Translations under genes and position numbers: made by a program
DNA from: Neocallimastix lanati (nom. inval.)
Lineage: Eukaryota > Neocallimastigomycota > Neocallimastigomycetes > Neocallimastigales > Neocallimastigaceae
Assembly (NCBI GenBank): GCA_016946835.1
Contig: JACVTC010000004.1
Location: 2,393,673-2,457,672, forward strand
Reading direction: 5' to 3'
Length of the DNA stretch: 64,000 nt
Notes under the pieces: generated by a model
What the model saw: only the letters and a program-made list of their open reading frames with translations
What the model was told of the DNA's origin: nothing
Databases searched by the model: none
In this document: one piece after another, positions 1-64,000 of the stretch
Layout: the number at the start of each line of letters is the position of its first letter
Numbering within the stretch: the stretch's first letter is position 1

Positions 1-3000
1 TAGTGAAATCAAGGAAGAAGTTATTCCAGAACAACCAATTAAAGAAAAACCAATTGAAGAACAACCAGTTGTTGAAGAAGTAGTTACTGAAATAAAGGAA
101 GAAGTTATTCCAGAACAACCAGCTGAAGAACAACCAGTTGTTGAAGAAGTTATTAGTGAAATTAAAGAAGAAAATGTATCTAAGCCAGATAATAAAAAGA
201 ATGTAATATATAGGGTATTTAAGAAGTCTAATAAACGTAGAAACAGAAAGAATAAGAAAGGAGAATTAGTAAGTGAAAATTCTATCATTAGTGATGAATC
301 TAAATCAGAAATTATTTCAGAGGAAGAAACTGAAAAACTTGTAGAACAACCAGTTAATGAAGAAGTTTCTTCTGAACCAAAAGAAGAAGTTGTTAATGAA
401 ATCAAAGAAGAAGCAATTCCAGAAACAATTGAAGAACAACCAATTGAAGAACAACCAATTGAAGAACAACCAATTGAAGAACAACCAATTGAAGAACAAC
501 CAATTGAAGAACAACCAATTGAAGAACAACCAATTGAAGAACAACCAATTGAAGAACAACCAATTGAAGAACAACCAATTGAAGAACAACCAATTGAAGA
601 ACAACCAATTGAAGAACAACCAATTGAAGAACAACCAATTGAAGAACAACCAATTGAAGAACAACCAGTTGTTGAAGAAATAGTTAATGAAATTAAGGAA
701 GAAGTTATTCCAGAACAATCAATTGAAGAACAACCAATTGAAAAACAACCAGTTGAAAAACAACCAGTTGTTGAAGAAATAGTTAATGAAATTAAGGAAG
801 AAGTTATTCCAGAACAATCAATTGAAGAAATAAAGGAAGAAGTTGTTGAAGTTCCATCTGAAGTTCCAGGAAAAAAGAAATTTATTAAGAGAATCATTAG
901 ATACATTACAAGAGTTAATCCAGATACTGGTAAGAATGAAGTTGTATCTGAAAAGTTGGTTGAAGAACCAGTTGAAGAAGTCAAAGAGGAAATTATTGAA
1001 GTTCCATCTGAGGTTCCAGGAAAAAAGAAGTATATCAAAAGAATCATTAGATATATTACCAGAGTTAACCCAATTACTGGAGAAAATGAAATTGTCGAAA
1101 ATGTTATAGAAGAACCAAGAGAAGAAGAAATTATTGCAATTGAAGAAAAACCAGTTGTTGAAGAAGTTAATAGTGAAGATAAGGAAGAAGCTATTCAAGA
1201 ACAACCAACTGGAGAACAACCAATTGTAGAACAACTTGATGAAGAACAACTTGATGAAGAACAACCAGTTGAAGAAAAACCAATTGAAGAAAAATCAATT
1301 GAAGAACAACCAGTTGTTGAAGAAATAGTAAATGAAATCAAAGAAGAAGCACTTCCAGAACAACCAATTGAAGAACAACCAATTGAAGAACAACCAGTTG
1401 TTGAAGAAATAGTAAATGAAATCAAAGAAGAAGCACTTCCAGAACAACCAATTGAAGAACAACCAATTGAAGAACAACCAATTGAAGAGCAACAAGTTGT
1501 TGAAGAAGTTGTTAGTGAAATCAAGGAAGAAGCACTTCCAGAACAACCAATTGAAGAACAACCAATTGAAGAACAACCAATTGAAGAACAACCAGTAGTT
1601 GAAGAAGTAGTTACTGAAATAAAGGAAGAAATTATTCCAGAACAACCAGCCGAAGAACAACCAGTTGTTGAAGAAGTTATTAGTGAAATTAAAGAAGAAA
1701 ATGTATCTAAGCCAGATAATAAAAAGAATGTTATATATAGGGTATTTAAGAAGTCTAATAAACGTAGAAACAGAAAGAACAAAAAAGGAGAATTAGTAAG
1801 TGAAAATTCTATTATTAGTGATGATTCCAAATCAGAAATTATTTCAGAAGAAGAAACTGAAAAACTTGTAGAACAACCAGTTAATGAAGAAGTTTCTTCT
1901 GAACCAAAAGAAGAAGTTGTTAATGAAATCAAAGAAGAAGCAATTCCAGAACAATCAATTGAAGAACAACCAGTTGAAGAAAAACCAATTGAAGAAAAAT
2001 CAATTGAAGAACAACCAGTTGTTGAAGAAGTTATTAGTGAAATCAAGGAAGAAGCACTTCCAGAACAACCAGTTGAAGAACAAACCGTTGAAGAACAACC
2101 AATTGAAGAACAACCAGTAGTTGAAGAAGTTGTTAGTGAAATTAAGGAAGAAGTTATTCCAGAACAACCAGTTTATGAACAACCAGTTGTTGAAGAAGTT
2201 AAAGAAGATAATGTATCTAAACAAGAAAATAAAAAGAATGTTATATATAGAGTATTTAAGAAGTCTAATAAACGTAGAAACAGAAAGAACAAAAAAGGAG
2301 AATTAGCAAGTGAAAATTCTACTATTAGTGATGATTCCAAATCAGAAATTATTTCAGAAGAAGAAACTGAAAAACTTGTAGAACAACCAGTTAATGAAGA
2401 AGTTTCTTCTGAACCAAAAGAAGAAGTTGTTAATGAAATCAAAGAAGAAGCAATTCCAGAACAACCAATTGAGGAACAACCAGTTGAAAAACAATCAATT
2501 GAAGAACAACCAATTGAAGAACAACCAGTTGAAGAACAACAAATTGAAGAACAACCAGTTGTTGAAGAAGTTATTAGTGAAATCAAGGAAGAAGTTATTC
2601 CAGAACAACCAACTGCAGAACAACCAATTGTAGAACAACTTGATGAAGAACGACCAGTTGAAGAAAAATCAATTGAAGAAAAATCAATTGAAGAACAACC
2701 AGTTGTTGAGGAAGTTATTAGTGAAATCAAGGAAGATGCACTTCTAGAACAACCAATTGAAGAACAACCAATTGAAGAACAACCAATTGAAGAACAACCA
2801 ATTGAAGAACAACCAGTTGTTGAAGAAGTTGTTAGTGAAATTAAGGAAGAAGTTATTCCAGAACAACCAGTTTATGAACAACCAGTTGTTGAAGAAGTTA
2901 AAGAAGATAATGTATCTAAACCAGAAAATAAAAAGAATGTTATATATAGAGTATTTAAGAAGTCTAATAAACGTAGAAACAGAAAGAACAAAAAAGGAGA

Positions 3001-6000
3001 ATTAGTAAGTGAAAATTCTATTATTAGTGATGATTCCAAATCAGAAATTATTTCAGAAGAAGAAACTGAAAAACTTGTAGAACAACCAGTTAATGAAGAA
3101 GTTTCTTCTGAACCAAAAGAAGAAGTTGTTAATGAAATCAAAGAAGAAGCAATTCCAGAACAACCAATTGAGGAACAACCAGTTGAAAAACAATCAATTG
3201 AAGAACAACCAATTGAAGAACAACCAGTTGTTGAAGAAGTTATTAGTGAAATCAAGGAAGAAGTTATTCCAGAACAACCAACTGGAGAACAACCAATTGT
3301 AGAACAACTTGATGAAAAACAACTTGATGAAGAACAACCAGTTGAAGAAAAACCAATTGAAGAAAAACCAATTGAAGAAAAATCAATTGAAGAACAACCA
3401 GTTGTTGAAGAAGTTATTAGTGAAATCAAGGAAGAAGTTATTCCAGAACAACCAGTTGAAGAACAATCAATTGAAGAACAAACAGTTGAAGAACAACCAA
3501 TTGAAGAACAACCAGTAGTTGAAGAAGTTGTTAGTGAAATTAAGGAAGAAGTTATTCCAGAACAACCAGTTTATGAACAACCAGTTGTTGAAGAAGTTAA
3601 AGAAGATAATGTATCTAAACCAGAAAATAAAAAGAATGTTATATATAGAGTATTTAAGAAGTCTAATAAACGTAGAAACAGAAAGAACAAAAAAGGAGAA
3701 TTAGTAAGTGAAAATTCTATTATTAGTGATGATTCCAAATCAGAAATTATTTCAGAAGAAGAAACTGAAAAACTTGTAGAACAACCAGTTAATGAAGAAG
3801 TTTCTTCTGAACCAAAAGAAGAAGTTGTTAATGAAATCAAAGAAGAAGCAATTCCAGAACAACCAATTGAAGAACAACCAATTAAAGAACAACCAATTGA
3901 AGAACAACCAATTGAAGAACAACCAGTTGTTGAAGAAGTTATTAGTGAAATCAAGGAAGAAGTTATTCCAGAACAACCAACTGGAGAACAACCAATTGTA
4001 GAACAACTTGATGAAAAACAACTTGATGAAGAACAACCAGTTGAAGAAAAACCAATTGAAGAAAAACCAATTGAAGAAAAACCAATTGAAGAACAACCAG
4101 TTGTTGAAGAAGTTATTAGTGAAATCAAGGAAGAAGTTATTCCAGAACAACCAGTTGAAGAACAATCAATTGAAGAACAAACAGTTGAAGAACAACCAAT
4201 TGAAGAACAACCAGTAGTTGAAGAAGTTGTTAGTGAAATTAAGGAAGAAGTTATTCCAGAACAACCAATTTATGAACAACCAGTTTATGAACAACCAGTT
4301 TATGAACAACCAGTTTATGAACAACCAGTTTATGAACAACCAGTTTATGAACAACCAGTTGTTGAAGAAGTTAAAGAAGATAATGTATCTAAACCAGAAA
4401 ATAAAAAGAATGTTATATATAGAGTATTTAAGAAGTCTAATAAACGTAGAAACAGAAAGAACAAAAAAGGAGAATTAGTAAGTGAAAATTCTATTATTAG
4501 TGATGATTCCAAATCAGAAATTATTTCAGAAGAAGAAACTGAAAAACTTGTAGAACAACCAGTTAATGAAGAAGTTTCTTCTGAACCAAAAGAAGAAGTT
4601 GTTAATGAAATCAAAGAAGAAGCAATTCCAGAACAACCAATTGAGGAACAACCAGTTGAAAAACAATCAATTGAAGAACAACCAATTGAAGAACAACCAG
4701 TTGTTGAAGAAGTTATTAGTGAAATCAAGGAAGAAGTTATTCCAGAACAACCAACTGGAGAACAACCAATTGTAGAACAACTTGATGAAAAACAACTTGA
4801 TGAAGAACAACCAGTTGAAGAAAAACCAATTGAAGAAAAACCAATTGAAGAAAAATCAATTGAAGAACAACCAGTTGTTGAAGAAGTTATTAGTGAAATC
4901 AAGGAAGAAGTTATTCCAGAACAACCAGTTGAAGAACAATCAATTGAAGAACAAACAGTTGAAGAACAACCAATTGAAGAACAACCAGTAGTTGAAGAAG
5001 TTGTTAGTGAAATTAAGGAAGAAGTTATTCCAGAACAACCAGTTTATGAACAACCAGTTGTTGAAGAAGTTAAAGAAGATAATGTATCTAAACCAGAAAA
5101 TAAAAAGAATGTTATATATAGGGTATTTAAGAAGTCTAATAAACGTAGAAACAGAAAGAACAAAAAAGGAGAATTAGCAAATGAAAATTCTATTATTAGT
5201 GATGATTCCAAATCAGAAATTATTTCAGAAGAAGAAACTGAAAAACTTGTAGAACAACCAGTTAATGAAGAAGTTTCTTCTGAACCAAAAGAAGAAGTTG
5301 TTAATGAAATCAAAGAAGAAGCAATTCCAGAACAACCAATTGAGGAACAACCAGTTGAAAAACAATCAATTGAAGAACAACCAGTTGAAGAACAACAAAT
5401 TGAAGAACAACCAATTGAAGAACAACCAGTTGTTGAAGAAGTTATTAGTGAAATCAAGGAAGAAGTTATTCCAGAACAACCAACTGGAGAACAACCAATT
5501 GTAGAACAACTTGATGAAGAACAACTTGATGAAGAACAACCAGTTGAAGAAAAACCAGTTGAAGAAAAATCAATTGAAGAACAACCAGTTGTTGAAGAAG
5601 TTGTTAGTGAAATCAAAGAAGAAGCACTTTCAGAACAACCAATTGAAGAACAACCAATTGAAGAACAAACAGTTGAAGAACAACCAGTTGAAGAACAACT
5701 AGTTGTTGAAGAAATTGTTAGTGAAATTAAGGAAGAAGTTATTCCAGAACAACCAGTTTATGAACAACCAGTTGTTGAAGAAGTTAAAGAAAATAATGTA
5801 TCTAAACCAGAAAATAAAAAGAATGCTATATATAGGGTATTTAAGAAGTCTAATAAACGTAGAAACAGAAAGAACAAAAAAGGAGAATTAGTAAGTGAAA
5901 ATTCTATTATTAGTGATGATTCCAAATCAGAAATTATTTCTGAAGAAGAAACTGAAAAGCTTGTAGAACAACCAGTTAATGAAGAAGTTTCTTCTGAACC

Positions 6001-6730
6001 AAAAGAAGAAGTTGTTAATGAAATCAAAGAAGAAGCAATTCCAGAACAACCAATTGAAGAACAACCAATTGAAGAACAACCAATTGAAAAACAATCAATT
6101 GAAGAACAACCAATTGAAGAACAACTAATTGAAGAACAACCAGTTGTTGAAGAAGTTGTTAGTGAAATTAAGGAAGAAGTTATTCCAGAACAACCAACTG
6201 GAGAACAACCAATTGTAGAACAACTTGATGAAGAACAACCAGTTGAAGAAAAACCAATTGAAGAAAAATCAATTGAAGAACAACCAGTTGTTGAAGAAGT
6301 TATTAGTGAAATCAAGGAAGAAGTTATTCCAGAACGACCAATTGAAGAACAACCAATTGAAGAACAACCAGTTGTTGAAGAAGTTGTTAGTGAAATTAAG
6401 GAAGAAGTTATTCCAGAACAACCAGTTTATGAACAACCAGTTGTTGAAGAAATAGTTAATGAAATTAAGGAAGAAGTTATTCCAGAACAATCAATTGAAG
6501 AACAATCAATTAAAGAACAATCAATTGAAGAACAACCAATTGAAGAACAACCAGTTGTTGAAGAAATAGTTAATGAAATTAAGGAAGAAGTTATTCCAGA
6601 ACAATCAATTGAAGAACAACCAATTGAAGAACAACCAGTTGTTGAAGACGTTGTTAGTGAAATTAAGGAAGAAGTTATTCCAGAACAATCAACTGAGGAA
6701 CAACCAGTTGTTGAAGAAGTTGTTAATGAA
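1..6730 (+). repeat. Repeat block A of the giant gene (about 700-bp higher-order repeat)
   Basis: The block is built from a unit of roughly 700-775 bp. Each unit has a basic segment (NKKNVIYRVFKKSNKRRN, then RKNKKGEL), a Ser/Glu-rich stretch (SENSIISDDSKSEIISEEE), the phrase EEVSSEPKEEVVNEIKEE, EEQPI/EEQPV runs, and a GEQPIVEQLDEEQ segment. I count eight basic segments, starting near 190, 1720, 2230, 2930, 3630, 4400, 5100 and 5810. Between 2930 and 5100 several neighbouring copies are 699 bp apart and nearly identical. Two copies of the KRIIRYITRVNP module found in all later blocks sit at about 870-1080. The run near 4265-4355 is a local expansion of a YEQPV pentapeptide. Confidence 0.85.
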
Positions 6731-9700
6731 GTTAAGGAAGAAATAGTAGAAGTTCCTTCTTCTGAACTAGGTAAGAAGAAGTTTGTTAAGAGAATAATTA
6801 AGTACATTACCAGAATTAACCCAGTTACTGGTGAAAAGGAAGTTGTTAAAGAACAACCAATTGAAGAACAAGTTAATGAAGTTAAGGAAGAAGTTGTTGA
6901 AGTTCCTTCTTCTGAACCAGGAAAGAAGAAGTACATTAAGAGAATTATTAGATACATTACCATAATCAATCCAATTACTGGTGAAAAGGAAGTTGTTGAA
7001 GAACCAGTTGAAGAAATTCCAGTTGAAGAAGTTTCTTCTGAACCAAAAGAAGAAGAGGTACTTGAAAACAAACAAATTGAGGAACAACAAGTTGAAGAAA
7101 AACCCGTTAAAGAAGTTAGGGAAGAAATAGTTGAAGTTCCTTCTGAACCAAAAGAAGAAGTTGATAAAGAACAACCAATCGAACAAACAGTTGTTGAAAA
7201 TGTTGTTGAAGAACAACCAATTGTTGAAGAACAACCAATTGAACAGCCAGTTGTTGAAGTTGTTGAAGAAGTTGCTTCAGAACAATCAGTTGAAGAACAA
7301 CCAATTGAACAACCAGTTGTTGAAGAAAAGCCAGTTGAAGAAAAGCCAGTTGAAGAACAACCAATTGTTGAAGAGGCTTCTTCTGAAACAAAGGAAGAAG
7401 TTGTTGAAGAAAAACCAATTGAACAATCAATTGTTGAAGAAGTTGTTGAAAACGTTGTTGAAGAACAACCAAAGGAAGAAGTTAAGGAAGAAATTGTTGA
7501 AGTTCCAACTGAAGAACCAGGTAGAAAGAGATTCATTAAGAGAATTATTAAGTATATTACCAGAAAGAATCCAGTTACTGGTGAAGAAGAAGTTATTGAA
7601 GAAGTTGCTTCAGAACAACCTGTTGAGGAACAACCAGTTGAAGAAGTTTCTTCTGAACCAAAAGAAGAAATTGCTTCAGAACAATCAATTGAAAAACCAA
7701 TAGTTGAAGAAGTTGTTGAAACTGTTATTGAAGAACAACCAAAGGAAGAAGTAAAGGAAGAAATTGTTGAAGTTCCAACTGAAGAACCAGGTAGAAAGAG
7801 ATTCATTAAGAGAATTATTAAGTATATTACCAGAAAGAATCCAGTTACTGGTGAAGAAGAAGTTGTTGAAGAAGTTGCTTCAGAACAACATGTTGAGGAA
7901 CAACCTGTTGAAGAAGTTTCTTCTGAACCAAAAGAAGAAATTGCTTCAGAACAACCAATTGAAAAACCAATAGTTGAAGAAATTGTTGAAACCGTTGTTG
8001 AAGAACAACCAAAGGAAGAAGTAAAGGAAGAAATTGTTGAAGTTCCAACTGAAGAACCAGGTAGAAAGAGATTCATTAAGAGAATTATTAAGTATATTAC
8101 CAGAAAGAATCCAGTTACAGGTGAAGAAGAAGTTGTTGAAGAAGTTGCTTCAGAACAACCCGTTGAAGAACAGCCAGTTGAACAACCAATAGTTGAAGAA
8201 GTTGTTGAAACTGTTGTTGAAGAACAACCAACAGAACAACCAGTTGAAGAAGTTTCTTCTGAACCAAAAGAAGAAATTACTGAAGAACAACCAATTAAAC
8301 AACCAATAGTTGAAGAAGTTGTTGAAACCGTTGTTGAAGAACAATCAACTGAATTACCAGTTGAAAAAGTTTCTTCTGAACCAAAAGAAGAAATTGCTGA
8401 AGAACAACCAATTGAACAACCAGTTGAAGAAGTTTCTTCTGAACCAAAGGAAGAAATTATTGAAGAACAACCAATTGAACAACCAGTAGTTGAAGAAGTT
8501 GTTGCAACCGTTGTTGAAGAACAACCAACAGAACAACCAGTTGAAGAAGTTTCTTCTGAACCAAAGGAAGAAATTATTGAAGAACAACCAATTGAACAAC
8601 CGGTAGTTGAAGAAGTTGTTGCAACCGTTGTTGAAGAACAACCAGCTGAGCAACCAGATGAAGAAGTTTCTTCTGAACCAAAAGAAGAAATTGCTGAAGA
8701 ACAACCAATTGAACAATCAGTAGTTGAAGAAGTTGTTGAAACCGTTGTTGAAGAACAATCAACTGAATTACCAGTTGAAAAAGTTTCTTCTGAACCAAAA
8801 GAAGAAATTGCTGAAGAACAACCAATTGAACAACCAGTAGTTGAAGAAGTTATTGAAACCGTTGTTGAAGAAAAACCAATTGAGCAACCGGAAGTTGAAG
8901 AAGTTGTTGAAACCGTTGTTGAAGAACAACCAACTGAGCAACAAGTAGTTGAAGAAGTTGTTGAAACCGTTGTTGAGGAACAACCAACTGAACAGCCAGT
9001 TGAAGAAGTTTCTTCTGAACCAAAGGAAGAAATTATTGAAGAACAACCAACTGAACAACCAGTTGAAGAAGTTTCTTCTGAACCAAAAGAAGAAATTATT
9101 GAAGAACAACCAGTAGTTGAAGAAGTTGTTGCAACCGTTGTTGAAGAACAATCAGCTGAGCAACCAGATGAAGAAGTTTCTTCTGAACCAAAAGAAGAAA
9201 TTGTTGAAGAACAACCAATTGAACAACCAGTAGTTGAAACCGTTGTTGAAGAACAACCAAAGGAAGAAGTAAAGGAAGAAATTGTTGAAGTTCCAACTGA
9301 AGAACCAGGTAGAAAGAGATTCATTAAGAGAATTAATAAGTATATTACCATAAAGAATCCAGTTACTGGTGAAGAAGAGGTTGTTGAAGAAGTTGCTTCA
9401 GAACAACCAGTTGATGAAGAAGTTGTTGAAACCGTTGTTGAAGAACAACCGACTGAACAACCAGTTGAAGAAGTTTCCTCTGAACCAAAAGAAGAAATTG
9501 CTGAAGAAAAACCAATTAAACAACCAGTAGTTGAAGAAGTTGTCGAAACCATTATTGAAGAACAACCGGAAATTTCCTCTGAACCAAAAGAAGAAATTAT
9601 TGAAGAACAACCAATTGAACAACCAGTAGTTGAAGAAGTTGTTGAAATCGTTGTAGAAGAACAACCAACTGAACAACCAGTTGAAGAAGTTTCTTCTGAA

Positions 9701-12700
9701 CCAAAAGAAGAAATTGCTGAAGAACAACGAATTGAACAACCAGTAATTGAAGAAATTATTGAAACCGTTGTTGAAGAACAACCAAAGGAAGAAGTAAAGG
9801 AAGAAGTTCTTGAAGTTCCAACTGAAGAACCAGGTAGAAAGAGATTCATTAAGAGAATTATTAAGTATATTACCAGAAAGAATCCAGTTACTGGTGAAGA
9901 AGAAGTTGTTGAAGAAGTTGCTTCAGAACAACCAGTTGAGGAACAACCAGTTGAAGAAGTTTCTTCTGAACCAAAAGAAGAATTTACTGAAGAACAACCA
10001 ATTGAACAACCGGTTGTTGAAGAAGTTGTTGAAACCGTTGTTGAGGAACAAACAACTGAACAACCAGTTGAAGAAGTTTCTTCTGAACCAAAAGAAGAAA
10101 TTGCTGAAGAACAACCAATTGAACAACCAGTTGTTGAAGAAGTTGTTGTAACCGTTGTTGAAGAACAACCAAAGGAAGAAATAAAGGAAGAAATTGTTGA
10201 AGTTCCAACTGAAGAACCAGGTAGAAAGAGATTTATTAAGAGAATTATTAAGTATATTACCAAAAAGAATCCAGTTACTGGTGAAGAAGAAGTTGTTGAA
10301 GAAGTTGCTTCAGAACAACCAGTTGAGGAACAACCAGTTGAAGAAGTTTCTTCTGAACCAAAAGAAGAATTTACTGAAGAACAACCAATTGAACCACCGG
10401 TTGTTGAAGAAGATGTTGAAACCGTTGTTGAGGAACAAACAACTGAACAACCAGTTGAAGAAGTTTCTTCTGAACCAAAAGAAGAAATTGCTGAAGAACA
10501 ACCAATTGAACAACCAGTTGTTGAAGAAGTTGTTGAAACTGTTATTGAAGAACAACCAAAGGAAGAAGTAAAGGAAGAAATTGTTGAAGTTCCAACTGAA
10601 GAACCAGGTAGAAAGAGATTCATTAAGAGAATTATTAAGTATATTACCATAAAGAATCCAGTTACTGGTGAAGAAGAGGTTGTTGAAGAAGTTGCTTCAG
10701 AACAACCCGTTGAAGAACAACCAGTTGAACAACCAGTTGAACAACCAGTTGAACAATCTGTTGATGAAGAAGTTGTTGAAACTGTTGTTGAAGAACAACC
10801 AACTGAAAAACCAGTTGAAGAAGTTTCTTCTGAACCAAAGGAAGAAATTATTGAAAAACAACCAATTGAACAACCAATAGTTGAAGAAGTTGTTGAAACC
10901 GTTGTTGAAGAACAACCAAAGGAAGAAGTAAAGGAAGAAATTGTTGAAGTTCCAACTGAAGAACCAGGTAGAAAGAGATTCATTAAGAGAATTATTAAGT
11001 ATATTAACAGAAAGAATCCAGTTACTGGTGAAGAAGAAGTTGTTGAAGAAGTTGCTTCAGAACAACCCGTTGAAGAACAGCCAGTTGAACAACCAATAGT
11101 TGAAGAAGTTGTTGAAACTGTTGTTGAAGAACAACCAACAGAACAACCAGTTGAAGAAGTTTCTTCTGAACCAAAAGAAGAATTTACTGAAGAACAACCA
11201 ATTGAACAACCGGTTGTCGAAGAAGTTGTTGAAACCGTTGTTGAGGAACAACCAACTGACCAACCAGTTGAAGAAGTTTCTTCTGAACCAAAAGAAGAAA
11301 TTGCTGAAGAACAACCAATTGAACAACCAGTTGTTGAAGAAGTTGTTGAAACTGTTATTGAAGAACAACCAAAGGAAGAAGTAAAGGAAGAAATTGTTGA
11401 AGTTCCAACTGAAGAACCAGGTAGAAAGAGATTCATTAAGAGAATTATTAAGTATATTACCATAAAGAATCCAGTTACTGGTGAAGAAGAGGTTGTTGAA
11501 GAAGTTGCTTCAGAACAACCCGTTGAAGAACAACCAGTTGAACAACCAGTTGAACAACCAGTTGAACAATCTGTTGATGAAGAAGTTGTTGAAACTGTTG
11601 TTGAAGAACAACCAACTGAAAAACCAGTTGAAGAAGTTTCTTCTGAACCAAAGGAAGAAATTATTGAAAAACAACCAATTGAACAACCAATAGTTGAAGA
11701 AGTTGTTGAAACCGTTGTTGAAGAACAACCAAAGGAAGAAGTAAAGGAAGAAATTGTTGAAGTTCCAACTGAAGAACCAGGTAGAAAGAGATTCATTAAG
11801 AGAATTATTAAGTATATTAACAGAAAGAATCCAGTTACTGGTGAAGAAGAAGTTGTTGAAGAAGTTGCTTCAGAACAACCCGTTGAAGAACAGCCAGTTG
11901 AACAACCAATAGTTGAAGAAGTTGTTGAAACTGTTGTTGAAGAACAACCAACAGAACAACCAGTTGAAGAAGTTTCTTCTGAACCAAAAGAAGAATTTAC
12001 TGAAGAACAACCAATTGAACAACCGGTTGTCGAAGAAGTTGTTGAAACCGTTGTTGAGGAACAACCAACTGACCAACCAGTTGAAGAAGTTTCTTCTGAA
12101 CCAAAAGAAGAAATTGCTGAAGAACAACCAATTGAACAACCAGTTGTTGAAGAAGTTGTTGAAACTGTTATTGAAGAACAACCAAAGGAAGAAGTAAAGG
12201 AAGAAATTGTTGAAGTTCCAACTGAAGAACCAGGTAGAAAGAGATTCATTAAGAGAATTATTAAGTATATTACCATAAAGAATCCAGTTACTGGTGAAGA
12301 AGAGGTTGTTGAAGAAGTTGCTTCAGAACAACCCGTTGAAGAACAACCAGTTGAACAACCAGTTGAACAACCAGTTGAACAATCTGTTGATGAAGAAGTT
12401 GTTGAAACTGTTGTTGAAGAACAACCAACTGAAAAACCAGTTGAAGAAGTTTCTTCTGAACCAAAGGAAGAAATTATTGAAAAACAACCAATTGAACAAC
12501 CAATAGTTGAAGAAGTTGTTGAAACCGTTGTTGAAGAACAACCAAAGGAAGAAGTAAAGGAAGAAATTGTTGAAGTTCCAACTGAAGAACCAGGTAGAAA
12601 GAGATTCATTAAGAGAATTATTAAGTATATTAACAGAAAGAATCCAGTTACTGGTGAAGAAGAAGTTGTTGAAGAAGTTGCTTCAGAGCAACCCGTTGAA

Positions 12701-15700
12701 GAAATTTCCTCTGAACCAAAAGAAGAAATTGCTGAAGAACAACCAATTGAACAACAGGTTGTTGAGGAAGTTGTTGAAACCGTTGTTGAAGAACAACCAA
12801 CTGAACAACCAGTTGAAGAAATTTCTTCTGAACCAAAAAAAGAAATTATTGAAGAACAACCAGTAGTTGAAGAAGTTGTTGAAACCGTTGTTGAAGAACA
12901 ACCAACTGAACAATCAGTTGTTGAAGAAGTTGTCGAAACCATTTTTGAAGAGCAACCAGAAATTTCCTCTGAACCAAAAGAAGAAATTGATGAAGAACAA
13001 CCAATTAAACAACCAGTTGTTGAAGAAGTAGTTGAAACTGTTGTTGAAGAGCAACCAGTTAAAGAACAACCAATTGTTGAAGAAGTTAAGGAAGAAATTG
13101 TTGAAGTTCCAACTAAAGAACCAGGTAGAAAGAGATTTATAAAGAGAATTATTAAGTATATTACAAGAAAGAATCCAATTACTGGTGAAGAAGAAGTTGT
13201 TGAAGAAGTTGCTTCAGAACGACCAGTTGAAGAAAAACCAATTGAACAACCAGTTGTTGAAGAAGTTGTAGAAACCGTTGTTGAGGAACAACCAGAAGTT
13301 TCTTCTGAACCAAAAGAAGAAATTGTTGAAGAACAACTAATTGAACAACCTGTTGTTGAAGAAGTTGTTGAAGAACAATCAGTTGAAGAACAACCACTTG
13401 AAGAACAACCAATTGTTGAAGAAGTTGTTGAAGAAGTTTCCTCTGAACCAGAAGAAGAAGCTATTGAAGAACAACCAACTGAACAACCAGTTGTTGAAGA
13501 AGTTGTCGAAACCATTGTTGAAGAACAACCGGAAATTTCCTCTGAACCAAAAGAAGAAATTGATGAAGAACAACCATTTGAACAACCAGTTATTGAAGAA
13601 GTAGTTGAAACTGTTGTTGAAGAGCAACCAGTTGAAGAACAACCAATTGTTGAAGAAGTTAAAGAAGAAATTATTGAAGTTCCAACTGAAGAACCAAGTA
13701 GAAAGAGTTTCATTAAAAGAATATTTAAATACATTACAAAAAAGAATCCAGTTACTGGTGAAGAAGAAGTTGTTGAAGAAATTGCTTCAGAACAACCAGT
13801 TGAAGAACAACCAGTTGTTGAAGAAGTTGTTGAAGAACAATCAGTTGAAGAACAATCAGTTGAAGAACAACCAGTTGAAGAACAATCAATTATTGAAGAA
13901 ATTGTTGAAGAACAACCGATTGAACAATCAGTTGTTAAAGAAGTTGTTGAAAATGTTGTTGAAGAACAAACAGTTGAAGAGCAACCAGTATTTGAAAAAG
14001 TTGATAAAGAACAACCAATTGAACAAACGGTCTTTGAAGAAGTTTCTTCTGAACCAAAGGAAGAAGTTCATGAAGAACCAGTTGTTGAAGAAGTAGTTGA
14101 AACTTTTATTGAGGAACAATCAGTTGAGGAACAACCAATTGAAGAAAACCCAGTTGAGGGTGAAAAGAAACCAGGCTTTTTAGATAAACTTGCACAAAAG
14201 ATTACAGATTTAGTTGAACCAAAGGATAAAGTTGAAGAAAAGACAACTGAAGAAAAGCCAAATGAAGAAAAGCCAAATGAAGAAAAACCAATTGAAGAAA
14301 AACCAGTTGAAGAAGTTTCTTCAGAACAAAAGGAAGAAGTTGTTGAAGAACAACCAATTGAAGAACAACCAGTCACCTTAGAAGATAAACCAGTTGAAGA
14401 ACCAGTTAGTGAAGTTAAGGAAGAAGTTGTTGAAGTTCCTTCTTCTGAACCAGGTAAGAAGAAGTTTATCAAGAGAATTATTAAGTATATTACAAGAATT
14501 AACCCAACTACTGGTGAAAAGGAAGTTGTTGAAGAACAACCAATTGAAGAACCAGTTAGTGAAGTTAAGGAAGAAGTTGTTGAAGTTCCTTCTTCTGAAC
14601 CAGGTAAGAAGAAGTTTATCAAGAGAATTATTAAGTACATTACAAGAATTAACTCAACTACTGGTGAAAAGGAAGTTGTTGAAGAACCAGTTGAAGAAAT
14701 TCCAATTGAAGAAGTTTCTTCTGAACCAAAAGAAGAAGTAGTTCTTGAAGACAAGCCAACTGAAGAAGAACCAGTTGAAGAACAACCAGTTGTTGAACAG
14801 GTTACTAAAGTTGTTGAAGAACAATCAATTGAAGAAAAACCAACTGAAGAAAAGCCAGTCGAAAGTGAAAAGAAACCAGGCTTCTTAGATAAACTTGCAC
14901 AAAAGATTACAGATTTAGTTGAACCAAAGGATGAAGTTGAAGAAAAACCAACTGAAGAAAAACCAACTGAAGAAAAACCAAATGAAGAAAAACCAATTGA
15001 AGAAAAACCAGTTGAAGAAGTTTCTTCTGAACAAAAGGAAGAAGTTGTTGAAGAACAACCAATTGAAGAACAACCATTTAAGGAACAACCAATTGAAGAA
15101 CAACCAGTCACCTTAGAAGATAAACCAGTTGAAGAACTAGTTAGTGAAGTTAAGGAAGAGATTGTTGAAGTTCCTTCTTCTGAACCAGGTAAAAAGAAGT
15201 TTATCAAGAGAATTATTAAGTACATTACAAGAATTAACCCAACTACTGGTGAGAAGGAAGTTGTTGAAGAACAACCAATTGAAGAACCAGTTAATGAAGT
15301 TAAGGAAGAAGTTGTTGAAGTTCCTTCTTCTGAACCAGGTAAAAAGAAGTTTATCAAGAGAATAATAAGATACATTACCATAATCAATCCAACCACTGGT
15401 GAAAAGGAAGTTGTTGAAGAACCAGTTGAAGAAATTCCAATTGAAGAAGTTTCTTCTGAACCAAAAGAAGAAGTAGTTCTTGAAGACAAGCCAACTGAAG
15501 AAGAACCAGTTGAAGAACAACCAGTTGTTGAACAGGTTACTGAAGTTGTTGAAGAACAACCAATTGAAGAACAACCAATTGAAGAACAACCAATTGAAGA
15601 ACAACCAGTCACCTTAGAAGATAAACCAGTTGAAGAACTAGTTAGTGAAGTTAAGGAAGAGATTGTTGAAGTTCCTTCTTCTGAACCAGGTAAAAAGAAG

Positions 15701-18700
15701 TTTATCAAGAGAATTATTAAGAACATTACAAGAATTAACCCAACTACTGGTGAGAAGGAAGTTGTTGAAGAACAACCAATTGAAGAACCAGTTAATGAAG
15801 TTAAGGAAGAAGTTGTTGAAGTTCCTTCTTCTGAACCAGGTAAAAAGAAGTTTATCAAGAGAATAATAAGATACATTACCATAATCAATCCAACCACTGG
15901 TGAAAAGGAAGTTGTTGAAGAACCAGTTGAAGAAATTCCAATTGAAGAAGTTTCTTCTGAACCAAAAGAAGAAGTAGTTCTTGAAGACAAGCCAACTGAA
16001 GAAGAACCAGTTGAAGAACAACCAGTTGTTGAACAGATTACTGAAGTTGTTGAAGAGCAATTAATTGAAGAAAAACCAAATGAAGAAAAACCAGTCGAAA
16101 GTGAAAAGAAACCAGGCTTCTTAGATAAACTTGCTCAAAAGATTACAGATTTAGTTGAACCAAAGGATGAAGTTGAAGAAAAGCCAATTGAAGAAAAACC
16201 AATTGAAGAAGTTTCTTCAGAACAAAAGGAAGAAGTTATTGAAGAACAACCAATTGAAGAACAACCAGTCACCTTAGAAGATAAACAAGTTGAAGAACCA
16301 GTTAGTGAAGTTAAAGAAGAAGTTGTTGAAGTTCCTTCTTCTGAACCAGGAAAGAAAAAGTTTATCAAGAGAATTATAAGATACATTACCAGAATTAACC
16401 CAACTACTGGTGAAAAGGAAGTTGTTGAAGAACCAGTTGAAGAAATTCCAATTGAAGAAGTTTCTTCTGAACCAAAAGAAAAAGTAGTTCTTGAAGGCAA
16501 GCCAACTGAAGAAGAACCAGTTGAAGAACAACCAGTTGTTGAACAGATTACTGAAGTTGTTGAAGAGCAATCAATTGAAGAAAAACCAACTGAAGAAAAA
16601 CCAGTCGAAAGTAAAAAGAAACCAGGCTTCTTAGATAAACTTGCTCAAAAGATTACAGATTTAGTTGAACCAAAGGATGAAGTTGAAGAAAAGCCAATTG
16701 AAGAAAAACCAGTTGAAGAAGTTTCCTCAGAACAAAAGGAAGAAGTTATTGAAGAACAACTAATTGAAGAACAACCAATTGAAGAACAACCAATTGAAGA
16801 ACAACCAATTGAAGAACAACCAATTGAAGAACAACCAATTGAAGAACAACCAATTGAAGAACAACCAATTGAAGAACAACCAATTGAAGAACAACCAATT
16901 GAAGAACAACCAATTGAAGAACAACCAATTGAAGAAAAACCAATTGAAGAACAACCAATTGAAGAACAACCAGTCACCTTAGAAGATAAACCAGTTGAAG
17001 AACCAGTTAGTGAAGTTAAGGAAGAATTTGTTGAAGTTCCTTCTTCTGAACCAGGAAAGAAGAAGTTTATCAAGAGAATTATAAGATACATAACCAGAAT
17101 CAATCCAAACACTGGTAGAAAGGAAGTTGTTGAAGAACCAGTTGAAGAAATTCCAATTGAAGAAGTTTCTTCTGAACCAAAAGAAAAAGTAGTTCTTGAA
17201 GGCAAGCCAACTGAAGAAGAACCAGTTGAAGAACAACCAGTTGTTGAACAGATTACTGAAGTTGTTGAAGAGCAATTAATTGAAGAAAAACCAACTGAAG
17301 AACAACCAATTGAAGAACAACCAATTGAAGAACAACCAGTCACCTTAAAAGATAAACCAGTTGAAGAACCGGTTGGTGAAGTTAAGGAAGAAGTTGTTGA
17401 AGTTCCTTCTTCTGAACCAGGTAAAAAGAAGTTTATCAAGAGAATTATTAAGTACATTACAAGAATTAACCCAACTACTGGTGAGAAGGAAGTTGTTGAA
17501 GAACAACCAATTGAAGAACCAGTTAGTGAAGTTAAGGAAGAAATTGTTGAAGTTCCTTCTTCTGAACCAGGTAAGAAGAAGTTTATCAAGAGAATTATAA
17601 GATACATTACCATAATCAATCCAAACACTGGTGAAAAGGAAATTGTTGAAGAACCAGTTGAAGAAGTTCCAGTTGAAGAAGTTTCTTCTGAACCAAAGGA
17701 AGAAGTAGTTCTTGAAGACAAGCCAACTGAAGAAGAACCAGTTGAAGAACAACCAGTTGTTGAACAGGTTACTGAAGTTGTTGAAGAGCAATTAATTGAA
17801 GAAAAACCAACTGAAGAAAAACCAGTCGAAAGTGAAAAGAAACCAGGCTTCTTAGATAAACTTGCACAAAAGATTACAGATTTAGTTGAACCAAAGGATG
17901 AAGTTGAAGAAAAGCCAATTGAAGAAAAACCAATTGAAGAAGTTTCTTCAGAACAAAAGGAAGAAGTTATTGAAAAACAACCAATTGAAGAACAACCAAT
18001 TGAAGAACAACTAATTGAAGAACAACCAATTGAAGAACAACCAGTCACCTTAGAAGATAAACAAGTTGAAGAACCAGTTAGTGAAGTTAAAGAAGAAGTT
18101 GTTGAAGTTCCTTCTTCTGAATCAGGAAAGAAAAAGTTTATCAAGAGAATTATAAGATACATTACCAGAATCAATCCAAACACTGGTAGAAAAGAAATTG
18201 TTGAAGAACCAGTTGAAGAAATTCCAATTGAAGAAGTTTCTTCTGAACCAAAAGAAGAAGTAGTTCTTGAAGACAAGCCCACTGAAGAAGAACCAGTTGA
18301 AGAACAACCAGTTGTTGAACAGGTTATTGAAGTTGTTGAAGAGCAATCAATTGAAGAAAAACCAACTGAAGAAAAACCAGTCGAAAGTAAAAAGAAACCA
18401 GGCTTAATAGATAAACTTGCTCAAAAGATTACAGATTTAGTTGAACCAAAGGATGAAGTTGAAGAAAAGCCAATTGAAGAAAAACCAGTTGAAGAAGTTT
18501 CTTCAGAACAAAAGGAAGAAGTTATTGAAGAAGAACCAATTGAAGAACAATCAATTGAAGAACAACCAATTGAAGAACAACCAATTGAAGAACAACCAAT
18601 TGAAGAACAACCAATTGAAGAACAACCAATTGAAGAACAACCAATTGAAGAAAAATCAATTGAAGAAAAATCAATTGAAGAACAACCAATTGAAGAACAA

Positions 18701-21700
18701 CCAGTCACCTTAGAAGATAAACCAGTTGAAGAACCAGTTAGTGAAGTTAAGGAAGTATTTGTTGAAGTTCCTTCTTCTGAACCAGGAAAGAAGAAGTTTA
18801 TCAAGAGAATTATAAGATACATAACCAGAATCAATCCAAACACTGGTAGAAAGGAATTTGTTGAAGAACCAGTTGAAGAAATTCCAATTGAAGAAGTTTC
18901 TTCTGAACCAAAAGAAAAAGTAGTTCTTGAAGGCAAGCCAACTGAAGAAGAACCAGTTGAAGAACAACCAGTTGTTGAACAGATTACTGAAGTTGTTGAA
19001 GAGCAATCAATTGAAGAAAAACCAACTGAAGAAAAACCAGTCGAAAGTAAAAAGAAACCAGGCTTCTTAGATAAACTTGCTCAAAAGATTACAGATTTAG
19101 TTGAACCAAAGGATGAAGTTGAAGAAAAGCCAACTGAGGAAAAACCAAATGAAGAAAAACCAATTGAAGAAAAACCAGTTGAAGAAGTTACTTCTGAACA
19201 AAAGGAAGAAGTTGTTGAAGAACAACCAATTGAAGAACAACCAATTGAAGAACAACCAATTGAAGAACAACCAATTGAAGAACAACCGGTCACCTTAGAA
19301 GATAAACCAGTTGAAGAACTAGTTAGTGAAGTTAAGGAAGAAGTTGTTGAAGTTCCTTCTTCTGAACCAGGTAAAAAGAAGTTTATCAAGAGAATTATTA
19401 AGTACATTACAAGAATTAACCCAACTACTGGTGAGAAGGAAGTTGTTGAAGAACAACCAATTGAAGAACCAGTTAATGAAGTTAAGGAAGAAGTTGTTGA
19501 AGTTCCTTCTTCTGAACCAGGTAAAAAGAAGTTTATCAAGAGAATAATAAGATACATTACCATAATCAATCCAACCACTGGTGAAAAGGAAGTTGTTGAA
19601 GAACCAGTTGAAGAAATTCCAATTGAAGAAGTTTCTTCTGAACCAAAAGAAGAAGTAGTTCTTGAAGACAAGCCAACTGAAGAAGAACCAGTTGAAGAAC
19701 AACCAGTTGTTGAACAGATTACTGAAGTTGTTGAAGAGCAATTAATTGAAGAAAAACCAAATGAAGAAAAACCAGTCGAAAGTGAAAAGAAACCAGGCTT
19801 CTTAGATAAACTTGCTCAAAAGATTACAGATTTAGTTGAACCAAAGGATGAAGTTGAAGAAAAGCCAATTGAAGAAAAACCAATTGAAGAAGTTTCTTCA
19901 GAACAAAAGGAAGAAGTTATTGAAGAACAACCAATTGAAGAACAACCAGTCACCTTAGAAGATAAACAAGTTGAAGAACCAGTTAGTGAAGTTAAAGAAG
20001 AAGTTGTTGAAGTTCCTTCTTCTGAACCAGGAAAGAAAAAGTTTATCAAGAGAATTATAAGATACATTACCAGAATTAACCCAACTACTGGTGAAAAGGA
20101 AGTTGTTGAAGAACCAGTTGAAGAAATTCCAATTGAAGAAGTTTCTTCTGAACCAAAAGAAAAAGTAGTTCTTGAAGGCAAGCCAACTGAAGAAGAACCA
20201 GTTGAAGAACAACCAGTTGTTGAACAGATTACTGAAGTTGTTGAAGAGCAATCAATTGAAGAAAAACCAACTGAAGAAAAACCAGTCGAAAGTAAAAAGA
20301 AACCAGGCTTCTTAGATAAACTTGCTCAAAAGATTACAGATTTAGTTGAACCAAAGGATGAAGTTGAAGAAAAGCCAATTGAAGAAAAACCAGTTGAAGA
20401 AGTTTCCTCAGAACAAAAGGAAGAAGTTATTGAAGAACAACTAATTGAAGAACAACCAATTGAAGAACAACCAATTGAAGAACAACCAATTGAAGAACAA
20501 CCAATTGAAGAACAACCAATTGAAGAACAACCAATTGAAGAACAACCAATTGAAGAACAACCAATTGAAGAACAACCAATTGAAGAACAACCAATTGAAG
20601 AACAACCAATTGAAGAAAAACCAATTGAAGAACAACCAATTGAAGAACAACCAGTCACCTTAGAAGATAAACCAGTTGAAGAACCAGTTAGTGAAGTTAA
20701 GGAAGAATTTGTTGAAGTTCCTTCTTCTGAACCAGGAAAGAAGAAGTTTATCAAGAGAATTATAAGATACATAACCAGAATCAATCCAAACACTGGTAGA
20801 AAGGAAGTTGTTGAAGAACCAGTTGAAGAAATTCCAATTGAAGAAGTTTCTTCTGAACCAAAAGAAAAAGTAGTTCTTGAAGGCAAGCCAACTGAAGAAG
20901 AACCAGTTGAAGAACAACCAGTTGTTGAACAGATTACTGAAGTTGTTGAAGAGCAATTAATTGAAGAAAAACCAACTGAAGAACAACCAATTGAAGAACA
21001 ACCAATTGAAGAACAACCAGTCACCTTAAAAGATAAACCAGTTGAAGAACCGGTTGGTGAAGTTAAGGAAGAAGTTGTTGAAGTTCCTTCTTCTGAACCA
21101 GGTAAAAAGAAGTTTATCAAGAGAATTATTAAGTACATTACAAGAATTAACCCAACTACTGGTGAGAAGGAAGTTGTTGAAGAACAACCAATTGAAGAAC
21201 CAGTTAGTGAAGTTAAGGAAGAAATTGTTGAAGTTCCTTCTTCTGAACCAGGTAAGAAGAAGTTTATCAAGAGAATTATAAGATACATTACCATAATCAA
21301 TCCAAACACTGGTGAAAAGGAAATTGTTGAAGAACCAGTTGAAGAAGTTCCAGTTGAAGAAGTTTCTTCTGAACCAAAGGAAGAAGTAGTTCTTGAAGAC
21401 AAGCCAACTGAAGAAGAACCAGTTGAAGAACAACCAGTTGTTGAACAGGTTACTGAAGTTGTTGAAGAGCAATTAATTGAAGAAAAACCAACTGAAGAAA
21501 AACCAGTCGAAAGTGAAAAGAAACCAGGCTTCTTAGATAAACTTGCACAAAAGATTACAGATTTAGTTGAACCAAAGGATGAAGTTGAAGAAAAGCCAAT
21601 TGAAGAAAAACCAATTGAAGAAGTTTCTTCAGAACAAAAGGAAGAAGTTATTGAAAAACAACCAATTGAAGAACAACCAATTGAAGAACAACTAATTGAA

Positions 21701-24700
21701 GAACAACCAATTGAAGAACAACCAGTCACCTTAGAAGATAAACAAGTTGAAGAACCAGTTAGTGAAGTTAAAGAAGAAGTTGTTGAAGTTCCTTCTTCTG
21801 AATCAGGAAAGAAAAAGTTTATCAAGAGAATTATAAGATACATTACCAGAATCAATCCAAACACTGGTAGAAAAGAAATTGTTGAAGAACCAGTTGAAGA
21901 AATTCCAATTGAAGAAGTTTCTTCTGAACCAAAAGAAGAAGTAGTTCTTGAAGACAAGCCCACTGAAGAAGAACCAGTTGAAGAACAACCAGTTGTTGAA
22001 CAGGTTATTGAAGTTGTTGAAGAGCAATCAATTGAAGAAAAACCAACTGAAGAAAAACCAGTCGAAAGTAAAAAGAAACCAGGCTTAATAGATAAACTTG
22101 CTCAAAAGATTACAGATTTAGTTGAACCAAAGGATGAAGTTGAAGAAAAGCCAATTGAAGAAAAACCAGTTGAAGAAGTTTCTTCAGAACAAAAGGAAGA
22201 AGTTATTGAAGAAGAACCAATTGAAGAACAATCAATTGAAGAACAACCAATTGAAGAACAACCAATTGAAGAACAACCAATTGAAGAACAACCAATTGAA
22301 GAACAACCAATTGAAGAACAACCAATTGAAGAACAACCAATTGAAGAAAAATCAATTGAAGAAAAATCAATTGAAGAACAACCAATTGAAGAACAACCAG
22401 TCACCTTAGAAGATAAACCAGTTGAAGAACCAGTTAGTGAAGTTAAGGAAGAATTTGTTGAAGTTCCTTCTTCTGAACCAGGAAAGAAGAAGTTTATCAA
22501 GAGAATTATAAGATACATAACCAGAATCAATCCAAACACTGGTAGAAAGGAAGTTGTTGAAGAACCAGTTGAAGAAATTCCAATTGAAGAAGTTTCTTCT
22601 GAACCAAAAGAAAAAGTAGTTCTTGAAGGCAAGCCAACTGAAGAAGAACCAGTTGAAGAACAACCAGTTGTTGAACAGATTACTGAAGTTGTTGAAGAGC
22701 AATTAATTGAAGAAAAACCAACTGAAGAACAACCAATTGAAGAACAACCAATTGAAGAACAACCAGTCACCTTAAAAGATAAACCAGTTGAAGAACCGGT
22801 TGGTGAAGTTAAGGAAGAAGTTGTTGAAGTTCCTTCTTCTGAACCAGGTAAAAAGAAGTTTATCAAGAGAATTATTAAGTACATTACAAGAATTAACCCA
22901 ACTACTGGTGAGAAGGAAGTTGTTGAAGAACAACCAATTGAAGAACCAGTTAGTGAAGTTAAGGAAGAAGTTGTTGAAGTTCCTTCTTCTGAACCAGGTA
23001 AAAAGAAGTTTATCAAGAGAATAATAAGATACATTACCATAATCAATCCAACCACTGGTGAAAAGGAAGTTATTGAAGAACCAGTTGAAGAAATTCCAAT
23101 TGAAGAAGTTTCTTCTGAACCAAAAGAAGAAGTAGTTCTTGAAGACAAGCCAACTGAAGAAGAACCAGTTGAAGAACAACCAGTTGTTGAACAGGTTACT
23201 AAAGTTGTTGAAGAGCAATCAATTGAAGAAAAACCAACTGAAGAAAAACCAGTTGAAAGTGAAAAGAAACCGGGCTTCTTAGATAAACTTGCTCAAAAGA
23301 TTACAGATTTAGTTGAACCAAAGGATGAAGTTGAAGAAAAGCCAATTGAAGAAAAACCAGTTGAAGAAGTTACTTCAGAACAAAAGGAAGAAATTATTGA
23401 AGAACAACCAATTGAAGAACAACCAATTGAAGAACAACCAATTGAAGAACAACCAATTGAAGAACAACCAATTGAAGAACAACCAATTGAAGAACAACCA
23501 ATTGAAGAACAACCAATTGACCATTGAAGAAAACCAATTGAAGAACAACCAATTGAAGAACAACCAATTGAAGAAAAACCAGTCACCTTAGAAGATAAAC
23601 CAGTTGAAGAACCAGTTAGTGAAGTTAAGGAAGAATTTGTTGAAGTTCCTTCTTCTGAACCAGGAAAGAAGAAGTTTATCAAGAGAATTATAAGATACAT
23701 AACCAGAATCAATCCAAACACTGGTAGAAAGGAAGTTGTTGAAGAACTAGTTGAAGAAATTCCAATTGAAGAAGTTTCTTCTGAACCAAAAGAAAAAGTA
23801 GTTCTTGAAGGCAAGCCAACTGAAGAAGAACCAGTTGAAGAACAACCAGTTGTTGAACAGATTACTGAAGTTGTTGAAGAGCAATCAATTGAAGAAAAAC
23901 CAACTGAAGAAAAACCAGTCGAAAGTGAAAAGAAACCAGGCTTCTTAGATAAACTTGCTCAAAAGATTACAGATTTAGTTGAACCAAAGGATGAAGTTGA
24001 AGAAAAGCCAACTGAGGAAAAACCAAATGAAGAAAAACCAATTGAAGAAAAACCAGTTGAAGAAGTTACTTCTGAACAAAAGGAAGAAATTGTTGAAGAA
24101 CAACCAATTGAAGAACAACCAATTGAAGAACAACCAATTGAAGAACAACCGGTCACCTTAGAAGATAAACCAGTTGAAGAACTAGTTAGTGAAGTTAAGG
24201 AAGAAGTTGTTGAAGTTCCTTCTTCTGAACCAGGTAAAAAGAAGTTTATCAAGAGAATTATTAAGTACATTACAAGAATTAACCCAACTACTGGTGAGAA
24301 GGAAGTTGTTGAAGAACAACCAATTGAAGAACCAGTTAATGAAGTTAAGGAAGAAGTTGTTGAAGTTCCTTCTTCTGAACCAGGTAAAAAGAAGTTTATC
24401 AAGAGAATAATAAGATACATTACCATAATCAATCCAACCACTGGTGAAAAGGAAGTTGTTGAAGAACCAGTTGAAGAAATTCCAATTGAAGAAGTTTCTT
24501 CTGAACCAAAGGAAGAAGTAGTTCTTGAAGACAAGCCAACTGAAGAAGAACCAGTTGAAGAACAACCAGTTGTTGAACAGGTTACTGAAGTTGTTGAAGA
24601 GCAATTAATTGAAGAAAAACCAACTGAAGAAAAACCTGTCGAAAGTGAAAAGAAACCAGGCTTCTTAGATAAACTTGCACAAAAGATTACAGATTTAGTT

Positions 24701-27700
24701 GAACCAAAGGATGAAGTTGAAGAAAAGCCAATTGAAGAAAAACCAATTGAAGAAGTTTCTTCAGAACAAAAGGAAGAAGTTATTGAAAAACAACCAATTG
24801 AAGAACAACCAATTGAAGAACAACTAATTGAAGAACAACCAATTGAAGAACAACCAGTCACCTTAGAAGATAAACAAGTTGAAGAACCAGTTAGTGAAGT
24901 TAAAGAAGAAGTTGTTGAAGTTCCTTCTTCTGAATCAGGAAAGAAAAAGTTTATCAAGAGAATTATAAGATACATTACCAGAATCAATCCAAACACTGGT
25001 AGAAAAGAAATTGTTGAAGAACCAGTTGAAGAAATTCCAATTGAAGAAGTTTCTTCTGAACCAAAAGAAGAAGTAGTTCTTGAAGACAAGCCCACTGAAG
25101 AAGAACCAGTTGAAGAACAACCAGTTGTTGAACAGGTTATTGAAGTTGTTGAAGAGCAATCAATTGAAGAAAAACCAACTGAAGAAAAACCAGTCGAAAG
25201 TAAAAAGAAACCAGGCTTATTAGATAAACTTGCTCAAAAGATTACAGATTTAGTTGAACCAAAGGATGAAGTTGAAGAAAAGCCAATTGAAGAAAAACCA
25301 GTTGAAGAAGTTTCTTCAGAACAAAAGGAAGAAGTTATTGAAGAAGAACCAATTGAAGAACAATCAATTGAAGAACAACCAATTGAAGAACAACCAATTG
25401 AAGAACAACCAATTGAAGAACAACCAATTGAAGAACAACCAATTGAAGAACAACCAATTGAAGAACAACCAATTGAAGAAAAATCAATTGAAGAAAAATC
25501 AATTGAAGAACAACCAATTGAAGAACAACCAGTAACCTTAGAAGATAAACCAGTTGAAGAACCAGTTAGTGAAGTTAAGGAAGTATTTGTTGATGTTCCT
25601 TCTTCTGAACCAGGAAAGAAGAAGTTTATCAAGAGAATTATAAGATACATAACCAGAATCAATCCAAACACTGGTAGAAAGGAATTTGTTGAAGAACCAG
25701 TTGAAGAAATTCCAATTGAAGAAGTTTCTTCTGAACCAAAAGAAAAAGTAGTTCTTGAAGGCAAGCCAACTGAAGAAGAACCAGTTGAAGAACAACCAGT
25801 TGTTGAACAGATTACTGAAGTTGTTGAAGAGCAATCAATTGAAGAAAAACCAACTGAAGAAAAACCAGTCGAAAGTAAAAAGAAACCAGGCTTCTTAGAT
25901 AAACTTGCTCAAAAGATTACAGATTTAGTTGAACCAAAGGATGAAGTTGAAGAAAAGCCAACTGAGGAAAAACCAAATGAAGAAAAACCAATTGAAGAAA
26001 AACCAGTTGAAGAAGTTACTTCTGAACAAAAGGAAGAAGTTGTTGAAGAACAACCAATTGAAGAACAACCAATTGAAGAACAACCAATTGAAGAACAACC
26101 AATTGAAGAACAACCAATTGAAGAACAACCAATTGAAGAACAACCGGTCACCTTAGAAGATAAACCAGTTGAAGAACTAGTTAGTGAAGTTAAGGAAGAA
26201 GTTGTTGAAGTTCCTTCTTCTGAACCAGGTAAAAAGAAGTTTATCAAGAGAATTATTAAGTACATTACAAGAATTAACCCAACTACTGGTGAGAAGGAAG
26301 TTGTTGAAGAACAACCAATTGAAGAACCAGTTAATGAAGTTAAGGAAGAAGTTGTTGAAGTTCCTTCTTCTGAACCAGGTAAAAAGAAGTTTATCAAGAG
26401 AATAATAAGATACATTACCATAATCAATCCAACCACTGGTGAAAAGGAAGTTGTTGAAGAACCAGTTGAAGAAATTCCAATTGAAGAAGTTTCTTCTGAA
26501 CCAAAAGAAGAAGTAGTTCTTGAAGACAAGCCAACTGAAGAAGAACCAGTTGAAGAACAACCAGTTGTTGAACAGGTTACTAAAGTTGTTGAAGAGCAAT
26601 CAATTGAAGAAAAACCAACTGAAGAAAAACCAGTTGAAAGTGAAAAGAAACCGGGCTTCTTAGATAAACTTGCTCAAAAGATTACAGATTTAGTTGAACC
26701 AAAGGATGAAGTTGAAGAAAAGCCAATTGAAGAAAAACCAGTTGAAGAAGTTACTTCAGAACAAAAGGAAGAAATTATTGAAGAACAACCAATTGAAGAA
26801 CAACCAATTGAAGAACAACCAATTGAAGAACAACCAATTGAAGAACAACCAATTGAAGAACAACCAATTGAAGAACAACCAATTGAAGAAAAACCAATTG
26901 AAGAACAACCAATTGAAGAACAACCAGTCACCTTAGAAGATAAACCAGTTGAAGAACCAGTTAGTGAAGTTAAGGAAGAATTTGTTGAAGTTCCTTCTTC
27001 TGAACCAGGAAAGAAGAAGTTTATCAAGAGAATTATAAGATACATAACCAGAATCAATCCAAACACTGGTAGAAAGGAAGTTGTTGAAGAACTAGTTGAA
27101 GAAATTCCAATTGAAGAAGTTTCTTCTGAACCAAAAGAAAAAGTAGTTCTTGAAGGCAAGCCAACTGAAGAAGAACCAGTTGAAGAACAACCAGTTGTTG
27201 AACAGATTACTGAAGTTGTTGAAGAGCAATCAATTGAAGAAAAACCAACTGAAGAAAAACCAGTCGAAAGTGAAAAGAAACCAGGCTTCTTAGATAAACT
27301 TGCTCAAAAGATTACAGATTTAGTTGAACCAAAGGATGAAGTTGAAGAAAAGCCAACTGAGGAAAAACCAAATGAAGAAAAACCAATTGAAGAAAAACCA
27401 GTTGAAGAAGTTACTTCTGAACAAAAGGAAGAAATTGTTGAAGAACAACCAATTGAAGAACAACCAATTGAAGAACAACCAATTGAAGAACAACCGGTCA
27501 CCTTAGAAGATAAACCAGTTGAAGAACTAGTTAGTGAAGTTAAGGAAGAAGTTGTTGAAGTTCCTTCTTCTGAACCAGGTAAAAAGAAGTTTATCAAGAG
27601 AATTATTAAGTACATTACAAGAATTAACCCAACTACTGGTGAGAAGGAAGTTGTTGAAGAACAACCAATTGAAGAACCAGTTAATGAAGTTAAGGAAGAA

Positions 27701-30700
27701 GTTGTTGAAGTTCCTTCTTCTGAACCAGGTAAAAAGAAGTTTATCAAGAGAATAATAAGATACATTACCATAATCAATCCAACCACTGGTGAAAAGGAAG
27801 TTGTTGAAGAACCAGTTGAAGAAATTCCAATTGAAGAAGTTTCTTCTGAACCAAAAGAAGAAGTAGTTCTTGAAGACAAGCCAACTGAAGAAGAACCAGT
27901 TGAAGAACAACCAGTTGTTGAACAGGTTACTGAAGTTGTTGAAGAGCAATCAATTGAAGAAAAATCAACTGAAGAAAAACCAGTTGAAAGTGAAAAGAAA
28001 CCGGGCTTCTTAGATAAACTTGCTCAAAAGATTACAGATTTAGTTGAACCAAAGGATGAAGTTGAAGAAAAGCCAATTGAAGAAAAACCAATTGAAGAAG
28101 TTTCTTCAGAACAAAAGGAAGAAGTTATTGAAAAACAACCAATTGAAGAACAACCAATTGAAGAACAACCAATTGAAGAACAACCAGTTGAAGAAGTTAC
28201 TTCTGAACAAAAGGAAGAAGTTGTTGAAGAACAACCAATTGAAGAACAACCAATTGAAGAACAACCAATTGAAGAACAACCAATTGAAGAACAACCAATT
28301 GAAGAACAACCAATTGAAGAACAACCAATTGAAGAACAACCAGTCACCTTAAAAGATAAACCAGTTGAAGAACCGGTTGGTGAAGTTAAGGAAGAAGTTG
28401 TTGAAGTTCCTTCTTCTGAACCAGGTAAAAAGAAGTTTATCAAGAGAATTATTAAGTACATTACAAGAATTAACCCAACTACTGGTGAGAAGGAAGTTGT
28501 TGAAGAACAACCAATTGAAGAACCAGTTAGTGAAGTTAAGGAAGAAATTGTTGAAGTTCCTTCTTCTGAACCAGGTAAGAAGAAGTTTATCAAGAGAATT
28601 ATAAGATACATTACCATAATCAATCCAAACACTGGTGAAAAGGAAATTGTTGAAGAACCAGTTGAAGAAGTTCCAGTTGAAGAAGTTTCTTCTGAACCAA
28701 AGGAAGAAGTAGTTCTTGAAGACAAGCCAACTGAAGAAGAACCAGTTGAAGAAAAACCAGTTGTTGAACAGGTTACTGAAGTTGTTGAAGAGCAATTAAT
28801 TGAAGAAAAACCAAATGAAGAAAAACCAGTCGAAAGTGAAAAGAAACCAGGCTTCTTAGATAAACTTGCACAAAAGATTACAGATTTAGTTGAACCAAAG
28901 GATGAAGTTGAAGAAAAGCCAATTGAAGAAAAACCAATTGAAGAAGTTTCTTCAGAACAAAAGGAAGAAGTTATTAAAAAACAACCAATTGAAGAACAAC
29001 CAATTGAAGAACAACCAATTGAAGAACAACCAATTGAAGAACAACCAATTGAAGAACAACCAATTGAAGAACAACCAGTCACCTTAGAAGATAAACAAGT
29101 TGAAGAACCAGTTAGTGAAGTTAAAGAAGAAGTTGTTGAAGTTCCTTCTTCTGAACCAGGAAAGAAAAAGTTTATCAAGAGAATTATAAGATACATTACC
29201 AGAATCAATCCAAACACTGGTAGAAAAGAAATTGTTGAAGAACCAGTTGAAGAAATTCCAATTGAAGAAGTTTCTTCTGAACCAAAAGAAGAAGTAGTTC
29301 TTGAAGACAAGCCCACTGAAGAAGAACCAGTTGAAGAACAACCAGTTGTTGAACAGGTTATTGAAGTTGTTGAAGAGCAATCAATTGAAGAAAAACCAAC
29401 TGAAGAAAAACCAGTCGAAAGTAAAAAGAAACCAGGCTTCTTAGATAAACTTGCTCAAAAGATTACAGATTTAGTTGAACCAAAGGATGAAGTTGAAGAA
29501 AAGCCAATTGAAGAAAAACCAGTTGAAGAAGTTTCCTCAGAACAAAAGGAAGAAGTTATTGAAGAACAACCAATTGAAGAACAACCAATTGAAGAACAAC
29601 CAATTGAAGAACAACCAATTGAAGAACAACCAATTGAAGAACAACCAATTGAAGAACAACCAATTGAAGAACAACCAATTGAAGAACAACCAATTGAAGA
29701 AAAACCAATTGAAGAACAACCAATTGAAGAACAACCAGTCACCTTAGAAGATAAACCAGTTGAAGAACCAGTTAGTGAAGTTAAGGAAGAATTTGTTGAA
29801 GTTCCTTCTTCTGAACCAGGAAAGAAGAAGTTTATCAAGAGAATTATTAAGTACATTACAAGAATTAACCCAACTACTGGTGAGAAGGAAGTTGTTGAAG
29901 AACAACCAATTGAAGAACCAGTTAATGAAGTTAAGGAAGAAATTGTTGAAGTTCCTTCTTCTGAACCAGATAAGAAGAAGTTTATCAAGAGAATTATAAG
30001 ATACATTACCATAATCAATCCAAACACTGGTGAAAAGGAAATTGTTGAAGAACCAGTTGAAGAAATTCCAATTGAAGAAGTTTCTTCTGAACCAAAAGAA
30101 GAAGTAGTTCTTGAAGACAAGCCAACTGAAGAAGAACCAGTTGAAGAACAACCAGTTGTTGAACAGGTTACTGAAGTTGTTGAAGAGCAATCAATTGAAG
30201 AAAAACCAACTGAAGAAAAACCAGTCGAAAGTGAAAAGAAACCAGGCTTCTTAGATAAACTTGCTCAAAAGATTACAGATTTAGTTGAACCAAAGGATGA
30301 AGTTGAAGAAAAGCCAACTGAGGAAAAACCAAATGAAGAAAAACCAATTGAAGAAAAACCAGTTGAAGAAGTTACTTCTGAACAAAAGGAAGAAGTTGTT
30401 GAAGAACAACCAATTGAAGAACAACCAATTGAAGAACAACCAATTGAAGAACAACCAATTGAAGAACAACCAATTGAAGAACAACCAATTGAAGAACAAC
30501 CAATTGAAGAACAACCATATGAAGAACAACCAATTGAAGAACAACCAATTGAAGAAAAACCAATTGAAGAACAACCAATTGAAGAACAACCAGTCACCTT
30601 AGAAGATAAACCAGTTGAAGAACCAGTTAGTGAAGTTAAGGAAGAATTTGTTGAAGTTCCTTCTTCTGAATCAGATAAGAAGAAGTTTATCAAGAGAATT

Positions 30701-33700
30701 ATAAGATACATTACCATAATCAATCCAAACACTGGTGAAAAGGAAATTGTTGAAGAACCAGTTGAAGAAGTTCCAATTGAAGAAGTTTCTTCTGAACCAA
30801 AAGAAGAAGTAGTTCTTGAAGACAAGCCAACTGAAGAAGAACCAGTTGAAGAACAACCAGTTGTTGAACAGGTTACTGAAGTTGTTGAAGAGCAATCAAT
30901 TGAGGAAAAACCAACTGAAGAAAAACCAGTCGAAAGTGAAAAGAAACCAGGCTTCTTAGATAAACTTGCTCAAAAGATTACAGATTTAGTTGAACCAAAG
31001 GATGAAGTTGAAGAAAAGCCAACTGAGGAAAAACCAAATGAAGAAAAACCAATTGAAGAAAAACCAGTTGAAGAAGTTACTTCTGAACAAAAGGAAGAAG
31101 TTGTTAAAGAACAACCAATTGAAGAACAACCAATTGAAGAACAACCAATTGAAGAACAACCAATTGAAGAACAACCGGTCACCTTAGAAGATAAACCAGT
31201 TGAAGAACTAGTTAGTGAAGTTAAGGAAGAAGTTGTTGAAGTTCCTTCTTCTGAACCAGGTAAAAAGAAGTTTATCAAGAGAATTATAAGATACATTACC
31301 ATAATCAATCCAAACACTGGTGAAAAGGAAATTGTTGAAGAACCAGTTGAAGAAGTTCCAATTGAAGAAGTTTCTTCTGAACCAAAAGAAGAAGTAGTTC
31401 TTGAAGACAAGCCAACTGAAGAAGAACCAGTTGAAGAACAACCAGTTGTTGAACAGGTTACTGAAGTTGTTGAAGAGCAATCAATTGAAGAAAAACCAAC
31501 TGAAGAAAAACCAGTCGAAAGTGAAAAGAAACCGGGCTTCTTAGATAAACTTGCTCAAAAGATTACAGATTTAGTTGAACCAAAGGATGAAGTTGAAGAA
31601 AAGCCAACTGAGGAAAAACCAAATGAAGAAAAACCAATTGAAGAAAAACCAGTTGAAGAAGTTACTTCTGAACAAAAGGAAGAAGTTGTTGAAGAACAAC
31701 CAATTGAAGAACAACCAATTGAAGAACAACCAATTGAAGAACAACCAATTGAAGAACAACCAATTGAAGAACAACCAATTGAAGAACAACCAATTGAAGA
31801 ACAACCAATTGAAGAACAAACAATTGAAGAACAACCAATTGAAGAACAACCGGTCACCTTAGAAGATAAACCAGTTGAAGAACTAGTTAGTGAAGTTAAG
31901 GAAGAAGTTGTTGAAGTTCCTTCTTCTGAAACAGGAAAGAAGAAGTTTATCAAGAGAATTATTAAGTACATTACAAGAATTAACCCAACTACTGGTGAAA
32001 AGGAAATTGTTGAAGAACAACAAATTGAAGAACCAGTTAGTGAAGTTAAGGAAGAAGTTGTTGAAGTTCCTTCTTCTGAACCAGGTAAGAAGAAGTTTAT
32101 CAAGAGAATAATAAGATACATTACCATAATCAATCCAACCACTGGTGAAAAGGAAGTTGTTGAAGAACCAGTTGAAGAAGTTCCAATTGAAGAAGTTTCT
32201 TCTGAACCAAAAGAAGAAGTAGTTCTTGAAGACAAGCCAATTGAAGAAGAACAAATTGAAGAACAACCAATTGTTGAACAGGTTACTGAAGTTGTTGAAG
32301 AGCAATCAATTGAAGAAAAACAAACTAAAGAAAAACCAGTCGAAAGTAAAAAGAAACCAGGCTTCTTAGATAAACTTGCTCAAAAGATTACAGATTTAGT
32401 TGAACCAAAGGATGAAGTTGAAGAAAAGCCAATTGAAGAAAAACCAATTGAAGAAGTTTCTTCAGAACAAAAGGAAGAAGTTGTTGAAGAACAACCAATT
32501 GAAGAACAACCAGTCACCTTAGAAGATAAACCAGTTGAAGAACCAGTTAGTGAAGTTAAAGAAGAAGTTGTTGAAGTTCCTTCTTCTGAACCAGGAAAGA
32601 AAAAGTTTATCAAGAGAATTATAAGATACATTAACCGAATCAATCCAAACACTGGTAGAAAAGAAATTGTTGAAGAACCAGTTGAAGAAATTCCAATTGA
32701 AGAAGTTTCTTCTGAACCAAAAGAAGAAGTAGTTCTTGAAGACAAGCCCACTGAAGAAGAACCAGTTGAAGAACAACCAGTTGTTGAACAGGTTATTGAA
32801 GTTGTTGAAGAGCAATCAATTGAAGAAAAACCAACTGAAGAAAAACCAGTCGAAAGTAAAAAGAAACCAGGCTTATTAGATAAACTTGCTCAAAAGATTA
32901 CAGATTTAGTTGAACCAAAGGATGAAGTTGAAGAAAAGCCAATTGAAGAAAAACCAGTTGAAGAAGTTTCTTCAGAACAAAAGGAAGAAGTTGTTGAAGA
33001 ACAACCAATTGAAGAACAACCAATTGAAGAACAACCAATTGAAGAACAACCAATTGAAGAACAACCAATTGAAGAACAACCGGTCACCTTAGAAGATAAA
33101 CCAGTTGAAGAACCAGTTAGTGAAGTTAAAGAAGAAGTAATTGAAGTTCCTTCTTCTGAACCAGGAAAGAAGAAGTTTATCAAGAGAATTATTAAGTACA
33201 TTACAAGAATTAACCCAACTACTGGTGAAAAGGAAATTGTTGAAGAACAACAAATTGAAGAACCAGTTAGTGAAGTTAAGGAAGAAGTTGTTGAAGTTCC
33301 TTCTTCTGAACCAGGTAAGAAGAAGTTTATCAAGAGAATAATAAGATACATTACCAGAATCAATCCAAACACTAGTAGAAAGGAAGTTGTTGAAGAACCA
33401 GTTGAAGAAGTTCCAGTTGAAGAAGTTTTTTCTGAACCAAAAGAAGAAGTAATTTTTGAAGACAAGCCAACTGAAGAAGAACTAGTTGAAGAACAACCAG
33501 TTGTTGAAAATGTTACTGAAGTTGTTGAAGAAAAACCAATAGAAGAAAAGCCAAATGAAGAATCAGTTAGTGAAGTTAAGGAAGAAATAGTTGAAGTTCC
33601 TTCTTCTGAACCAGATAAAAAGAAGTTTATCAAGAGAGTTATCAGATACATTACCAGAATTAACCCAACTACTGGTGAAAAGGAAGTTGTTGAAGAACAA

Positions 33701-36700
33701 CCAATTGAAGAACCAGTTAATGAGGTTAAGGAAGAAGTTATTGAAGTTCCTTCTTCTGAACCAGGTAAAAAGAAGTTTGTCAAGAGAATTATAAGATACA
33801 TTACCATAATCAATCCAACCACTGGTCGAAAGGAAGTTGTTGAAGAACCAGTTGAAGAAGTTCCAGTTGAAGAAGTTTCTTCTGAACCAAAAAAAGAAGT
33901 AATTCTTGAAGAAAAGCCAACAGAAGAACAAACAAATGAAGAACAACCAGTTGAAGAACAATCAGTTGAAGAAAAACCAATTGAAGAACAACCTGTTGAA
34001 GAACAACCAATTGAAGAACCACTTAGTGAAGTTAAAGAAGAAATTGTTGAAGTTCCTTCTTTAGAACCAGGAAAAAGAAAGTACTTAAAAAGAATTGTTA
34101 AATATATTAAGAAAATAAATCCAAGTACTGGTAAGAAGGAAATCATTGCTGAACAAATTATAAACGAAGAACCTGTTGAAAATATTTCTACTGAACCAAA
34201 AGGAGAAGAAGTTCTTGAAGATAAGCCAACCGAAGAACAACCAATTGAAGTACAACCAGTTGAAGAACAATCAATTGAAGAAAAACCAATTGAAGAACAA
34301 CCTGTTGAAGAACAACCAATTGAAGAACCACTTAGTGAAGTTAAAGAAGAAATTATTGAAGTTCCTTCTGGAGAACCAGGAAAAAGAAAGTACTTAAAAA
34401 GAATTGTTAAATATATTAAGAAAATAAATCCAAGTACTGGTGAGAAGGAAATCATTGCTGAACAAATTGTAAACGAAGAACCAGTTGAAAACATTTCTAC
34501 TGAACCAAAAGGAGAAGAAGTTCTTGAAGATAAGCCAACCGAAGAACAATCAATTGAAGTACAACCAGTTGAAGAACAATCAGTTGAAGAAAAACCAATT
34601 GAAGAACAACCGGTTGAAGAACAACCAATTGAAAAACAACCCGTTGAAGAACAACCAATTGAAGAACCATTTAGTGAAGTTAAAGAAGAAATTGTTGAAG
34701 TTCCTTCTGGAGAACCAGGAAAAAGAAAGTACTTAAAAAGAATTGTTAAATATATTAAGAAAATAAATCCAAGTACTGGTGAGAAGGAAATCATTGCTGA
34801 ACAAATTATAAACGAAGAACCTGTTGAAAATATTTCTACTGAACCAAAAGGAGAAGAAGTTCTTGAAGATAAGCCAACCGAAGAACAACCAATTGAAGTA
34901 CAACCAGTTAAAGAACAATCAGTTGAAGAAAAACCAATTGAAGAACAACCTGTTGAAGAACAACCAATTGAAGAACCACTTAGTGAAGTTAAAGAAGAAA
35001 TTGTTGAAGTTCCTTATGGAGAACCAGGAAAAAGAAAGTACTTAAAAAGAATTGTTAAATATATTAAGAAAATAAATCCAAGTACTGGTGAGAAGGAAAT
35101 CATTGCTGAACAAATTATAAACGAAGAACCAGTTGAAAACATTTCTACTGAACCAAAAGGAGAAGAAGTTCTTGAAGATAAGCCAACCGAAGAACAACCA
35201 ATTGAAGTACAACCAGTTGAAGAACAATCAGTTGAAGAAAAACCAATTGAAGAACAACCGGTTGAAGAACAACCAATTGAAAAACAACCCGTTGAAGAAC
35301 AACCAATTGAAGAACCACTTAGTGAAATTAAAGAAGAAATTGTTGAAATTCCTTCTGGAGAACCAGGAAAAAGAAAGTACTTAAAAAGAATTGTTAAATA
35401 TATTAAAAAAATAAATCCAAGTACTGGTGAGAAGGAAATCATTGCTGAACAAATTGTAAACGAAGAACCAGTTGAAAATATTTCTACTGAACCAAAAGGA
35501 GAAGAAGTTCTTGAAGATAAGCCAACCGAAGAACAACCAATTGAAGTACAACCAGTTGAAGAACAATCAGTTGAAGAAAAACCAATTGAAGAACAACCGG
35601 TTGAAGAACAACCAATTGAAAAACAACCAGTTGAAGAACAACCAGTTGAAGAACAACCAATTGAAGAACCATTTAGTGAAGTTAAAGAAGAAATTGTTGA
35701 AGTTCCTTCTGGAGAACCAGGAAAAAGAAAGTACTTAAAAAGAATTGTTAAATATATTAAGAAAATAAGTCCAAGTACTGGTGAGAAGGAAATCATTGCT
35801 GAACAAATTGTAAACGAAGAACCTGTTGAAAATATTTCTACTGAACCAAAAGGAGAAGAAGTTCTTGAAGATAAGCCAACCGAAGAACAACCAATTGAAG
35901 TACAACCAGTTGAAGAACAATCAGTTGAAGAAAAACCAATTGAAGAACAACCGGTTGAAGAACAACCAATTGAAAAACAACCAGTTGAAGAACAACCAAT
36001 TGAAGAACCACTTAGTGAAATTAAAGAAGAAATTGTTGAAGTTCCTTCTGGAGAACCAGGAAAAAGAAAGTACTTAAAAAGAATTGTTAAATATATTAAG
36101 AAAATAAATCCAAGTACTGGTGAGAAGGAAATCATTGCTGAACAAATTGTTAAAGAAGAACCAGTTGAAAATGTTTCTATTGAACCAAAAATAGAAGTTC
36201 TTGAAGATAAGCCAACTGAAGAACAACCAATTGAAGAACAACCAGTTAAAGAAAAACCAATTGAAGAAAAACCAGTTGAAGAACAATCAATTGAAGAACC
36301 ACTAAGCGAAGTTAAAGAAGAAATTGTTGAAGTTCCTTCTGGAGAACCAGGAAAAAGAAAGTACTTAAAAAGAATTGTTAAGTATATTAAGAAAATAAAT
36401 CCAAGTACTGGTGAGAAGGAAATCATTGCTGAACAAATTGTTAAAGAAGAACCAGTTGAAAATGTTTCTAATGAACCAAAAATAGAAGAAATTCTTGAAG
36501 ATAAGCCAACTGAAGAACAACCAATTGAAGTACAACCAGTTGAAGAACAATCAGTTGCAGTACAACCAGTTGAAAAACAACCAGTAGAAAAACAACCAGT
36601 TGAAGAACAACAAATTGAAAAACAAACAGTTGAAGAACAAACAGTTGAAGAACAACCAATTGAAGAACCATTTAGTGAAGTTAAAGAAGAAATTGTTGAA

Positions 36701-39700
36701 GTTCCTTCTGGAGAACCAGGAAAAAGAAAGTACTTAAAAAGAATTGTTAAATATATTAAGAAAATAAATCCAAGTACTGGTGAGAAGGAAATCATTGCTG
36801 AACAAATTGTAAACGAAGAACCTGTTGAAAATATTTCTACTGAACCAAAAGGAGAAGAAGTTCTTGAAGATAAGCCAACCGAAGAACAACCAATTGAAGT
36901 ACAACCAGTTGAAGAACAATCAGTTGAAGAAAAACCAATTGAAGAACAACCAATTGAAGAACCACTTAGTGAAATTAAAGAAGAAATTGTTGAAGTTCCT
37001 TCTGGAGAACAAGGAAAAAGAAAATACTTAAAAAGAATTGTTAAATATATTAAGAAAATAAATCCAAGTACTGGTGAGAAGGAAATCATTGCTGAACAAA
37101 TTGTTAAAGAAGAACCTGTTGAAAATGTTTCTACTGAACCAAAAGGAGAAGAAGTTCTTGAAGATAAACTAATTGAAGAACAATCAATTGAAGTACAACC
37201 AGTTGTTGAACCAATTGTTGAACAAGTTACTGAAATTGTTGAAGAAAAACCAATTAAAAAGCAACCAGTTGACTTAGAGAATAAACCATTTGAAGAACCA
37301 GTTAATAATATAAAAGAAGAAATTATTGAGGTTCCTTCCAAAGAACCAGGTAAGAAGAAATTTATTAAGAGAATCATTAGATACATTACTCGAATTAATC
37401 CAATTACTGGTGAAAAGGAGGTTGTTGAAGAACAACCAATTGAAGAACAAGTTAGTGAAGTTAAGGAAGAAATAATTGAAGTTCCTTCTTCTGAACCTGG
37501 TAAGAAGAAGTTTATCAAGAGAATTATTAGATACATTACCAGAATCAATACAACTACTGGTGAAAAGGAAGTTGTTGAAGAAAAAGTCGAAGAAGTTCCA
37601 GTTGAAGAAGTTTCTTCTGAACCAAAAGAAGAAGAAGTACTTGAAAGTAAACCAATTGAAGAACAACTAGTTGAAAAACAACCAATTGAGGAAAAACCAG
37701 TTGAAGAACCGATTAATGAAGTTAAAGAAGAAATTGTTGAAGTTCCTTCTGGAGAACCAGGTAAAAGAAAGTTCTTAAAAAGAATTGTTAAATATATTAA
37801 GAAAATTAATCCAAATACTGGTGAGAAGGAAATCATTGCTGAACAAATTGTTAAAGAAGAACCAGTTGAAGAACCAATTAAAGAATCAGTTAAAGAACAA
37901 GTTAATGAAAATGTTAATGAAGAAAAACCAAATAAAGAATTAATTGAAAAAATAAATACTGAAAAGGTTGATCAAGTCCCAATTAAAAAGATAATACTTG
38001 AACCAAAGAAAGAAATAATTAAAGGAAATAAAATGGTTAATGAAAAAGTAATTGAAACACCAGTTTCTGAAGTAAGGGAAGAAATCGTTGAAGTTCCTTC
38101 TGGGGAACCAGGTAAAAGAAAGTTCTTAAAAAGAATTGTTAAATATATTAAAAAAATTAATCCAAATACTGGTGAGAAGGAAATCATTGCTGAACAAATT
38201 GTTAAAGAAGAACCAGTTGAAGAACAAGTTAATGAAAATATTACTGAAGTAAAACCAAATGAAGAATTAATTGAAAAAATAAATACCGAAAAAGTTGAAC
38301 AAGTTCCAATTAAAAAGATAATTCCTGAACCAAAGAAAGAAATAATTAAAGGAAATAAGATAGTTAATGAAAAAGTAATTGAAACACCAGTTTCTGAAGT
38401 AAAGGAAGAAATTGTTGAAGTTCCTTCTGGAGAACCAGGTAAAAGAAAGTTCTTAAAAAGAATTGTTAAATATATTAAGAAAATTAATCCAAATACTGGT
38501 GAGAAGGAAATCATTGCTGAACAAATTGTTAAAGAAGAACCAGTTGAAGAACCAATTAAAGAATCAGTTAAAGAGGAGTATATTGAAATTCCTCATGAAG
38601 AAACTGATAAGAAGAAATATGTAAAAAGAACTGTTAAATATGTAAGAAGAATTAATTCAAATAATAATGGAAAAGAAAATAAAGTGAAACCTAAAAAATC
38701 AGAAGTCATGAAAAATTCAATTACTAATGATGAAATGCAAGTTACAAGAAGAGTTATAACTGAGTATATAACTATTGAAGATGAAGAAAATGAACAAGAT
38801 AAAGTTAAAGATACTGAGTTAGAAACTGAAAATATTGTAACTGAAAATGAAGGAGAAGAAATTTCATATGTAACTAAAGCTGTAGTAACCGAACTTGTTG
38901 CACTTATTGAAAGTGAAAGTGAAGATGAAGATGAAAATAAAAAGAAATTAAATAAGGTTATTGTAGAAAATGAAGAAAAAGAAACTATTGAACAAAATAA
39001 TATAAAGAAAGAAATAATTGAAAAAGAAAAGAGGACTAAAAGGAATAAAGATAAATTATTTAATAATTTAAAAATAGACTTTACCAAGAGTAAAAAACAA
39101 TTAAAAGAAAATATTGATATATTAATTGAAAATAAAAATGCTGAGGTCATTAAAAAGGTAGAGGATATAGAAAGTGAAGAAGATAAAGAAAAGACTCCTA
39201 TAAATAGAAGAATTACCAGATATAAAATTAATCCAGTTACCAGAGAAAAAGAAGTAATTAATAGACATATTGAAAATGATTCTCAAGATTTGTATACCAT
39301 TAGAGAAGAAATTGTTGAAATTCCAACTGAAAATTCAAATAAAAGATTTGTAAAGAAAATAATTAAAAGTATTATTAGAATTAATCCTACAACTGGTGAA
39401 AAAGAAATAGTTGATGAAACATCAATAGATAAACCAATAGAACAATTTGATCAACCAATTTCTACTTTAAGAGAAGAAATCGTTGAAGCTCCATCTGAAG
39501 AACCTGGAAAAAAGAGATTTATTAAGAAAATTATGAGATACTTCATAAAAATTAATCCTTTAACTGGTGAAAAAGAAATTATTGATGGTCAACAAAATTC
39601 AGTTATAAGTACTAAAGAAGAAATAGAGGAAGTTCAAGATGAGAATGAAAGAACTGATAATGCTAAATATATTAAAAGAATAATTAGATACAGAATTAAT

Positions 39701-42355
39701 TCATCTACCGGTGAAAAAGAAATGATTGAAGAGCCTATTGAGCATATTTTAGAAGAACCAATGTCCTCTATTAAAGAAGAAATTATTGAATTACCATTAA
39801 ATAAATTAGGTAAAAGAAGATTTATAAAGAGAATTATAAAATATATTACTAGAGTTAATCCTATTACTGGTGAAAGTGAAGTCATTGAAGATAATATAGT
39901 TGAAGAACCAATTGAAAAATTTGATAAGCCAATTTATACTATTAAAGAGGAAATTGTTGAGATTCCAACTTACGAACCAGGTAAAAAGAGATTTATTAAG
40001 AAAATTATTAGATCGTGTATTAAAATTAATCCAGATACTGGGGAAAGAGAAATTCTTGATGAAAATCAAATACAAAATTCCTCAGAAAATCCAACTGAAA
40101 AACCAAAAGTATCAACATATTCAAAGAGAATTATAAAGTATAAATTTAATTCAACAACAGGTCAAGAAGAGGTTATACATGAACAAAATTCAAATGATTT
40201 AGTTAAACAAGATTTAGAAGAATCTGTAATCACTGTAGTAGAAGGACTTGTAGAAGTTCCTTCAAATAAATATGGAAAAAAGGCATTTGCTAAAAGGATT
40301 ATTAAATATTTAACTAAAATCAACACAACAACAGGTGAAAAGGAAGTATTTGAAGAAGAATCTATTGTTGAACCAATTGAACAGGAATCCGGAAAACCTG
40401 TTGTGATTATTAGAGAGGCAATTGTTGAAGTTCCTTCTAAAGGATCAAATAGAAAGAGTTTCATAAAAAAGATTATAAGATATCTTATTAAAATTAACAT
40501 AATAACAGGTGAAAAGGAAATAGTTGGAAAACAACAATTTGAAGAACCAATAATTAATGTTAAAGAAGAAATTGTAGATATACCCACCGAAGAAATTAAT
40601 ACGAATTATAGCAAAAGAATTACAAGATATAGAATTAATCCAGTTACTGGCGAAAGAGAAATTATTAATGAACAAGAATTAAAGAATAAAAAGTCAGAAG
40701 GTCAATATAATGGAAGAGAAACTGAAGGAATAAAAGAAGAAATTGTTGAAATTCCTTCTAATGAAATAGGAAAAAGTAAATTTATTAAAAGAACTATTAA
40801 ATATACAACTAGAATAAATCCTATCACCGGTAAAAAAGAAATTAAAGAAGAAGATCCAATAGAAGAAACTGTGGAACAATCAGCAGAACCAGAAACTTAT
40901 ATTAAAAAAGAAATAATTGAAGTTCCATCTGATGTTCCAGGTAAAACAAAAATAGTTAAAAGAACAAATAAATATATTTATAGAGTAAATCCATATACTG
41001 GTGAAAAAGAAATTGTTGGAGAGCAAACGTTTGACGAACCATACGAATATGTGTCAAAAGAGGTTGTAACCTTTAATGAAGAAATTGTTGAAGCTCCATA
41101 TTCTGAGCCAAGTAAAAAAAGATACATGAAAAGAACTATTAAATATATAACCAAAGTTAATCTAACTACTGGTGAAAAGAATATAGTTGGAAAACAACAA
41201 ATGGATAAGCCAATTCAAGATTCGGATAAGCCAGTAACCCTTATTAAAGAAGAAATTGTGGAAGTTCCATCTGAGATTCAAGATAAAAGAAATTTTATTA
41301 AGAGAATTATTAAATATGTTATCGATATTAACCCTGTTACAAATGAAAGGAAAATAATTGAAAGACAAAGTATTGAAGAACCGATTGAAAGTTTTAAATA
41401 TCTTAATTTAAGTGAAGTAAAGTTTACTAAATCTGAAGAAGATGATTTTACTGAAGGAAATTCAGTCATAGATAAACTTAAGAGTTCTCTTCTTGCTAAT
41501 AATAATGAAGAAAATTATGAAATTAATTATGATGAAACTGTTGATGAAGAAAGTTACAATGGAAAAGAATTAATTGATCAAATTAAGAATGCTCTTACTT
41601 TCGATGATGTTAAATCTGATGATATATCTGACCTAGATAATAAAATCATTCCATCATCTACCGAAGATAAGAAAGAAATAATCTATAAAAATTATAAGGA
41701 ATATGAAAATTATATAGACAATGAATCTGCTACTTATAAGAATCAATATGAATCTTCATATAATCATTTAACTGATCAAAACAATAAGACAATTGATGAA
41801 GAAAAAATATTAAAAAGATTACCAGAACATGATGATGAATATATTGTAGTTGAAAATAATATTATTGAACAAGATGTTATACCGGAAGAAGAATTAGCAT
41901 CAACTAATGAAAAACATTATTTAAAAAGAAAGCCTGATCTAAATTTCTTATTTACTAATACTAACTATGAAGATACTGAAAAAACTAATATTGTTGATGA
42001 ATCAAAAACTGTCAGACCAAAAACTTCAAAGAAACAAATAGAGTCTAGTTTAGAAGATGCTACTTGTTGTGGAGTTAAGAAAATACGCTTTGATAAAAAG
42101 TCAAAAATTGATGATGAAATTGATGAACAAAAAGAAAAGGTTGAAGTTGTAAAAAACCATAAAAATAAAGAATCAAGAAGATCTAAATCTTTTAGAAAGA
42201 GAAATTCAAAGAAAATTGTAAAGAAGGAAAATGAAAATGAAGATGATATATATATTAATGGAGCTTCTACAGTAGTTGAAAGTCCAAAAGAAAATAAATT
42301 TAAATCATACTTTGATAATGACAACACCAATGACAAACATTGTATAATTATGTAG
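1..42355 (+). CDS. Giant charge-alternating repeat protein with C-terminal CaaX box (5'-partial)
   Basis: I do not recognise a named family. One frame (codons starting at position 2) is open from the left edge to TAG at 42353-42355, which is 14,118 codons; the only internal stop is TGA at 23525-23527. I followed the frame by hand at the start and at sampled points in every block, including 23528-38033. The start codon lies outside the window; I saw no in-frame ATG before 38033. The protein alternates acidic, Pro-rich linkers (EEQPIEEQPVVEEV type) with basic modules around GKKKFIKRIIRYITRINP followed by xTGEKE. Composition is dominated by E, P, V, K, I and Q, with no Cys or Trp noticed in the repeat blocks. 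I saw no signal peptide or membrane helix; the C-terminus is CIIM, so cytoplasmic membrane-face anchoring by prenylation is inferred. The Pro-Glu-Val-Lys composition recalls the titin PEVK spring by analogy only. A pseudogene or an assembly error at 23.5 kb cannot be excluded. Confidence 0.85.
428..667 (+). repeat. 15-bp minisatellite encoding the IEEQP pentapeptide
   Basis: About 16 consecutive copies of attgaagaacaacca, identical at the nucleotide level, encode IEEQP in the giant frame. Similar runs recur in block C, for example near 16755-16965, 18540-18700, 20440-20650, 22215-22395, 23400-23580, 25350-25530, 26785-26925, 29565-29735, 30405-30590 and 31695-31850. Copy number differs between otherwise matching modules (5 to 16 copies), as expected for replication slippage. 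Because the unit is a multiple of three, expansion keeps the frame. Confidence 0.9.
6730..14150 (+). repeat. Repeat block B (GRKRFIKRIIKYITRKNPVTGEEE modules)
   Basis: The repeated phrase is KEEIVEVPTEEPGRKRFIKR followed by IIKYITRKNPVTGEEEVVEE, then VASEQPVEEQ and several EEVSSEPKEEI / QPVVEEVVETVVEEQ linkers. I count about 14 basic modules (near 7530, 7790, 8070, 9310, 9835, 10230, 10610, 10970, 11425, 11785, 12235, 12595, 13125 and 13700). The first part (6740-7000) is transitional and uses the SSEPGKKK form typical of block C. Confidence 0.85.
10450..12685 (+). repeat. 813-bp tandem unit, nearly three copies
   Basis: Sequence at 10450-11260 recurs 813 bp later and again after another 813 bp. 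Landmarks such as the start of the segment encoding EQPVEQPVEQPVEQSVDEEV sit at matching positions, and the peptides read from the three copies are identical over the parts I compared. The unit is 271 codons, so frame is preserved. Each unit contains two basic modules, one reading YITIKNP and one reading YINRKNP. The third copy diverges near 12685. Confidence 0.9.
15760..22300 (+). repeat. Segmental duplication inside block C, offset 3,681 bp
   Basis: Positions about 15760-18620 and 19440-22300 are near-identical copies. Marker segments recur at exactly 3,681 bp (for example 16135 and 19816, 16645 and 20326, 18122 and 21803), and a reading of more than 1.6 kb is identical between copies. Beyond about 18600 the offset becomes 3,696, because the second copy has one more 15-bp IEEQP unit. 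Related but less exact copies continue to about 29 kb. The offset is 1,227 codons, so frame is kept. Confidence 0.85.
23519..23540 (+). other. Garbled patch with the only in-frame stop of the giant frame
   Basis: Inside an IEEQP run the frame reads PI-D-H-stop (TGA 23525-23527) and then R-K-P, returning to the same frame. Compared with the matching place near 26860-26900, the patch is 9 bp shorter, explained by a loss of seven bases plus two single-base losses. The net loss is a multiple of three, so the frame is restored. Scattered small indels in a monotonous repeat look more like a sequencing or consensus error than a clean mutation, but a true nonsense allele is possible. Confidence 0.8.
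33560..38600 (+). repeat. Repeat block D (GKRKYLKRIVKYIKKINPSTGEKE modules, about 300-350 bp)
   Basis: The unit reads SEVKEEIVEVPSGEPGKRKY, LKRIVKYIKKINPSTGEKEI, IAEQIVNEEPVENISTEPKG, EEVLEDKPTEEQPIEVQPVE and then EEQP/EKQP linkers. I count about 13 basic modules (near 34070, 34378, 34728, 35028, 35370, 35720, 36060, 36357, 36720, 37014, 37760, 38113 and 38440). The basic core is more lysine-rich than in blocks B and C. Two block-C-type modules reappear near 37360-37560, so block types are interleaved. Confidence 0.85.
38600..41400 (+). repeat. Block E: old, diverged copies of the basic module
   Basis: After an acidic non-repetitive stretch (about 38700-39200), roughly 14 strongly diverged copies of the core follow, still recognisable by KRxxxY, then N-P-x-T-G-E-K/R-E. 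They alternate between full forms preceded by EEIVEVP and a shorter form lacking that lead (for example SKRIIKYKFNSTTGQEE and SKRITRYRINPVTGERE). Unlike blocks A-D, codons here are not homogenised, and Met and Cys occur. I read this as the ancestral state of the repeat. Confidence 0.75.
41400..42355 (+). other. Unique C-terminal domain of the giant protein
   Basis: About 310 non-repetitive residues, rich in Asp, Glu, Asn and Lys. The region begins with an acidic part (SEVKFTKSEEDDFTEGNSVI), continues with a Tyr/Asn-rich stretch (YKNYKEYENYIDNESATYKN) and carries a CC pair in ATCCGVKKIRF. It ends with a basic cluster (RRSKSFRKRNSKKIVKKENE) followed by a short acidic linker and CIIM. I recognise no domain. 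A basic cluster ahead of a CaaX box is a usual second membrane-binding signal in prenylated proteins. Confidence 0.7.
42341..42352 (+). other. CaaX prenylation box, CIIM
   Basis: The last four codons before TAG are tgt ata att atg, giving Cys-Ile-Ile-Met. Both middle residues are aliphatic, and Met in the last place is the usual preference of farnesyltransferase. Processing would remove the last three residues and methylate the Cys. This is a sequence-motif prediction only. Confidence 0.75.
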
Positions 42356-43261
<906 letters not shown>

Positions 43262-43397
43262 ATCTTTAACTATATGTGTATTCTCTTCCCTGTTTTCACC
43301 TACATGTATTTTTTTATAATAAAATTAATAAAGTTATGGAAGTGTATTCTCTTCCCTGTCTAAAAAAAAAAAAAAAAAAAAAAATCTTTAACTATAT
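43262..43397 (+). mobile_element. Short poly(A)-tailed retroposed insert with 14-bp target-site duplications
   Basis: The 14-mer atctttaactatat stands at 43262-43275 and again at 43384-43397. Between them is an insert of about 108 bp ending in 23 consecutive A (43362-43384, the last A shared with the second copy). The insert begins with the 18-mer gtgtattctcttccctgt (43276-43293) and repeats it just before the A tract (43342-43359). Poly(A) plus target-site duplication is the hallmark of LINE-type target-primed insertion. The source could be a SINE, a 5'-truncated LINE or a processed RNA; nothing in it identifies a coding region. Confidence 0.7.
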
Positions 43398-43449
43398 AAT
43401 GTATTAAAATAATGAGATGTCAATTACATATTTTTTAATAATTACATTT

Positions 43450-44400
43450 GTTCATAACAGTATTATTTACAAGGAGAATTATTTCAGAAATCAAAGACTT
43501 AACATTTCAATATCATAGGTATCAATTAGGATTCTTTTGGATTTCTCCCACAATGATGGGTTAGGGTTAGTAGGGGTTATAGAAATTACCAACAGAACAC
43601 TTAGAGTGATTCCAGAGACTCTATGTTGTTAAAGAAACAAGATAAGTATAGGAATTATCTTCAAGTACTGCTTGACATGAGACATGATTGCCAAGATATA
43701 AACCTCTGCAACCTGGAGTAGTAGGATCCATTCTTTTCAAGAAATATTTATAGTTGGGAAGTGTTACTTTACATGGATTTCTAGCCTCATTGGTACCATT
43801 ACCTGTTTCCTGAAAACATATAAATAATGGTTTAAATATTGTGTTGAAGTACTCAATACTATCTCTTTTCACAAAATTCCATCCATTGGTATTCCAACTA
43901 AGACAAAAAGAAAACTTTCCTGTGTTAGAATGTGAAAATGAATTTTGAGAATTAAGATTAGGAATATTGAGAGCAATTAGTTCATGATTGCCATTATTAG
44001 CATTTACTAAATTTGTTGAACTGAGATTTACTGTGTTAATATCATTGGATGTATTATTCGATATTAAATTTTGTTTTAAATGCCGAAAAGAAACCTTATG
44101 ATTCCAATTGGAACATTTACAATTTGAAAATTTAACTCCTGATAGTGCTTTTTTAAATACTTTTTTAAATTTTTTGACATTGAAATTTGGAGTGCATACT
44201 TTTATCCTGAAGAATCTATCATTGAATTTAGTAATTCTCTTTACTGGCAAAATATTATCATTGAATTTTTTGCATTTAGAATGAATAAATTCCTTCATTT
44301 TAGCATTAGTCCATAAATGTATACCACGGATAAAAATCAACCCTGTGTTGTCAATAGATGTTCCATAGCATTTCTATAATGAACTAACAAACTACAATTT
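43450..44400 (-). pseudogene. LINE ORF2 fragment: AP-type endonuclease N-terminal part
   Basis: Minus-strand reading contains SWNTNGWNFVKRDSIEYFNT and FICFQETGNGTNE, the first two conserved motifs (N, and the QE pair) of the apurinic-type endonuclease of non-LTR retrotransposons. TPGCRGLYLGNHVSCQAVLE and NSYTYLVSLTT follow. An open stretch runs 44340 to 43621. The endonuclease frame can be followed, with stops and a frame change, to about 43450 (SLWEKSKRILIDTYDIEML). Upstream residues (LIFIRGIHLW) continue to an in-frame stop near 44390. No reverse transcriptase lies on this strand, so this is a fragment. Its left part is inverted relative to homologous DNA near 46600-46760. Confidence 0.75.
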
Positions 44401-45060
44401 AAAAAAATGAAACAATGAAAACTAAAATACTAAAAACTAAGAAATATAGATAAAAAATATATATATATATATATATATAATTAAATAGAAAAATATAAAT
44501 AAAAAAAAATTATAATAAAAATATGAAGATCCTATCTTCGTAGAGTAATAAATTAAGTTTAAATAAAATGAACAACTTAAGAATCTTGTAGTAATGAATA
44601 ATATCTTTTTTCCTGTTATTTTAGTAATGAATAAACTCTTTTTTTTTTTTTTTTTTTTTTTTTTCTGTTATGTATTTTCTGTTAACTTTTGAGTTTCTGA
44701 AATTCTAATCAATTTGTAAAGCTTGATTGATAAATAATTTTCTCTATTGTAATCATAAATAAACTGAAATGAAAATGTAAATAATGTTAGTAGTGAAAGA
44801 CTATAAAAAGATTCCTATCAGTTAAATAATGTCTTAAACACAAGCTTTGGAGTGAATCAATCACCTATATTTCCATTTTACAATAGCTACATGAAAGTAT
44901 AACTAATACTATAGAAAAATACATATACAAAGTAATGCTAAAGTAAAAAATACAATATATTCATTACAATAATAATATGTAGAAACTACATGATATTATT
45001 AATTATACAATTCCAATGTTACTACATATCCAGTTTAAAACAATATAATCCGTCAAGTTC
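44400..45060. other. AT-rich spacer with TA run and T tract
   Basis: No gene seen. There is a TA dinucleotide run at about 44457-44480 and an uninterrupted tract of about 26 T at 44639-44664. Before the T tract, an imperfect tandem duplication repeats agtaatgaataa twice within 44590-44632. A T tract on this strand may be the poly(A) tail of a minus-strand retroposed copy, but I find no matching target-site duplication. Confidence 0.6.
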
Positions 45061-46600
45061 ACTTTCTACAGTCTCACAGTTTTCTCTCTTCGTAATAGAA
45101 GCCACTTTATAAAGGATAACCATCGATTATCATCAGAATCACAGAAAGCTGTAATTAGTACACCTGATATAGGTTATTCCTTTTCCATCAACCCTCCGTG
45201 GACCTGGAAAAACAGTCCCTATTTCTCCCCCTGGTTAAGCATGTTAAATACAAACAAATTAAGCGTTATGTTACTGCAAATGATTCCAATGAATTTGCTA
45301 AAATAGTTGACTCGTATAACAGACTTTGTGATTCAATTCATAAAAAGTGTAACGAATTTAGGAAAAAAGAATATTTATATTGGATTAAAATTGGATGTTC
45401 GTTAGCTCTTAAAAAGGATAGTAGGGAAATTTATACTTATCTTCCAAGGCTTGTGTAAGAGTTGATGGACAATTATTGGAATCATTTAATATTAAGAAAG
45501 GAGTTCGTCAAGGTTGTCCCCTCTCACCAATTTTGTTTAACTTGTTCATTAATGATATTTTTAATAATTGTAATAAATATGGCATCTCTATTGCTGATAA
45601 ACATTGTTGTGGAGGTCTTTTTGCAGATGACATTGGGTTATGTGCTCCAACAAGATCCCAACTTAAGAAATTGTTAAAGTTTGCCAGTAAATGGGATAGA
45701 AATAATGAAATGCAATTTGGTATCAATAAATGTACCAGTCTAGTAGTACGAGGGGAAGTTTCTAGTTTTCTTTATAAAAGTAACCCTACCTTTTATCTTT
45801 CAAGTCAAGAGTTACCTAAAACGAATTGCTATACCTACTTAGGTGTACCATTTTCAAATGATTTAGAATTGAAACCGATCATACAGAGAATGAATAATAA
45901 AGTCAGAAAAGCCCTTTATTCCATAAAAAGATTTCTTAAGAATCCTCATATTCCTATCCCTTATAAAATAATGTTATTTTCAGCTATAGTTATTGGATAA
46001 GTTTCATATTATGCACCTCTACTTGGATCTAACAAAGAAAGAACAAGAAATACACAGATACTAGTTAATACAGAATTATACTGGATTGAAGGATTTTCTA
46101 AAGGGAATAGCTTTACTTCCCTTTATTGTGTTTCTAAAGAACTTAACTTTCCTCCTCTTTCGGCGAAATGTGCGATTGCTCAGGTAAGGTGTTTTAAAAA
46201 ATGGAAAAACTCGAAATGTATTATCTCTGACTTACTTAGAGATATATCTCATTGTAGACGTCATGCATGGGATAAAGAAAGTAAAATTTTAGCTGACAAA
46301 TTAGATAAATTTCCATCAATAAAAGCAATTTTAAACTTTTACTGAGATAGAGATATGGCGGGAAAATCAATCAAAGCTAAGGCTTATAAAAATAATAATT
46401 TTGAGAAAACTAGAGAGTATCTTAAACTAAATTATAAATATCCAGAATTTAGCATTGGCTTCTGATGGGTACTTCGTGCCAGATGTGGATATAAATTAGA
46501 TGCTCGTGATGCCAAAGCCGCTAAAATGATTGAAGAAGATTTTCTCACTGGATTTTTGCCTGTTAAGAATTGGAAAATTTCAAAAAAAAATCTTTACCTT
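45060..46600 (+). pseudogene. LINE remnant A: endonuclease end, RT (FADD) and C-terminal part, with internal deletion
   Basis: The fragment starts in the last part of an endonuclease (DNHRLSSESQKAVI resembling the SDH motif, then STPDIGYSFSINPPW). It continues with KYKQIKRYVTANDSNEF and FRKKEYLYWIKIGCSLALKK. After KDSREI the sequence jumps to SSKACVRVDGQ, so the first half of the reverse transcriptase is missing. The second half follows: GVRQGCPLSPILFNLFINDI and the catalytic FADDI (45476-46000 open). TYLGVPFSNDLELKP and a C-terminal region follow, interrupted by TAA at about 45998 and by TGA at two Trp-like positions near 46345 and 46465. Cannot encode an active protein. Confidence 0.8.
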
Positions 46601-47820
46601 TTCCAGATGATCCAACTACGCCAGGATGCAGAGGTTTATATCTTGGTTATCATGTCTCACGTCAAGCAGTACTTGAAGATAATTCCTATACTTATCTTGC
46701 TTCTTTAACAACATATAGTCTCTAGAATCACTCTAAGTGTTCTGTAGGTGATGTCTATATTCTGATAAGAAACACTCATTACAAGTCCTATATGCATTCT
46801 TTGAAATTTTCACATGGCTTCAGAATCACACTAATCATCCATCTATTCTTCATAGAGAATTTAACATGAACTCTACGCCTAATTTTAAAGCTTGTGGTCC
46901 TAATGGTATTCCAATGGAATACTTCAAAGCCTTGATTCCTTATAAAGATAATTCAGAAGAATCAAGTGAAAATAATAGTAATATTTCATCGGGCTTTAAA
47001 TGTTTCGAATCCTTAATCAATCGTTTTGGAATGGTGATTTCCCAAAATCATGGAATAATCTATCGATAATTTCTAATCATAAAAAGGGCAATCTATCAGA
47101 TTGTAATAACTATTGTGGCATCTCTCTTATTAATAATGGATTAAAAATTATAGCAAAAATCATCGCTAATAGATTCTCTAAATATGGAATTGATAAAGGA
47201 TTTATAAGACCAGAATAATATGGATTTCATAATTGAGAAGAATGTGTAAGTCTTTACACTATATTAATAATTATATGTCAGAGACGAAAATTTGAAAATA
47301 AGGATACTTACTTCGCTTTTTTGGACCTTAAAAAAGCGTATGACTCAGTGCTCATGTATAATGTATTAATGAAGATTCATAACTTAGGTATTAAAGGTAA
47401 GTGCTATAAATTTATTGAAAACTTATAATTATCTTCCAAGGCTTTTGTAAGGGTTGATGGACAATTATCAGAATCATTTAGTATTAAGAAAGGAGTTCGT
47501 TAAGGTTGTCCCCTCTCACCAATTTTATTTAATTTGTTCTTTAATGATATTTTTAATAATTGTGATAAATATGGAATCTCTATTGCTGATAAACGTTGTT
47601 GTGGAGGTCTTTTTGCAGATGACATTGTATTATGTGCACCAACAAAATCTCAACTTAAGAAATAATTAAATGGGCTAGAAACAATGAAATGCAATTTGGT
47701 ATTAATAAATGTGCCAGCTTACTAGTACGAAGAGAAGTTTCAAGATTTCTTAATAACAGTAATCCTACCTGTTATCTTTCAAGTCAAGGGTTACCTAAAA
47801 CGAAATTGTTATACCTACTG
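46600..47820 (+). pseudogene. LINE remnant B: endonuclease piece plus reverse transcriptase, many stops
   Basis: Begins with endonuclease sequence (PTTPGCRGLYLGYHVSRQAV, NSYTYLASLTTYSL) joined to the 3' part of remnant A. After a deletion it continues into the reverse transcriptase: ACGPNGIPMEYFKALIP, KKGNLSDCNNYCGISLINNG, FLDLKKAYDSV, KKGVR-stop-GCPLSPILFNLF and GLFADDIVLCAP. Stops occur where Gln is expected in R-Q-G-C-P and in P-E-Q-Y-G-F (TAA for CAA), and where Trp is expected in H-N-W-E-E (TGA for TGG). It is closely related to remnant A and retains the RT half that A has lost. It ends near 47820 against an unrelated minus-strand chromodomain remnant. Confidence 0.8.
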
Positions 47821-47825
47821 TAATG

Positions 47826-48060
47826 AAACTCACAATAACTGGTTGTTCTTTTAGCAATAAACTGGCTATAACTAAAATCTTGGTAATTCTCCAGCAACTC
47901 TGCGTAGTGAGGATTGTCGTCGATCACGTCGGCGTTGACCCACTCTTGTTTATCATTCTGGTACGCAACCAGATATTGGTATTGCCCTTGATGCTTCCTT
48001 GATACAAGGATGTGAATTATCGATAATTTAATAGGAATATAGGATTTAAATAAAAGGAAA
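47826..48060 (-). pseudogene. Chromodomain-like remnant with GC-richer composition
   Basis: The minus strand reads IIHILVSRKHQGQYQYLVAY, then QNDKQEWVNADVIDDNPHYA, then ELLENYQDFSYSQF. The pattern (IL-x-R, QYLV-x-Y, EWV, ...LL-x-x-Y) matches a chromodomain of the kind at the C-terminus of Ty3/gypsy polyproteins. About 130 bp (47870-48000) are clearly richer in G and C than anything nearby. No integrase, RNase H or RT precedes it: upstream on the same strand there is only the gag remnant. It may be a 3' end left after internal deletion, or a domain of other origin. Confidence 0.55.
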
Positions 48061-48163
48061 GTAGATAGGAGATTTGATTCATTGATTGAATCAAGTGTAG
48101 GAAAATTATAATAAATTGTTTTTAAATTTTTTGATGTTCTGGACTCCTTTTGAAGTTCACCAA

Positions 48164-49234
48164 TTAGTTTTTTTGGTTATTATTTTGATTATTATTATTG
48201 TTATTATTATTAAAATAATTATTGCTTGATTTATTTTTAGTATAATAATAATTATTATTATAATTATTGTTATTGTTTACGTGTGGGCTTGAATGTTTCT
48301 TTCTCAAATTTTTATTACCAATATTATTTCTTAATTGGTCCTTACTTTTAATATTATTTTCAAATAAGATACATTTAGTATAAATATCACCAAACTTAGT
48401 AGGGAATTCTTCCATTTTATCTATTTCTTCTTGGATCTTTGGGTGAAGTCCATTATAAAAAAATAAGACTAAAGCTTCTTCATCCCAAGACAGACCAGTA
48501 GTTAACGTTCTAAACTTTTCTATATAATCATTTATTTTTCCATACAAATGTTTTAATTTTACTAACTGGATTTTAGCCAATTTTTTACTTGCAACATTCG
48601 TAAAAGTTTTCTTTATATTACTTAATAATTTCTTTAGTGTTCCTAGATGATTGTTCTCGTTATAGGTAGCAATACACTAATTCCTTGCGCCGTCTCTCAA
48701 ACGAGATTTGGCAAAGTTTATTTTTACTTCTTCTGGTAATCCTAAGATGGGATAAGTTGAAAAAGTATCTTCTCATAATTGCCAGAATAAATCTGTGTCA
48801 TTAGTGTTACCCGAAAAGAATCCAAATTCAGGTACTTGTTGCAAATTATTAGAATAACTATTTTTTATGATGACATCATTATCTGCATAACGTCTGGTAG
48901 AAATAGATGCATTATCATCTTGATTTTGCAATACATTTTGGCTAGAAGAGGGTTCGTCGTTAGTACCAACTTTTATATCTAATTTTTCATTACATATTTT
49001 AGTTAAATTAGAAAGTTGATTAATTATATTTTTATTATTTCTGTAAAATGTATAGAGTTTTTTCTGAAACTCCTGGTTATATTTATTAAAATCTTCTTTT
49101 AATAAAAAACTATCATTAACAGAAGAAGTCAATTCGGATACAGTAACTTGGGCGTCAGACCTTAACTTACTAACTTCTAACATTGGGACAATGTCAGGTA
49201 TTTCACTAGCCCAGACGTTCGTATAGTAAGACAT
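48164..49234 (-). pseudogene. Ty3/gypsy-type gag remnant
   Basis: The N-terminal part (49234-48773) starts MSYYTNVWASEIPDIVPMLE, has a central region resembling a coiled coil (KEDFNKYNQEFQKKLYTFYR) and reaches EFGFFSGNTNDTDLFWQL. After a TGA the same frame reads EDTFSTYPILGLPEEVKINF. After a TAG it reads CIATYNENNHLGTLKKLL and joins the second open part (48580-48164) containing YIEKFRTLTTGLSWDEEALV, a typical retrotransposon gag core. The C-terminus is a long Asn-rich tract without a zinc knuckle. Both stops sit where Trp is plausible (TGG to TGA/TAG). No protease or RT follows. Confidence 0.7.
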
Positions 49235-49850
49235 ATCAAGATAGCAACTAAAATTAGGGTAAGGTTATTGTTAAGATTTTGATATATTTTATGTTTTAAA
49301 TTTAAATAAAATAATATGTTTTATTAAAATTTTACTAAGTCAATATGTCTATATAGTAATATGCTATATAGATATATAATAATAATAATAATAAATATTT
49401 AAATGTTTAGTTTAATAAAAATTTATTTATAATAAACTTTATTAATTAAAATTATTTAATTATTTTTATTTATAATAATTTCTCTTTATTTAATAATTAA
49501 ATATCTATGAACTATTACTATTAAGGTAATTTTACAATAACCTTACAAAGAACATAAAAGAGAGATTTTTACATCTTTCTGTTATACTTTGTAAGTTACA
49601 TAATAATAATATTTAATTATAAGATATTAATAATATAGTGATATAAATATTAATAAAATATAAAGAAAAATTTAATTATATAATTAATTTGAATAATTGA
49701 AATTAATATTAGATATGTTGTAAACGAATGTGATTTCGCCAATTTTTAAAATACAAATTTTTAATACGCCATTTATTTTTAATGGCTTGTAAAATTTTTT
49801 GCTAAATCTATAAAAAATTTTAATACAATTATATTAAAAAAAAATAAATG
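49235..49850. other. AT-rich spacer upstream of the gag remnant
   Basis: No coding potential seen. On the minus strand it would be the 5' leader of the gag remnant, but I find no convincing LTR, primer-binding site or second LTR copy. There is a TAA-type run near 49378-49395; the rest is A/T-rich sequence. Confidence 0.55.
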
Positions 49851-49920
49851 TATAAATAAATAAATAAATAAAGAATGTAATAAGTATATAAAATAAAATA
49901 AAATAAAATAAATAAATAAA
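49850..49920 (+). repeat. Left inverted-repeat arm flanking the ATAAA satellite
   Basis: The left edge reads aaataaataaataaagaatg then taataagtatataaaataaa. The reverse complement of 56371-56440 gives the same order of blocks (AAATAAATAAATAAAGAATG, TAATAAGTATA, an extra AGTATA, then TAAAATAAAATAAA). The two arms therefore face each other across the 6.2-kb array. Confidence 0.6.
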
Positions 49921-52900
49921 ATAAAATAAAATAAAATAAAATAAAATAAAATAAAATAAAATAAAATAAAATAAAATAAAATAAAATAAAATAAAATAAA
50001 ATAAAATAAAATAAAATAAAATAAAATAAAATAAAATAAAATAAAATAAAATAAAATAAAATAAAATAAAATAAAATAAAATAAAATAAAATAAAATAAA
50101 ATAAAATAAAATAAAATAAAATAAAATAAAATAAAATAAAATAAAATAAAATAAAATAAAATAAAATAAAATAAAATAAAATAAAATAAAATAAAATAAA
50201 ATAAAATAAATAGTAGAATATAAATATAAGTACAGATTTAATAAAAAAAAATAAAATAAAATAAAATAAAATAAAATAAAATAAAATAAAATAAAATAAA
50301 ATAAAATAAAATAAAATAAAATAAAATAAAATAAAATAAAATAAAATAAATAGTAGAATATAAATATAAGTACAGATTGAATAAAATAAAATAAAATAAA
50401 ATAAAATAAAATAAAATAAAATAAAATAAAATAAAATAAAATAAAATAAATAGTAGAATATAAATATAAGTACAAATTGAATAAAATAAAATAAAATAAA
50501 ATAAAATAAAATAAAATAAAATAAATAGTAGAATATAAATATAAGTACAGATTAAATAAAATAAAATAAAATAAAATAAAATAAAATAAAATAAAATAAA
50601 ATAAAATAAAATAAAATAAAATAAAATAAAATAAAATAAAATAAAATAAAATAAAATAAAATAAAATAAAATAAATAGTAGAATATAAATATAAGTACAG
50701 ATTGAATAAAATAAAATAAAATAAAATAAAATAAAATAAAATAAAATAAAATAAAATAAAATAAAATAAAATAAAATAAAATAAAATAAAATAAAATAAA
50801 ATAAAATAAAATAAAATAAAATAAAATAAAATAAAATAAAATAAAATAAAATAAAATAAAATAAAATAAAATAAAATAAAATAAAATAAAATAAAATAAA
50901 ATAAAATAAAATAAAATAAAATAAAATAAAATAAAATAAAATAAAATAAAATAAAATATAATAAATAGTAGAATATAAATATAAGTACAGATTGAATAAA
51001 ATAAAATAAAATAAAATAAAATAAAATAAAATAAAATAAAATAAAATAAAATAAAATAAAATAAAATAAAATAAAATAAAATAAATAGTAGAATATAAAT
51101 ATAAGTACAGATTGAATAAAATAAAATAAAATAAAATAAAATAAAATAAAATAAAATAAAATAAAATAAAATAAATAATAGAATATAAATATAAGTACAG
51201 ATTGAATAAAATAAAATAAAATAAAATAAAATAAAATAAAATAAAATAAAATAAAATAAAATAAATAGTAGAATATAAATATAAGTACAGATTGAATAAA
51301 ATAAAATAAAATAAAATAAAATAAAATAAAATAAAATAAAATAAAATAAAATAAAATAAAATAAATAGTAGAATATAAATATAAGTACAGATTGAATAAA
51401 ATAAAATAAAATAAAATAAAATAAAATAAAATAAAATAAAATAAAATAAAATAAATAGTAGAATATAAATATAAGTACAGATTGAATAAAATAAAATAAA
51501 ATAAAATAAAATAAAATAAAATAAAATAAAATAAAATAAAATAAAATAAAATAAAATAAAATAAAATAAAATAAAATAAAATAAAATAAAATAAAATAAA
51601 ATAAAATAAAATAAAATAAAATAAAATAAAATAAAATAAAATAAAATAAAATAAAATAAAATAAAATAAAATAAATAGTAGAATATAAATATAAGTACAG
51701 ATTGAATAAAAAAAAATAAAATAAAATAAAATAAAATAAAATAAAATAAAATAAAATAAAATAAAATAAAATAAAATAAAATAAAATAAAATAAAATAAA
51801 ATAAAATAAAATAAAATAAAATAAAATAAAATAAAATAAATAGTAGAATATAAATATAAGTACAGATTGAATAAAATAAAATAAAATAAAATAAAATAAA
51901 ATAAAATAAAATAAAATAAAATAAAATAAAATAAAATAAATAGTAGAATATAAATATAAGTAGAGATTGAATAAAATAAAATAAAATAAAATAAAATAAA
52001 ATAAAATAAAATAAAATAAAATAAAATAAAATAAAATAAAATAAAATAAAATAAAATAAAATAAAATAAAATAAAATAAAATAAAATAAAATAAAATAAA
52101 ATAAAATAAAATAAAATAAAATAAAATAAAATAAAATAAAATAAATAGTAGAATATAAATATAAGTACAGATTGAATAAAATAAAATAAAATAAAATAAA
52201 ATAAAATAAAATAAAATAAAATAAAATAAAATAAAATAAAATAAAATAAAATAAAATAAAATAAAATAAAATAAAATAAAATAAAATAAAATAAAATAAA
52301 ATAAAATAAATAGTAGAATATAAATATAAGTAGAGATTGAATAAAATAAAATAAAATAAAATAAAATAAAATAAAATAAATAGTAGAATATAAATATAAG
52401 TACAGATTGTATAAAATAAAATAAAATAAAATAAAATAAAATAAAATAAAATAAAATAAATAGTAGAATATAAATATAAGTACAGATTGAATAAAATAAA
52501 ATAAAATAAAATAAAATAAAATAAAATAAAATAAAATAAAATAAAATAAAATAAAATAAAATAAAATAAAATAAAATAAAATAAAATAAAATAAAATAAA
52601 ATAAAATAAAATAAAATAAAATAAAATAAAATAAAATAAAATAAAATAAAATAAAATAAAATAAAATAAAATAAAATAAAATAAAATAAAATAAATAGTA
52701 GAATATAAATATAAGTACAGATTGAATAAAAAAAAATAAAATAAAATAAAATAAAATAAAATAAAATAAAATAAAATAAAATAAAATAAAATAAAATAAA
52801 ATAAAATAAAATAAAATAAAATAAAATAAAATAAAATAAAATAAAATAAAATAAAATAAATAGTAGAATATAAATATAAGTACAGATTGAATAAAATAAA

Positions 52901-55900
52901 ATAAAATAAAATAAAATAAAATAAAATAAAATAAAATAAAATAAAATAAAATAAAATAAATAGTAGAATATAAATATAAGTAGAGATTGAATAAAATAAA
53001 ATAAAATAAAATAAAATAAAATAAAATAAAATAAAATAAAATAAAATAAAATAAAATAAAATAAAATAAAATAAAATAAAATAAAATAAAATAAAATAAA
53101 ATAAAATAAAATAAAATAAAATAAAATAAAATAAAATAAAATAAAATAAAATAAATAGTAGAATATAAATATAAGTACAGATTGAATAAAATAAAATAAA
53201 ATAAAATAAAATAAAATAAAATAAAATAAAATAAAATAAAATAAAATAAAATAAAATAAAATAAAATAAAATAAAATAAAATAAAATAAAATAAAATAAA
53301 ATAAAATAAAATAAATAGTAGAATATAAATATAAGTAGAGATTGAATAAAATAAAATAAAATAAAATAAAATAAAATAAAATAAATAGTAGAATATAAAT
53401 ATAAGTACAGATTGTATAAAATAAAATAAAATAAAATAAAATAAAATAAAATAAAATAAAATAAATAGTAGAATATAAATATAAGTACAGATTGAATAAA
53501 ATAAAATAAAATAAAATAAAATAAAATAAAATAAAATAAAATAAAATAAAATAAAATAAAATAAAATAAAATAAAATAAAATAAAATAAAATAAAATAAA
53601 ATAAAATAAAATAAAATAAAATAAAATAAAATAAAATAAAATAAAATAAAATAAAATAAAATAAAATAAAATAAAATAAATAGTAGAATATAAATATAAG
53701 TACAGATTGAATAAAAAAAAATAAAATAAAATAAAATAAAATAAAATAAAATAAAATAAAATAAAATAAAATAAAATAAAATAAAATAAAATAAAATAAA
53801 ATAAAATAAAATAAAATAAATAGTAGAATATAAATATAAGTACAGATTGAATAAAATAAAATAAAATAAAATAAAATAAAATAAAATAAAATAAAATAAA
53901 ATAAAATAAAATAAAATAAATAGTAGAATATAAATATAAGTAGAGATTGAATAAAATAAAATAAAATAAAATAAAATAAAATAAAATAAAATAAAATAAA
54001 ATAAAATAAAATAAAATAAAATAAAATAAAATAAAATAAAATAAAATAAAATAAAATAAAATAAAATAAAATAAAATAAAATAAATAAATAAAATAAAAT
54101 AAAATAAAATAAAATAAAATAAAATAAAATAAAATAAAATAAAATAAAATAAAATAAAATAAAATAAAATAAAATAAAATAAATAGTAGAATATAAATAT
54201 AAGTACAGATTGAATAAAATAAAATAAAATAAAATAAAATAAAATAAAATAAAATAAAATAAAATAAAATAAAATAAAATAAAATAAAATAAAATAAAAT
54301 AAAATAAAATAAAATAAAATAAAATAAAATAAAATAAAATAAAATAAAATAAAATAAAATAAAATAAAATAAAATAAAATAAAATAAAATAAAATAAATA
54401 GTAGAATATAAATATAAGTAGAGATTGAATAAAATAAAATAAAATAAAATAAAATAAAATAAAATAAATAGTAGAATATAAATATAAGTACAGATTGTAT
54501 AAAATAAAATAAAATAAAATAAAATAAAATAAAATAAAATAAAATAAATAGTAGAATATAAATATAAGTACAGATTGAATAAAATAAAATAAAATAAAAT
54601 AAAATAAAATAAAATAAAATAAAATAAAATAAAATAAAATAAATAGTAGAATATAAATATAAGTACAGATTAAATAAAATAAAATAAAATAAAATAAAAT
54701 AAAATAAATAGTAGATTATAAATATAAGTACAGATTGAATAAAATAAAATAAAATAAAATAAAATAAAATAAAATAAAATAAAATAAAATAAAATAAAAT
54801 AAATAGTAGAATATAAATATAAGTACAGATTGAATAAAATAAAATAAAATAAAATAAAATAAAATAAAATAAAATAAAATAAAATAAAATAAAATAAAAT
54901 AAAATAAAATAAAATAAAATAAAATAAAATAAAATAAAATAAAATAAAATAAAATAAAATAAAATAAAATAAAATAAAATAAAATAAAATAAAATAAATA
55001 GTAGAATATAAATATAAGTACAGATTGAATAAAAAAAAATAAAATAAAATAAAATAAAATAAAATAAAATAAAATAAAATAAATAGTAGAATATAAATAT
55101 AAGTACAGGTTGAATAAAATAAAATAAAATAAAATAAAATAAAATAAAATAAAATAAAATAAAATAAAATAAAATAAAATAAAATAAAATAAAATAAATA
55201 GTAGAATATAAATATAAGTACAGATTAAATAAAATAAAATAAAATAAAATAAAATAAAATAAATAGTAGATTATAAATATAAGTACAGATTGAATAAAAT
55301 AAAATAAAATAAAATAAAATAAAATAAAATAAAATAAAATAAAATAAAATAAAATAAATAGTAGAATATAAATATAAGTACAGATTGAATAAAATAAAAT
55401 AAAATAAAATAAAATAAAATAAAATAAAATAAAATAAAATAAAATAAAATAAAATAAAATAAAATAAAATAAAATAAAATAAAATAAAATAAAAAAATAA
55501 AATAAAATAAAATAAAATAAAATAAAATAAAATAAAATAAAATAAAATAAAATAAAATAAAATAAAATAAATAGTAGAATATAAATATAAGTACAGATTA
55601 AATAAAATAAAATAAAATAAAATAAAATAAAATAAAATAAAATAAAATAAAATAAAATAAAATAAAATAAAATAAAATAAAATAAAATAAAATAAAATAA
55701 AATAAAATAAAATAAAATAAAATAAAATAAAATAAAATAAAATAAAATAAAATAAAATAAAATAAATAGTAGAATATAAATATAAGTACAGATTGAATAA
55801 AATAAAATAAAATAAAATAAAATAAAATAAAATAAAATAAAATAAATAGTAGAATATAAATATAAGTACAGATTGAATAAAATAAAATAAAATAAAATAA

Positions 55901-56080
55901 AATAAAATAAAATAAAATAAAATAAAATAAAATAAATAGTAGAATATAAATATAAGTACAGATTGAATAAAAAAAAATAAAATAAAATAAAATAAAATAA
56001 AATAAAATAAATTTTAGAATATAAATAAAAGTACAGATTGAATAAAATAAAATAAAATAAAATAAAATAAAATAAATATC
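49890..56080. repeat. 6.2-kb ATAAA pentanucleotide satellite punctuated by a ~30-bp unit
   Basis: Pure ATAAA pentanucleotide runs of about 30 to 250 bp are separated by a conserved spacer, tagtagaatataaatataag followed by tacagattgaat. I count about 45 spacers. Variants mark subsets: tagattata (near 54710 and 55263), tagagattga (51961, 52331, 52981, 53336, 53941, 54420), attgtata (near 52407, 53410 and 54495), and an A-run after attgaata (near 51710, 52730, 53712, 55030 and 55970). One phase slip (aaataaataaaa) lies near 54085. It has open frames of Tyr/Phe/Ile/Leu type only because the repeat lacks stops on the minus strand; it is not coding. Confidence 0.95.
51480..54590. repeat. Higher-order repeat of about 1,020 bp inside the satellite
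   Basis: The same order of spacer variants (A-run variant, normal, tagagattga, normal, tagagattga, attgtata, normal) recurs three times. The A-run variant is at 51705 and 52725, exactly 1,020 bp apart, and again near 53710. Copy boundaries are approximately 51480, 52500, 53515 and 54590. The third copy differs by the phase slip near 54085 and by run lengths. Confidence 0.8.
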
Positions 56081-56440
56081 TATTTTTATTTTTTATTAAA
56101 GAATATTAAAGAACAATGTTTTAGAATGAAAATATTTTACATTTTTTTATATTCAAGTAATGATGTAATTTAATATTATTGGTTGTTAATAATATCATTA
56201 AATATAAATGATTTTTTTTTTTTGCTTTCTAACATATATAATTAAATAAAACATTTTATTTTTAAAAATAAATTGTCTTTAATATTCTTTAATAAAAAAA
56301 TAATAAATATTTATTTCATTTTATTTTATATACTTGTACTTTTATATTATTACATTCAATATTTATTTTTTCTATTATAATTTATTTTATTTTATATACT
56401 TATACTTATTACATTCTTTATTTATTTATTTATTTATTTG
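56080..56440. repeat. Foldback (inverted repeat) at the right edge of the satellite
   Basis: Sequence at 56083-56140 (ttttattaaagaatattaaa, then gaacaatg) is repeated in inverted orientation at 56250-56320 (tctttaatattctttaataa). The centre is near 56195. Beyond the right arm, 56315-56440 carries short TATTT runs and sequence like the reverse complement of the array spacer, ending with the arm that matches 49850-49920. The right end of the satellite therefore folds back on itself. Confidence 0.6.
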
Positions 56441-56538
56441 AAAAACTAATTTTTCAAAATTAATATTAAGAATAATATTGGATAATTAATATAATAATTT
56501 TAATTATATAATTAAAAAATATTTATAAAAATATAGAA

Positions 56539-56934
56539 ATGGAAGAAAATCTAATTATTGATGTAAGTGAGTCTAACAAGGGAAAAGAGAAAATTATTAT
56601 TAATAAAAAATATAAATTTAATTTTTCATATATAAGAAAAGATAATTCCAAAGTTTATAAATGTACCGAATATAAAAAAATAAATAAATGTAAATCTTTT
56701 ATTATTTTAAATGATAAGAAAGAAATATTAAAATATGATAGTTCACATAATCATCCTGAAAAAGAATACGATGTATCTCTATCTATAATGAAACATAAAA
56801 TTAAAGATGGAATTGAAAAAAGTTCAATTCCATTTGGTATAAAAATAAAACCTCTATATAATAAAATTTCTAAAGAAATGGGACTTATTGTCATGAAATG
56901 GTTCTTGACAATAAATTTAAAAATAAACACTTAA
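56539..56934 (+). pseudogene. FLYWCH-type zinc-finger protein, cut by an LTR
   Basis: The frame starts at ATG 56539. Residues about 24-75 read YKFNFSYIRKDNSKVYKCTE, then YKKINKCKSFIILNDKKE, then DSSHNHPEKE. The aromatic start, two Cys eight residues apart and the closing His-x-His match a FLYWCH zinc finger, a DNA- or protein-binding domain often found in proteins derived from Mutator-like transposases. After KISKEMG the LTR of the neighbouring retrotransposon begins at 56889, so the last 15 or so codons are LTR sequence and the original C-terminus is lost. No continuation appears right of the element in this window. Confidence 0.7.
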
Positions 56935-57319
56935 AACCTTTAAAATAAAATAAGTAAAATATTTTTATTTATATTTATTTTATTAATTATAAATTTATTA
57001 TCAAAAACACATTAATTAACTTAATAAGTTAGTGTTTAATAATAATTTTATTTTATTAATAAAAACTCAAAGTATAAAATATTTTTAGAGGAAAATCTAC
57101 TCCTATTTATATAAAAATTTTGATAAATAAAATAAAGAAATTTTAATGAATTAAAAATAACCAATCAAGCTATTTTTCTTAATAAAAATAAAAAATAAAA
57201 TAAAAATAATAATAAAATATATTTTTAGGAAAAATAAAGGTTTCGAACTTGAGAAGTTCGAACTAAAGTCTTAGTTACTAACAACTAAGACATTATGCTA
57301 ATTTTTATGATTCGTTACA
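56889..57319 (-). repeat. 3' LTR of the chromovirus
   Basis: On the plus strand it runs from TGTCATGAAATGG to TTCGTTACA, so it has TG...CA ends, and reads TGTAACG...CATGACA on the element strand. The inner neighbour on the element strand is CTGAAGGAGGACCA (57320-57333), a purine-rich tract in the right place for the plus-strand primer (PPT). Length is about 431 bp. Confidence 0.75.
57242..57291. other. Two perfect 9-bp hairpins in the LTR
   Basis: ttcgaactt-gag-aagttcgaa (57242-57262) and gtcttagtt-actaac-aactaagac (57268-57291) lie five bases apart, and both are perfect inverted repeats. The same pair is intact in the other LTR (about 63117-63166). On the element strand they lie in the first 80 or so bases of the LTR (U3). 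The TTCGAA loop-like words and spacing recall a tRNA-like fold, but I could not fit a complete tRNA. Confidence 0.7.
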
Positions 57320-57594
57320 TGGTCCTCCTTCAGGATTCGGATACCAGACGAATCAAAAAAAAAAATAAAATTTAACTATATAAAACTAGAAAATTCTAAA
57401 TACATTAAAATCATACATTTTTATTTTTATTATTTTTTATTTTTATAATAAAATTTTGATATTTATATTGATATTGATAAAAATATTATAACAATAAAAT
57501 GAGAGTAAAAATAAGTATTATTTAGTTATTATTTATTGATAAATTTTTTGTTAAAATTTCTTAAAATTTCATCACAATTTAAATTTTCTTTTGG

Positions 57595-60500
57595 TTACCA
57601 AGATGCTTCAGAAAGAGGGTAACCTTTCCACTTAATTAAGTATTGTATTTTACCATAATGTTTTCTTTTGTCTAAAATTTCTTCTACCTCGTATTCTACT
57701 TCATCATTGATTATAATAGGAGGTGGAGCTGGTGTTATTCTGTTAAAGTTGTCTTCGCAATAAGGCTCCAAGCTTGATACATGTACGATTGGGTGAATTC
57801 TTAGAGATTTAGGTAAATCTAATTTATAAGAGACTTCAGTTACTTTTTCCAATATTTTATATGGACCTAGTTTTCTTGGTTTGAACTTTTTATTTCCCTT
57901 ATGAATGATTAAGGAACTATCAAGCCAAACTTTATCACCCTTTTTAAATTTAGGAGGTTTACATCTATACTTGTCGGCCTGTTTCTTCTGGGTTTCTATA
58001 GCCATTTTCAAGTTTTCTTTTAATTTCTTTATTAAATCTTGAAAATCTTTGGTAAATTCTACAGCACGAGGTACATTAATTTGCTCAGGAATTAAAGGTG
58101 AATGTTTTGGGTGAAAACCATAGTTAAGGAAGAAAGGAGAAAAACCCGTAGATTCTTGAACAGCGTTGTTATAGCTAAATTCGGCAAAGCTTAGGTAGTT
58201 TTTCCAATCAGAACCCTTATAATTTGAAAAACATCTTAGATATTGTTCTACAACGGAGTTCACTCTCTCCGTCTGGCCATTGGATTGATGATGATATGGA
58301 GATGAAAGTTTGAGATCAATGTTAAGAGATTGGCAAACAGCTTTCCAAAATTTTGAAGTAAACTGGGGACCTCTGTCGGAAATAATTTCTTCAGGAAGGC
58401 CATGAAGTCTAAATATATGGTCAATGAAGGCAGAAGCAGTGTCAATAGCGGAAGGGAGACCATGAAAAGGGATAAGATGGAACATTTTAGTTAATCTATC
58501 CACGATAACGAGAATGCATGTAAAGCCATCGGAGTCGGGTAAATCGGTAATAAAGTCCATTGAAATGGAAGACCAAGGACGTTCACTAATTTCAAGAGGG
58601 TTCAGAAAACCATAAGGTTTATGGCGTGAAGTTTTAGAGCGACAACAGACATCGCAGGATCGAACATACTTCTTGATATCAGAGGATAAAGAAGGCCACC
58701 AAAAATCACGAAAAGTAAGAGAAATAGTTTTTTTAATACCATAATGACCTGCAGTAGGAGAATCATGGCATATTTTCATAATTTGTGTACGGCAGCTTGG
58801 TGGAACATAAATACGGCTATTGAAAAGAAGAAAGCCATTGTTAAGAGAAAATTTATCAATTTGGCTATAGGGGATAGGTGGTTTTTTATTATCAAGATAA
58901 GTACATACGTCTTGATAAAAGGAGTCAGATTTATAACCAGTTAGAATTTCATTGTTAAGAGACGAGATTGAACAAACAAGAGCACAAAAATTTTCTGGAC
59001 GAAGGACGGTAAAGGGAATATCTGAATCATTAGCAGAGTTAACATAATCAGGACGGCGGGAAAGAGCATCAGGTTTACCATTAGAGGAACCGGAACGATA
59101 CAGGATTTTAAAATTGAATTCTGAAAGAAATAAAGACCATCGAACAAGTCTTTGAGTCATTTTTTCAGGTTTCTTTTGAAATAAAAGGTTACGATGATCG
59201 GAGAAAATAATGAAAGGAATGTCAGAACCTTTAAGAAGATGACGCCAATTTTCTAAAGCGGAAACAATAGCCAAAAGTTCTTTGTCGTAAATTGGGTAGT
59301 TGCGTTCTGCACCTGTAAGTGATCTAGAAAAGAAAGCGACCGGGTGTAAATGATTGTCGTTTGGAGATTTCTGTGATAGGACAGCACCAATAGCAAAGTT
59401 ACTAGAATCAGTTTCAACTATGAAAGGAAGTTCTCTATTAGGATAAATAAGAACTGGTGATGAGGTAAACTTTAATTTAAGAGAGTCAAAAGCAGCTTGG
59501 GCATCAGGAGACCATGAAAACTTAACATTCTTTCTTAAAAGATGATGGAGAGGATGAGCAAGTTTAGCAAAACCTTGAATAAAACGTCTGTAAAAATTTG
59601 CTAGACCGAGAAAAGATTGAACGTCTTTTACACAAGTAGGAACGGGCCAATTTAAGATGGAGTCGACCTTTTTGGGGTCCATATAAATGCCTTCAGAGGA
59701 GATACGGTGCCCAAGGAAATCGATGTAAGGAACGAAAAATTCGCATTTTTCGAGTTTAGCATATAGTTTAGCTTTCCTGAGGCGAGTTAAAATTTCCTTG
59801 ACATGCTTAACATGAGAATTGTAATCTTTAGAGAAGATAATGATGTCATCGATGTAGGCATATGCAAATTTTCCAATAACATCTTCAAGAACATCATTAA
59901 TGAAATGTTGGAAAACGGCAGGAGCGTTCTTTAGCCCAAATGGCATTACGGTGTATTCAAAGTGTCCAAAAATATAAGTAAAAGCGGTCTTGTATTCGTC
60001 GCCTTCCTTAATTCGAATGAGATTATATGCCGAGCGAAGATCTAATTTAGAAAAGATTTTTGCTTTCCCCAAATGTTCAAGCATATCTTGAATTAGTGGA
60101 AGAGGATAGGAATCTCGAATTGTGATTTCATTGAGAGGGCGGTAGTCAACTACTAATCGGAGTTCACCATTTTTTTTAAGGACAAAGAATATTGAAGCAC
60201 CGGCAGGGGATTTGGATTTACGAATAAATCCTTTCTTAAGGTTTTCCTTGATATATTTCTCTAAAGCTTTTATTTCCTTATCTGTTAAAGGATAGATAGG
60301 TCCATAATGAAGCTTTCCGTTAGCTATAATATTTATTTGACAATCATATTGACGATGAGGCGGAAGTTCTTTGGCAGAAGATTCACTAAAAACGTCTAAA
60401 AATTCAATTAATACTTTAGGAAGTTTAGATTTTAATTCAGAATATGAAATAGGATTAAGAGAAGAATTAAGCTTTGAAATAGAATTTTTGGAAGTATCAC

Positions 60501-61608
60501 GAGAAACAGAAAGTGAATTAGAAATTAAAGAATTAGAATTGTTAGGGATACTTTTTGATTTACAATTGGATTCATCAGTTATAACCATAAAAGAAGTACA
60601 AGGAGAAGTGTTTTGTAAATTTAAATTGTTATGAGAGGAAGTAGAATTGTGACTTTTATTGTTAGTAGTATTACGGCGAGAATTATTTTCGATAATAGGA
60701 AAAGCGGAAGGTTCTTCTGGGAATTCTGGAACATTATTTGGTAAAGAGACACAATAGGTAAGACAGTGATTAGAAACAAAAGATAAAGTATTTGTAGCAA
60801 AATCAATATGAGGGTTGTGTTCTTTGAGCCAATCGAGACCTAAAATACAAGGATAAGCAGGTAAATCTGTAACATAAAATTGGGTTCTACAAAGATGATC
60901 CTTATAACGAAGATTAAGAGGTGGAGTTATACCGAAGATAGATTGACTACCACCAATACCAATGATTTTTGGTAATTGACCATCATCATGATAAGGTAAA
61001 TTATGGTCATTGCAGTAGTCGACATCAATGAGATTGAGCTTAGAACCGGAATCTATAAGAATCTTTGGCGTTAGTTCGAAAGATAATTTAAATTCTGTAG
61101 CAAGATGTTCTTGAGAGGAATTGTTTAAATTTGAGGCCTTGGCAGGAATAGATACCATGGAAATATTTTCTTTATTTTTATTCTTCTTTGTACAATCTTT
61201 TAAACTGTGGTCTGGAGAGCCACAATAAACACAGAGATTTTCCCTTTTTCTTCTTTCCTTTTCTTGTTTAGAAAGAGGCTTATGAAAGCTGAATTTAGAC
61301 TTATTTCTTTTTTGTGAATGAGCTTTATTAAATCTTTGATTTTCGTTATTGAAATGCCTTTGGTTTGAAAATTGTCTTTGAACATATAAACGAGAATCAA
61401 TTCTGGAAGCAATTGTTTGCATGGCGAATAAAGTTTTTGGGCCAGGAAACATTTCAAGAATACGAGAGGCAACATTATCATTTAAACCGGCCATAAAAGC
61501 GTCCATTTTTGCTTCTTCGTTCCATGTGGATACATCGGCATACTTGTTAAATTCTAATATGTATCCACTGACTCCTCCTATGTTTTTTTGTTTAATTCTT
61601 CTTAGCAT
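57595..61608 (-). CDS. Gag-Pol polyprotein of the chromovirus (end of gag to chromodomain)
   Basis: 1,337 codons. In order: gag C-terminal part; a CCHC zinc knuckle (CVYCGSPDHSLKDC, about residues 125-138); aspartic protease with active-site DSG (ILIDSGSKLNLI, about 185); reverse transcriptase with LDLRSAYNLI, MPFGLKNAPAVFQ and the catalytic YIDDI (about 605); RNase H (TDSSNFAIGAVLSQ); integrase with an HH-CC zinc site (HDSPTAGHYG ... CDVCC) and DDE residues in SMDFITDLP, SDRGPQF and NGQTERVNSVVEQ; and a chromodomain (EYEVEEILDKRKHYGKIQYL, then IKWKGYP). All catalytic motifs are intact. The frame ends at TAA (57595-57597) just after SEASW, where this domain normally continues with E-P; the same frame goes on with PKENLNCDEILRNF. 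The true start is upstream, in the frame of the 61672-61905 segment. Confidence 0.9.
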   Translation of the reverse strand: MLRRIKQKNIGGVSGYILEFNKYADVSTWNEEAKMDAFMAGLNDNVASRILEMFPGPKTLFAMQTIASRIDSRLYVQRQFSNQRHFNNENQRFNKAHSQKRNKSKFSFHKPLSKQEKERRKRENLCVYCGSPDHSLKDCTKKNKNKENISMVSIPAKASNLNNSSQEHLATEFKLSFELTPKILIDSGSKLNLIDVDYCNDHNLPYHDDGQLPKIIGIGGSQSIFGITPPLNLRYKDHLCRTQFYVTDLPAYPCILGLDWLKEHNPHIDFATNTLSFVSNHCLTYCVSLPNNVPEFPEEPSAFPIIENNSRRNTTNNKSHNSTSSHNNLNLQNTSPCTSFMVITDESNCKSKSIPNNSNSLISNSLSVSRDTSKNSISKLNSSLNPISYSELKSKLPKVLIEFLDVFSESSAKELPPHRQYDCQINIIANGKLHYGPIYPLTDKEIKALEKYIKENLKKGFIRKSKSPAGASIFFVLKKNGELRLVVDYRPLNEITIRDSYPLPLIQDMLEHLGKAKIFSKLDLRSAYNLIRIKEGDEYKTAFTYIFGHFEYTVMPFGLKNAPAVFQHFINDVLEDVIGKFAYAYIDDIIIFSKDYNSHVKHVKEILTRLRKAKLYAKLEKCEFFVPYIDFLGHRISSEGIYMDPKKVDSILNWPVPTCVKDVQSFLGLANFYRRFIQGFAKLAHPLHHLLRKNVKFSWSPDAQAAFDSLKLKFTSSPVLIYPNRELPFIVETDSSNFAIGAVLSQKSPNDNHLHPVAFFSRSLTGAERNYPIYDKELLAIVSALENWRHLLKGSDIPFIIFSDHRNLLFQKKPEKMTQRLVRWSLFLSEFNFKILYRSGSSNGKPDALSRRPDYVNSANDSDIPFTVLRPENFCALVCSISSLNNEILTGYKSDSFYQDVCTYLDNKKPPIPYSQIDKFSLNNGFLLFNSRIYVPPSCRTQIMKICHDSPTAGHYGIKKTISLTFRDFWWPSLSSDIKKYVRSCDVCCRSKTSRHKPYGFLNPLEISERPWSSISMDFITDLPDSDGFTCILVIVDRLTKMFHLIPFHGLPSAIDTASAFIDHIFRLHGLPEEIISDRGPQFTSKFWKAVCQSLNIDLKLSSPYHHQSNGQTERVNSVVEQYLRCFSNYKGSDWKNYLSFAEFSYNNAVQESTGFSPFFLNYGFHPKHSPLIPEQINVPRAVEFTKDFQDLIKKLKENLKMAIETQKKQADKYRCKPPKFKKGDKVWLDSSLIIHKGNKKFKPRKLGPYKILEKVTEVSYKLDLPKSLRIHPIVHVSSLEPYCEDNFNRITPAPPPIIINDEVEYEVEEILDKRKHYGKIQYLIKWKGYPLSEASW

Positions 61609-61671
61609 TTGGTTGGCTACATAGGATTCGTCATTACTCCCATAAAAAGCCTTTAATTTTCCTACAAAGGC

Positions 61672-61905
61672 TTAGTAGTTATGTAGACATGGGTCATTAT
61701 TCTCGATCAAGGTAGCTGCCCAATTCATTGCGTTTCCATACAATCGGGAGATTATATAAATTACTTTCTTTTCATCTTCGAGGTATTGATCTGGATAGAG
61801 AGCAAATATAAGATCAATTTTAGCTAGGAAACCTTTCAAATATCTTCTGTCACCGGCAAAGCCATCTTTTAAGGTAGCATTTTCAAAAATATTGTGTTCC
61901 TCCAT
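61672..61905 (-). CDS. Gag N-terminal segment, separated by a premature TAA
   Basis: Seventy-seven residues from MEEHNIFENATLKDGFAGDR to NNDPCLHNY, a typical capsid N-terminal region. It ends at TAA (61672-61674). The stop is in the same frame as the large gag-pol reading, and gag-like sequence (AFVGKLKAFYGSNDESYVAN) continues directly after it up to the next Met at 61608. One nonsense codon therefore divides a single gag-pol frame. A programmed readthrough in the middle of the capsid would be unusual. Confidence 0.8.
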   Translation of the reverse strand: MEEHNIFENATLKDGFAGDRRYLKGFLAKIDLIFALYPDQYLEDEKKVIYIISRLYGNAMNWAATLIENNDPCLHNY

Positions 61906-62504
61906 ATTTATTTGTAATTTGTAAAGAATATAAAGAAATAATATAATTGTAATTAAAAGTAATGGAAAGAATTTTGATTGACAAAGTTTTTATTTTTTGA
62001 AAAATATTAGTATTGTTAAATAAAATAATTAATTAAATTTTTGTTATTTGTGTTATTGGAACGAAAAAAGAAATAATAAAAATTTATAGGAAATTAAAAG
62101 AAAAAAAATTGTTTTATTAGAATTCGTTCCAGAAAGAAATTAGAAAAAGAAAAAAAATAAAAATCTAATAAGAATAAATTTAATTTTAAGAAAATTTAAG
62201 CGTTCAAAAATAAGTTAGAAATAAAAGCATTTCCTGAAATTTTCCAGGTTTAATTCAAAAGGTGAAGAAATAGTATGCGCTTATTTGTCAAGTCACTCGT
62301 CTATTACGACTTGTGTACTTGAGCGCACCTCGAGTACTTTAAAAAAATAAAATTTTCAAAGTAGTTCAGAGCTTGCCAACCCAATTATTGTACAAGATAA
62401 ACTTACTCCGGAAATTTCTTCACTTCTTGTATTTGAATTAGAACCTGCTTCTAAGTCAGTACTAATTCAATTATTTCTGAATATTTTCTTAAAAAATTTT
62501 ACTC

Positions 62505-62535
<31 letters not shown>

Positions 62536-62763
62536 AAAATATTTTATTAGAAATATTATTAAGAAAAGCAATGATTAAAATTTTTAGTAAATAAAGACGC
62601 CTTACTTCGCACAAAGCTACTGACTTATCTTTATATTCTCTTTTTGAAAAACGCCTTAATTTACAAACAATTATTGTTTGCTACTGACTTATTTTTCTTA
62701 AAAAGAATACTTAAAAATTTTAAACACTAAGATATTAAGTTTTTTATTTTTAGGAGTTTTTAT
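61906..62763 (-). other. Untranslated leader of the chromovirus
   Basis: About 850 bases between the 5' LTR and gag, A/T-rich. There is an ATT run at 62505-62533 and an imperfect direct repeat (acgcctta..., then gctactgacttat) at about 62599-62631 and 62651-62692. I see no reading frame of note. Confidence 0.6.
62754..62763 (-). promoter_or_regulatory. Candidate self-priming primer-binding site
   Basis: Immediately inside the 5' LTR the element strand reads ATAAAAACTC. No TGG-type tRNA site is present. The complementary word GAGTTTTTAT occurs in the LTR on the element strand (plus coordinates 62934-62943), 45 bases downstream of a TATA-like box. This is the layout of Tf1/sushi-type self-priming, in which the 5' end of the RNA folds back as the primer. 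Confidence 0.5.
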
Positions 62764-63183
62764 TGTCATGAAATGGTTCTTGACAATAAATTTAAAAATA
62801 AACACTTAAAACCTTTAAAATAAAATAAGTAAAATATTTTTACTTATATTTATTTTATTAATTATAAATTTATTATCAAAAACACATTAATTAACTTAAT
62901 AAGTTAGTGTTTAATAATAATTTTATTTTATTAATAAAAACTCAAAGTATAAAATATTTTTAGAGGAAAATCTACTCCTATTTATATAAAAATTTTGATA
63001 AATAAAATAAAGAAATTTTAATGAATTAAAAATAACCAATCAAGCTATTTTTCTTAATAAAAATAAAAAATAAAATAAAAATAATAATAAAATATATTTT
63101 TTGGAAAAATAAAGGTTTCGAACTTGAGAAGTTCGAACTAAAGTCTTAGTTACTAACAACTAAGACATTATGCTAATTTTTAT
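62764..63183 (-). repeat. 5' LTR of the chromovirus (outer end missing)
   Basis: Matches 56889-57308 with only two substitutions that I can see (near 62843 and 63102). On the element strand the TATA-like TATATAAATAG lies at 62978-62988. The outer end stops matching at about 63183, 11 bases before the expected CA end, and seven bases later another LTR begins. Confidence 0.8.
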
Positions 63184-63190
63184 TATTTTG

Positions 63191-63655
63191 TGATACGTGA
63201 CCACTATAAAAATGGTATTTAGGTAGATTCTTTAGGTTAAAGAAATACTTAAATATTATTGGTCAATAATAATTTTATAATAATATATATAATTTTAGAA
63301 TAATAATTATTAAACGGAGAATTCTTTTATTTATAAGTTTATACTTATGATAAATTAATTCATATAAATAGCTATTTTATATTTTATTTTAGTATAGTTA
63401 AAAAGAGATATTATATATATTTGAGATAATTAATTATAATATTTATATAAGAGAGTAATAATAATAATTTATGTAATAATTAATAATTAATAATAAATAA
63501 AGAGAACATTAAAAAGATATATTTATTACTTTATTTTGTATTATTGTATGTGTTATTTCTAATTAATATTAGAATATATTATTTTGTCATAATTCCTTAT
63601 TGTCATTGCCCATAAATAAATATTAATTTAGATACATAAATAAAATATCGTATCA
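63191..63655 (+). repeat. 5' LTR with TGATACG...CGTATCA ends
   Basis: The segment begins TGATACG (63191) and ends CGTATCA (63655), a perfect 7-bp terminal inverted repeat with TG...CA ends, 465 bp long. A TATA-like TTATATAAGAG lies near 63443. The second LTR is outside the window. Confidence 0.65.
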
Positions 63656-63659
63656 AATT

Positions 63660-63677
63660 TGGTGGAGAATCCAGGCG
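63660..63677 (+). promoter_or_regulatory. Primer-binding site candidate
   Basis: TGGTGGAGAATCCAGGCG starts four bases after the LTR. It begins with TGG, the complement of the CCA tail of tRNAs, and has more G/C than its surroundings. I cannot name the tRNA. Confidence 0.6.
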
Positions 63678-63891
63678 TGACAATAGCAAAATAATATGAA
63701 AATAATATTAATAAAATAATACATCTACATAATAAATATATAATAAATATTATTTAGTATATATATAAAAAGAATTTAATTAGTTTAAATTAGTTATTAA
63801 TAATTATAATAGTAATAGTTATAATAATATTAAATTGAATTAGAAAATTGTAATAAAAAATATATATAAAGAATAAATAAAATTTTTAAAG

Positions 63892-64000
63892 ATGAATGTT
63901 TTTAAGATATTAAGTACGTTACCATTATTAGAAAATTATAATAATGATATCAATGAATGGATAGAAGAATTAACCGAGTCATTTGAATTATGGGATATAA
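63892..64000 (+). CDS. Start of gag-like frame of the second LTR element (partial)
   Basis: ATG at 63892 opens a frame that runs to the window edge. The 36 residues start MNVFKILSTLPLLENYNNDI and continue NEWIEELTESFELWDI, a pattern (short leader, then an N-x-x-I-x-x-W-I-x-x-x-x-x-x-F motif) like the N-terminus of retrotransposon capsid proteins. The position, about 235 bases after the LTR, fits. Too short for a family call. Confidence 0.55.
   Translation, partial: MNVFKILSTLPLLENYNNDINEWIEELTESFELWDI

Follow-up and report, generated by a model that had tools for sequence, protein, structure and literature searches.

In the PEVK spring of titin, about 70% of the residues are proline, glutamate, valine or lysine. 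Epiplastins, among them the alveolins (IMC1), articulins and epiplasmins, set a charged, low-complexity middle of valine, isoleucine, glutamate, lysine and proline between a head and a tail. In the accessible part of an epiplastin survey, ABD domains are defined by composition and by prediction of beta strands and coil, following a first search with IMCp, and epiplastin composition is given as 33 ± 7% V+I, 35 ± 6% charged residues, 16 ± 5% E, 0.4 ± 0.7% G and 1 ± 2% S (PMC6212826). The same part applies an arbitrary rule of more than three VPV modules to the articulin subclass, reports lipid-modified cysteines for a Plasmodium alveolin and no epiplastins in early-branching fungi, and describes charged, V/P-rich low-complexity proteins outside the groups that bear an epiplast, namely single-copy epiplastin-like proteins of Basidiomycetes and "titin-like" proteins of insects (PMC6212826). 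With regard to size, the largest fungal proteins across 689 proteomes are, according to the available excerpt of another survey, NRPSs of Trichoderma, which are about 23,000 residues long and reach 2,546 kDa (PMC7988114).

Here we analyze a stretch of 64,000 nucleotides from the anaerobic gut fungus Neocallimastix lanati (the window), whose left two thirds belong to one giant reading frame (C334), together with three further giant frames of the same genome. On paper, the predicted proteins would act like the PEVK segment of titin and like epiplastins, and we would assign them to neither class. As far as we searched, they appear to form a new family of giant proteins in anaerobic fungi, with at least four members in this genome.

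Results

The first-pass annotation of the window described a frame of more than 14,000 codons, open over the left two thirds except for one suspicious patch and lacking its start, with a product well over one megadalton. Translation confirmed this. In window coordinates, with the base just before position 1 counted as 0 (Table 1), frame 2 of the plus strand runs open for 7,841 codons, meets a TGA and continues for another 6,275 (7,841 + 1 + 6,275 within the window); this TGA is the only in-frame stop ahead of the terminal one. Translation of the upstream DNA supplied the start. A stop at -3739 precedes the open frame, whose first ATG lies in an A-rich context at -3697, 3.7 kb left of the window. 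The complete frame, from -3697 to 42355 (C334:2389975-2436027), comprises 15,350 codons, apparently in a single exon, and its predicted product has a mass of 1.77 MDa and a pI of 4.3. The right edge of the window is the end of the contig.

Table 1. Features of the C334 gene within the window.
Feature	Position	Strand	Basis or remark
Giant ORF, part before the TGA; continues upstream to the ATG at -3697	2..23524	+	Translation
Module B region, 7 of 8 copies in the window	200..5290	+	From residue positions, end approximate
813-bp tandem duplication, near-identical	10283..12716	+	Self-match
Module C region (22 copies) with module A and EEQP/EEKP spacers	14168..32400	+	From residue positions, end approximate
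3,681-bp duplication	15563..22424	+	Self-match
In-frame TGA inside a 15-bp tandem repeat patch with small indels of frame-keeping sum	23525..23527	+	
Giant ORF, part after the TGA, including the stop codon	23528..42355	+	Translation; open to 42352, stop codon 42353-42355
Tandem array of diverged A modules lacking EEQP/EEKP spacers; beta strands predicted with low confidence	39161..41368	+	
Unique C-terminal tail, partly conserved in Piromyces and metagenome relatives	41369..42352	+	
Cys-Cys pair, 2 of just 4 Cys in the C334 protein	42065..42070	+	
CaaX box Cys-Ile-Ile-Met	42341..42352	+	C-terminus of C334

The TGA falls within a run of the 15-bp unit CAACCAATTGAAGAA. Measured against an ideal repeat of this unit, the patch contains small indels whose total is a multiple of three, so the frame is the same on either side. 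According to the accessible part of its description, the N. lanati assembly was made from PacBio reads (mean length 7.8 kb, 62x coverage) with MECAT and polished with Arrow (PMC8561657). Given the repeat patch and this type of assembly, the TGA looks like a consensus error, which is the simplest explanation. The exact length of C334 depends on this one repeat-rich PacBio assembly, as does the length of the array.

The C334 protein comprises a unique head of about 450 residues, some 14,500 residues of repeats and a unique tail of about 330 residues. Its main constituents are E (27.7%), V (12.7%), I (10.4%), K (10.2%) and P (10.0%). Module A (EVKEEIVEVPSEEPGKKKFIKRIIKYITRINPTTGEKEIVEE), 44 residues long, is present in 100 or 99 copies depending on the threshold. 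The basic module B (NVIYRVFKKSNKRRNRKNKKGE...) occurs eight times, and by eye we take its copies to resemble NLSs; module C (KPGFLDKLAQKITDLV..., KPGFLDKL...), amphipathic as judged by eye, occurs 22 times. E[EK][QK]P spacers occupy much of the remaining repeat region.

Repetition in the DNA follows the reading frame. For 60-mers present two to six times, each of the 316 distinct spacings is a multiple of three, and among pairs of 15-mers (those occurring at most 200 times) 328,561 were in phase versus 4 out of phase. The first-pass annotation had also held that frame conservation through duplications of 813 bp and 3,681 bp argues for translation. Both duplications were recovered, with positions 10283-11903 matching the sequence 813 bp downstream at 99.4% identity and positions 15563-18743 matching 19244-22424 (+3681) at 99.7% (means over 300-bp windows). 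That they keep the frame stands as a fact; as proof of translation it is weak, since in-register exchange between repeats of 3n bp preserves the frame anyway. Stops number 483 and 2,931 in the two other sense frames across the whole ORF, and long open frames are present on the antisense strand as well, reaching 2,546 codons at 6430-14067 and 5,117 codons in C368, one of the other giants. Because 3n-bp repeat units stay open unaided and such antisense frames exist, openness alone is little proof, and we therefore argue coding from relatives and substitution patterns.

A six-frame search of the genome with the C334 head gave 237 matches, and the matches listed lie only in C334 and in three further giant frames. 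These comprise 8,139 (C738), 10,256 (C368) and 16,692 codons (C335), each with a start and a stop and without an internal stop. Predicted masses across the four giants range from 0.93 to 1.92 MDa, C335 being the protein of 1.92 MDa, and an HMM of module A gave 99 hits in C334, 83 in C738, 73 in C368 and 75 in C335. By their heads and tails the giants fall into two subfamilies: C334 and C738 make up family 1 (aligned heads 70% identical), C335 and C368 family 2 (69%). Within the best candidates, which were the ones scored, the head of family 2 and the tail of family 1 each recovered from the genome only the pair of their own family. A DNA match on contig C1 belongs to an open frame rich in Asn and Glu whose start resembles a signal sequence, and which we judged by eye to be unrelated. 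For 216 of 236 A-module cores, the nearest core in DNA is a module of the same gene, so the arrays grow and turn over gene by gene.

Outside the four genes, relatives were sought by protein searches in which the roughly 8,000 candidates sharing most words with the query were scored. One record, P0001, is C334's own C-terminal 1,021 residues. C-terminal tails were matched in Piromyces and in JGI records (P0002 and P0003), and head relatives were found in Piromyces finnis (P0004) and in further JGI records (P0005 and P0006), while P0008 of Piromyces sp. E2 holds head and tail within one model of 992 residues. In family 2, the head of P0009 (JGI) has 33 and 39 five-residue words in common with the two heads, versus 1 and 5 with those of family 1, and P0010 (JGI) is 98% identical to the C335 tail. 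No relative from beyond the Neocallimastigomycota appeared among the named records within these best 8,000 or so candidates per search.

We next turn to substitution patterns. In the non-repetitive ends, pN/pS was 0.45 (95% interval 0.35-0.57) for the family-1 head, 0.39 (0.30-0.51) for the family-2 head and 0.44 (0.38-0.52) for the family-1 tail region; constraint was weak in the unique tail of family 1 (0.67, 0.53-0.87) and in the tail of family 2 (0.61, 0.49-0.77). Within the arrays, 82 A-module cores of C334 (53 of them distinct) gave a sense-frame pN/pS of 0.30 with no stop in any copy, and an alternative set of 81 cores gave 0.28. In the other two sense frames of the same cores pN/pS was 0.88 and 1.13, and of the 53 distinct copies 36 and all 53, respectively, contained stops. 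Cores of the three other giants (62, 58 and 34) yielded 0.21, 0.23 and 0.25 in the sense frame, again without stops. Across all four genes, pS in the sense frame was 0.32-0.46, pN/pS in the other two sense frames was 0.70-1.58, and one of these frames has a stop in every distinct module copy.

One antisense frame of the modules also scored low, at 0.50 and 0.38 for family 1 and at 0.28 and 0.30 for family 2, and few or none of the copies contain a stop in it. Since its third positions coincide with those of the sense frame, we regard this as a mirror of the sense signal; in family 2 the antisense values come so near the sense values that the modules alone leave the strand undecided. The sense frame is settled by the non-repetitive heads and tails, which are constrained and recur in frame in other records. 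Judging from these patterns, the C334 gene is very probably real and translated in frame 2. The megadalton repeat protein proposed from the window alone remains the best interpretation, backed by three uninterrupted giant relatives, a head and tail conserved elsewhere in the phylum, and purifying selection in frame.

All five aligned family-1 tails (C334, C738 and three relatives) end in CIIM, a conserved Cys-aliphatic-aliphatic-X terminus as expected of prenylated proteins; four of them also have the CC pair, which C738 lacks. Basic clusters such as SRKSRKDKDKDCIIM precede the CaaX box in these tails, and a polybasic stretch combined with a CaaX box is a plasma-membrane signal. Six matches to the ICMT family exceeded the cut-off in the genome, although the same family also matches bacterial and archaeal controls. 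Read from four residues, CIIM most likely carries a farnesyl group in C334, and palmitoylation is possible at the CC pair. The basic, NLS-like clusters would fit a nuclear-envelope protein equally well. Hydrophobic C-terminal segments number four in C335 and one in C368, with none in C334 or C738. The family-2 tail also matches a separate open frame on C752, 434 codons long, at 56% identity over residues 408-607; this match suggests fusion as the origin of the membrane tail of C335.

Pfam was scanned over 4,841 of the 15,350 residues of C334 (N-terminal 1,232, internal 1,133 and 1,175, and C-terminal 1,301). Across the scanned parts of the giants, neither Pfam nor NCBIfam yielded a credible domain. 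Specifically, Ig, FN3 and kinase domains were absent from the four C334 segments, the scanned segments held no lamin or intermediate-filament domain and no lamin tail by Pfam, and the head and tail of C335 had no enzyme domain above cut-off. IMCp (PF12314) had no match in the whole genome, whereas the positive control from Caulobacter was detected. Queried against PDB sequences, the N-terminal 1,232 and the C-terminal 1,301 residues gave no hit below E = 0.09. Several matches to repeats were set aside as composition. On short repeat pieces, DnaB_bind reached 34.2 bits (cut-off 20.6) with no single significant stretch, and DUF4070 reached 22.7 bits (cut-off 22) over 79 of 144 model positions; Extensin_1, with E values down to 2.6e-16, scored 60.4 bits against a cut-off of 105, and Ribosomal_S3Ae and other repeat matches also fell under their cut-offs.

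On a charge-hydropathy (Uversky) plot, windows fell on the disordered side in 293 of 305 cases for C334, 153 of 161 for C738, 328 of 332 for C335 and 204 of 204 for C368. The C334 chain is thus predicted to be mostly disordered, an acidic PEVK-like polyampholyte. All four giants contain only four or five cysteines, and tryptophan occurs in them once or not at all. AlphaFold, given an alignment of four sequences for the C-terminal 1,021 residues, placed strands through the module array and only a few short helices, at a mean pLDDT of 41 and a pTM of 0.22. The A modules may accordingly be strand-prone rather than helical, in a model whose low confidence supports no fold.

Discussion

The likeness of the giants to titin's PEVK segment is one of composition only. 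In both, P, E, V and K predominate; both are charged, spaced by prolines, predicted to be disordered, born of repeats and giant, and would follow the logic of an entropic spring. E, V, K and P together make up about 61% of C334 and 60.6-64.0% of the four whole giants, and titin's PEVK stretch is several times shorter than theirs. Unlike titin, the giants come from a single open frame and not from muscle, show none of titin's Ig, FN3 and kinase domains in the scanned segments, and end in a CaaX box or a hydrophobic tail.

With the epiplastins, the giants share the order of head, charged V/I/E/K/P low-complexity middle and tail, and they may share the beta-strand/coil character, the strands of the giants being taken from the C-terminal model of low confidence (pLDDT 41). 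The lipid-modified cysteines reported for a Plasmodium alveolin offer a possible further parallel (PMC6212826). C334 contains 89 EIVEVP-like motifs, which resemble EKIVEVP, the alveolin motif. Epiplastins are, however, far shorter than the giants, and the composition of the giants lies outside the epiplastin range, with E too high, V+I too low, and S and G too frequent: the whole, untrimmed C334 protein has 23.1% V+I, 42.0% charged residues, 27.7% E, 1.9% G and 4.9% S, and C335, with V+I at 26.9%, comes nearer the range, though its E, at 30.1%, does not. Moreover, IMCp is missing throughout the genome. Six VPV modules in C334, 32 in C738, four in C335 and six in C368 nominally pass the articulin rule, albeit at the very low density of about one per 250 to 4,200 residues. 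Like the Basidiomycete and insect proteins, the giants are charged, V/P-rich and of low complexity, and lie beyond the groups that bear an epiplast; those proteins, however, are single-copy with numerous VPV modules, whereas the giants have at least four genes, sparse VPV and a 44-residue module of their own. Having no credible Pfam domain, no IMCp and a composition outside the epiplastin range, they are best filed as neither titin nor epiplastin. The first-pass annotation knew of no described family with this layout, and we found no description of the giants in the literature searched, which consisted of top-ranked papers with few subscription journals among them. Its placing of the product among the largest polypeptides holds within fungi: at about 23,000 residues the fungal NRPSs are longer, so the giants are among the largest fungal proteins and not the largest, C335 with its 1.92 MDa staying under the record. 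The NRPSs share this size class as catalytic multidomain proteins, in contrast to the giants, in whose scanned parts no credible enzyme domain was found.

Our best explanation for the whole, to which we assign a probability of roughly 0.55, is that the giants are cytosolic, membrane-anchored scaffolds or springs. Taken separately, membrane anchoring is likely in view of the C-terminal motifs, and a mechanical role as scaffold or spring, argued by analogy, is about an even bet. C334 would be a cytosolic, acidic and mostly disordered chain of about 15,350 residues, with around 100 beta-prone, basic-cored modules embedded in EEQP/EEKP spacers. A farnesyl group at CIIM, perhaps joined by a palmitoyl group at CC, would fix its C-terminus to the cytosolic face of a membrane. 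For family-1 tails, the plasma membrane would be the preferred site because of the basic clusters ahead of the CaaX box; in family 2 (C335 and C368), to judge from the motifs, hydrophobic segments would replace the prenyl anchor. Basic modules could then pair with acidic spacers, within or between chains, and yield an extensible, cross-linked submembrane meshwork or an entropic spring. An extended chain measures 0.36 nm per residue, which gives C334 a computed contour length of about 5.5 µm. A likely setting would be a stage that grows fast or has no wall, for instance the zoospore, which is wall-less in anaerobic gut fungi.

Two alternatives concern the gene itself. That the arrays are a non-coding, AT-rich satellite open by chance, or an expansion introduced in assembly, is extremely improbable. 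Repeats of 3n bp do stay open on both strands, as the long antisense frames of C334 (2,546 codons) and C368 (5,117 codons) illustrate, and with the mean read length of 7.8 kb given in the accessible assembly description copy numbers may be off (PMC8561657). This reading is nevertheless largely refuted already by the heads and tails, which are non-repetitive and have pN/pS below 1, by relatives in another genus and by the existence of four distinct loci. C334 could also be a decaying copy with a genuine TGA, in which case its product would end at residue 9,074 and the half bearing the CaaX box would go untranslated. The TGA and the small indels are indeed present in the assembled sequence, but the lesion is the only one in 46 kb, its indels add up to a multiple of three, 6,275 stop-free codons follow it, and the 15-bp repeat around it belongs to a PacBio assembly that is A-rich and, according to the same partial source, was polished with Arrow (PMC8561657). 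We consider decay quite improbable.

The strongest rival accepts the gene and questions its length. A modest prenylated protein of head and tail may have had its middle expanded by unequal exchange, with function lying in the two ends and array length being nearly neutral. Lengths from 8,139 to 16,692 codons among four relatives are what such a process would leave behind, as are the near-identical 813-bp and 3,681-bp duplications and the closeness of 216 of 236 A-module cores to modules of their own gene. Yet module pN/pS is 0.21-0.30 while pS reaches 0.32-0.46, three arrays of 8,000-17,000 codons have no stop, and all four genes found are giant; we hold near-neutral expansion to be unlikely, at about one chance in a handful. 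A lamina-like protein of the nuclear envelope, brought to the inner nuclear membrane the way lamins are, by NLS-like basic modules and a CaaX box, is less probable still. The CaaX box in five of five family-1 tails and the eight copies of module B, which we presume to resemble NLSs, are in keeping with it. However, no lamin or intermediate-filament domain lies in the Pfam-scanned parts, and a helical rod is missing, with proline at about every fifth spacer residue and strands in the low-confidence model; family 2, moreover, ends in hydrophobic tails instead of a CaaX box.

Returning to membrane-anchored scaffolds or springs, a bolder version sees in the giants a lineage-specific membrane skeleton of gut fungi, in which megadalton PEVK-like springs would be tethered to the plasma membrane by farnesyl (family 1) or hydrophobic segments (family 2) and would be the largest structural proteins known from fungi. 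We put this forward tentatively, at clearly less than even odds. If true, a single fungal molecule would be the counterpart of both titin and the epiplast, and anchoring giant springs through prenyl groups would add a new means of building a membrane skeleton. Translation alone would place the giants among the largest polypeptides of any fungus and, to our knowledge, make them the largest non-enzymatic ones. For the related genus Orpinomyces, the accessible part of one study reports that talin and vinculin are kept and integrin is missing (PMC5042518). Current annotation covers the giants poorly: the sole public model matched, P0007 (H8356DRAFT_1702494, N. lanati), is identical to residues 7430-8139 of C738 and so covers 710 of its 8,139 residues.

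Open frames and other features around the giant genes

The AT-rich tract of the window contains long runs of ATAAA-type pentanucleotide repeats with strong strand asymmetry. Its minus-strand open frames reach 1,955 codons; they look like repeat artefacts and caution against relying on open frames alone. In contig C368, which carries a relative of the giant repeat-protein gene, the 5,117-codon antisense frame is probably not a gene, because the low pN/pS of the modules (the 44-residue repeats) on that strand mirrors that of the sense frame.

By eye, the 1,358-codon frame reads as a Ty3/gypsy retrotransposon polyprotein, with a protease, a reverse transcriptase (RT), an RNase H and an integrase, and with an end that resembles a chromodomain. 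The pieces at 45250-49240, which look like a LINE-like RT and a retrotransposon gag, are interrupted by stops. Position 64000, the right edge of the window, coincides exactly with the contig end. A TTAGGG/CCCTAA-type telomere is not present at this edge, since the motif is absent from the final 2 kb of the window.

Features of the window, its upstream DNA, and other contigs
Feature	Location	Strand	Remarks
LIS1-like WD40 protein gene	L003-L007, upstream of window		by eye
FG-repeat nucleoporin gene	L003-L007, upstream of window		by eye
Long-chain acyl-CoA synthetase gene	L003-L007, upstream of window		by eye
LINE-like RT and retrotransposon gag, broken pieces	45250-49240	+ (RT), - (gag)	by eye, nucleotide listing alone
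Low-GC repeat tract, ~6 kb	50001-56000		GC 4-5%, ATAAA-type pentanucleotide repeats
1,358-codon open frame	57598-61671	-	Ty3/gypsy polyprotein-like, by eye
5,117-codon open frame	C368, L041-L043	antisense to giant gene	Ser/Thr/Gly/Cys-rich
464-codon frame	C1 (L002)		signal-peptide-like start by eye; Asn/Glu/Asp-rich repeats
Separate 434-codon open frame	C752, L044:621-1922	-	C-terminal part resembles C335 giant tail

Separate frames compared with the giants

The 464-codon frame is apparently unrelated to the giants. A scan of the 434-codon frame against Pfam returned no families above the cut-off. Its C-terminal part shares 56% identity with the tail of the C335 giant, a likeness that suggests a gene fusion behind the common tail.
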